Source: Volvox africanus (Eukaryota > Chlorophyta > Chlorophyceae > Chlamydomonadales > Volvocaceae). From it: DNA of 64,000 nt. The position numbers and the translations under genes are program-made. The stretch is from NCBI GenBank assembly GCA_030268105.1, contig BSDZ01000013.1, forward strand, positions 1,407,001 to 1,471,000, in the 5' to 3' direction. The notes under the pieces were generated by a model. That model worked only from the letters and a program-made list of their open reading frames with translations. It ran no database searches and was not told the origin of the DNA. Positions 1 through 64,000 of this stretch are shown piece by piece (the first letter of the stretch is position 1; each line of letters opens with the position of its first letter).

Positions 1-4592
<4,592 letters not shown>

Positions 4593-5154
4593 TCGCGTTT
4601 GCAACAGTGTTCGATGATTCTTTGCCCCGGATCTAAAACGCAAGTGTTTTTGTTCACATTTCAGATTCACAATAAGGGTTTCGAGCCGCCAAGGTACTCG
4701 ATCGCTCCGTCCCCTAGAGGGCTGCTAGCTGCATCCGGAGAGCAACTGCTGCTGCTCGCTAGCGGGTTTTGATTATTTCCGCCGCAGAGCCTCGCAATTT
4801 CTAAGTAGCTATATAGATAGGCTATACAAGTTTAATTAGTTTTATATATCCCTTAAGCGATTGCATGGGAAGGCGTTAGGCGGTGCTTTTATCCTATCGT
4901 CCAAGCTTATCGGAAGGGCTCGCTCATGAGGTTTGTTTTCCCTGCTAGTTCCACGTTCTACAGACATGTCTCCAGCTGTCTATATCTATGTCTACATCTT
5001 AAACAGCAGCCTGGATGTAAGGTAGATGTGACATGTGAGTGGAGATCCGATGGCGTGCGTTTCTCGCTCAACTAATACGAGCCGTGCGCGGTAGTTGCCG
5101 CTAGGTCTTCCACCCATCTGCACCGCCCCTTCACCTGCGACTCTGCTGCTTTCA

Positions 5155-5186
5155 GTCCGTCCGTCCGTCCGTCCGTCCGTCCGTCC
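5155..5186. repeat. CCGT tetranucleotide microsatellite
   Basis: Eight uninterrupted copies of CCGT. Short related GGTC and CCGA runs occur at about 5257-5268 and 9239-9250. Confidence 0.95.
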
Positions 5187-6758
5187 TTCCCGGCAACAGC
5201 TTATTAAAATATAATGGAACGCAACCATCACGCAACAACGGAAGCGGCGTGGTGTCGGTCGGTCGGTGTGTTGTCGATCTTTGTATGTTGGTACGTCTTG
5301 TGTTACAACTTTTCGCTCGTAATAAAATCAACGGCGCGGCTTCTAGCGAGCGTGCGTGCATACGGCCCTGCGCAGCAAACGAGCACGCACCTTGCACCTT
5401 GCGCGCCGCTCCAGATATATCACAGTATAAGCCATTCCCAATCAATAGATTGACCTAACATGAACATCCTGAAGCTTAATAACCAACAAATAACGTGGAA
5501 GTGAAAGGACGCCAAGCGAACGAGCAATACGTAGCAACAATCCAGGAAATCTGCTGCACCGCCATTCCTCCCTCCCTCCGGCGGTACTACTACCTCTTCT
5601 ACTACTTACGCACAAACGAGTTGCCAAGCAACTAATGACCACGCACGATCAACCAAAGATGGATGTATATTTGTATGTGAGGGGATGTATGTGAGACCTA
5701 CCGACAACCGGCTGTGCTCGCGTGTAAGCGTGATAATAAATTCTGAGAACGAATCAGAACGAAGCAAGTTGTGCGAACAGCCGCAACAATTAGACGACCA
5801 TGTATGAGCAGCTAAAACCCGAAAACCTTCAGCTAAAACGCAATTAACTAGAGAACCAGCAGAATCGGATGATCACCGTGAGCACCAACCAAAATTTCCA
5901 AGATAGAGAGTAGTTCATCATTCGATTCCGGTAAGCACATAATGCTACACTCACCTTGATTGATTGATTAATGGGCTGGCGATTTTTGATGCTCTTAGCA
6001 CAAATAAATTCATCAACCATCCAGACATCCAGACATCGATTTCACCTACCCATCAATTATTACTTCTACTTCTAGCTGTTTGCCATCGTCTGTCCTGATA
6101 GGCCAGGATCCCTTGATGGTCTGGACGCCCCCTCCTGCTCTGGCTGCTGTGCTAATAACAAAACCAGTGTCCACCAGCGACCTGAATTCCTGATTTTATT
6201 TGCCACGTCGCTTCATTCCGTCCGTCGACGAGCTAGCGACGGACAAAAGATAAAAGCGAGCAAGCAAACACATACATGGATGAAAAACCCTCGAAAACCA
6301 CCAAGTATGTAATAAGTACGCCAGGAATGATGAGGGCCGAGCCCAGCCAAGCAACAAAGGAAGCTGCTATCACCTCCTTCCACCACTATGCACAGAGCAG
6401 CAGCAGATAATGGAAGGGGTACGTAGGAACCAACATACATGTAATAAGGCCGGCGGACGCGCGTTAGTCATCAAAGAACGAGGAACGCATTCCACCAGCC
6501 TACCTCTCCTTTGACTTGCTCGATAAGGCTTAGTGGCGGCAGATGAAGATACAGTACTCAAAGCCTAGCGAAAACACTGCTGCCATGTAGGCAAGGGTAC
6601 AACACCTGCCGTATACAGCCCGTTACAGTCAACGTTTTCTACCTACTGCTGCTGCTGCTGCTGCTCGAAATGTCCAATATCGCTTCACGCGGGGCAATTC
6701 CACTCAATCCAGAATCAAGCGCGCGCCGTAATAATCGGTGATGGCAACTGTCCTGCTG

Positions 6759-6870
6759 AGTCACCTGCTAACGGTGGCTGTGCTGCTGCAAACTGTCAGT
6801 TTGCATCTTGCTTGGCTGCGCAGGTACGCGCCCAGCCAGCTGCCACCTCCGCAAAGTCACCTGCTAACGG
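6759..6870. repeat. 16-bp direct repeat flanking a palindrome
   Basis: AGTCACCTGCTAACGG occurs at 6759-6774 and again at 6855-6870. Between them lies a perfect palindrome, GCAAACTG-T-CAGTTTGC (6788-6804). The region follows the kinesin stop codon on the minus strand, so the hairpin would fall in its 3' UTR. Confidence 0.85.
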
Positions 6871-7067
6871 CCCACTTATTAGGGTATCGAACAGCCATAT
6901 CACGCCGACAAATCGGGCTAGACACGCCCCCTCCTACGTGACGTGAGGTGCAGTTTCCGCCAGTACTACTGCCGCCACTGCTGCTGCCGCCACTGCTACT
7001 GCCAACCCCGCTACTGCCGTTACTGCGGCTACACATCGCCGCAGCAAGATTAGTCTCAACTTACAAC

Positions 7068-7508
7068 TTACAACTTACGCAGGGTAATGGACAGCTGCGC
7101 CGTCAGTGGGGTGTGTGTCGCAGCTCGGGGGGCGGCGTCCGTTCCACCACCGGCATTCTTAGGAGCGGACACCGCTGTGGCAGCTACAGCCGTCATCTCC
7201 TCCGGTCCCGCGGGTCTCGGTGGGTACGACACGGCAGCATCCACCTTCTTTACGCTAGGTGCGATGAGCTCCAGTCCACAGCCGGCGCTCGAGAACCGCG
7301 CCTTCACGTCCAGCAGCTGTACCTGCTGCTGCTGCGGCCGCGGCAGCCGTGGCCTCCAGGTGCTGCAGGCATACCCACGTGGCGATGGCAGTAGCAGCCG
7401 CCGCCGCCGCCGCGACCCGGCACTTGACGTCAGCTTTGGTTGTTGCGGAGGAACGCAACGACCCTGCAGACGCTCTAAGCGGTCCAGTCTGCTGAGCAGC
7501 TCCGAGAC
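7068..7508 (-). CDS. Kinesin-7 exon 18 (C-terminus)
   Basis: Residues 1908-2053. Starts [16 protein letters not shown], a leucine-spaced helix, and ends QLSITLRKL at TAA (7068-7070). A consensus-like donor, CTGC|GTAAGT, overlaps the last codons; splicing there would replace the C-terminus with sequence from about 6960-7030. Confidence 0.72.
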   Translation of the reverse strand, partial: VSELLSRLDRLERLQGRCVPPQQPKLTSSAGSRRRRRLLLPSPRGYACSTWRPRLPRPQQQQVQLLDVKARFSSAGCGLELIAPSVKKVDAAVSYPPRPAGPEEMTAVAATAVSAPKNAGGGTDAAPRAATHTPLTAQLSITLRKL

Positions 7509-10500
7509 CTGATACCCAGGATTCAAAAGTCAACAGTAAATTACCGAACGAAGACCTTCATTACAAGCGTCCGAATGCAGCTCGCGGTGTCAGGGAGTCG
7601 GATGGGGATGGCAGGTGCTCAAAGGAGGCGGGTATGCAGAAGCAGGAAGGTATGATGCAGCAGGGGCCGCAAAAAGGGGGGTCAGGGTCAGGAGGGAGGA
7701 GAGAGGGGAAAGGCGGAAAGGATCTAACCGAACCGAAGGAAGCGTTTCAGGGATAATAGGTAAGGTCATCAATATGAAAGTAGGATGTGGATATATCCGC
7801 GGTATATGGGTAAGTTGATCTACCTTGAAATTGTCAGTCAGTTTGACAAGAAGTCCCGACTCGATATCTTATGTTACGTGATCGGTAGATGAGATACAAG
7901 AGAACGAGAAAGATGGAAAAGGAACATAACACGGCAAGGGCAAGGGAGGGGGCGCTTTCCTTCCCAACTCGAGTCCATATCATCCTCACTACAGATGAAA
8001 GAGATAGTGGAGGACAAGATGGAGCGGTCAGAAGGTTGGGAGGGAGTTATGCAATGCGATCTGCGATCCGGTAAGGCGCGATGATCCTTACCAAACTTGC
8101 ACCCAGGCGCCGGCTGTCGCCGCCGCCGCTGAGGTCCCTCGAGGCGGTCATTCGTCGCCGCCGCCGCCGCTGCTGCACCTGCGGCTGATACGCTGACAGC
8201 GGGCCATGGCGTGGCTCCTTCGGGGTCACCTCTTCCTCCGTACCCACGCCGTCGTACCGCCCCTTTGTCGCAGCCGCCGCCGCTACCGTAGTCATAAGAC
8301 TCGCTGTGCGGATAGGGAGAAGGGAGAGGGACAGGTGATGGGTGCCCGGGATGGGGAAGAAAAAGGAATTGAAGGGGAGGGAGTGGAGGGCAACAGTGTT
8401 GATACGTGTTTTTGATGTCGTTGCTCAACGGTCAACGGTTGACAGAATGAGAGCCTACGACGGATCAACGGATTTCAACGACGCCATTGTCAAGACAAAT
8501 GGAGGGAGAGGGATGCCTTCGATGCCTCACCGTTCCCTGCATCGGCCGCTGCCATCGCTGCAGCTCTACTGCCGTCGCCGCCGCGTGGCGCAAAGCCGCC
8601 AGGACGTCGGTACAGTTCCGTTGGCGGCGGGCTCATCGCCACTCGCCGCCGGGCCCCGCTGGACCCTCGTCCGCTGTCTTGTCCACCGCCGATAGATCCG
8701 AGGACACCAGCAGGGCCGCCGCTGCTGCAGCCCTTCGCGCCAGCAGCTGCAGCCCCGTTCTGCTCTCCGGCCCTCACGGTGTCATTCGGACTCAGGCTAG
8801 GTTGCGGCTGCATGCCGCTAAGCATGGGTGCGGCGGCAGCGCCCTCCCCGCGGCTGGCAAGTCCAGAGACGGCAGCAGGGGCTGATGCGGTGCGGGTGCA
8901 GCCGCCATGGCGCATAGGAAAGGCAGGGGGAAGACCTCCACCGCTACCGCCTCCAAGCTCTTTACCTGGTAGCTCGCAGACCAGCAGCGTTGCCCTGAGT
9001 GCCACCAGCTTGGCCTCCCGCTCCTCCAATGCCCTCCGGACGTTGTTGATCTCGGCTGTCCTCATCTGGATCTCATTACGGAGGGCGGTGGTTTCGGAGG
9101 CTGCGCGGCGAAGACGCCCTGACGGGGTGGGGTGGGGTTGGCGACATTGTGGGTTGTTGGCGGTGGGGTTTAGCGCTGTGTTTTGGAAGCTGAGATCGAG
9201 TGTGCACTCCCGCTCACCTCCCAATTCCTGCGCTGCCTACCGACCGACCGACCAACCGGTTGATTCTCTAGAACCCACACCTGGGTCAGCTCCTTGCGGA
9301 ATCCCAGGGGACGATGCGCTCATATAATCAGTTTTTCGTATGACGGTTCTCCGGAACTGAACAAAACACTTGCACTTGCTTTAGCTCCTCGCCTGCAGTA
9401 CTGGAGTTCAGTTTAAACGTGCACTCACTTTGGCCTTCTTCAAGAGCGACACGAAGTCGGGTCACTTGCTGAAAGGGAGGGGATGAGGATGGGGAGTGGG
9501 AAGGAGGGGGAGTGGGAAGGGATTGGATTAAACCCATAAACAGGAAATGGGAAGGAGGGGAGGGGGAAGGAGGGGAGGGGGAAGGAGGGGAAGGGTTAGA
9601 GAGAAGTTCCATATGGGAGCCGAGCGGTCGACCAATAATGGAGAGCGACAGACGAAGGGATCACAAGAGGCGGAGTTGGAGTCCTAATGCGTGCGTACGG
9701 TCGTGTGGGAAGGGAACGAAGGGCAGTGGACTTCAGGACATTTCCAGAGTGGCAGAACATTAGAGATTAGCAAAAATGTATATAATAAAAAATAAACAAC
9801 TTAACCAAAAAAATAATAAAATATATGACATAGTGACATAGTTCATGGTGATATCTATAACTATCAGATAATCTGGTGAACCAAGTGGTGTGGAACTGGT
9901 GAATCGATTCACAAGACGTAACCCCTGCCAATCCTTATCTCTCGGTTAGAGAACCGCTCCTCCGAACGCCAATCAGAGAAAAGAAAGTCAGCCCAGTACT
10001 AGGTTTGGGTTAAGTATACAAGTGAGGGCGCTCTCTCAGCCGGAAGAGGGGTTGACGAAGTGACCCCGGTTCACCCCGGTCATCCATGCTGCGGTCATAA
10101 AATGCAACGAGATGGTAGGATTCGATTGGGGCAGCTGAGGTAAGGGGGGGGGGAGACGCCAGCTCCCCAGGACGAGCAGAAACACCCCCCTGCCACCCCT
10201 TTGCAGAAGATGCATCCGGATATGCAGCAGCAGCAGCAGCAGCACCAGGGACAACAACAAAAGCAGCAGTAGGGGCACCGAAACAAACCCCTCACAGTCT
10301 CACCTCCTCCGCCCCCAGCTTCTCTTCCAGCGCCTGGGTGAGCTCCTCTCTCACTATCGCCAACTCCTGCCGTACCTGCCACAGCTCTTGGCGTACCTGC
10401 AGTAGCATGGCGTCTTGCTGCACCACCTCTTCCTCCTCTTCGTCTCCCGCGCCTGCCGCTGTCCCTGCTGTCTCTGCTGTCCCTGTTGCCGAGGGGGGCG

Positions 10501-13500
10501 GCACTGCCGCGGCCACTGCCGGCGGTGTAAGTGCCGTCGCCATCTCTCCCTCCAGCTCCTCCGTATCGTCGTCTTCACATTCGTCAACCTCCATTTGCCC
10601 GATACGCGACTTCATCGTCGTTATCTTCATCACAGGGTGATTGCCCGTAGGAGGGTGAAGAGCCGCGCCGCCTTCATGCGAGAGCCGGACATCCTAGGCG
10701 GCATGAAGGGCATGATGTGTGTGTATGTGAAATTGTGTATGTGACATTGTGTATGTGTAAGCGCATGACTAATTTTGCATGAAGTGGTCAGCATTGACAG
10801 AGAACACGCACGCAGCAAAACCACGCGCAAGGCCCACAATGGTTCTGATGCGGCTGGAAATTCCCCGGTTTCAAAAGAAGCAGATAGCAGGTATCCTACA
10901 TGTTGGGTGGTTGCTAGTTGGCAGTTAATATGCCCACCAACTGTACCCACCAAACGGGGGCCCCGGGGCCCGCGAGCCGGGACCACCCAGGGGGAGGGGG
11001 CCAGAAGCGGCCTCCTCGCCTCCACCTCCGCCGCATCTTCCTCACTCTCCACCTCACTTCCGTCATCTTCTGAGCTGTCGTCGTCGCCGTCGCCAGTCAT
11101 TTGGCCCCCGACCTCGACTGCCGCGGCGGCGGCAGCGCCGGCGGCGGCTGTGGCCGCCATTAGCAGCTGGAGCTTCTGCGCCAGTGCGTCCCGCTCCTCC
11201 GCTAGCTGCGACGCGCGCGCCTCCGCTTTAAGCAGCGCTACCTCCGCCGCCTCCAGCGCCGCCTCCAGCGCCGCCGTCAGTTCTGGAGCTGATGGACTGG
11301 CGGCCTCCCGGGCCATCATCTGTTGCTGCTCATGGAAGGACTACAGCAGCAGCGGAACGTGGTGTTTGTACGGTAATAGAACGATGACTGTACGGTGAAC
11401 GTCCACGGATACCTCTATAATTAGGAGGCGAGGACAGCTCCTCTCTGCCTCCCTCTTTCGCTCCCTCTTTCCCTCCCTCCCTCCTTCCCCCCCAATGGTA
11501 CCTGGGCCTCCTGCCGCAGCTTCATCACTTCCAATGAAGTCGTTGTCAACTGGTTCTGCAAGTCCGCAATGATGACGTCCTGACGCACCGCCAACTCCTG
11601 CGCCTCCGCCAGCTCCTCCGCCATCTGCGCCGTCGCTGCCTCCACTGCCGCCGCCGCACTGGCTCGCACCGCTTCAATCTCCTCACTCACTCGCCGCCGA
11701 GCTGCCGCCGCCGCCAGCGAAGCCGCCACGTGGGCTTCCTCAGCGGAGACGCGCAAGTCCGGCATCGCAGGATCAGCGGCGGCAGCAGCGGCGGCCGCCG
11801 CCGCTGCGTAATGCACACACAGCTCCTGCAGGATATCCACCGGCTCCAACGCCGTCTCTAAATCTGGATCCAGCTCCTTAACCTCTGGATCCTGACTTGA
11901 TTCCTCATTGATGTGGCTCCAGTTTTGAGAGTGGCAACCTGGATTGAGAGATTCGGTGGCTCCGTCCTGTTGCTCTCCCTGTGAGCCCTGCTCCTCCTGC
12001 TCCTGTAACCCCTGCTCCTGCTCCTGTAACCCCTGCTCCTGCTCCTCCTGCAGACCTTGGCGCAGCTCCCCTCCCTCTCCGGCCTCGCCCAGGTATTCTT
12101 CCTCCACATCGACATCTTCCGGCGCCGACATCACCGCGATGGGCGCAAGCAAGTTCACGTAGAGGTTGCTCCTTCGGGACTGGTGCACCTGCTGCAGCTT
12201 TGTTACCCCCGCCGCCGCCGCCGCCGCCGCTGCGTCCTCGTGCTCGCCTTCACTGCTGCAGCCGTTCGAAACGAGCGGCGCTGTTGCCCCAAGAGTGGGG
12301 CTGGCGCTCTTGAGGACGACATCATCCCGAAGGAGGTCCCGGCTGCACCTTTTCACGACAAGACCCTTGTGATGCTGACTTAACGTCTCCCTGGAGCTGG
12401 CTCTGCCGTTATCCTTATTGCCACAATCTCTTAATGTCAGCCATTGGCTCTCGCCGATAATGTCTCTATTGCTGCGTCTGACTCCCGGTCTGTTGCTACC
12501 TCCATTACTCTCCCTTCCACTGTTGTCCCTGTCCCTGTCGGTGTTGTCCCTTGTGCTGCCTCGGCCGCTCTTCTCCCTGGTACTGCCCCGTCCACTCTTT
12601 TCCCTGCAGCTGCCTCGGCCGCTGACACTAAATTCTCGCTCTGCAGATCCCCACGGCGCCCCCTGCTCACTGCGTTCCTCCTCGTCCTCTGCAGCGGCGG
12701 CGGTAAAGGTGGCCCCGCGACTTCCGCTGCCGCACCGCCGCTCCTCCTCTTCAAACTCCTCCATTTCTCTTTCCAGTTGCGCCATGGCCTCCGCCACTGC
12801 CTCCGCCTCCTCCGTCCCCGATACCGACGCTGTGAAGCAGCTGCCATTGATGGGTCCTGGATAGGAGCGATCGCTACGATGAGAGATCAGCTCAGCATTC
12901 TCGGGCACCGTCTCCAGGCCGCCACTTAGTACCGCGTTATCTTCGTAGACCTGAAGAAGGGAAGGCAACACACGAAGGGCGAGGGGGCCGCCCAAGGGGG
13001 TCGAACTGACTTCATGACGCAGAGCCGAGGTCTGGATTGCATCCATGGCGGGTCTGTTATTTAGTCTGATTTTATGATTATTTCTGATTCGTGTGGTCGA
13101 GAAGGGCAGGCGGAGAGGAAAAATGAAAGAGACAGTCAGGACTGTACGAATATGAAATTGTGTTGCCGGTCTTTGGCTGGCTTGTTGGGTGCAGGCTAGT
13201 CAGAGATGAAAGACCATGTCTTCCCCGCGAAACAAAAAGAAACTGGTGAAGGGGCCCCGTAACGTCTTTGGGAAAGGAAAAAGGAGGGGTGGTGCTCTAT
13301 GACGCCCTGACGAAAATTTTCTAAAAAAACGTGTTCTGAGCAGGAATCGTACCTGCAACCTCTCCCTCAAAATGTCCACTTCATCCATCACAGCTTCCAA
13401 TTGTGCGCGCAACTCTTCTGCTTCCACCTCCCCACACCGCACTGCCTCCTGTGCCTCCGCCAACGCCGCACGTCCCCGAAGTGTCGCCGCCTCCACCGCC

Positions 13501-16500
13501 GCCGCCGTTGCCTCCAACTCTTGCTGCATGTGCATGACCAGGACCTCAAGCTCTGCCGCACGCGCATTAGCTTCCGCTGCGGCGGCAGCCGCCGCCACCA
13601 CCGTGGGGTCGTCGACTGATCGATTCGTCGGTACCGCTGCGTTGACGGCGCTGCCATTGCAGCCACCGGCAACGGCGTTGGCAGCCGCCGCCGCTGTACG
13701 GGAGGCATGAAGCTGCTGTTGCAGTTCTGCTATAGTCTGCTGCAGCTCTGCGTTGTCACCTCGGAGTCCTTCCGCGAGGTGTAGTGCCGCATCGCGCTCA
13801 GATTGCAACTGAGCGTTGAGCGCCTGGTGGCCGGCGATTGTGGCTGATGGCAGAGCGGTCCGGGTGGGGGTTGTGATATTTAGCAAGGAGTCACCTCCAG
13901 TGGTGGGGTTCCACTCTAGATCCGGCCTTGATCTACTCGAATTACTGTTGAAAGCTATTTATGAAGCTTGAAATGTACATAGTTGTTAGATAGGGTGATT
14001 CGCTCGAGCAGGGGAACACATTAAAAAGGCATGTAAACATGCACCCTCCCGCCCGCATACCCGTCAGCCGCTGCAGCTCCTGCTTCACTTGGGGCGACAG
14101 GTCCTGATACAGCTGCGAGTTCTCGTCTAGCATCTTCCCGTTATCGATGCTCCCCAGGCCCAGCGCCTCCTGCGTCGGTCAGTCCACGGTCAGACACATA
14201 CACACAACACACACGTGGGCAGTATCGGTATCACCAGCAGACGGCGATCAAAGCGATGGAGGTACAGTGGTGGAAAACTCGGCTAATCGAGCCAACTTTT
14301 GGAGGTCACATACAATCCAGACACACATACACATTCACGCACGTCCACCTGGCACCGCCATCACAGGGCACAGCCCTCTGGATGCGACATGTTTCAGGCA
14401 GGTGGCGGCCAGTGCGACCCGACCCCAAGGTATCTCTCTCACCTGATGCTGTGCGGGGTGGGTCCTCGGCCGCGGAGAAGCACTGCTAGCCTCTTGCTGC
14501 TCCTCCTGGGACATCGGCATGGTGGTCCTCGGAGTAACTGGCGTCTGCTGCTGCTGGGTTGTTGTTGGTGGTGTTGTTGTTGTTGGTGGTGGTGGCGACG
14601 GCGACGCCAGTTGCTCTGGCGTGCGGGTCCGCTGCTGCGACGCCGTCGTCAGTACGGTATCCGGTGCTTCCCCTTCCTCCACCGTTGCCTCCTTGACCTT
14701 CGGCCCCGTATCCTTGTCCTCGCTTTCTCCTTCTACTGCCATTACTGCAGTTGACCGAACCTCCGGTCCTACGTGGGAAACCCCAGTTCCACACCCAGCC
14801 ATCCAAGCACATGACGTCAGCCTCTCCATCAAAAGAAAGTTGGAGCGTTATACTTTGTTGGTCAGTACTCCATATCAGACAGGAACAGGAACAGGATGAG
14901 GATGTGCAGTCGGTTCATACCAATCGACCTGGAAAATGAAGCATCTGGACGCGCCTGCTTTCAGAATGTGCCAAGCGTTGTCATAAGCAGCAGCAAACAG
15001 ATATCGTCGGGTTATATATATATATATATATATATATGTGAAAAGGGGTTGAAAAGATGTACGTAGGATGTACAGACGATTTGCCCCCATAACGTCCCCT
15101 TAACCCTACCCCCCTTCATGTGCCAGGTCCAAATCGCAAAGCCTTCACTGGCAGGATGCGGAACCGGAAGCACTGATCCAGTGCTATCAAGTACTAACCT
15201 TTACCGCTGCCGTCAACTTGGTCCCGCCTCTGACTCTGGTCCCTCTGCTGCTGCTGATCCGGCTGCCGACTGCCGCTACTGCCGCTACTACCGTTCGGGC
15301 TGCCGCCGATTGGGCTGTGGTTGAGAGAACCCGCGGCCTCGGTGGCACCCAGAGAGTTCAGCGAGGGTGGCGGTAGCTGCAGAGGGCGCGAGGGTGCTGC
15401 TTGACGAGCGGATACGAACGCCCGGGCGGCACCTGCACTCAACCCGGCAGCACGTTAGGCAGGTTTGGTACAGACCCGCGATAATGCGGCGGTCAAATGC
15501 CCCAGTGCGCCAGTGGTGATCGACCTCCTGACGATCTTACCTCTAAACACCCAGATACACACATGCATATACATATACATGTGTGTGACCAAAAACAGCA
15601 GGTAAGATTTGACCACCATATGCCTGTCCAGATACACATATACACGCAATGATGCGGTACGAGGCCTACCAGGTGAAATCCAATCCGACTCAATCACCCG
15701 CGCCGCAATGGGGGTGGCGGCACTGGGGCTCCAGGAGCGCGTTCGCGCATGAGGCTCAGGCCGCGACTGCCGCTGAGACCACGTGGCGGTCGTCTCCATC
15801 CCAGCCCCCGTCCCCGCTCCCGCTGCCGCCGCCTGGTCCAATGCATGAGTCATGAGTTGCCGCGCTACCTCCGCCTGCGCAAATGATGGGCACATTCCGG
15901 ACTGTAACGATCCATAGGCTTCAGGGAATAGAATTTACTACGATTCCTTACCTAAAACCCTACAGGGTTTAGATATTTAAATAATTGAATATTTGAAATC
16001 TTAGGAGTTTAAGGACTTGAGAGGTTAGGAGTTATATCAAGTGATAACAAAGTTTTCGTCCAATTTGGTAGGTGGACAAACCTTGAGAGTTCCTTCAATG
16101 GTTCCTCCACGTCGTGCTAGGTTAGAGATTCCCCCGTGGCCCCCCTCCCACCCTACCATCACCAGCACCAGATCGCGACCACCAGCACGCCCTTTTCCTC
16201 GTACCCACCTCCCTTGTCGCCTTTGCCCGCGCTCCTTCACTGCGCAGCAGCTCCATCCGCAAAGCCCGAATCTGCGCGCGGGCGTCCTCAGAGGAAGCCA
16301 CCCTGTGTGGCGGGTTTGGTTTGCTACCCAATGGCGCAAGAGGTGCATACCTTTGCATTCGTGGAGGGAGATTCACGCTCCACACAGCAAAAGCAAGTAT
16401 ACGGTTACCAAGTATGATGTTGGCTATAGGCTCAAGGATTCGGGCAAAGTGCGAAGTATTCAAGCAGCGAAGGAGCTTCAGGTACCAACATAACCTTGCG

Positions 16501-19500
16501 TGTGAGTATGGACGCGAATTTGCGTATGTGTATATGCGTGAGTGTGCGTGTATGCACACATGCGCGGTGCGCGTTTGTTCATTTGCTTTTTTAAAGAGCA
16601 TAAACACAGCGTCCTCTGCACTATTGGAAAAGAGTGAGTAACGCAGGATCCGGTGCATGCTGGGCTCAATCCGTACGTACGACGTTTCATCAGGGAAAGG
16701 TAACGTACGGTAAGAGAAAGGCCCCATAGAATTCTCAGTGGTCAGAATGCACATGACAGATTCGGCACGACATGACATCTGATCCTGGACGAGGTTTTCC
16801 CGAGTACCAAAGTGAGATGCAGGCGGAGGAAGCGAACATCATTCGCACACACACGCAGACTGCCCGTTCTTCGCCGCTTTATCATTTTTATTCTGTTACT
16901 AGCATGGGGACGTGGTTCCTAGAGCAAAGGCGCGCGGATCTCAAACTCTGCGAGATGTGCGAGATTTATGCTGTCAGACAACTGTCTAAGGATCATCGGA
17001 TAGTTTGAACTCACATGCCCTGTGCTCGCCGTCGTTGGAGTTCCTTCAGCGCCTTAGCCTGCCACCTTGCCGCTGCCGCCTCCGACATCACCTCCTGTAC
17101 CACCACATTATTGATCACACGCTTGGCCCGACACGCAAATCGCAGTGTGCGGTGGCTCTCCTCCGTATGTCGTGCAGCCGGGTTGATCGTACAGATGATC
17201 ATCGTTTTGGAGTTACCACCGAGGGAGGGCTTCAGGATGCGCGTGAGCTTGCTGTCTCTGTACGGAATGTGGGAGCCTGTACGACAAAATCCGTGTTGAA
17301 CAGTGCAGTACAGGCACGGGTATAAATGGATACAGGTGGGATGAGAAAATAACAATTGAGACGCAGCGGATGGACAGCGGATTGGGCACAGAAATAAATA
17401 AAACAGTATTAACCCAAAGGAACGGGATGGGATGAGCGTCAAGCAGTACGAATACATATACGAACAGGACGGAGAAGAGAAAAGAGTGAGAAGACCACCG
17501 ATACATCAGGCTCTCAGGGCACACGATGACAAGGGTTCTTGTTGTCCTGGCAGAAAATTAATTAATCAATTGGGCTGGTCATGTGAAAACCTTAGCTGTC
17601 CCTAAACGGCCAGAACTGCTTCTGGTGCTGACTGAGAATGGTCTGAATCAATGATATACAGACATCGTTTTCAGGCACGACTGTTATGGCACGACTAATA
17701 TGCCCCTGGAATTCCAGGTTCTACCCCGACCAAGAGCGGGCCAAAGACCCTAATGTTAAGGGCAGGGTGCCCCCATGTCGATGGACGGTGACGACCCCAA
17801 TTAAAGTGACCTGCGAGCTGACCAGTAGCGGAGTTGACGCCTTAGTTGATTCGGCAGATTCCGCTGGATGCTGGTGGTGGGTGCTGAACCTGGGAAAACC
17901 ACTGATTTCGGAGAAGTCGGCATGGGAGACTGGATGAGGGTGCCCCGAAACACTGGGGAAGGTAGGGACTGCCAGGTTAGTGGCCACGGGTGATGTACCC
18001 CCCTATCCTACACACATATAGACATATTATGGTCATATGGGACATATAAGAGTTCTAAGAAATAAGAATTTTGCGCACCTGCCGCCTGTGCGCCTTCACT
18101 GAGCTTAAAGACCACCTCGCCCAATGCCAGCAGGCTTTTGTTGATGCAGCTGCTCTCTTTCAGCCGATCACCCTCTGCTCCTGTCTTGGCAACACTCTCC
18201 GACCCCGCCAGGTCCACCAGCACTAGGTTTGACACGATCACGGGGGTGGTTGCCGTGTTCTCGCTGCCGGCGTGACGGCTCTCTAAGACCTGGCGGGCAT
18301 ATGGTTGGGAAAGTGGGTGTGAGGGCCGCACGGCTCCAAAAGGATTTGGATACTTAGGGGACTTATGGGATTTAGGAGTTCACCAGGAGCAGCAGCAGGT
18401 GCACCAACCCATCAATTAACGCACCATGCGCGACACGGTGTGGGAACGGTTGCTCCTCTCATTCATTTTGCTAGCGGCCACGTGGCGTTTGGCCTCGCCC
18501 TGGCGCAGCAGGCGCAGCACGTCCTCTGGGCACGTGACGATCTCCTCACTTAGACCCAGGACCACAGGGCCCACCAGGCGATCTTCCTTGATGAGGAGCG
18601 GTTTAGGAATCTTCTCAGGAGTGAGGAGATCGGTCACATTCTCGTTGTAGATCTGCGGGTGATGCGTGTATGTGTGTATGCGGGCGGAAGATGTGTGTGT
18701 GTGCGTGTGCGTGGAGAGGAGGAATTTCGTAAAATGGCATGAAATTGAAGGGCCGGGGAGGAGAGATACGGGTCTTAGTATAATGTAGGAAGATCCAACA
18801 CCATGGGACAATGGAAGTATTTAGTCGGGAGGCACCCCTGGAAAAGGGACGCACTCGGAGCAGGGACATGAATTTGTTATGTGGTAATATACACATATAT
18901 ACAGGGGCAGGGTTTCGTGTTTGAGAAGTTTCACACTCATCGTAATGTGAATGAAAAAGGAAGCAAGCACGTTCCTAAAAGGCCTTAACATCGCACGTTG
19001 AAGTTTTCGTAAGGATCGCGCGTCTAACCAGGAATGAAGATTTTGGTTACTGTTACTGATTTTGGGCGCTGTACGGCATGTGGTCAGGTTCAAGTTGTGC
19101 CTGAAAGAAAGAGATTTTACAGAATAAAGGAATATGGAATATATATGAACATGTAAAATTTCCAAGTGATGGACTTCACTTTGAATACGTAGGATTTATT
19201 TTAGCGATCATCGAATTCCTTCGCAACTCAGGCCAACTGCCATCCAAGAAACAGGGTTAAATATTAGCTTCAAATTCTATTGCAAACGTTAGATCTCACT
19301 TCAGTTCATTGAAAGTGCAAAATTATGGGAAATGCCATGCATACACTTTCATGAAGGCACAAGCACGTAGGAATGCTTAGGTGGGGCTCAGCATCTCAGG
19401 ACATGCTTAGAGGCCCCAGCCTGCACGTAACTTCACCTTGCAATAACTAGACCTGGTATCATCAACAGGAGAGTCGATAAACTTGAAAACAGCATTGGGC

Positions 19501-20302
19501 ACAGGCGCGACTTCCTTTTTCCTAGACGGCCAGTCTGCGGTCATCCAAAACAGCTAGGAAAGCTCATATTGCCGATATAGAGTATCACCAGCTAAAGAAA
19601 CAGCTCCTGCACTGCTTTCATACTTTTGCGCCTCCGCTGTAACCTATAGTTCCTGAGGATTGATCACACCTTGCGATTATGGCATGCTCTGCCTCTCCTT
19701 CCCCCACAATATTCATGAATGAGCTTTCATACCCTATAATCACTATCTCTAATATTTCCTTTCCTCCAAGCGTCGGCTCACCTCTAAATAGGAGAAGCGG
19801 AGCAGAAAGTCCCGATCCTCCTTGTCGGCAATACGCTCAAAAATATCCACCAGACCGCGTTGAATTATCCCGGGGCTCATGGGGGTGCCCATCGTGTGCG
19901 TCTTGCCACTGCCAGTCTGGCCGTAGACCATGATAGTCACATTCTTGCCCTCCACGGCATCTTGTACCATAGCCTCGACCGCCTCCCGGTAGACGTGCTC
20001 ATTGGTGCTGTCTGGCCCGAACACGTGGTCGGCGGTGTAGGACGAAGAGCGACGCGCGTCGGTGTCACGACGACTGTCCGCGTCCCGGCGGACGACGTCG
20101 CCGTCGACATGGACAACGCACCGACCATCGACTTTCCAGACGCAACGCTCCTTTTCCTCGAGTTTGCTGAGTGATCGCAGACGCACGCTGACACTGCGGT
20201 ACCGGGATGTTGTGCGGCAATATTTGGATTACATTGGCGCCAAGGCGAGTACAATTTAATGAGGTCACACACACAAGTCGTAGTTTACCTGATATTTTCC
20301 AT
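7068..20302 (-). CDS. Kinesin-7 (CENP-E-like) motor protein, complete 18-exon gene
   Basis: Plus-end kinesins of the kinesin-7 family use ATP to move on microtubules; animal CENP-E links kinetochores to spindle microtubules. Exons, in transcript order: 20289-20302, 19782-20193, 18425-18652, 18079-18289, 17015-17276, 16209-16302, 15670-15874, 15205-15432, 14443-14768, 14061-14169, 13353-13915, 11502-12950, 10951-11340, 10304-10693, 9429-9468, 8531-9118, 8092-8303, 7068-7508. All junctions agree in phase and give 2,053 residues. The motor (about 1-345) has P-loop GQTGSGKT (96-103), switch I NERSNRSH (206-213) and switch II DLAGSE (244-249). The SRMVLESR and [14 protein letters not shown] segments and the RAKRVINN end match kinesin-7 best. 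The tail alternates heptad-like coiled coil with Ala, Gln and acidic low-complexity stretches. A mitotic role is inferred from family only. Exon 11 start and the 3' end are the least certain points. Confidence 0.85.
8092..8303 (-). CDS. Kinesin-7 exon 17
   Basis: Residues 1837-1907, including [20 protein letters not shown] and a run of seven Arg-rich residues that could contact nucleic acid or microtubules (inferred from charge). Acceptor ATCCGCACAG|CGAG, donor AGTTTG|GTAAGG. Confidence 0.72.
8531..9118 (-). CDS. Kinesin-7 exon 16
   Basis: Residues 1641-1837. Begins with coiled coil ([20 protein letters not shown], then [14 protein letters not shown]) and passes into a Gly/Ser/Ala-rich, probably disordered tail. 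Donor AACG|GTGAGG. The acceptor CCGTCAG|GGCG is chosen by phase; the frame is open further upstream. Confidence 0.75.
9429..9468 (-). CDS. Kinesin-7 exon 15 (40 bases)
   Basis: Residues 1628-1641, [13 protein letters not shown], continuing the coiled coil of exon 14. Acceptor CCCTTTCAG|CAAG and donor CCAAA|GTGAGT are both close to consensus, and the phases (0 in, 1 out) fit the neighbours. Confidence 0.78.
9469..10303 (-). other. Kinesin-7 intron 14 (between exons 14 and 15)
   Basis: No coding sequence is seen. An AT-rich block lies at about 9765-9850 and a G-rich minisatellite at 9551-9595, in contrast with the GC-rich exons on either side. Confidence 0.6.
9551..9595 (+). repeat. 15-bp G-rich minisatellite
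   Basis: Three tandem copies of GAAGGAGGGGAGGGG, the last with one change, inside kinesin intron 14. The plus strand has repeated G-runs and could form a G-quadruplex; the intron RNA would carry the C-rich strand. Confidence 0.92.
10304..10693 (-). CDS. Kinesin-7 exon 14
   Basis: Residues 1498-1627. Acidic segment ([16 protein letters not shown]), an Ala/Pro spacer, and a coiled coil with near repeats ([20 protein letters not shown]). Acceptor CGCCTAG|GATG, donor GAGGAG|GTGAGA, both phase 0; 130 codons. Confidence 0.78.
10951..11340 (-). CDS. Kinesin-7 exon 13
   Basis: Residues 1368-1497. Starts with coiled coil rich in Ala, Glu and Leu ([20 protein letters not shown]), followed by an Asp/Ser acidic block and a basic, Pro-rich end. 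Donor CGTTTG|GTGGGT; 130 codons. Confidence 0.75.
11502..12950 (-). CDS. Kinesin-7 exon 12 (large central exon)
   Basis: Residues 885-1367, starting [11 protein letters not shown] after a strong acceptor (CCTTCCCTTCTTCAG). It contains an acidic stretch, a repeated Arg/Gly/Ser segment ([19 protein letters not shown]), three repeats of EQEQGLQ-type sequence and an Ala run, and ends in coiled coil ([20 protein letters not shown]). The length, 483 codons, is an exact multiple of three. Confidence 0.82.
13353..13915 (-). CDS. Kinesin-7 exon 11 (coiled coil)
   Basis: Residues 697-884. Clear heptad pattern ([20 protein letters not shown]), an Ala-rich spacer, and a second coil ending [11 protein letters not shown] at a CAG|GTACGA donor. 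Two acceptors give the required phase (TCTAG|AGTGG at 13915 or CTGGAG|GTGAC at about 13893), so the first few residues are uncertain. Confidence 0.72.
14061..14169 (-). CDS. Kinesin-7 exon 10
   Basis: Residues 661-697, [20 protein letters not shown] then [13 protein letters not shown], a short helix. Acceptor CGACGCAG|GAG, donor ACGG|GTATGC in phase 1. Confidence 0.75.
14443..14768 (-). CDS. Kinesin-7 exon 9
   Basis: Residues 552-660. Acidic start ([20 protein letters not shown]) followed by a Thr/Pro/Gln low-complexity stretch. Donor CATCAG|GTGAGA is strong; acceptor CACGTAG|GACC is chosen by phase. Confidence 0.7.
15013..15037. repeat. TA dinucleotide repeat
   Basis: Twelve TA units in kinesin intron 8 (between exons 8 and 9). 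Confidence 0.95.
15205..15432 (-). CDS. Kinesin-7 exon 8
   Basis: Residues 476-552, a Pro/Ser/Gly-rich linker ending in a Gln/Arg segment ([17 protein letters not shown]). Acceptor GAGTGCAG|GTGCC, donor GGCAGCG|GTAAAG. Confidence 0.65.
15670..15874 (-). CDS. Kinesin-7 exon 7
   Basis: Residues 408-476. It starts [20 protein letters not shown] (helical) and continues into Arg/Ser/Pro-rich linker. Acceptor TTTGCGCAG|GCG. The donor CACCTG|GTAGGC is chosen because it gives the phase needed by exon 8. Confidence 0.7.
15952..15971. repeat. Telomere-like inverted repeat in an intron
   Basis: The core AAACCCT-AC-AGGGTTT is a perfect inverted repeat in kinesin intron 6. The left side extends as CCTAAAACCCTA, a part of the CCCTAAAA telomere repeat of Chlamydomonas-type algae. 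It is too short to show a telomeric origin. Confidence 0.6.
16209..16302 (-). CDS. Kinesin-7 exon 6 (coiled coil)
   Basis: Residues 376-407, including [20 protein letters not shown], a heptad-like helix following the neck. Acceptor CCACACAG|GGTGG, donor AGGGAG|GTGGGT, phase 2 in and 0 out. Confidence 0.8.
16303..17014 (-). other. Kinesin-7 intron 5
   Basis: No gene or mobile element is recognised. A stretch of CA/TG-rich sequence lies at about 16500-16560. Confidence 0.5.
17015..17276 (-). CDS. Kinesin-7 exon 5 (end of motor and neck)
   Basis: Residues 289-375. [20 protein letters not shown] is the conserved loop 12 region, [20 protein letters not shown] precedes the motor end, and RAKRVINN starts the neck. 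The rest ([20 protein letters not shown]) is helical. Donor GCAT|GTGAGT is a consensus site. Confidence 0.93.
17277..18078 (-). other. Kinesin-7 intron 4, with a possible retroelement scrap
   Basis: No kinesin coding sequence is seen. On the plus strand 17686-17937 an open stretch includes [20 protein letters not shown], which resembles the start of a Ty3/gypsy aspartic protease, where ALVDSGA is the active site; here the following residues are ADSAG, so the site would be broken. This is a weak resemblance. Confidence 0.3.
18079..18289 (-). CDS. Kinesin-7 exon 4 (switch II)
   Basis: Residues 219-288, VLESRHAGS through [11 protein letters not shown] and [25 protein letters not shown] is switch II and the INKSLLALG helix is the relay and microtubule-contact region. 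Acceptor CCGCCAG|GTC, donor GGCAG|GTGCGC in phase 1. Confidence 0.93.
18425..18652 (-). CDS. Kinesin-7 exon 3 (switch I)
   Basis: Residues 143-218, starting [10 protein letters not shown] and ending [21 protein letters not shown] is switch I. Acceptor CACCCGCAG|ATC, donor CGCATG|GTGCGT, both phase 0. Confidence 0.93.
18653..19781 (-). other. Kinesin-7 intron 2 (1,129 bp)
   Basis: The largest intron. It is AT-richer than the exons and I see no gene in it. CA/TG-rich sequence lies near its 5' splice-distal end at about 18660-18715, directly before exon 3. Confidence 0.55.
19782..20193 (-). CDS. Kinesin-7 exon 2 (P-loop)
   Basis: Residues 5-142. It contains [14 protein letters not shown], the ATP-binding P-loop, and ends in FSYLE at a GAG|GTGAGC donor, so that exon 3 completes the conserved SYLEIYNE. 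Residues 36-56 form an Asp/Arg-rich insert where most kinesins have a short loop. Confidence 0.92.
20289..20302 (-). CDS. Kinesin-7 exon 1 (14 coding bases)
   Basis: ATG at 20302 follows an in-frame TAA directly upstream. The exon codes for M-E-N-I plus two bases and ends at ATCAG|GTAAAC, phase 2. Joined to exon 2 it gives [13 protein letters not shown], the expected first beta strand of a kinesin motor. The intron is 95 bases and ends GGTACCGCAG. I know of no closer ATG in frame. Confidence 0.75.
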
Positions 20303-21055
20303 TTATCCTTTAGGTTGTCATGGCTTGTAGTGGTCTGTAGGGGCTAGATGCTTCCGCTTACGTCGATGATGGATACAAAATGAAGGACAAAAACTCGCTA
20401 AAATAGACGTCAAGTGATATCGATAAAATATGGCAGAACAACGCGACGGATTGATGTCAGCCCGAGCGCTACAGTACACCGTCTACCGGATTTAAAATTA
20501 ATTAATCCGCTCCAAAATATCGCGACAGATGCGAGATCCCACGTCTAGTAGAAGATAAAGTCGTTGTCCGTAATGAGTTTGTGAGGATGGAAATGTTATT
20601 TGCAATACGATATCCTCGCTCACGAGTAAAGTGCACTACTCGACGCAAGATAAAGCTGCAATATTCAATTGATTAAGAATTTTTTTATTTAATTCAATTA
20701 CCAGGTAAATTTTGATAAGAATAATAACAAGGCCATTGTATATACCTGTGGTTGCATCGGTTGTGGATCAGCGGTGGATCACAGCAACCGTAAGTATGCG
20801 ATTCTCATCGTCCTACGCGCCTACCTCCACCACTGTAACCCACCATTTAGCAATACATCATAACTTCTCTAAACATATTTCAAACAAGAAAATATTCTGA
20901 CCTGAAGATAAATTCCTTCATAAAGATTGCGCTCACACTCGTTCAAATCAACCATTATAAAACTCGATCATGACACCAATACAAGTTTGTTAAAACTGAG
21001 ATTCCTCTTCGGTTCAGTGTTCCATTCCGACACACAGACACACAGACACACAGAC
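20303..21055. promoter_or_regulatory. AT-rich upstream region between the kinesin start and the U3 array
   Basis: This stretch should contain the kinesin-7 leader and promoter (minus strand). The only marked features are AT-rich blocks (about 20490-20520 and 20660-20720), a T-run at 20682, a USE-like element at 20536-20546 on the plus strand, and an ACACAGAC repeat at 21030-21055 touching the array. No protein gene is recognised. Confidence 0.4.
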
Positions 21056-21604
21056 GAATTGCTGCCTACCTGCCTACCTGGCCAGTAGAAAGGAGGTCTC
21101 CAAATGCACCAGAAGGCATGCTCCAGGGGTGGTGCTCGCGTCCAGGGCCAAGCTGCCCAGGTCCTTCTCATCCACCAGTGCTCGTGACGATCCCACGGAC
21201 GCCACCCCATGGATGCCAGCCACCAGGCCACCATGTCCATAGCTGCACGTTTTCGGCTGGGCAGGGATGGTGCAGTGCAGCAATGAGCGCTCAAGGACAG
21301 CACCAGCACCAGCATCACCAGCAATACCAGCAAGGGGGAGGTGGGTGGAAAGACTCAGGGCTGCCACCACCAAGGTAGTGCCACCAATATTCGCTCGGCT
21401 GGCTTGTATATAGGCCATGTAGGTTTTATATAGGCCATGTACTACATAGCCCATCCGGGGCTGCTCTTCGCTGTCGAGTGTGGAGATGCAACAAATGATA
21501 CAACAACTGGTGATTATATTATTAATACTAACGATATTCCTTGTTATTTACAACGAAAAAACGAGGTACGATTTAGCGGTGTTTTCCGTTAGAGGACGAG
21601 GCTT

Positions 21605-21639
21605 GCGCCCACCATCGGAAATGTTTCTGCGTGTATAGA
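21605..21639 (+). promoter_or_regulatory. U3 promoter: upstream sequence element and TATA-like box (unit 1)
   Basis: GCGCCCACCATCG (21605-21617) resembles the plant snRNA upstream sequence element RTCCCACATCG with one extra base. TATAGA (21634-21639) starts 29 bases before the predicted U3 5' end. In plants a shorter USE-TATA spacing marks pol III transcription of U6 and U3; the short 16-base gap here fits that type. The same elements lie at the same offset in every unit. Confidence 0.75.
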
Positions 21640-21662
21640 TCGCTGTTTGGTTGACACTGAGC

Positions 21663-21895
21663 ATGACCATGCTTGAACAGGATCTGTTCTATAGGTCATA
21701 CACTTGTCTGTATTCTCTAAATCAGACAAGCTCCTCAACCCAGACGAAGACAGAGAGTCTCGGTGCCTGAGCGCAACGTATGGCCGCAGTGGCCGTGCCG
21801 CTGGCACGGACGCGCGGCTCTGGATGAACGTCCCGCCGAGCCTCATTCCGCCGGCAGGGATGGCGCGCGAGACATTCAGATGGGTTCTCAGCCAC
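21663..21895 (+). ncRNA. U3: U3 small nucleolar RNA, copy 1
   Basis: U3 guides early cleavages of pre-rRNA in the nucleolar processome by pairing with the 5' external spacer and 18S rRNA. GAACAGGATCTGTTCTATAG (21675-21694) is the hallmark box A/A' of plant U3. It lies in a 5' hairpin closed by ATGACC/GGTCAT. A second hairpin has arms CTTGTCTG (21703) and CAGACAAG (21723). Then follow a C'-like box AGACGA (21742), box B CCTGAGCGC (21766), the hairpin CCGTGCC-GCT-GGCACGG (21793), a box C-like GGATGA (21822) and a box D-like CAGA (21877). AACCCA (21737) pairs with TGGGTT (21881) to close the C'/D motif. Length about 233 nt fits green algal U3. The 5' end is set by analogy with plant U3. This copy has T at 21704, C at 21745 and G at 21943. 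Confidence 0.92.
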
Positions 21896-21904
21896 TTTTG
21901 TTTT
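21896..21904 (+). terminator. Pol III terminator of U3 (unit 1)
   Basis: TTTTGTTTT directly follows the predicted U3 3' end. Runs of four or more T end pol III transcription. The same sequence is found at this offset in all units. Confidence 0.75.
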
Positions 21905-22108
21905 CATAAACTATTGTTTAAATTACAAAGTCTTCTCCAAAAGTACAGGACGAAATGCCTGTAGTGTACCCTTTCCTGACAGACAGACAACCAAGCTGCG
22001 AGCTTGGGAGCAAGGGAAATCTCTTCACGGGAAATGCATGTCATCCTGCTGTCTCGTACCTATCTATCTGTGTTGCTGCATTTTGCGTTCTTCCTTTGGA
22101 TCTTATAT

Positions 22109-22197
22109 CTTCGGTGTAGAAGTTGAGAGCCGCAAAGGCCTCTCGAGATGCTGACAGGGTGCTTCTGCACCTTTGGTATTGTGCTGGGTGCTAATAC
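22109..22197 (+). other. Cluster of four short hairpins downstream of U3 (unit 1)
   Basis: In sequence: CTTC-GGTGTA-GAAG; GAGAGCC-GCAAA-GGCCTCTC (one bulge); AGGGTGC-TTCT-GCACCTT (one wobble pair); GTATT...AATAC. They lie about 210-300 bases after U3 and recur in every unit. I cannot assign them to a known RNA class, and no promoter is evident. Confidence 0.35.
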
Positions 22198-22942
22198 GTA
22201 ACCATATGCTAACATCTATATTATTGCTGGGCCGTTCATGTACGACTACTACATTCCAAGCATGCAAACAACAGCAAAGCAGTACACGGATGTAAACATG
22301 TTCTGGGGCGGGTTGCGGCTGGCTGCGGTTCAGAAGCAAGAACAGGGTCAGGCTGGAACGGGCATGCAGCGGGGCCCGGACGTCCTCTGACGGGCACGCA
22401 GCAGGCCTGGGTCCCACCTGGCCAAAACGCACTAACAGCGACGCCGTGTTCCAGTTAGCCCATGGCACTGGCCATGGCCGATCCGCTGCTGTCGTGTGCA
22501 CCCCTCCAACTTCATTTTTCCGTGTGCGGCTTCTGATGTTGGTAACATTACACCGCACAAACGGTATAGGACGCCCTTGAAGTCAATCGGTTCAACATTC
22601 GCAAAAAAGGGGTACTGTGTCGTGTCACACACCCAATCGTCTTATCACCTAACTTCTGGAAACGACGACCATCTCATCGAATGCCCACAAACGGATGACT
22701 AGTTGGTGAGGACATCGTCACATCCTGATCACGGTTTTGTGGGCTGGGGCAGGCGACAATGCAGTATTGGGGGAGGCAGCACGTGGGGCTCAAACCTCGG
22801 CTGCTGGTCGTAAGACCTGTCGTATAACCGTACAAATTGATGTAGGAGCACGGAAGGGATGGTACATACACAGAAATGGTACATACACAGTGCCAGGCAG
22901 AAAGCACAGCCCTCTCTCCCTCTCTCCTCCTCTCTCACGTAA

Positions 22943-23035
22943 ACACAGACACACAGACACACAGACACACAGACGCACAGACGCACAGACGCACAGACGC
23001 ACAGACGCACAGACGCACAGACGCACAGACGCACA
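22943..23035 (+). repeat. 8-bp minisatellite of the array unit (unit 1)
   Basis: Four ACACAGAC copies are followed by a run of GACGCACA units: 8 in this unit. Other units carry 10 or 11, and units 1 and 3 carry 8. This accounts for every length difference between units. Confidence 0.95.
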
Positions 23036-23936
23036 TGTGCAATGAATGGGAGCAAGCAGTAGTCGCAGCAGCAGCAGCAGAAGTAGCAGAACGTGCCACA
23101 TGAACATGCCTTGGGCAAAGGACCACAAGTGCCAGTAGCTCCAAACACTCCCCAACAGATGCCTGAAGCCACTGCTCTCTCACACCCCGCGACAGGCGTA
23201 TTTCCTACACCTACACCCATGCTTGTGCGTAATCCTCTCTGGCGCAGTTATAGTCTGGGCTCCATTTAGTCAGCCCTGTTTTTTTCCACCAGCCTTTGCG
23301 TGCCTACTTGCTGCCTACTTTCTGCCTACGAATTGCTGCCTACCTGCCTACCTGGCCAGTAGAAAGGAGGTCTCCAAATGCACCAGAAGGCATGCTCCAG
23401 GGGTGGTGCTCGCGTCCAGGGCCAAGCTGCCCAGGTCCTTCTCATCCACCAGTGCTCGTGACGATCCCACGGACGCCACCCCATGGATGCCAGCCACCAG
23501 GCCACCATGTCCATAGCTGCACGTTTTCGGCTGGGCAGGGATGGTGCAGTGCAGCAATGAGCGCTCAAGGACAGCACCAGCACCAGCATCACCAGCAATA
23601 CCAGCAAGGGGGAGGTGGGTGGAAAGACTCAGGGCTGCCACCACCAAGGTAGTGCCACCAATATTCGCTCGGCTGGCTTGTATATAGGCCATGTAGGTTT
23701 TATATAGGCCATGTACTACATAGCCCATCCGGGGCTGCTCTTCGCTGTCGAGTGTGGAGATGCAACAAATGATACAACAACTGGTGATTATATTATTAAT
23801 ACTAACGATATTCCTTGTTATTTACAACGAAAAAACGAGGTACGATTTAGCGGTGTTTTCCGTTAGAGGACGAGGCTTGCGCCCACCATCGGAAATGTTT
23901 CTGCGTGTATAGATCGCTGTTTGGTTGACACTGAGC

Positions 23937-24169
23937 ATGACCATGCTTGAACAGGATCTGTTCTATAGGTCATACACTTGTCTGTATTCTCTAAATCAGA
24001 CAAGCTCCTCAACCCAGATGAAGACAGAGAGTCTCGGTGCCTGAGCGCAACGTATGGCCGCAGTGGCCGTGCCGCTGGCACGGACGCGCGGCTCTGGATG
24101 AACGTCCCGCCGAGCCTCATTCCGCCGGCAGGGATGGCGCGCGAGACATTCAGATGGGTTCTCAGCCAC
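23937..24169 (+). ncRNA. U3: U3 snoRNA, copy 2
   Basis: Unit 2. T in helix 1b as in copy 1, but the C'-like box reads AGATGA instead of AGACGA. Downstream base G at the 21943-equivalent site. Confidence 0.9.
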
Positions 24170-26226
24170 TTTTGTTTTCATAAACTATTGTTTAAATTAC
24201 AAAGTCTTCTCCAAAAGTACAGGACGAAATGCCTGTAGTGTACCCTTTCCTGACAGACAGACAACCAAGCTGCGAGCTTGGGAGCAAGGGAAATCTCTTC
24301 ACGGGAAATGCATGTCATCCTGCTGTCTCGTACCTATCTATCTGTGTTGCTGCATTTTGCGTTCTTCCTTTGGATCTTATATCTTCGGTGTAGAAGTTGA
24401 GAGCCGCAAAGGCCTCTCGAGATGCTGACAGGGTGCTTCTGCACCTTTGGTATTGTGCTGGGTGCTAATACGTAACCATATGCTAACACCTATATTATTG
24501 CTGGGCCGTTCATGTACGACTACTACATTCCAAGCATGCAAACAACAGCAAAGCAGTACACGGATGTAAACATGTTCTGGGGCGGGTTGCGGCTGGCTGC
24601 GGTTCAGAAGCAAGAACAGGGTCAGGCTGGAACGGGCATGCAGCGGGGCCCGGACGTCCTCTGACGGGCACGCAGCAGGCCTGGGTCCCACCTGGCCAAA
24701 ACGCACTAACAGCGACGCCGTGTTCCAGTTAGCCCATGGCACTGGCCATGGCCGATCCGCTGCTGTCGTGTGCACCCCTCCAACTTCATTTTTCCGTGTG
24801 CGGCTTCTGATGTTGGTAACATTACACCGCACAAACGGTATAGGACGCCCTTGAAGTCAATCGGTTCAACATTCGCAAAAAAGGGGTACTGTGTCGTGTC
24901 ACACACCCAATCGTCTTATCACCTAACTTCTGGAAACGACGACCATCTCATCGAATGCCCACAAACGGATGACTAGTTGGTGAGGACATCGTCACATCCT
25001 GATCACGGTTTTGTGGGCTGGGGCAGGCGACAATGCAGTATTGGGGGAGGCAGCACGTGGGGCTCAAACCTCGGCTGCTGGTCGTAAGACCTGTCGTATA
25101 ACCGTACAAATTGATGTAGGAGCACGGAAGGGATGGTACATACACAGAAATGGTACATACACAGTGCCAGGCAGAAAGCACAGCCCTCTCTCCCTCTCTC
25201 CTCCTCTCTCACGTAAACACAGACACACAGACACACAGACACACAGACGCACAGACGCACAGACGCACAGACGCACAGACGCACAGACGCACAGACGCAC
25301 AGACGCACAGACGCACAGACGCACATGTGCAATGAATGGGAGCAAGCAGTAGTCGCAGCAGCAGCAGCAGAAGTAGCAGAACGTGCCACATGAACATGCC
25401 TTGGGCAAAGGACCACAAGTGCCAGTAGCTCCAAACACTCCCCAACAGATGCCTGAAGCCACTGCTCTCTCACACCCCGCGACAGGCGTATTTCCTACAC
25501 CTACACCCATGCTTGTGCGTAATCCTCTCTGGCGCAGTTATAGTCTGGGCTCCATTTAGTCAGCCCTGTTTTTTTCCACCAGCCTTTGCGTGCCTACTTG
25601 CTGCCTACTTTCTGCCTACGAATTGCTGCCTACCTGCCTACCTGGCCAGTAGAAAGGAGGTCTCCAAATGCACCAGAAGGCATGCTCCAGGGGTGGTGCT
25701 CGCGTCCAGGGCCAAGCTGCCCAGGTCCTTCTCATCCACCAGTGCTCGTGACGATCCCACGGACGCCACCCCATGGATGCCAGCCACCAGGCCACCATGT
25801 CCATAGCTGCACGTTTTCGGCTGGGCAGGGATGGTGCAGTGCAGCAATGAGCGCTCAAGGACAGCACCAGCACCAGCATCACCAGCAATACCAGCAAGGG
25901 GGAGGTGGGTGGAAAGACTCAGGGCTGCCACCACCAAGGTAGTGCCACCAATATTCGCTCGGCTGGCTTGTATATAGGCCATGTAGGTTTTATATAGGCC
26001 ATGTACTACATAGCCCATCCGGGGCTGCTCTTCGCTGTCGAGTGTGGAGATGCAACAAATGATACAACAACTGGTGATTATATTATTAATACTAACGATA
26101 TTCCTTGTTATTTACAACGAAAAAACGAGGTACGATTTAGCGGTGTTTTCCGTTAGAGGACGAGGCTTGCGCCCACCATCGGAAATGTTTCTGCGTGTAT
26201 AGATCGCTGTTTGGTTGACACTGAGC

Positions 26227-26459
26227 ATGACCATGCTTGAACAGGATCTGTTCTATAGGTCATACACCTGTCTGTATTCTCTAAATCAGACAAGCTCCTC
26301 AACCCAGATGAAGACAGAGAGTCTCGGTGCCTGAGCGCAACGTATGGCCGCAGTGGCCGTGCCGCTGGCACGGACGCGCGGCTCTGGATGAACGTCCCGC
26401 CGAGCCTCATTCCGCCGGCAGGGATGGCGCGCGAGACATTCAGATGGGTTCTCAGCCAC
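26227..26459 (+). ncRNA. U3: U3 snoRNA, copy 3
   Basis: Unit 3. C in helix 1b (C-A mismatch) combined with the AGATGA form of the C' box, a combination found in no other copy. Confidence 0.9.
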
Positions 26460-28500
26460 TTTTGTTTTCATAAACTATTGTTTAAATTACAAAGTCTTCT
26501 CCAAAAGTACAGGACGAAATGCCTGTAGTGTACCCTTTCCTGACAGACAGACAACCAAGCTGCGAGCTTGGGAGCAAGGGAAATCTCTTCACGGGAAATG
26601 CATGTCATCCTGCTGTCTCGTACCTATCTATCTGTGTTGCTGCATTTTGCGTTCTTCCTTTGGATCTTATATCTTCGGTGTAGAAGTTGAGAGCCGCAAA
26701 GGCCTCTCGAGATGCTGACAGGGTGCTTCTGCACCTTTGGTATTGTGCTGGGTGCTAATACGTAACCATATGCTAACATCTATATTATTGCTGGGCCGTT
26801 CATGTACGACTACTACATTCCAAGCATGCAAACAACAGCAAAGCAGTACACGGATGTAAACATGTTCTGGGGCGGGTTGCGGCTGGCTGCGGTTCAGAAG
26901 CAAGAACAGGGTCAGGCTGGAACGGGCATGCAGCGGGGCCCGGACGTCCTCTGACGGGCACGCAGCAGGCCTGGGTCCCACCTGGCCAAAACGCACTAAC
27001 AGCGACGCCGTGTTCCAGTTAGCCCATGGCACTGGCCATGGCCGATCCGCTGCTGTCGTGTGCACCCCTCCAACTTCATTTTTCCGTGTGCGGCTTCTGA
27101 TGTTGGTAACATTACACCGCACAAACGGTATAGGACGCCCTTGAAGTCAATCGGTTCAACATTCGCAAAAAAGGGGTACTGTGTCGTGTCACACACCCAA
27201 TCGTCTTATCACCTAACTTCTGGAAACGACGACCATCTCATCGAATGCCCACAAACGGATGACTAGTTGGTGAGGACATCGTCACATCCTGATCACGGTT
27301 TTGTGGGCTGGGGCAGGCGACAATGCAGTATTGGGGGAGGCAGCACGTGGGGCTCAAACCTCGGCTGCTGGTCGTAAGACCTGTCGTATAACCGTACAAA
27401 TTGATGTAGGAGCACGGAAGGGATGGTACATACACAGAAATGGTACATACACAGTGCCAGGCAGAAAGCACAGCCCTCTCTCCCTCTCTCCTCCTCTCTC
27501 ACGTAAACACAGACACACAGACACACAGACACACAGACGCACAGACGCACAGACGCACAGACGCACAGACGCACAGACGCACAGACGCACAGACGCACAT
27601 GTGCAATGAATGGGAGCAAGCAGTAGTCGCAGCAGCAGCAGCAGAAGTAGCAGAACGTGCCACATGAACATGCCTTGGGCAAAGGACCACAAGTGCCAGT
27701 AGCTCCAAACACTCCCCAACAGATGCCTGAAGCCACTGCTCTCTCACACCCCGCGACAGGCGTATTTCCTACACCTACACCCATGCTTGTGCGTAATCCT
27801 CTCTGGCGCAGTTATAGTCTGGGCTCCATTTAGTCAGCCCTGTTTTTTTCCACCAGCCTTTGCGTGCCTACTTGCTGCCTACTTTCTGCCTACGAATTGC
27901 TGCCTACCTGCCTACCTGGCCAGTAGAAAGGAGGTCTCCAAATGCACCAGAAGGCATGCTCCAGGGGTGGTGCTCGCGTCCAGGGCCAAGCTGCCCAGGT
28001 CCTTCTCATCCACCAGTGCTCGTGACGATCCCACGGACGCCACCCCATGGATGCCAGCCACCAGGCCACCATGTCCATAGCTGCACGTTTTCGGCTGGGC
28101 AGGGATGGTGCAGTGCAGCAATGAGCGCTCAAGGACAGCACCAGCACCAGCATCACCAGCAATACCAGCAAGGGGGAGGTGGGTGGAAAGACTCAGGGCT
28201 GCCACCACCAAGGTAGTGCCACCAATATTCGCTCGGCTGGCTTGTATATAGGCCATGTAGGTTTTATATAGGCCATGTACTACATAGCCCATCCGGGGCT
28301 GCTCTTCGCTGTCGAGTGTGGAGATGCAACAAATGATACAACAACTGGTGATTATATTATTAATACTAACGATATTCCTTGTTATTTACAACGAAAAAAC
28401 GAGGTACGATTTAGCGGTGTTTTCCGTTAGAGGACGAGGCTTGCGCCCACCATCGGAAATGTTTCTGCGTGTATAGATCGCTGTTTGGTTGACACTGAGC

Positions 28501-28733
28501 ATGACCATGCTTGAACAGGATCTGTTCTATAGGTCATACACTTGTCTGTATTCTCTAAATCAGACAAGCTCCTCAACCCAGACGAAGACAGAGAGTCTCG
28601 GTGCCTGAGCGCAACGTATGGCCGCAGTGGCCGTGCCGCTGGCACGGACGCGCGGCTCTGGATGAACGTCCCGCCGAGCCTCATTCCGCCGGCAGGGATG
28701 GCGCGCGAGACATTCAGATGGGTTCTCAGCCAC
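28501..28733 (+). ncRNA. U3: U3 snoRNA, copy 4
   Basis: Unit 4. T in helix 1b, AGACGA C' box. First unit with C at the 21943-equivalent site downstream. Confidence 0.9.
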
Positions 28734-30790
28734 TTTTGTTTTCATAAACTATTGTTTAAATTACAAAGTCTTCTCCAAAACTACAGGACGAAATGCCTGT
28801 AGTGTACCCTTTCCTGACAGACAGACAACCAAGCTGCGAGCTTGGGAGCAAGGGAAATCTCTTCACGGGAAATGCATGTCATCCTGCTGTCTCGTACCTA
28901 TCTATCTGTGTTGCTGCATTTTGCGTTCTTCCTTTGGATCTTATATCTTCGGTGTAGAAGTTGAGAGCCGCAAAGGCCTCTCGAGATGCTGACAGGGTGC
29001 TTCTGCACCTTTGGTATTGTGCTGGGTGCTAATACGTAACCATATGCTAACACCTATATTATTGCTGGGCCGTTCATGTACGACTACTACATTCCAAGCA
29101 TGCAAACAACAGCAAAGCAGTACACGGATGTAAACATGTTCTGGGGCGGGTTGCGGCTGGCTGCGGTTCAGAAGCAAGAACAGGGTCAGGCTGGAACGGG
29201 CATGCAGCGGGGCCCGGACGTCCTCTGACGGGCACGCAGCAGGCCTGGGTCCCACCTGGCCAAAACGCACTAACAGCGACGCCGTGTTCCAGTTAGCCCA
29301 TGGCACTGGCCATGGCCGATCCGCTGCTGTCGTGTGCACCCCTCCAACTTCATTTTTCCGTGTGCGGCTTCTGATGTTGGTAACATTACACCGCACAAAC
29401 GGTATAGGACGCCCTTGAAGTCAATCGGTTCAACATTCGCAAAAAAGGGGTACTGTGTCGTGTCACACACCCAATCGTCTTATCACCTAACTTCTGGAAA
29501 CGACGACCATCTCATCGAATGCCCACAAACGGATGACTAGTTGGTGAGGACATCGTCACATCCTGATCACGGTTTTGTGGGCTGGGGCAGGCGACAATGC
29601 AGTATTGGGGGAGGCAGCACGTGGGGCTCAAACCTCGGCTGCTGGTCGTAAGACCTGTCGTATAACCGTACAAATTGATGTAGGAGCACGGAAGGGATGG
29701 TACATACACAGAAATGGTACATACACAGTGCCAGGCAGAAAGCACAGCCCTCTCTCCCTCTCTCCTCCTCTCTCACGTAAACACAGACACACAGACACAC
29801 AGACACACAGACGCACAGACGCACAGACGCACAGACGCACAGACGCACAGACGCACAGACGCACAGACGCACAGACGCACAGACGCACATGTGCAATGAA
29901 TGGGAGCAAGCAGTAGTCGCAGCAGCAGCAGCAGAAGTAGCAGAACGTGCCACATGAACATGCCTTGGGCAAAGGACCACAAGTGCCAGTAGCTCCAAAC
30001 ACTCCCCAACAGATGCCTGAAGCCACTGCTCTCTCACACCCCGCGACAGGCGTATTTCCTACACCTACACCCATGCTTGTGCGTAATCCTCTCTGGCGCA
30101 GTTATAGTCTGGGCTCCATTTAGTCAGCCCTGTTTTTTTCCACCAGCCTTTGCGTGCCTACTTGCTGCCTACTTTCTGCCTACGAATTGCTGCCTACCTG
30201 CCTACCTGGCCAGTAGAAAGGAGGTCTCCAAATGCACCAGAAGGCATGCTCCAGGGGTGGTGCTCGCGTCCAGGGCCAAGCTGCCCAGGTCCTTCTCATC
30301 CACCAGTGCTCGTGACGATCCCACGGACGCCACCCCATGGATGCCAGCCACCAGGCCACCATGTCCATAGCTGCACGTTTTCGGCTGGGCAGGGATGGTG
30401 CAGTGCAGCAATGAGCGCTCAAGGACAGCACCAGCACCAGCATCACCAGCAATACCAGCAAGGGGGAGGTGGGTGGAAAGACTCAGGGCTGCCACCACCA
30501 AGGTAGTGCCACCAATATTCGCTCGGCTGGCTTGTATATAGGCCATGTAGGTTTTATATAGGCCATGTACTACATAGCCCATCCGGGGCTGCTCTTCGCT
30601 GTCGAGTGTGGAGATGCAACAAATGATACAACAACTGGTGATTATATTATTAATACTAACGATATTCCTTGTTATTTACAACGAAAAAACGAGGTACGAT
30701 TTAGCGGTGTTTTCCGTTAGAGGACGAGGCTTGCGCCCACCATCGGAAATGTTTCTGCGTGTATAGATCGCTGTTTGGTTGACACTGAGC

Positions 30791-31023
30791 ATGACCATGC
30801 TTGAACAGGATCTGTTCTATAGGTCATACACTTGTCTGTATTCTCTAAATCAGACAAGCTCCTCAACCCAGACGAAGACAGAGAGTCTCGGTGCCTGAGC
30901 GCAACGTATGGCCGCAGTGGCCGTGCCGCTGGCACGGACGCGCGGCTCTGGATGAACGTCCCGCCGAGCCTCATTCCGCCGGCAGGGATGGCGCGCGAGA
31001 CATTCAGATGGGTTCTCAGCCAC
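30791..31023 (+). ncRNA. U3: U3 snoRNA, copy 5
   Basis: Unit 5, RNA identical to copy 4. The unit has 11 minisatellite copies. This is the last copy with the fully paired helix 1b. Confidence 0.9.
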
Positions 31024-33088
31024 TTTTGTTTTCATAAACTATTGTTTAAATTACAAAGTCTTCTCCAAAACTACAGGACGAAATGCCTGTAGTGTACCCT
31101 TTCCTGACAGACAGACAACCAAGCTGCGAGCTTGGGAGCAAGGGAAATCTCTTCACGGGAAATGCATGTCATCCTGCTGTCTCGTACCTATCTATCTGTG
31201 TTGCTGCATTTTGCGTTCTTCCTTTGGATCTTATATCTTCGGTGTAGAAGTTGAGAGCCGCAAAGGCCTCTCGAGATGCTGACAGGGTGCTTCTGCACCT
31301 TTGGTATTGTGCTGGGTGCTAATACGTAACCATATGCTAACACCTATATTATTGCTGGGCCGTTCATGTACGACTACTACATTCCAAGCATGCAAACAAC
31401 AGCAAAGCAGTACACGGATGTAAACATGTTCTGGGGCGGGTTGCGGCTGGCTGCGGTTCAGAAGCAAGAACAGGGTCAGGCTGGAACGGGCATGCAGCGG
31501 GGCCCGGACGTCCTCTGACGGGCACGCAGCAGGCCTGGGTCCCACCTGGCCAAAACGCACTAACAGCGACGCCGTGTTCCAGTTAGCCCATGGCACTGGC
31601 CATGGCCGATCCGCTGCTGTCGTGTGCACCCCTCCAACTTCATTTTTCCGTGTGCGGCTTCTGATGTTGGTAACATTACACCGCACAAACGGTATAGGAC
31701 GCCCTTGAAGTCAATCGGTTCAACATTCGCAAAAAAGGGGTACTGTGTCGTGTCACACACCCAATCGTCTTATCACCTAACTTCTGGAAACGACGACCAT
31801 CTCATCGAATGCCCACAAACGGATGACTAGTTGGTGAGGACATCGTCACATCCTGATCACGGTTTTGTGGGCTGGGGCAGGCGACAATGCAGTATTGGGG
31901 GAGGCAGCACGTGGGGCTCAAACCTCGGCTGCTGGTCGTAAGACCTGTCGTATAACCGTACAAATTGATGTAGGAGCACGGAAGGGATGGTACATACACA
32001 GAAATGGTACATACACAGTGCCAGGCAGAAAGCACAGCCCTCTCTCCCTCTCTCCTCCTCTCTCACGTAAACACAGACACACAGACACACAGACACACAG
32101 ACGCACAGACGCACAGACGCACAGACGCACAGACGCACAGACGCACAGACGCACAGACGCACAGACGCACAGACGCACAGACGCACATGTGCAATGAATG
32201 GGAGCAAGCAGTAGTCGCAGCAGCAGCAGCAGAAGTAGCAGAACGTGCCACATGAACATGCCTTGGGCAAAGGACCACAAGTGCCAGTAGCTCCAAACAC
32301 TCCCCAACAGATGCCTGAAGCCACTGCTCTCTCACACCCCGCGACAGGCGTATTTCCTACACCTACACCCATGCTTGTGCGTAATCCTCTCTGGCGCAGT
32401 TATAGTCTGGGCTCCATTTAGTCAGCCCTGTTTTTTTCCACCAGCCTTTGCGTGCCTACTTGCTGCCTACTTTCTGCCTACGAATTGCTGCCTACCTGCC
32501 TACCTGGCCAGTAGAAAGGAGGTCTCCAAATGCACCAGAAGGCATGCTCCAGGGGTGGTGCTCGCGTCCAGGGCCAAGCTGCCCAGGTCCTTCTCATCCA
32601 CCAGTGCTCGTGACGATCCCACGGACGCCACCCCATGGATGCCAGCCACCAGGCCACCATGTCCATAGCTGCACGTTTTCGGCTGGGCAGGGATGGTGCA
32701 GTGCAGCAATGAGCGCTCAAGGACAGCACCAGCACCAGCATCACCAGCAATACCAGCAAGGGGGAGGTGGGTGGAAAGACTCAGGGCTGCCACCACCAAG
32801 GTAGTGCCACCAATATTCGCTCGGCTGGCTTGTATATAGGCCATGTAGGTTTTATATAGGCCATGTACTACATAGCCCATCCGGGGCTGCTCTTCGCTGT
32901 CGAGTGTGGAGATGCAACAAATGATACAACAACTGGTGATTATATTATTAATACTAACGATATTCCTTGTTATTTACAACGAAAAAACGAGGTACGATTT
33001 AGCGGTGTTTTCCGTTAGAGGACGAGGCTTGCGCCCACCATCGGAAATGTTTCTGCGTGTATAGATCGCTGTTTGGTTGACACTGAGC

Positions 33089-33321
33089 ATGACCATGCTT
33101 GAACAGGATCTGTTCTATAGGTCATACACCTGTCTGTATTCTCTAAATCAGACAAGCTCCTCAACCCAGACGAAGACAGAGAGTCTCGGTGCCTGAGCGC
33201 AACGTATGGCCGCAGTGGCCGTGCCGCTGGCACGGACGCGCGGCTCTGGATGAACGTCCCGCCGAGCCTCATTCCGCCGGCAGGGATGGCGCGCGAGACA
33301 TTCAGATGGGTTCTCAGCCAC
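33089..33321 (+). ncRNA. U3: U3 snoRNA, copy 6
   Basis: Unit 6. First of the run of copies with C in helix 1b and AGACGA C' box, the majority form. Confidence 0.9.
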
Positions 33322-35378
33322 TTTTGTTTTCATAAACTATTGTTTAAATTACAAAGTCTTCTCCAAAACTACAGGACGAAATGCCTGTAGTGTACCCTTT
33401 CCTGACAGACAGACAACCAAGCTGCGAGCTTGGGAGCAAGGGAAATCTCTTCACGGGAAATGCATGTCATCCTGCTGTCTCGTACCTATCTATCTGTGTT
33501 GCTGCATTTTGCGTTCTTCCTTTGGATCTTATATCTTCGGTGTAGAAGTTGAGAGCCGCAAAGGCCTCTCGAGATGCTGACAGGGTGCTTCTGCACCTTT
33601 GGTATTGTGCTGGGTGCTAATACGTAACCATATGCTAACACCTATATTATTGCTGGGCCGTTCATGTACGACTACTACATTCCAAGCATGCAAACAACAG
33701 CAAAGCAGTACACGGATGTAAACATGTTCTGGGGCGGGTTGCGGCTGGCTGCGGTTCAGAAGCAAGAACAGGGTCAGGCTGGAACGGGCATGCAGCGGGG
33801 CCCGGACGTCCTCTGACGGGCACGCAGCAGGCCTGGGTCCCACCTGGCCAAAACGCACTAACAGCGACGCCGTGTTCCAGTTAGCCCATGGCACTGGCCA
33901 TGGCCGATCCGCTGCTGTCGTGTGCACCCCTCCAACTTCATTTTTCCGTGTGCGGCTTCTGATGTTGGTAACATTACACCGCACAAACGGTATAGGACGC
34001 CCTTGAAGTCAATCGGTTCAACATTCGCAAAAAAGGGGTACTGTGTCGTGTCACACACCCAATCGTCTTATCACCTAACTTCTGGAAACGACGACCATCT
34101 CATCGAATGCCCACAAACGGATGACTAGTTGGTGAGGACATCGTCACATCCTGATCACGGTTTTGTGGGCTGGGGCAGGCGACAATGCAGTATTGGGGGA
34201 GGCAGCACGTGGGGCTCAAACCTCGGCTGCTGGTCGTAAGACCTGTCGTATAACCGTACAAATTGATGTAGGAGCACGGAAGGGATGGTACATACACAGA
34301 AATGGTACATACACAGTGCCAGGCAGAAAGCACAGCCCTCTCTCCCTCTCTCCTCCTCTCTCACGTAAACACAGACACACAGACACACAGACACACAGAC
34401 GCACAGACGCACAGACGCACAGACGCACAGACGCACAGACGCACAGACGCACAGACGCACAGACGCACAGACGCACATGTGCAATGAATGGGAGCAAGCA
34501 GTAGTCGCAGCAGCAGCAGCAGAAGTAGCAGAACGTGCCACATGAACATGCCTTGGGCAAAGGACCACAAGTGCCAGTAGCTCCAAACACTCCCCAACAG
34601 ATGCCTGAAGCCACTGCTCTCTCACACCCCGCGACAGGCGTATTTCCTACACCTACACCCATGCTTGTGCGTAATCCTCTCTGGCGCAGTTATAGTCTGG
34701 GCTCCATTTAGTCAGCCCTGTTTTTTTCCACCAGCCTTTGCGTGCCTACTTGCTGCCTACTTTCTGCCTACGAATTGCTGCCTACCTGCCTACCTGGCCA
34801 GTAGAAAGGAGGTCTCCAAATGCACCAGAAGGCATGCTCCAGGGGTGGTGCTCGCGTCCAGGGCCAAGCTGCCCAGGTCCTTCTCATCCACCAGTGCTCG
34901 TGACGATCCCACGGACGCCACCCCATGGATGCCAGCCACCAGGCCACCATGTCCATAGCTGCACGTTTTCGGCTGGGCAGGGATGGTGCAGTGCAGCAAT
35001 GAGCGCTCAAGGACAGCACCAGCACCAGCATCACCAGCAATACCAGCAAGGGGGAGGTGGGTGGAAAGACTCAGGGCTGCCACCACCAAGGTAGTGCCAC
35101 CAATATTCGCTCGGCTGGCTTGTATATAGGCCATGTAGGTTTTATATAGGCCATGTACTACATAGCCCATCCGGGGCTGCTCTTCGCTGTCGAGTGTGGA
35201 GATGCAACAAATGATACAACAACTGGTGATTATATTATTAATACTAACGATATTCCTTGTTATTTACAACGAAAAAACGAGGTACGATTTAGCGGTGTTT
35301 TCCGTTAGAGGACGAGGCTTGCGCCCACCATCGGAAATGTTTCTGCGTGTATAGATCGCTGTTTGGTTGACACTGAGC

Positions 35379-35611
35379 ATGACCATGCTTGAACAGGATC
35401 TGTTCTATAGGTCATACACCTGTCTGTATTCTCTAAATCAGACAAGCTCCTCAACCCAGACGAAGACAGAGAGTCTCGGTGCCTGAGCGCAACGTATGGC
35501 CGCAGTGGCCGTGCCGCTGGCACGGACGCGCGGCTCTGGATGAACGTCCCGCCGAGCCTCATTCCGCCGGCAGGGATGGCGCGCGAGACATTCAGATGGG
35601 TTCTCAGCCAC
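35379..35611 (+). ncRNA. U3: U3 snoRNA, copy 7
   Basis: Unit 7, majority RNA form. Confidence 0.9.
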
Positions 35612-37668
35612 TTTTGTTTTCATAAACTATTGTTTAAATTACAAAGTCTTCTCCAAAACTACAGGACGAAATGCCTGTAGTGTACCCTTTCCTGACAGAC
35701 AGACAACCAAGCTGCGAGCTTGGGAGCAAGGGAAATCTCTTCACGGGAAATGCATGTCATCCTGCTGTCTCGTACCTATCTATCTGTGTTGCTGCATTTT
35801 GCGTTCTTCCTTTGGATCTTATATCTTCGGTGTAGAAGTTGAGAGCCGCAAAGGCCTCTCGAGATGCTGACAGGGTGCTTCTGCACCTTTGGTATTGTGC
35901 TGGGTGCTAATACGTAACCATATGCTAACATCTATATTATTGCTGGGCCGTTCATGTACGACTACTACATTCCAAGCATGCAAACAACAGCAAAGCAGTA
36001 CACGGATGTAAACATGTTCTGGGGCGGGTTGCGGCTGGCTGCGGTTCAGAAGCAAGAACAGGGTCAGGCTGGAACGGGCATGCAGCGGGGCCCGGACGTC
36101 CTCTGACGGGCACGCAGCAGGCCTGGGTCCCACCTGGCCAAAACGCACTAACAGCGACGCCGTGTTCCAGTTAGCCCATGGCACTGGCCATGGCCGATCC
36201 GCTGCTGTCGTGTGCACCCCTCCAACTTCATTTTTCCGTGTGCGGCTTCTGATGTTGGTAACATTACACCGCACAAACGGTATAGGACGCCCTTGAAGTC
36301 AATCGGTTCAACATTCGCAAAAAAGGGGTACTGTGTCGTGTCACACACCCAATCGTCTTATCACCTAACTTCTGGAAACGACGACCATCTCATCGAATGC
36401 CCACAAACGGATGACTAGTTGGTGAGGACATCGTCACATCCTGATCACGGTTTTGTGGGCTGGGGCAGGCGACAATGCAGTATTGGGGGAGGCAGCACGT
36501 GGGGCTCAAACCTCGGCTGCTGGTCGTAAGACCTGTCGTATAACCGTACAAATTGATGTAGGAGCACGGAAGGGATGGTACATACACAGAAATGGTACAT
36601 ACACAGTGCCAGGCAGAAAGCACAGCCCTCTCTCCCTCTCTCCTCCTCTCTCACGTAAACACAGACACACAGACACACAGACACACAGACGCACAGACGC
36701 ACAGACGCACAGACGCACAGACGCACAGACGCACAGACGCACAGACGCACAGACGCACAGACGCACATGTGCAATGAATGGGAGCAAGCAGTAGTCGCAG
36801 CAGCAGCAGCAGAAGTAGCAGAACGTGCCACATGAACATGCCTTGGGCAAAGGACCACAAGTGCCAGTAGCTCCAAACACTCCCCAACAGATGCCTGAAG
36901 CCACTGCTCTCTCACACCCCGCGACAGGCGTATTTCCTACACCTACACCCATGCTTGTGCGTAATCCTCTCTGGCGCAGTTATAGTCTGGGCTCCATTTA
37001 GTCAGCCCTGTTTTTTTCCACCAGCCTTTGCGTGCCTACTTGCTGCCTACTTTCTGCCTACGAATTGCTGCCTACCTGCCTACCTGGCCAGTAGAAAGGA
37101 GGTCTCCAAATGCACCAGAAGGCATGCTCCAGGGGTGGTGCTCGCGTCCAGGGCCAAGCTGCCCAGGTCCTTCTCATCCACCAGTGCTCGTGACGATCCC
37201 ACGGACGCCACCCCATGGATGCCAGCCACCAGGCCACCATGTCCATAGCTGCACGTTTTCGGCTGGGCAGGGATGGTGCAGTGCAGCAATGAGCGCTCAA
37301 GGACAGCACCAGCACCAGCATCACCAGCAATACCAGCAAGGGGGAGGTGGGTGGAAAGACTCAGGGCTGCCACCACCAAGGTAGTGCCACCAATATTCGC
37401 TCGGCTGGCTTGTATATAGGCCATGTAGGTTTTATATAGGCCATGTACTACATAGCCCATCCGGGGCTGCTCTTCGCTGTCGAGTGTGGAGATGCAACAA
37501 ATGATACAACAACTGGTGATTATATTATTAATACTAACGATATTCCTTGTTATTTACAACGAAAAAACGAGGTACGATTTAGCGGTGTTTTCCGTTAGAG
37601 GACGAGGCTTGCGCCCACCATCGGAAATGTTTCTGCGTGTATAGATCGCTGTTTGGTTGACACTGAGC

Positions 37669-37901
37669 ATGACCATGCTTGAACAGGATCTGTTCTATAG
37701 GTCATACACCTGTCTGTATTCTCTAAATCAGACAAGCTCCTCAACCCAGACGAAGACAGAGAGTCTCGGTGCCTGAGCGCAACGTATGGCCGCAGTGGCC
37801 GTGCCGCTGGCACGGACGCGCGGCTCTGGATGAACGTCCCGCCGAGCCTCATTCCGCCGGCAGGGATGGCGCGCGAGACATTCAGATGGGTTCTCAGCCA
37901 C
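37669..37901 (+). ncRNA. U3: U3 snoRNA, copy 8
   Basis: Unit 8, majority RNA form. Confidence 0.9.
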
Positions 37902-39958
37902 TTTTGTTTTCATAAACTATTGTTTAAATTACAAAGTCTTCTCCAAAACTACAGGACGAAATGCCTGTAGTGTACCCTTTCCTGACAGACAGACAACCAA
38001 GCTGCGAGCTTGGGAGCAAGGGAAATCTCTTCACGGGAAATGCATGTCATCCTGCTGTCTCGTACCTATCTATCTGTGTTGCTGCATTTTGCGTTCTTCC
38101 TTTGGATCTTATATCTTCGGTGTAGAAGTTGAGAGCCGCAAAGGCCTCTCGAGATGCTGACAGGGTGCTTCTGCACCTTTGGTATTGTGCTGGGTGCTAA
38201 TACGTAACCATATGCTAACATCTATATTATTGCTGGGCCGTTCATGTACGACTACTACATTCCAAGCATGCAAACAACAGCAAAGCAGTACACGGATGTA
38301 AACATGTTCTGGGGCGGGTTGCGGCTGGCTGCGGTTCAGAAGCAAGAACAGGGTCAGGCTGGAACGGGCATGCAGCGGGGCCCGGACGTCCTCTGACGGG
38401 CACGCAGCAGGCCTGGGTCCCACCTGGCCAAAACGCACTAACAGCGACGCCGTGTTCCAGTTAGCCCATGGCACTGGCCATGGCCGATCCGCTGCTGTCG
38501 TGTGCACCCCTCCAACTTCATTTTTCCGTGTGCGGCTTCTGATGTTGGTAACATTACACCGCACAAACGGTATAGGACGCCCTTGAAGTCAATCGGTTCA
38601 ACATTCGCAAAAAAGGGGTACTGTGTCGTGTCACACACCCAATCGTCTTATCACCTAACTTCTGGAAACGACGACCATCTCATCGAATGCCCACAAACGG
38701 ATGACTAGTTGGTGAGGACATCGTCACATCCTGATCACGGTTTTGTGGGCTGGGGCAGGCGACAATGCAGTATTGGGGGAGGCAGCACGTGGGGCTCAAA
38801 CCTCGGCTGCTGGTCGTAAGACCTGTCGTATAACCGTACAAATTGATGTAGGAGCACGGAAGGGATGGTACATACACAGAAATGGTACATACACAGTGCC
38901 AGGCAGAAAGCACAGCCCTCTCTCCCTCTCTCCTCCTCTCTCACGTAAACACAGACACACAGACACACAGACACACAGACGCACAGACGCACAGACGCAC
39001 AGACGCACAGACGCACAGACGCACAGACGCACAGACGCACAGACGCACAGACGCACATGTGCAATGAATGGGAGCAAGCAGTAGTCGCAGCAGCAGCAGC
39101 AGAAGTAGCAGAACGTGCCACATGAACATGCCTTGGGCAAAGGACCACAAGTGCCAGTAGCTCCAAACACTCCCCAACAGATGCCTGAAGCCACTGCTCT
39201 CTCACACCCCGCGACAGGCGTATTTCCTACACCTACACCCATGCTTGTGCGTAATCCTCTCTGGCGCAGTTATAGTCTGGGCTCCATTTAGTCAGCCCTG
39301 TTTTTTTCCACCAGCCTTTGCGTGCCTACTTGCTGCCTACTTTCTGCCTACGAATTGCTGCCTACCTGCCTACCTGGCCAGTAGAAAGGAGGTCTCCAAA
39401 TGCACCAGAAGGCATGCTCCAGGGGTGGTGCTCGCGTCCAGGGCCAAGCTGCCCAGGTCCTTCTCATCCACCAGTGCTCGTGACGATCCCACGGACGCCA
39501 CCCCATGGATGCCAGCCACCAGGCCACCATGTCCATAGCTGCACGTTTTCGGCTGGGCAGGGATGGTGCAGTGCAGCAATGAGCGCTCAAGGACAGCACC
39601 AGCACCAGCATCACCAGCAATACCAGCAAGGGGGAGGTGGGTGGAAAGACTCAGGGCTGCCACCACCAAGGTAGTGCCACCAATATTCGCTCGGCTGGCT
39701 TGTATATAGGCCATGTAGGTTTTATATAGGCCATGTACTACATAGCCCATCCGGGGCTGCTCTTCGCTGTCGAGTGTGGAGATGCAACAAATGATACAAC
39801 AACTGGTGATTATATTATTAATACTAACGATATTCCTTGTTATTTACAACGAAAAAACGAGGTACGATTTAGCGGTGTTTTCCGTTAGAGGACGAGGCTT
39901 GCGCCCACCATCGGAAATGTTTCTGCGTGTATAGATCGCTGTTTGGTTGACACTGAGC

Positions 39959-40191
39959 ATGACCATGCTTGAACAGGATCTGTTCTATAGGTCATACACC
40001 TGTCTGTATTCTCTAAATCAGACAAGCTCCTCAACCCAGACGAAGACAGAGAGTCTCGGTGCCTGAGCGCAACGTATGGCCGCAGTGGCCGTGCCGCTGG
40101 CACGGACGCGCGGCTCTGGATGAACGTCCCGCCGAGCCTCATTCCGCCGGCAGGGATGGCGCGCGAGACATTCAGATGGGTTCTCAGCCAC
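39959..40191 (+). ncRNA. U3: U3 snoRNA, copy 9
   Basis: Unit 9, majority RNA form. The unit has C instead of T at the 22215-equivalent site, as in units 2, 4, 5 and 6. Confidence 0.9.
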
Positions 40192-42248
40192 TTTTGTTTT
40201 CATAAACTATTGTTTAAATTACAAAGTCTTCTCCAAAACTACAGGACGAAATGCCTGTAGTGTACCCTTTCCTGACAGACAGACAACCAAGCTGCGAGCT
40301 TGGGAGCAAGGGAAATCTCTTCACGGGAAATGCATGTCATCCTGCTGTCTCGTACCTATCTATCTGTGTTGCTGCATTTTGCGTTCTTCCTTTGGATCTT
40401 ATATCTTCGGTGTAGAAGTTGAGAGCCGCAAAGGCCTCTCGAGATGCTGACAGGGTGCTTCTGCACCTTTGGTATTGTGCTGGGTGCTAATACGTAACCA
40501 TATGCTAACACCTATATTATTGCTGGGCCGTTCATGTACGACTACTACATTCCAAGCATGCAAACAACAGCAAAGCAGTACACGGATGTAAACATGTTCT
40601 GGGGCGGGTTGCGGCTGGCTGCGGTTCAGAAGCAAGAACAGGGTCAGGCTGGAACGGGCATGCAGCGGGGCCCGGACGTCCTCTGACGGGCACGCAGCAG
40701 GCCTGGGTCCCACCTGGCCAAAACGCACTAACAGCGACGCCGTGTTCCAGTTAGCCCATGGCACTGGCCATGGCCGATCCGCTGCTGTCGTGTGCACCCC
40801 TCCAACTTCATTTTTCCGTGTGCGGCTTCTGATGTTGGTAACATTACACCGCACAAACGGTATAGGACGCCCTTGAAGTCAATCGGTTCAACATTCGCAA
40901 AAAAGGGGTACTGTGTCGTGTCACACACCCAATCGTCTTATCACCTAACTTCTGGAAACGACGACCATCTCATCGAATGCCCACAAACGGATGACTAGTT
41001 GGTGAGGACATCGTCACATCCTGATCACGGTTTTGTGGGCTGGGGCAGGCGACAATGCAGTATTGGGGGAGGCAGCACGTGGGGCTCAAACCTCGGCTGC
41101 TGGTCGTAAGACCTGTCGTATAACCGTACAAATTGATGTAGGAGCACGGAAGGGATGGTACATACACAGAAATGGTACATACACAGTGCCAGGCAGAAAG
41201 CACAGCCCTCTCTCCCTCTCTCCTCCTCTCTCACGTAAACACAGACACACAGACACACAGACACACAGACGCACAGACGCACAGACGCACAGACGCACAG
41301 ACGCACAGACGCACAGACGCACAGACGCACAGACGCACAGACGCACATGTGCAATGAATGGGAGCAAGCAGTAGTCGCAGCAGCAGCAGCAGAAGTAGCA
41401 GAACGTGCCACATGAACATGCCTTGGGCAAAGGACCACAAGTGCCAGTAGCTCCAAACACTCCCCAACAGATGCCTGAAGCCACTGCTCTCTCACACCCC
41501 GCGACAGGCGTATTTCCTACACCTACACCCATGCTTGTGCGTAATCCTCTCTGGCGCAGTTATAGTCTGGGCTCCATTTAGTCAGCCCTGTTTTTTTCCA
41601 CCAGCCTTTGCGTGCCTACTTGCTGCCTACTTTCTGCCTACGAATTGCTGCCTACCTGCCTACCTGGCCAGTAGAAAGGAGGTCTCCAAATGCACCAGAA
41701 GGCATGCTCCAGGGGTGGTGCTCGCGTCCAGGGCCAAGCTGCCCAGGTCCTTCTCATCCACCAGTGCTCGTGACGATCCCACGGACGCCACCCCATGGAT
41801 GCCAGCCACCAGGCCACCATGTCCATAGCTGCACGTTTTCGGCTGGGCAGGGATGGTGCAGTGCAGCAATGAGCGCTCAAGGACAGCACCAGCACCAGCA
41901 TCACCAGCAATACCAGCAAGGGGGAGGTGGGTGGAAAGACTCAGGGCTGCCACCACCAAGGTAGTGCCACCAATATTCGCTCGGCTGGCTTGTATATAGG
42001 CCATGTAGGTTTTATATAGGCCATGTACTACATAGCCCATCCGGGGCTGCTCTTCGCTGTCGAGTGTGGAGATGCAACAAATGATACAACAACTGGTGAT
42101 TATATTATTAATACTAACGATATTCCTTGTTATTTACAACGAAAAAACGAGGTACGATTTAGCGGTGTTTTCCGTTAGAGGACGAGGCTTGCGCCCACCA
42201 TCGGAAATGTTTCTGCGTGTATAGATCGCTGTTTGGTTGACAATGAGC

Positions 42249-42481
42249 ATGACCATGCTTGAACAGGATCTGTTCTATAGGTCATACACCTGTCTGTATT
42301 CTCTAAATCAGACAAGCTCCTCAACCCAGACGAAGACAGAGAGTCTCGGTGCCTGAGCGCAACGTATGGCCGCAGTGGCCGTGCCGCTGGCACGGACGCG
42401 CGGCTCTGGATGAACGTCCCGCCGAGCCTCATTCCGCCGGCAGGGATGGCGCGCGAGACATTCAGATGGGTTCTCAGCCAC
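42249..42481 (+). ncRNA. U3: U3 snoRNA, copy 10
   Basis: Unit 10, majority RNA form. The promoter has GACAATGAGC instead of GACACTGAGC, a change six bases before the predicted 5' end. Confidence 0.9.
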
Positions 42482-44538
42482 TTTTGTTTTCATAAACTAT
42501 TGTTTAAATTACAAAGTCTTCTCCAAAACTACAGGACGAAATGCCTGTAGTGTACCCTTTCCTGACAGACAGACAACCAAGCTGCGAGCTTGGGAGCAAG
42601 GGAAATCTCTTCACGGGAAATGCATGTCATCCTGCTGTCTCGTACCTATCTATCTGTGTTGCTGCATTTTGCGTTCTTCCTTTGGATCTTATATCTTCGG
42701 TGTAGAAGTTGAGAGCCGCAAAGGCCTCTCGAGATGCTGACAGGGTGCTTCTGCACCTTTGGTATTGTGCTGGGTGCTAATACGTAACCATATGCTAACA
42801 TCTATATTATTGCTGGGCCGTTCATGTACGACTACTACATTCCAAGCATGCAAACAACAGCAAAGCAGTACACGGATGTAAACATGTTCTGGGGCGGGTT
42901 GCGGCTGGCTGCGGTTCAGAAGCAAGAACAGGGTCAGGCTGGAACGGGCATGCAGCGGGGCCCGGACGTCCTCTGACGGGCACGCAGCAGGCCTGGGTCC
43001 CACCTGGCCAAAACGCACTAACAGCGACGCCGTGTTCCAGTTAGCCCATGGCACTGGCCATGGCCGATCCGCTGCTGTCGTGTGCACCCCTCCAACTTCA
43101 TTTTTCCGTGTGCGGCTTCTGATGTTGGTAACATTACACCGCACAAACGGTATAGGACGCCCTTGAAGTCAATCGGTTCAACATTCGCAAAAAAGGGGTA
43201 CTGTGTCGTGTCACACACCCAATCGTCTTATCACCTAACTTCTGGAAACGACGACCATCTCATCGAATGCCCACAAACGGATGACTAGTTGGTGAGGACA
43301 TCGTCACATCCTGATCACGGTTTTGTGGGCTGGGGCAGGCGACAATGCAGTATTGGGGGAGGCAGCACGTGGGGCTCAAACCTCGGCTGCTGGTCGTAAG
43401 ACCTGTCGTATAACCGTACAAATTGATGTAGGAGCACGGAAGGGATGGTACATACACAGAAATGGTACATACACAGTGCCAGGCAGAAAGCACAGCCCTC
43501 TCTCCCTCTCTCCTCCTCTCTCACGTAAACACAGACACACAGACACACAGACACACAGACGCACAGACGCACAGACGCACAGACGCACAGACGCACAGAC
43601 GCACAGACGCACAGACGCACAGACGCACAGACGCACATGTGCAATGAATGGGAGCAAGCAGTAGTCGCAGCAGCAGCAGCAGAAGTAGCAGAACGTGCCA
43701 CATGAACATGCCTTGGGCAAAGGACCACAAGTGCCAGTAGCTCCAAACACTCCCCAACAGATGCCTGAAGCCACTGCTCTCTCACACCCCGCGACAGGCG
43801 TATTTCCTACACCTACACCCATGCTTGTGCGTAATCCTCTCTGGCGCAGTTATAGTCTGGGCTCCATTTAGTCAGCCCTGTTTTTTTCCACCAGCCTTTG
43901 CGTGCCTACTTGCTGCCTACTTTCTGCCTACGAATTGCTGCCTACCTGCCTACCTGGCCAGTAGAAAGGAGGTCTCCAAATGCACCAGAAGGCATGCTCC
44001 AGGGGTGGTGCTCGCGTCCAGGGCCAAGCTGCCCAGGTCCTTCTCATCCACCAGTGCTCGTGACGATCCCACGGACGCCACCCCATGGATGCCAGCCACC
44101 AGGCCACCATGTCCATAGCTGCACGTTTTCGGCTGGGCAGGGATGGTGCAGTGCAGCAATGAGCGCTCAAGGACAGCACCAGCACCAGCATCACCAGCAA
44201 TACCAGCAAGGGGGAGGTGGGTGGAAAGACTCAGGGCTGCCACCACCAAGGTAGTGCCACCAATATTCGCTCGGCTGGCTTGTATATAGGCCATGTAGGT
44301 TTTATATAGGCCATGTACTACATAGCCCATCCGGGGCTGCTCTTCGCTGTCGAGTGTGGAGATGCAACAAATGATACAACAACTGGTGATTATATTATTA
44401 ATACTAACGATATTCCTTGTTATTTACAACGAAAAAACGAGGTACGATTTAGCGGTGTTTTCCGTTAGAGGACGAGGCTTGCGCCCACCATCGGAAATGT
44501 TTCTGCGTGTATAGATCGCTGTTTGGTTGACACTGAGC

Positions 44539-44771
44539 ATGACCATGCTTGAACAGGATCTGTTCTATAGGTCATACACCTGTCTGTATTCTCTAAATCA
44601 GACAAGCTCCTCAACCCAGACGAAGACAGAGAGTCTCGGTGCCTGAGCGCAACGTATGGCCGCAGTGGCCGTGCCGCTGGCACGGACGCGCGGCTCTGGA
44701 TGAACGTCCCGCCGAGCCTCATTCCGCCGGCAGGGATGGCGCGCGAGACATTCAGATGGGTTCTCAGCCAC
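44539..44771 (+). ncRNA. U3: U3 snoRNA, copy 11
   Basis: Unit 11, majority RNA form and common promoter; 11 minisatellite copies in the unit. Confidence 0.9.
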
Positions 44772-46836
44772 TTTTGTTTTCATAAACTATTGTTTAAATT
44801 ACAAAGTCTTCTCCAAAACTACAGGACGAAATGCCTGTAGTGTACCCTTTCCTGACAGACAGACAACCAAGCTGCGAGCTTGGGAGCAAGGGAAATCTCT
44901 TCACGGGAAATGCATGTCATCCTGCTGTCTCGTACCTATCTATCTGTGTTGCTGCATTTTGCGTTCTTCCTTTGGATCTTATATCTTCGGTGTAGAAGTT
45001 GAGAGCCGCAAAGGCCTCTCGAGATGCTGACAGGGTGCTTCTGCACCTTTGGTATTGTGCTGGGTGCTAATACGTAACCATATGCTAACATCTATATTAT
45101 TGCTGGGCCGTTCATGTACGACTACTACATTCCAAGCATGCAAACAACAGCAAAGCAGTACACGGATGTAAACATGTTCTGGGGCGGGTTGCGGCTGGCT
45201 GCGGTTCAGAAGCAAGAACAGGGTCAGGCTGGAACGGGCATGCAGCGGGGCCCGGACGTCCTCTGACGGGCACGCAGCAGGCCTGGGTCCCACCTGGCCA
45301 AAACGCACTAACAGCGACGCCGTGTTCCAGTTAGCCCATGGCACTGGCCATGGCCGATCCGCTGCTGTCGTGTGCACCCCTCCAACTTCATTTTTCCGTG
45401 TGCGGCTTCTGATGTTGGTAACATTACACCGCACAAACGGTATAGGACGCCCTTGAAGTCAATCGGTTCAACATTCGCAAAAAAGGGGTACTGTGTCGTG
45501 TCACACACCCAATCGTCTTATCACCTAACTTCTGGAAACGACGACCATCTCATCGAATGCCCACAAACGGATGACTAGTTGGTGAGGACATCGTCACATC
45601 CTGATCACGGTTTTGTGGGCTGGGGCAGGCGACAATGCAGTATTGGGGGAGGCAGCACGTGGGGCTCAAACCTCGGCTGCTGGTCGTAAGACCTGTCGTA
45701 TAACCGTACAAATTGATGTAGGAGCACGGAAGGGATGGTACATACACAGAAATGGTACATACACAGTGCCAGGCAGAAAGCACAGCCCTCTCTCCCTCTC
45801 TCCTCCTCTCTCACGTAAACACAGACACACAGACACACAGACACACAGACGCACAGACGCACAGACGCACAGACGCACAGACGCACAGACGCACAGACGC
45901 ACAGACGCACAGACGCACAGACGCACAGACGCACATGTGCAATGAATGGGAGCAAGCAGTAGTCGCAGCAGCAGCAGCAGAAGTAGCAGAACGTGCCACA
46001 TGAACATGCCTTGGGCAAAGGACCACAAGTGCCAGTAGCTCCAAACACTCCCCAACAGATGCCTGAAGCCACTGCTCTCTCACACCCCGCGACAGGCGTA
46101 TTTCCTACACCTACACCCATGCTTGTGCGTAATCCTCTCTGGCGCAGTTATAGTCTGGGCTCCATTTAGTCAGCCCTGTTTTTTTCCACCAGCCTTTGCG
46201 TGCCTACTTGCTGCCTACTTTCTGCCTACGAATTGCTGCCTACCTGCCTACCTGGCCAGTAGAAAGGAGGTCTCCAAATGCACCAGAAGGCATGCTCCAG
46301 GGGTGGTGCTCGCGTCCAGGGCCAAGCTGCCCAGGTCCTTCTCATCCACCAGTGCTCGTGACGATCCCACGGACGCCACCCCATGGATGCCAGCCACCAG
46401 GCCACCATGTCCATAGCTGCACGTTTTCGGCTGGGCAGGGATGGTGCAGTGCAGCAATGAGCGCTCAAGGACAGCACCAGCACCAGCATCACCAGCAATA
46501 CCAGCAAGGGGGAGGTGGGTGGAAAGACTCAGGGCTGCCACCACCAAGGTAGTGCCACCAATATTCGCTCGGCTGGCTTGTATATAGGCCATGTAGGTTT
46601 TATATAGGCCATGTACTACATAGCCCATCCGGGGCTGCTCTTCGCTGTCGAGTGTGGAGATGCAACAAATGATACAACAACTGGTGATTATATTATTAAT
46701 ACTAACGATATTCCTTGTTATTTACAACGAAAAAACGAGGTACGATTTAGCGGTGTTTTCCGTTAGAGGACGAGGCTTGCGCCCACCATCGGAAATGTTT
46801 CTGCGTGTATAGATCGCTGTTTGGTTGACAATGAGC

Positions 46837-47069
46837 ATGACCATGCTTGAACAGGATCTGTTCTATAGGTCATACACCTGTCTGTATTCTCTAAATCAGA
46901 CAAGCTCCTCAACCCAGACGAAGACAGAGAGTCTCGGTGCCTGAGCGCAACGTATGGCCGCAGTGGCCGTGCCGCTGGCACGGACGCGCGGCTCTGGATG
47001 AACGTCCCGCCGAGCCTCATTCCGCCGGCAGGGATGGCGCGCGAGACATTCAGATGGGTTCTCAGCCAC
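46837..47069 (+). ncRNA. U3: U3 snoRNA, copy 12
   Basis: Unit 12, majority RNA form with the same promoter variant as copy 10; 11 minisatellite copies. Confidence 0.9.
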
Positions 47070-49134
47070 TTTTGTTTTCATAAACTATTGTTTAAATTAC
47101 AAAGTCTTCTCCAAAACTACAGGACGAAATGCCTGTAGTGTACCCTTTCCTGACAGACAGACAACCAAGCTGCGAGCTTGGGAGCAAGGGAAATCTCTTC
47201 ACGGGAAATGCATGTCATCCTGCTGTCTCGTACCTATCTATCTGTGTTGCTGCATTTTGCGTTCTTCCTTTGGATCTTATATCTTCGGTGTAGAAGTTGA
47301 GAGCCGCAAAGGCCTCTCGAGATGCTGACAGGGTGCTTCTGCACCTTTGGTATTGTGCTGGGTGCTAATACGTAACCATATGCTAACATCTATATTATTG
47401 CTGGGCCGTTCATGTACGACTACTACATTCCAAGCATGCAAACAACAGCAAAGCAGTACACGGATGTAAACATGTTCTGGGGCGGGTTGCGGCTGGCTGC
47501 GGTTCAGAAGCAAGAACAGGGTCAGGCTGGAACGGGCATGCAGCGGGGCCCGGACGTCCTCTGACGGGCACGCAGCAGGCCTGGGTCCCACCTGGCCAAA
47601 ACGCACTAACAGCGACGCCGTGTTCCAGTTAGCCCATGGCACTGGCCATGGCCGATCCGCTGCTGTCGTGTGCACCCCTCCAACTTCATTTTTCCGTGTG
47701 CGGCTTCTGATGTTGGTAACATTACACCGCACAAACGGTATAGGACGCCCTTGAAGTCAATCGGTTCAACATTCGCAAAAAAGGGGTACTGTGTCGTGTC
47801 ACACACCCAATCGTCTTATCACCTAACTTCTGGAAACGACGACCATCTCATCGAATGCCCACAAACGGATGACTAGTTGGTGAGGACATCGTCACATCCT
47901 GATCACGGTTTTGTGGGCTGGGGCAGGCGACAATGCAGTATTGGGGGAGGCAGCACGTGGGGCTCAAACCTCGGCTGCTGGTCGTAAGACCTGTCGTATA
48001 ACCGTACAAATTGATGTAGGAGCACGGAAGGGATGGTACATACACAGAAATGGTACATACACAGTGCCAGGCAGAAAGCACAGCCCTCTCTCCCTCTCTC
48101 CTCCTCTCTCACGTAAACACAGACACACAGACACACAGACACACAGACGCACAGACGCACAGACGCACAGACGCACAGACGCACAGACGCACAGACGCAC
48201 AGACGCACAGACGCACAGACGCACAGACGCACATGTGCAATGAATGGGAGCAAGCAGTAGTCGCAGCAGCAGCAGCAGAAGTAGCAGAACGTGCCACATG
48301 AACATGCCTTGGGCAAAGGACCACAAGTGCCAGTAGCTCCAAACACTCCCCAACAGATGCCTGAAGCCACTGCTCTCTCACACCCCGCGACAGGCGTATT
48401 TCCTACACCTACACCCATGCTTGTGCGTAATCCTCTCTGGCGCAGTTATAGTCTGGGCTCCATTTAGTCAGCCCTGTTTTTTTCCACCAGCCTTTGCGTG
48501 CCTACTTGCTGCCTACTTTCTGCCTACGAATTGCTGCCTACCTGCCTACCTGGCCAGTAGAAAGGAGGTCTCCAAATGCACCAGAAGGCATGCTCCAGGG
48601 GTGGTGCTCGCGTCCAGGGCCAAGCTGCCCAGGTCCTTCTCATCCACCAGTGCTCGTGACGATCCCACGGACGCCACCCCATGGATGCCAGCCACCAGGC
48701 CACCATGTCCATAGCTGCACGTTTTCGGCTGGGCAGGGATGGTGCAGTGCAGCAATGAGCGCTCAAGGACAGCACCAGCACCAGCATCACCAGCAATACC
48801 AGCAAGGGGGAGGTGGGTGGAAAGACTCAGGGCTGCCACCACCAAGGTAGTGCCACCAATATTCGCTCGGCTGGCTTGTATATAGGCCATGTAGGTTTTA
48901 TATAGGCCATGTACTACATAGCCCATCCGGGGCTGCTCTTCGCTGTCGAGTGTGGAGATGCAACAAATGATACAACAACTGGTGATTATATTATTAATAC
49001 TAACGATATTCCTTGTTATTTACAACGAAAAAACGAGGTACGATTTAGCGGTGTTTTCCGTTAGAGGACGAGGCTTGCGCCCACCATCGGAAATGTTTCT
49101 GCGTGTATAGATCGCTGTTTGGTTGACACTGAGC

Positions 49135-49367
49135 ATGACCATGCTTGAACAGGATCTGTTCTATAGGTCATACACCTGTCTGTATTCTCTAAATCAGACA
49201 AGCTCCTCAACCCAGACGAAGACAGAGAGTCTCGGTGCCTGAGCGCAACGTATGGCCGCAGTGGCCGTGCCGCTGGCACGGACGCGCGGCTCTGGATGAA
49301 CGTCCCGCCGAGCCTCATTCCGCCGGCAGGGATGGCGCGCGAGACATTCAGATGGGTTCTCAGCCAC
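49135..49367 (+). ncRNA. U3: U3 snoRNA, copy 13
   Basis: Unit 13, majority RNA form. Confidence 0.9.
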
Positions 49368-51424
49368 TTTTGTTTTCATAAACTATTGTTTAAATTACAA
49401 AGTCTTCTCCAAAACTACAGGACGAAATGCCTGTAGTGTACCCTTTCCTGACAGACAGACAACCAAGCTGCGAGCTTGGGAGCAAGGGAAATCTCTTCAC
49501 GGGAAATGCATGTCATCCTGCTGTCTCGTACCTATCTATCTGTGTTGCTGCATTTTGCGTTCTTCCTTTGGATCTTATATCTTCGGTGTAGAAGTTGAGA
49601 GCCGCAAAGGCCTCTCGAGATGCTGACAGGGTGCTTCTGCACCTTTGGTATTGTGCTGGGTGCTAATACGTAACCATATGCTAACATCTATATTATTGCT
49701 GGGCCGTTCATGTACGACTACTACATTCCAAGCATGCAAACAACAGCAAAGCAGTACACGGATGTAAACATGTTCTGGGGCGGGTTGCGGCTGGCTGCGG
49801 TTCAGAAGCAAGAACAGGGTCAGGCTGGAACGGGCATGCAGCGGGGCCCGGACGTCCTCTGACGGGCACGCAGCAGGCCTGGGTCCCACCTGGCCAAAAC
49901 GCACTAACAGCGACGCCGTGTTCCAGTTAGCCCATGGCACTGGCCATGGCCGATCCGCTGCTGTCGTGTGCACCCCTCCAACTTCATTTTTCCGTGTGCG
50001 GCTTCTGATGTTGGTAACATTACACCGCACAAACGGTATAGGACGCCCTTGAAGTCAATCGGTTCAACATTCGCAAAAAAGGGGTACTGTGTCGTGTCAC
50101 ACACCCAATCGTCTTATCACCTAACTTCTGGAAACGACGACCATCTCATCGAATGCCCACAAACGGATGACTAGTTGGTGAGGACATCGTCACATCCTGA
50201 TCACGGTTTTGTGGGCTGGGGCAGGCGACAATGCAGTATTGGGGGAGGCAGCACGTGGGGCTCAAACCTCGGCTGCTGGTCGTAAGACCTGTCGTATAAC
50301 CGTACAAATTGATGTAGGAGCACGGAAGGGATGGTACATACACAGAAATGGTACATACACAGTGCCAGGCAGAAAGCACAGCCCTCTCTCCCTCTCTCCT
50401 CCTCTCTCACGTAAACACAGACACACAGACACACAGACACACAGACGCACAGACGCACAGACGCACAGACGCACAGACGCACAGACGCACAGACGCACAG
50501 ACGCACAGACGCACAGACGCACATGTGCAATGAATGGGAGCAAGCAGTAGTCGCAGCAGCAGCAGCAGAAGTAGCAGAACGTGCCACATGAACATGCCTT
50601 GGGCAAAGGACCACAAGTGCCAGTAGCTCCAAACACTCCCCAACAGATGCCTGAAGCCACTGCTCTCTCACACCCCGCGACAGGCGTATTTCCTACACCT
50701 ACACCCATGCTTGTGCGTAATCCTCTCTGGCGCAGTTATAGTCTGGGCTCCATTTAGTCAGCCCTGTTTTTTTCCACCAGCCTTTGCGTGCCTACTTGCT
50801 GCCTACTTTCTGCCTACGAATTGCTGCCTACCTGCCTACCTGGCCAGTAGAAAGGAGGTCTCCAAATGCACCAGAAGGCATGCTCCAGGGGTGGTGCTCG
50901 CGTCCAGGGCCAAGCTGCCCAGGTCCTTCTCATCCACCAGTGCTCGTGACGATCCCACGGACGCCACCCCATGGATGCCAGCCACCAGGCCACCATGTCC
51001 ATAGCTGCACGTTTTCGGCTGGGCAGGGATGGTGCAGTGCAGCAATGAGCGCTCAAGGACAGCACCAGCACCAGCATCACCAGCAATACCAGCAAGGGGG
51101 AGGTGGGTGGAAAGACTCAGGGCTGCCACCACCAAGGTAGTGCCACCAATATTCGCTCGGCTGGCTTGTATATAGGCCATGTAGGTTTTATATAGGCCAT
51201 GTACTACATAGCCCATCCGGGGCTGCTCTTCGCTGTCGAGTGTGGAGATGCAACAAATGATACAACAACTGGTGATTATATTATTAATACTAACGATATT
51301 CCTTGTTATTTACAACGAAAAAACGAGGTACGATTTAGCGGTGTTTTCCGTTAGAGGACGAGGCTTGCGCCCACCATCGGAAATGTTTCTGCGTGTATAG
51401 ATCGCTGTTTGGTTGACACTGAGC

Positions 51425-51657
51425 ATGACCATGCTTGAACAGGATCTGTTCTATAGGTCATACACCTGTCTGTATTCTCTAAATCAGACAAGCTCCTCAA
51501 CCCAGACGAAGACAGAGAGTCTCGGTGCCTGAGCGCAACGTATGGCCGCAGTGGCCGTGCCGCTGGCACGGACGCGCGGCTCTGGATGAACGTCCCGCCG
51601 AGCCTCATTCCGCCGGCAGGGATGGCGCGCGAGACATTCAGATGGGTTCTCAGCCAC
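51425..51657 (+). ncRNA. U3: U3 snoRNA, copy 14
   Basis: Unit 14, majority RNA form. Confidence 0.9.
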
Positions 51658-53714
51658 TTTTGTTTTCATAAACTATTGTTTAAATTACAAAGTCTTCTCC
51701 AAAACTACAGGACGAAATGCCTGTAGTGTACCCTTTCCTGACAGACAGACAACCAAGCTGCGAGCTTGGGAGCAAGGGAAATCTCTTCACGGGAAATGCA
51801 TGTCATCCTGCTGTCTCGTACCTATCTATCTGTGTTGCTGCATTTTGCGTTCTTCCTTTGGATCTTATATCTTCGGTGTAGAAGTTGAGAGCCGCAAAGG
51901 CCTCTCGAGATGCTGACAGGGTGCTTCTGCACCTTTGGTATTGTGCTGGGTGCTAATACGTAACCATATGCTAACATCTATATTATTGCTGGGCCGTTCA
52001 TGTACGACTACTACATTCCAAGCATGCAAACAACAGCAAAGCAGTACACGGATGTAAACATGTTCTGGGGCGGGTTGCGGCTGGCTGCGGTTCAGAAGCA
52101 AGAACAGGGTCAGGCTGGAACGGGCATGCAGCGGGGCCCGGACGTCCTCTGACGGGCACGCAGCAGGCCTGGGTCCCACCTGGCCAAAACGCACTAACAG
52201 CGACGCCGTGTTCCAGTTAGCCCATGGCACTGGCCATGGCCGATCCGCTGCTGTCGTGTGCACCCCTCCAACTTCATTTTTCCGTGTGCGGCTTCTGATG
52301 TTGGTAACATTACACCGCACAAACGGTATAGGACGCCCTTGAAGTCAATCGGTTCAACATTCGCAAAAAAGGGGTACTGTGTCGTGTCACACACCCAATC
52401 GTCTTATCACCTAACTTCTGGAAACGACGACCATCTCATCGAATGCCCACAAACGGATGACTAGTTGGTGAGGACATCGTCACATCCTGATCACGGTTTT
52501 GTGGGCTGGGGCAGGCGACAATGCAGTATTGGGGGAGGCAGCACGTGGGGCTCAAACCTCGGCTGCTGGTCGTAAGACCTGTCGTATAACCGTACAAATT
52601 GATGTAGGAGCACGGAAGGGATGGTACATACACAGAAATGGTACATACACAGTGCCAGGCAGAAAGCACAGCCCTCTCTCCCTCTCTCCTCCTCTCTCAC
52701 GTAAACACAGACACACAGACACACAGACACACAGACGCACAGACGCACAGACGCACAGACGCACAGACGCACAGACGCACAGACGCACAGACGCACAGAC
52801 GCACAGACGCACATGTGCAATGAATGGGAGCAAGCAGTAGTCGCAGCAGCAGCAGCAGAAGTAGCAGAACGTGCCACATGAACATGCCTTGGGCAAAGGA
52901 CCACAAGTGCCAGTAGCTCCAAACACTCCCCAACAGATGCCTGAAGCCACTGCTCTCTCACACCCCGCGACAGGCGTATTTCCTACACCTACACCCATGC
53001 TTGTGCGTAATCCTCTCTGGCGCAGTTATAGTCTGGGCTCCATTTAGTCAGCCCTGTTTTTTTCCACCAGCCTTTGCGTGCCTACTTGCTGCCTACTTTC
53101 TGCCTACGAATTGCTGCCTACCTGCCTACCTGGCCAGTAGAAAGGAGGTCTCCAAATGCACCAGAAGGCATGCTCCAGGGGTGGTGCTCGCGTCCAGGGC
53201 CAAGCTGCCCAGGTCCTTCTCATCCACCAGTGCTCGTGACGATCCCACGGACGCCACCCCATGGATGCCAGCCACCAGGCCACCATGTCCATAGCTGCAC
53301 GTTTTCGGCTGGGCAGGGATGGTGCAGTGCAGCAATGAGCGCTCAAGGACAGCACCAGCACCAGCATCACCAGCAATACCAGCAAGGGGGAGGTGGGTGG
53401 AAAGACTCAGGGCTGCCACCACCAAGGTAGTGCCACCAATATTCGCTCGGCTGGCTTGTATATAGGCCATGTAGGTTTTATATAGGCCATGTACTACATA
53501 GCCCATCCGGGGCTGCTCTTCGCTGTCGAGTGTGGAGATGCAACAAATGATACAACAACTGGTGATTATATTATTAATACTAACGATATTCCTTGTTATT
53601 TACAACGAAAAAACGAGGTACGATTTAGCGGTGTTTTCCGTTAGAGGACGAGGCTTGCGCCCACCATCGGAAATGTTTCTGCGTGTATAGATCGCTGTTT
53701 GGTTGACACTGAGC

Positions 53715-53947
53715 ATGACCATGCTTGAACAGGATCTGTTCTATAGGTCATACACCTGTCTGTATTCTCTAAATCAGACAAGCTCCTCAACCCAGACGAA
53801 GACAGAGAGTCTCGGTGCCTGAGCGCAACGTATGGCCGCAGTGGCCGTGCCGCTGGCACGGACGCGCGGCTCTGGATGAACGTCCCGCCGAGCCTCATTC
53901 CGCCGGCAGGGATGGCGCGCGAGACATTCAGATGGGTTCTCAGCCAC
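53715..53947 (+). ncRNA. U3: U3 snoRNA, copy 15
   Basis: Unit 15, majority RNA form. Confidence 0.9.
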
Positions 53948-56004
53948 TTTTGTTTTCATAAACTATTGTTTAAATTACAAAGTCTTCTCCAAAACTACAG
54001 GACGAAATGCCTGTAGTGTACCCTTTCCTGACAGACAGACAACCAAGCTGCGAGCTTGGGAGCAAGGGAAATCTCTTCACGGGAAATGCATGTCATCCTG
54101 CTGTCTCGTACCTATCTATCTGTGTTGCTGCATTTTGCGTTCTTCCTTTGGATCTTATATCTTCGGTGTAGAAGTTGAGAGCCGCAAAGGCCTCTCGAGA
54201 TGCTGACAGGGTGCTTCTGCACCTTTGGTATTGTGCTGGGTGCTAATACGTAACCATATGCTAACATCTATATTATTGCTGGGCCGTTCATGTACGACTA
54301 CTACATTCCAAGCATGCAAACAACAGCAAAGCAGTACACGGATGTAAACATGTTCTGGGGCGGGTTGCGGCTGGCTGCGGTTCAGAAGCAAGAACAGGGT
54401 CAGGCTGGAACGGGCATGCAGCGGGGCCCGGACGTCCTCTGACGGGCACGCAGCAGGCCTGGGTCCCACCTGGCCAAAACGCACTAACAGCGACGCCGTG
54501 TTCCAGTTAGCCCATGGCACTGGCCATGGCCGATCCGCTGCTGTCGTGTGCACCCCTCCAACTTCATTTTTCCGTGTGCGGCTTCTGATGTTGGTAACAT
54601 TACACCGCACAAACGGTATAGGACGCCCTTGAAGTCAATCGGTTCAACATTCGCAAAAAAGGGGTACTGTGTCGTGTCACACACCCAATCGTCTTATCAC
54701 CTAACTTCTGGAAACGACGACCATCTCATCGAATGCCCACAAACGGATGACTAGTTGGTGAGGACATCGTCACATCCTGATCACGGTTTTGTGGGCTGGG
54801 GCAGGCGACAATGCAGTATTGGGGGAGGCAGCACGTGGGGCTCAAACCTCGGCTGCTGGTCGTAAGACCTGTCGTATAACCGTACAAATTGATGTAGGAG
54901 CACGGAAGGGATGGTACATACACAGAAATGGTACATACACAGTGCCAGGCAGAAAGCACAGCCCTCTCTCCCTCTCTCCTCCTCTCTCACGTAAACACAG
55001 ACACACAGACACACAGACACACAGACGCACAGACGCACAGACGCACAGACGCACAGACGCACAGACGCACAGACGCACAGACGCACAGACGCACAGACGC
55101 ACATGTGCAATGAATGGGAGCAAGCAGTAGTCGCAGCAGCAGCAGCAGAAGTAGCAGAACGTGCCACATGAACATGCCTTGGGCAAAGGACCACAAGTGC
55201 CAGTAGCTCCAAACACTCCCCAACAGATGCCTGAAGCCACTGCTCTCTCACACCCCGCGACAGGCGTATTTCCTACACCTACACCCATGCTTGTGCGTAA
55301 TCCTCTCTGGCGCAGTTATAGTCTGGGCTCCATTTAGTCAGCCCTGTTTTTTTCCACCAGCCTTTGCGTGCCTACTTGCTGCCTACTTTCTGCCTACGAA
55401 TTGCTGCCTACCTGCCTACCTGGCCAGTAGAAAGGAGGTCTCCAAATGCACCAGAAGGCATGCTCCAGGGGTGGTGCTCGCGTCCAGGGCCAAGCTGCCC
55501 AGGTCCTTCTCATCCACCAGTGCTCGTGACGATCCCACGGACGCCACCCCATGGATGCCAGCCACCAGGCCACCATGTCCATAGCTGCACGTTTTCGGCT
55601 GGGCAGGGATGGTGCAGTGCAGCAATGAGCGCTCAAGGACAGCACCAGCACCAGCATCACCAGCAATACCAGCAAGGGGGAGGTGGGTGGAAAGACTCAG
55701 GGCTGCCACCACCAAGGTAGTGCCACCAATATTCGCTCGGCTGGCTTGTATATAGGCCATGTAGGTTTTATATAGGCCATGTACTACATAGCCCATCCGG
55801 GGCTGCTCTTCGCTGTCGAGTGTGGAGATGCAACAAATGATACAACAACTGGTGATTATATTATTAATACTAACGATATTCCTTGTTATTTACAACGAAA
55901 AAACGAGGTACGATTTAGCGGTGTTTTCCGTTAGAGGACGAGGCTTGCGCCCACCATCGGAAATGTTTCTGCGTGTATAGATCGCTGTTTGGTTGACACT
56001 GAGC

Positions 56005-56237
56005 ATGACCATGCTTGAACAGGATCTGTTCTATAGGTCATACACCTGTCTGTATTCTCTAAATCAGACAAGCTCCTCAACCCAGACGAAGACAGAGAGT
56101 CTCGGTGCCTGAGCGCAACGTATGGCCGCAGTGGCCGTGCCGCTGGCACGGACGCGCGGCTCTGGATGAACGTCCCGCCGAGCCTCATTCCGCCGGCAGG
56201 GATGGCGCGCGAGACATTCAGATGGGTTCTCAGCCAC
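56005..56237 (+). ncRNA. U3: U3 snoRNA, copy 16
   Basis: Unit 16, majority RNA form. Confidence 0.9.
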
Positions 56238-58294
56238 TTTTGTTTTCATAAACTATTGTTTAAATTACAAAGTCTTCTCCAAAACTACAGGACGAAATGC
56301 CTGTAGTGTACCCTTTCCTGACAGACAGACAACCAAGCTGCGAGCTTGGGAGCAAGGGAAATCTCTTCACGGGAAATGCATGTCATCCTGCTGTCTCGTA
56401 CCTATCTATCTGTGTTGCTGCATTTTGCGTTCTTCCTTTGGATCTTATATCTTCGGTGTAGAAGTTGAGAGCCGCAAAGGCCTCTCGAGATGCTGACAGG
56501 GTGCTTCTGCACCTTTGGTATTGTGCTGGGTGCTAATACGTAACCATATGCTAACATCTATATTATTGCTGGGCCGTTCATGTACGACTACTACATTCCA
56601 AGCATGCAAACAACAGCAAAGCAGTACACGGATGTAAACATGTTCTGGGGCGGGTTGCGGCTGGCTGCGGTTCAGAAGCAAGAACAGGGTCAGGCTGGAA
56701 CGGGCATGCAGCGGGGCCCGGACGTCCTCTGACGGGCACGCAGCAGGCCTGGGTCCCACCTGGCCAAAACGCACTAACAGCGACGCCGTGTTCCAGTTAG
56801 CCCATGGCACTGGCCATGGCCGATCCGCTGCTGTCGTGTGCACCCCTCCAACTTCATTTTTCCGTGTGCGGCTTCTGATGTTGGTAACATTACACCGCAC
56901 AAACGGTATAGGACGCCCTTGAAGTCAATCGGTTCAACATTCGCAAAAAAGGGGTACTGTGTCGTGTCACACACCCAATCGTCTTATCACCTAACTTCTG
57001 GAAACGACGACCATCTCATCGAATGCCCACAAACGGATGACTAGTTGGTGAGGACATCGTCACATCCTGATCACGGTTTTGTGGGCTGGGGCAGGCGACA
57101 ATGCAGTATTGGGGGAGGCAGCACGTGGGGCTCAAACCTCGGCTGCTGGTCGTAAGACCTGTCGTATAACCGTACAAATTGATGTAGGAGCACGGAAGGG
57201 ATGGTACATACACAGAAATGGTACATACACAGTGCCAGGCAGAAAGCACAGCCCTCTCTCCCTCTCTCCTCCTCTCTCACGTAAACACAGACACACAGAC
57301 ACACAGACACACAGACGCACAGACGCACAGACGCACAGACGCACAGACGCACAGACGCACAGACGCACAGACGCACAGACGCACAGACGCACATGTGCAA
57401 TGAATGGGAGCAAGCAGTAGTCGCAGCAGCAGCAGCAGAAGTAGCAGAACGTGCCACATGAACATGCCTTGGGCAAAGGACCACAAGTGCCAGTAGCTCC
57501 AAACACTCCCCAACAGATGCCTGAAGCCACTGCTCTCTCACACCCCGCGACAGGCGTATTTCCTACACCTACACCCATGCTTGTGCGTAATCCTCTCTGG
57601 CGCAGTTATAGTCTGGGCTCCATTTAGTCAGCCCTGTTTTTTTCCACCAGCCTTTGCGTGCCTACTTGCTGCCTACTTTCTGCCTACGAATTGCTGCCTA
57701 CCTGCCTACCTGGCCAGTAGAAAGGAGGTCTCCAAATGCACCAGAAGGCATGCTCCAGGGGTGGTGCTCGCGTCCAGGGCCAAGCTGCCCAGGTCCTTCT
57801 CATCCACCAGTGCTCGTGACGATCCCACGGACGCCACCCCATGGATGCCAGCCACCAGGCCACCATGTCCATAGCTGCACGTTTTCGGCTGGGCAGGGAT
57901 GGTGCAGTGCAGCAATGAGCGCTCAAGGACAGCACCAGCACCAGCATCACCAGCAATACCAGCAAGGGGGAGGTGGGTGGAAAGACTCAGGGCTGCCACC
58001 ACCAAGGTAGTGCCACCAATATTCGCTCGGCTGGCTTGTATATAGGCCATGTAGGTTTTATATAGGCCATGTACTACATAGCCCATCCGGGGCTGCTCTT
58101 CGCTGTCGAGTGTGGAGATGCAACAAATGATACAACAACTGGTGATTATATTATTAATACTAACGATATTCCTTGTTATTTACAACGAAAAAACGAGGTA
58201 CGATTTAGCGGTGTTTTCCGTTAGAGGACGAGGCTTGCGCCCACCATCGGAAATGTTTCTGCGTGTATAGATCGCTGTTTGGTTGACACTGAGC

Positions 58295-58527
58295 ATGACC
58301 ATGCTTGAACAGGATCTGTTCTATAGGTCATACACCTGTCTGTATTCTCTAAATCAGACAAGCTCCTCAACCCAGACGAAGACAGAGAGTCTCGGTGCCT
58401 GAGCGCAACGTATGGCCGCAGTGGCCGTGCCGCTGGCACGGACGCGCGGCTCTGGATGAACGTCCCGCCGAGCCTCATTCCGCCGGCAGGGATGGCGCGC
58501 GAGACATTCAGATGGGTTCTCAGCCAC
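58295..58527 (+). ncRNA. U3: U3 snoRNA, copy 17
   Basis: Unit 17, majority RNA form. Confidence 0.9.
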
Positions 58528-60584
58528 TTTTGTTTTCATAAACTATTGTTTAAATTACAAAGTCTTCTCCAAAACTACAGGACGAAATGCCTGTAGTGTA
58601 CCCTTTCCTGACAGACAGACAACCAAGCTGCGAGCTTGGGAGCAAGGGAAATCTCTTCACGGGAAATGCATGTCATCCTGCTGTCTCGTACCTATCTATC
58701 TGTGTTGCTGCATTTTGCGTTCTTCCTTTGGATCTTATATCTTCGGTGTAGAAGTTGAGAGCCGCAAAGGCCTCTCGAGATGCTGACAGGGTGCTTCTGC
58801 ACCTTTGGTATTGTGCTGGGTGCTAATACGTAACCATATGCTAACATCTATATTATTGCTGGGCCGTTCATGTACGACTACTACATTCCAAGCATGCAAA
58901 CAACAGCAAAGCAGTACACGGATGTAAACATGTTCTGGGGCGGGTTGCGGCTGGCTGCGGTTCAGAAGCAAGAACAGGGTCAGGCTGGAACGGGCATGCA
59001 GCGGGGCCCGGACGTCCTCTGACGGGCACGCAGCAGGCCTGGGTCCCACCTGGCCAAAACGCACTAACAGCGACGCCGTGTTCCAGTTAGCCCATGGCAC
59101 TGGCCATGGCCGATCCGCTGCTGTCGTGTGCACCCCTCCAACTTCATTTTTCCGTGTGCGGCTTCTGATGTTGGTAACATTACACCGCACAAACGGTATA
59201 GGACGCCCTTGAAGTCAATCGGTTCAACATTCGCAAAAAAGGGGTACTGTGTCGTGTCACACACCCAATCGTCTTATCACCTAACTTCTGGAAACGACGA
59301 CCATCTCATCGAATGCCCACAAACGGATGACTAGTTGGTGAGGACATCGTCACATCCTGATCACGGTTTTGTGGGCTGGGGCAGGCGACAATGCAGTATT
59401 GGGGGAGGCAGCACGTGGGGCTCAAACCTCGGCTGCTGGTCGTAAGACCTGTCGTATAACCGTACAAATTGATGTAGGAGCACGGAAGGGATGGTACATA
59501 CACAGAAATGGTACATACACAGTGCCAGGCAGAAAGCACAGCCCTCTCTCCCTCTCTCCTCCTCTCTCACGTAAACACAGACACACAGACACACAGACAC
59601 ACAGACGCACAGACGCACAGACGCACAGACGCACAGACGCACAGACGCACAGACGCACAGACGCACAGACGCACAGACGCACATGTGCAATGAATGGGAG
59701 CAAGCAGTAGTCGCAGCAGCAGCAGCAGAAGTAGCAGAACGTGCCACATGAACATGCCTTGGGCAAAGGACCACAAGTGCCAGTAGCTCCAAACACTCCC
59801 CAACAGATGCCTGAAGCCACTGCTCTCTCACACCCCGCGACAGGCGTATTTCCTACACCTACACCCATGCTTGTGCGTAATCCTCTCTGGCGCAGTTATA
59901 GTCTGGGCTCCATTTAGTCAGCCCTGTTTTTTTCCACCAGCCTTTGCGTGCCTACTTGCTGCCTACTTTCTGCCTACGAATTGCTGCCTACCTGCCTACC
60001 TGGCCAGTAGAAAGGAGGTCTCCAAATGCACCAGAAGGCATGCTCCAGGGGTGGTGCTCGCGTCCAGGGCCAAGCTGCCCAGGTCCTTCTCATCCACCAG
60101 TGCTCGTGACGATCCCACGGACGCCACCCCATGGATGCCAGCCACCAGGCCACCATGTCCATAGCTGCACGTTTTCGGCTGGGCAGGGATGGTGCAGTGC
60201 AGCAATGAGCGCTCAAGGACAGCACCAGCACCAGCATCACCAGCAATACCAGCAAGGGGGAGGTGGGTGGAAAGACTCAGGGCTGCCACCACCAAGGTAG
60301 TGCCACCAATATTCGCTCGGCTGGCTTGTATATAGGCCATGTAGGTTTTATATAGGCCATGTACTACATAGCCCATCCGGGGCTGCTCTTCGCTGTCGAG
60401 TGTGGAGATGCAACAAATGATACAACAACTGGTGATTATATTATTAATACTAACGATATTCCTTGTTATTTACAACGAAAAAACGAGGTACGATTTAGCG
60501 GTGTTTTCCGTTAGAGGACGAGGCTTGCGCCCACCATCGGAAATGTTTCTGCGTGTATAGATCGCTGTTTGGTTGACACTGAGC

Positions 60585-60817
60585 ATGACCATGCTTGAAC
60601 AGGATCTGTTCTATAGGTCATACACCTGTCTGTATTCTCTAAATCAGACAAGCTCCTCAACCCAGACGAAGACAGAGAGTCTCGGTGCCTGAGCGCAACG
60701 TATGGCCGCAGTGGCCGTGCCGCTGGCACGGACGCGCGGCTCTGGATGAACGTCCCGCCGAGCCTCATTCCGCCGGCAGGGATGGCGCGCGAGACATTCA
60801 GATGGGTTCTCAGCCAC
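60585..60817 (+). ncRNA. U3: U3 snoRNA, copy 18
   Basis: Unit 18, majority RNA form. Confidence 0.9.
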
Positions 60818-62874
60818 TTTTGTTTTCATAAACTATTGTTTAAATTACAAAGTCTTCTCCAAAACTACAGGACGAAATGCCTGTAGTGTACCCTTTCCTG
60901 ACAGACAGACAACCAAGCTGCGAGCTTGGGAGCAAGGGAAATCTCTTCACGGGAAATGCATGTCATCCTGCTGTCTCGTACCTATCTATCTGTGTTGCTG
61001 CATTTTGCGTTCTTCCTTTGGATCTTATATCTTCGGTGTAGAAGTTGAGAGCCGCAAAGGCCTCTCGAGATGCTGACAGGGTGCTTCTGCACCTTTGGTA
61101 TTGTGCTGGGTGCTAATACGTAACCATATGCTAACATCTATATTATTGCTGGGCCGTTCATGTACGACTACTACATTCCAAGCATGCAAACAACAGCAAA
61201 GCAGTACACGGATGTAAACATGTTCTGGGGCGGGTTGCGGCTGGCTGCGGTTCAGAAGCAAGAACAGGGTCAGGCTGGAACGGGCATGCAGCGGGGCCCG
61301 GACGTCCTCTGACGGGCACGCAGCAGGCCTGGGTCCCACCTGGCCAAAACGCACTAACAGCGACGCCGTGTTCCAGTTAGCCCATGGCACTGGCCATGGC
61401 CGATCCGCTGCTGTCGTGTGCACCCCTCCAACTTCATTTTTCCGTGTGCGGCTTCTGATGTTGGTAACATTACACCGCACAAACGGTATAGGACGCCCTT
61501 GAAGTCAATCGGTTCAACATTCGCAAAAAAGGGGTACTGTGTCGTGTCACACACCCAATCGTCTTATCACCTAACTTCTGGAAACGACGACCATCTCATC
61601 GAATGCCCACAAACGGATGACTAGTTGGTGAGGACATCGTCACATCCTGATCACGGTTTTGTGGGCTGGGGCAGGCGACAATGCAGTATTGGGGGAGGCA
61701 GCACGTGGGGCTCAAACCTCGGCTGCTGGTCGTAAGACCTGTCGTATAACCGTACAAATTGATGTAGGAGCACGGAAGGGATGGTACATACACAGAAATG
61801 GTACATACACAGTGCCAGGCAGAAAGCACAGCCCTCTCTCCCTCTCTCCTCCTCTCTCACGTAAACACAGACACACAGACACACAGACACACAGACGCAC
61901 AGACGCACAGACGCACAGACGCACAGACGCACAGACGCACAGACGCACAGACGCACAGACGCACAGACGCACATGTGCAATGAATGGGAGCAAGCAGTAG
62001 TCGCAGCAGCAGCAGCAGAAGTAGCAGAACGTGCCACATGAACATGCCTTGGGCAAAGGACCACAAGTGCCAGTAGCTCCAAACACTCCCCAACAGATGC
62101 CTGAAGCCACTGCTCTCTCACACCCCGCGACAGGCGTATTTCCTACACCTACACCCATGCTTGTGCGTAATCCTCTCTGGCGCAGTTATAGTCTGGGCTC
62201 CATTTAGTCAGCCCTGTTTTTTTCCACCAGCCTTTGCGTGCCTACTTGCTGCCTACTTTCTGCCTACGAATTGCTGCCTACCTGCCTACCTGGCCAGTAG
62301 AAAGGAGGTCTCCAAATGCACCAGAAGGCATGCTCCAGGGGTGGTGCTCGCGTCCAGGGCCAAGCTGCCCAGGTCCTTCTCATCCACCAGTGCTCGTGAC
62401 GATCCCACGGACGCCACCCCATGGATGCCAGCCACCAGGCCACCATGTCCATAGCTGCACGTTTTCGGCTGGGCAGGGATGGTGCAGTGCAGCAATGAGC
62501 GCTCAAGGACAGCACCAGCACCAGCATCACCAGCAATACCAGCAAGGGGGAGGTGGGTGGAAAGACTCAGGGCTGCCACCACCAAGGTAGTGCCACCAAT
62601 ATTCGCTCGGCTGGCTTGTATATAGGCCATGTAGGTTTTATATAGGCCATGTACTACATAGCCCATCCGGGGCTGCTCTTCGCTGTCGAGTGTGGAGATG
62701 CAACAAATGATACAACAACTGGTGATTATATTATTAATACTAACGATATTCCTTGTTATTTACAACGAAAAAACGAGGTACGATTTAGCGGTGTTTTCCG
62801 TTAGAGGACGAGGCTTGCGCCCACCATCGGAAATGTTTCTGCGTGTATAGATCGCTGTTTGGTTGACACTGAGC

Positions 62875-63107
62875 ATGACCATGCTTGAACAGGATCTGTT
62901 CTATAGGTCATACACCTGTCTGTATTCTCTAAATCAGACAAGCTCCTCAACCCAGACGAAGACAGAGAGTCTCGGTGCCTGAGCGCAACGTATGGCCGCA
63001 GTGGCCGTGCCGCTGGCACGGACGCGCGGCTCTGGATGAACGTCCCGCCGAGCCTCATTCCGCCGGCAGGGATGGCGCGCGAGACATTCAGATGGGTTCT
63101 CAGCCAC
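62875..63107 (+). ncRNA. U3: U3 snoRNA, copy 19
   Basis: Unit 19 (cut by the window edge after the gene), majority RNA form. The unit carries two private G-to-A changes downstream, at 63456 and 63813. Confidence 0.9.
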
Positions 63108-64000
63108 TTTTGTTTTCATAAACTATTGTTTAAATTACAAAGTCTTCTCCAAAACTACAGGACGAAATGCCTGTAGTGTACCCTTTCCTGACAGACAGAC
63201 AACCAAGCTGCGAGCTTGGGAGCAAGGGAAATCTCTTCACGGGAAATGCATGTCATCCTGCTGTCTCGTACCTATCTATCTGTGTTGCTGCATTTTGCGT
63301 TCTTCCTTTGGATCTTATATCTTCGGTGTAGAAGTTGAGAGCCGCAAAGGCCTCTCGAGATGCTGACAGGGTGCTTCTGCACCTTTGGTATTGTGCTGGG
63401 TGCTAATACGTAACCATATGCTAACATCTATATTATTGCTGGGCCGTTCATGTACAACTACTACATTCCAAGCATGCAAACAACAGCAAAGCAGTACACG
63501 GATGTAAACATGTTCTGGGGCGGGTTGCGGCTGGCTGCGGTTCAGAAGCAAGAACAGGGTCAGGCTGGAACGGGCATGCAGCGGGGCCCGGACGTCCTCT
63601 GACGGGCACGCAGCAGGCCTGGGTCCCACCTGGCCAAAACGCACTAACAGCGACGCCGTGTTCCAGTTAGCCCATGGCACTGGCCATGGCCGATCCGCTG
63701 CTGTCGTGTGCACCCCTCCAACTTCATTTTTCCGTGTGCGGCTTCTGATGTTGGTAACATTACACCGCACAAACGGTATAGGACGCCCTTGAAGTCAATC
63801 GGTTCAACATTCACAAAAAAGGGGTACTGTGTCGTGTCACACACCCAATCGTCTTATCACCTAACTTCTGGAAACGACGACCATCTCATCGAATGCCCAC
63901 AAACGGATGACTAGTTGGTGAGGACATCGTCACATCCTGATCACGGTTTTGTGGGCTGGGGCAGGCGACAATGCAGTATTGGGGGAGGCAGCACGTGGGG

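Follow-up and report, generated by a model that had tools for sequence, protein, structure and literature searches.

We have identified a tandem array of U3 snoRNA genes that is most likely the main source of U3 RNA in this green alga. The array is real, bounded and homogeneous, and it is composed of complete U3 genes whose predicted promoters and terminators are of the RNA polymerase III (Pol III) type. Its anatomy, its boundaries, a promoter element in common with U1 and U2 genes, and a homogeneity in which variants occur mostly in the end units were observed directly, and the genes look like working Pol III-type genes that are kept alike by unequal exchange. U1, U2, U5, U6 and 5S genes are arrayed as well; thus, arrays are a broader feature of this genome and not a device that links U3 to rRNA.

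The window, by which we mean the whole stretch of 64,000 nt that was analyzed, corresponds to C13:1407001-1471000, C13 being a 4.93-Mb contig of a 141-Mb genome assembled in 126 contigs. Covariance searches of the window with cmscan at the gathering thresholds of Rfam returned 19 full-length matches to Plant_U3 (RF01847; positions 1-221 of 221) and no other family, with scores of 112.6-115.2 bits against a gathering threshold of 80 and E-values from 6e-30 to 4e-29. All 19 genes lie on the plus strand, at 21663..21886 (gene 1, 114.2 bits), 23937..24160 (gene 2), 26227..26450 (gene 3), 28501..28724 (gene 4), 30791..31014 (gene 5), 33089..33312 (gene 6), 35379..35602 (gene 7), 37669..37892 (gene 8), 39959..40182 (gene 9), 42249..42472 (gene 10), 44539..44762 (gene 11), 46837..47060 (gene 12), 49135..49358 (gene 13), 51425..51648 (gene 14), 53715..53938 (gene 15), 56005..56228 (gene 16), 58295..58518 (gene 17), 60585..60808 (gene 18) and 62875..63098 (gene 19). 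The sequence-only reading had described an rDNA-like, homogeneous, head-to-tail array of at least 19 complete U3 genes that starts at 21056 and has no right end in the window, and it was borne out in each respect checked. The in-window part (21056..64000, plus strand) consists of a left partial unit and the 19 genes; followed along the contig, the array runs on for ~8.45 kb past the window to C13:1479454, so that in this one assembly the whole array holds 23 Plant_U3 matches within 51.4 kb (C13:1428056-1479454). Start-to-start spacing of the genes is 2266, 2274, 2290 or 2298 bp.

The array is located 1.43 Mb into the contig and is flanked on both sides by sequence foreign to the unit, its right end falling inside a short dispersed element that forms part of the unit. 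To the left is a minus-strand kinesin gene (PF00225 in two of the eight ORFs scanned), and to the right, also on the minus strand, is a gene that encodes an NAD-glycerol-3-phosphate dehydrogenase N-terminal domain (above the cut-off in one of three ORFs scanned). The sole further match to the unit in the flanks (C13:1377001-1428055 and 1479455-1498000) is a degraded U3 copy at 1382421.

Each gene has the 5' anatomy of U3. A 20-mer of box A, searched with up to three mismatches, gave 19 matches in the window, all of them exact and on the plus strand, and none in 100 shuffles. GAACAGGATCTGTTCTATAG, from the box A'/A region of the 5' domain, is present in all 23 array genes, and the predicted fold of the RNA includes a 5' closing stem (1-6/32-37), in agreement with the box A and closing stem that had been claimed for every unit. 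The fold has a stability z-score of -2.88, with one of 200 shuffles as stable. The U3 identity proposed earlier stands on full-length covariance matches, with RF01847 the better family and not RF00012, as had been suggested. As defined by Rfam, the RNA ends at 224 nt and is followed by 9 nt up to the first T4, a length that fits the RNA of roughly 233 nt previously anticipated if the transcript reaches the T run. As controls, 14 other genomes were searched for the U3 family, which gave a below-cut-off match in one (Deinobacterium chartae), and a 23-mer of U3 had no matches in viral_contigs.

Upstream element, TATA-like box and T-run terminators had likewise been predicted for every unit, and all were found in 23 of 23. 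The element, CCCACCATCG, lies at -55 and the TATA-like box at -29, with T4 runs downstream; in unit 1 these occupy 21608..21617, 21634..21639 and 21896..21904 of the plus strand, the last being a T4-G-T4 terminator of Pol III type, and all three are identical throughout the array. A gap of 16 nt separates CCCACCATCG from the TATA-like box. This arrangement (CCCACCATCG-N16-TATA) occurs 26 times in the 141 Mb of the genome, compared with once for a reversed-pattern control: 23 sites are in the array, those at C13:646377 and C13:1382647 precede U3 copies elsewhere, and C50:198798 is the remaining one. In order to compare other U-RNA genes, the best-scoring 8 of 22 U6, 8 of 43 U2, 8 of 42 U5 and 8 of 35 U1 loci were inspected. 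Among these best-scoring loci, exact copies of CCCACCATCG were found at -74 in 8/8 U2 and at -73 in 8/8 U1; many of these loci are units of one array, and they represent five independent flanks (three unrelated U1, two unrelated U2). In seven of the best eight U5 loci the element lies at -83 and has a single mismatch. With up to three mismatches allowed, no copy was found within 110 bp upstream of the remaining U5 locus or of the eight U6 genes, which, like those of U3, would be expected to be transcribed by Pol III.

The 22 complete units, when aligned, differ at nine substitution sites and in 32 gapped columns. The gapped columns (alignment positions 1306-1337) all fall in a CACAGACG microsatellite (22944..23035, plus strand, in unit 1), which by pattern count has 9-14 repeats per unit and is the source of the variation in unit length; in unit 19, one of the nine substitutions breaks up the last repeats. 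Outside the microsatellite, 10 of 22 units are identical, and the mean pairwise difference among 21 units (unit 19 excluded) is 1.70 sites, or 0.00078 per bp, with a maximum of 6. Seven of the nine variable sites are confined to units 0-5 or 18-21, and the remaining two affect units 8 and 10 in the middle of the array; unequal exchange would be expected to leave roughly this pattern. Two of the nine sites lie within the 224-bp gene, which makes up about a tenth of the unit. The gene is therefore no less variable than the spacer, and the array offers no evidence that selection acts on it.

The spacer of unit 1 also contains a short dispersed MITE-like element with inverted ends (TGTAGTAGT-like) at 22115..22253 (plus strand). 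A second gene in the unit was considered and rejected: Rfam searches at E-values up to 1 gave only U3, ARAGORN predicted no tRNA in the window, and, of the 18 unit-overlapping ORFs with 60 aa or more, the 10 that were scanned against Pfam had no match at an E-value of 0.01. Separately, TTTTAGGG repeats were noted as 496 overlapping matches of a 40-mer; together with the plant-type U3, they indicate a Chlamydomonas-like green alga.

The array RNAs depart from the Plant_U3 consensus in regions that we take to be boxes B, C, D and C'. The C'/D and B/C regions align to the model, yet box D reads UCAGA where the consensus has UCUGA (its GA is kept), the box B region reads GCGCAA against GCGUGA, and the box C region reads GAUGAACG against GAGGAUCG. 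The presumed C' box is GACGA in 21 of the 23 copies and GAUGA in two. These departures may represent the lineage's own U3 boxes, or all copies may derive from one altered gene.

Further U3 copies occur outside the array, and the most complete of these bears on whether the array is active. The copy at C13:646430 scores 112.5 bits and is identical to the array RNA at 218 of 224 bases, is set in unrelated flanks, has the USE-N16-TATA promoter, and shows the same departures in boxes B, C and D together with GACGA. Its five internal differences from the array RNA (positions 7, 93, 123, 140 and 148) all keep the predicted pairing, for which the chance with random substitutions is ~0.03-0.05. No T4 run follows it within 300 nt. 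A second copy, at C24:1479558 (103 bits), is promoterless; its match begins at U3 base 2 and takes in the array-type 3' trailer, ending at the TTT of the trailer and diverging in the T run. This suggests a reverse-transcribed Pol III transcript of an array-type gene, which would have such an appearance. Of the others, C13:1382421 retains its promoter but is damaged in the 5' domain. With RF00012, this copy and C20:925259 score 38.8 and 36.1 bits, both above the gathering threshold of 34. C13:2956338 is a diverged relative of the unit, located on the array's own contig at a distance of ~1.5 Mb; it shows 89% identity (835/937 columns), and most of box A is absent from it. Four further copies (C20:936069, C116:647258, C109:578375 and C3:6273909) are either partial or degraded.

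The strongest alternative is that the array is a silent or mostly silent satellite, with working U3 coming from the solitary gene at C13:646430 or from an unassembled gene. The lack of any sign of selection on the arrayed gene, the off-consensus boxes B, C and D, and the high score and array-type promoter of C13:646430 would all suit this explanation. The box departures are, however, common to C13:646430 and thus are no indication that the array is dead. Moreover, promoter and terminator are intact in all 23 units, whereas the solitary gene is without a nearby T4 run, and the trailer of the C24 copy, with its stop in the T run, suggests past transcription of an array-type gene. We consider a silent satellite unlikely.

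A genome search for other structural RNAs, in which the copies counted for each family are lower bounds, revealed further arrays on other contigs. U6 is present as at least 16 copies spaced 1708 bp apart on C3; U2 as at least 32 same-strand copies over 95 kb of C22, most commonly 2.3-2.4 kb apart with some larger gaps; U1 as at least 25 copies over 60 kb of C116 (median spacing 2.49 kb); and U5 as at least 26 copies over 83 kb of C122, mostly 2.65-2.95 kb apart, with at least six more on C3 and at least three on C71 at a spacing of 9,877 bp. Among the 47 5S matches listed, 43 are on C30 at distances of 615-627 bp and multiples thereof. U4 is partly arrayed: a single stretch of C5 carries eight of the 16 matches listed, of which the first four are spaced 7,635 bp apart and the other four irregularly. 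Solitary copies of the U1, U2, U5, U6, U4 and 5S families are also present. SRP RNA provides a contrast, as its six matches on C24 are irregularly placed and occur on both strands. A common spacer of the U3 and other arrays was rejected, as the U3 unit had no match at an E-value of 0.01, with the low-complexity filter on, among 36 U6, U2, 5S, U5, U1 and 5.8S loci. The lack of a shared spacer fits independent origins of the arrays.

These arrays weigh against the suggestion, made in the sequence-only reading, that U3 dosage is held in tandem alongside rDNA dosage. In its specific form, the U3 array would co-vary with the nucleolus organizer or sit at it. U3 acts in 18S rRNA processing, and 23 copies are many for U3; even so, spliceosomal U1, U2, U5 and U6 genes are arrayed at similar copy number, 5S genes too form an array, the U3 array lies 1.43 Mb into its contig, and none of the 14 5.8S matches listed is on C13. 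This last point is a weak one, since 14 scattered 5.8S matches imply that rDNA is probably collapsed or missing in the assembly, which weakens any statement on the distance between U3 and rDNA. The idea that the array exists because of a tie to rDNA thus found no support, and we regard a device specific to rDNA as very improbable. Multiplication of a few units by the assembler, to which the 10 identical units might point, is scarcely credible given that microsatellite lengths and the nine sites differ between units in a patterned way and that, within a 4.93-Mb contig, the array is bordered at each end by sequence other than that of the unit.

Considered jointly, these results lead us to hold with good confidence that the array is the main U3 locus. 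One U3 locus would have been amplified locally into the array, with the diverged relative of the unit remaining on the same contig, and each of the 23 near-identical 2.27-2.30-kb units would constitute an independent U3 transcription unit. From the anatomy of the units, we infer that they are expressed and read by Pol III, which would start from the snRNA-type upstream element and TATA-like box and have its transcript ended by the T run. Unequal exchange between units would keep the array homogeneous, and the array would supply U3 RNA in bulk for the processing of 18S rRNA.

Tandem arrays of U1 and U2 genes are known from vertebrates and sea urchins, and of U6 genes from Xenopus. As here, these have one small-RNA gene per unit in near-identical, head-to-tail repeats; in this alga, by contrast, the RNA is U3, and there are further arrays for each of U1, U2, U5 and U6. 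The array also resembles 5S and 45S rDNA in its homogeneous, head-to-tail units of RNA gene and spacer, and differs in its product and in lying on a contig other than those of all the 5.8S (14) and 5S (47) matches listed. The plant upstream sequence element (USE) has the consensus RTCCCACATCG, and in higher plants the spacing between this element and the TATA box sets the polymerase. The array genes agree with plant-type U3 genes (RF01847; USE and TATA, Pol III) in the covariance match, the USE-like CCCACCATCG, the TATA-like box at -29 and the T-run terminator, and differ in the 16 nt from element to TATA, the long array, and the noncanonical B, C and D boxes. The U3 genes examined in plants, trypanosomatids and other protists are given as transcribed by Pol III (PMC2784804), and plant U3 is named as a Pol III gene in work on Ostreococcus (PMC7671301). 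Euglena gracilis is likewise a protist whose genome holds many U3 genes; at least 14 gene variants are reported there, some standing alone and others linked to U5 or tRNA genes, and a search for tandem U3 genes by the authors of that study gave none (PMC2784804). Our own literature search, which was incomplete, found no tandem U3 array, and we do not claim its absence from print.

For this organism, the comparison of U-RNA genes yields a promoter rule, in which CCCACCATCG lies at -73/-74 in U1 and U2 genes and at -55, together with a TATA-like box, in U3 genes. The element is thus 18-19 bp nearer the gene in U3, and this difference in position, along with the TATA-like box, may be how the choice of polymerase is set here. 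The genome-wide habit of arraying is more interesting than the U3 array alone. We tentatively propose, as a possibility short of an even expectation, that most of the structural RNAs searched reside in separate concerted arrays, in which array length would set supply and exchange would keep one sequence, solitary copies being relics or escapees. If true, this would be an snRNA counterpart of rDNA that takes in the U1, U2, U3, U5, U6, 5S and, in part, U4 families, and the U3 and spliceosomal arrays of one genome would offer a clean setting for questions of dose by array length and of homogenization.

Directly to the left of the array of 23 near-identical U3 snoRNA genes lies a minus-strand kinesin gene (window 17011-20228); the array is located on the upstream side of this gene. 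A short dispersed element whose inverted ends resemble TGTAGTAGT occupies window 22115-22253 and the equivalent spot in later array units, and the right end of the array falls inside a copy of it. This element occurs in many further places across the genome, and its core was found in all 11 loci read, with differing flanks. Among the array genes, box C' reads GAUGA in two copies (window 24017-24021 and 26307-26311) versus GACGA in the other 21.

A U3 copy on another contig (C24:1479546-1479780) is without a promoter and ends at its 3' side in the T run of an array-type trailer. It resembles the product of reverse transcription of a Pol III transcript.

Long tandem arrays were also observed elsewhere in the genome for U6, U2, U1, U5 and 5S genes, extending among the matches listed over at least C3:6569162-6594881, C22:49516-145033, C116:523858-583967, C122:149807-233122 and C30:465-45424, respectively. 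The upstream ten-mer CCCACCATCG accompanies the U1, U2, U3 and most U5 loci read, whereas the eight U6 loci read (L037-L044, the best-scoring of 22 matches) have a TATA-like stretch near -30 and no recognisable CCCACCATCG within 110 bp upstream. In a whole-genome pattern search, the sole CCCACCATCG-N16-TATA not preceding a known U3 copy was C50:198798-198827, which may mark another Pol III small-RNA gene.
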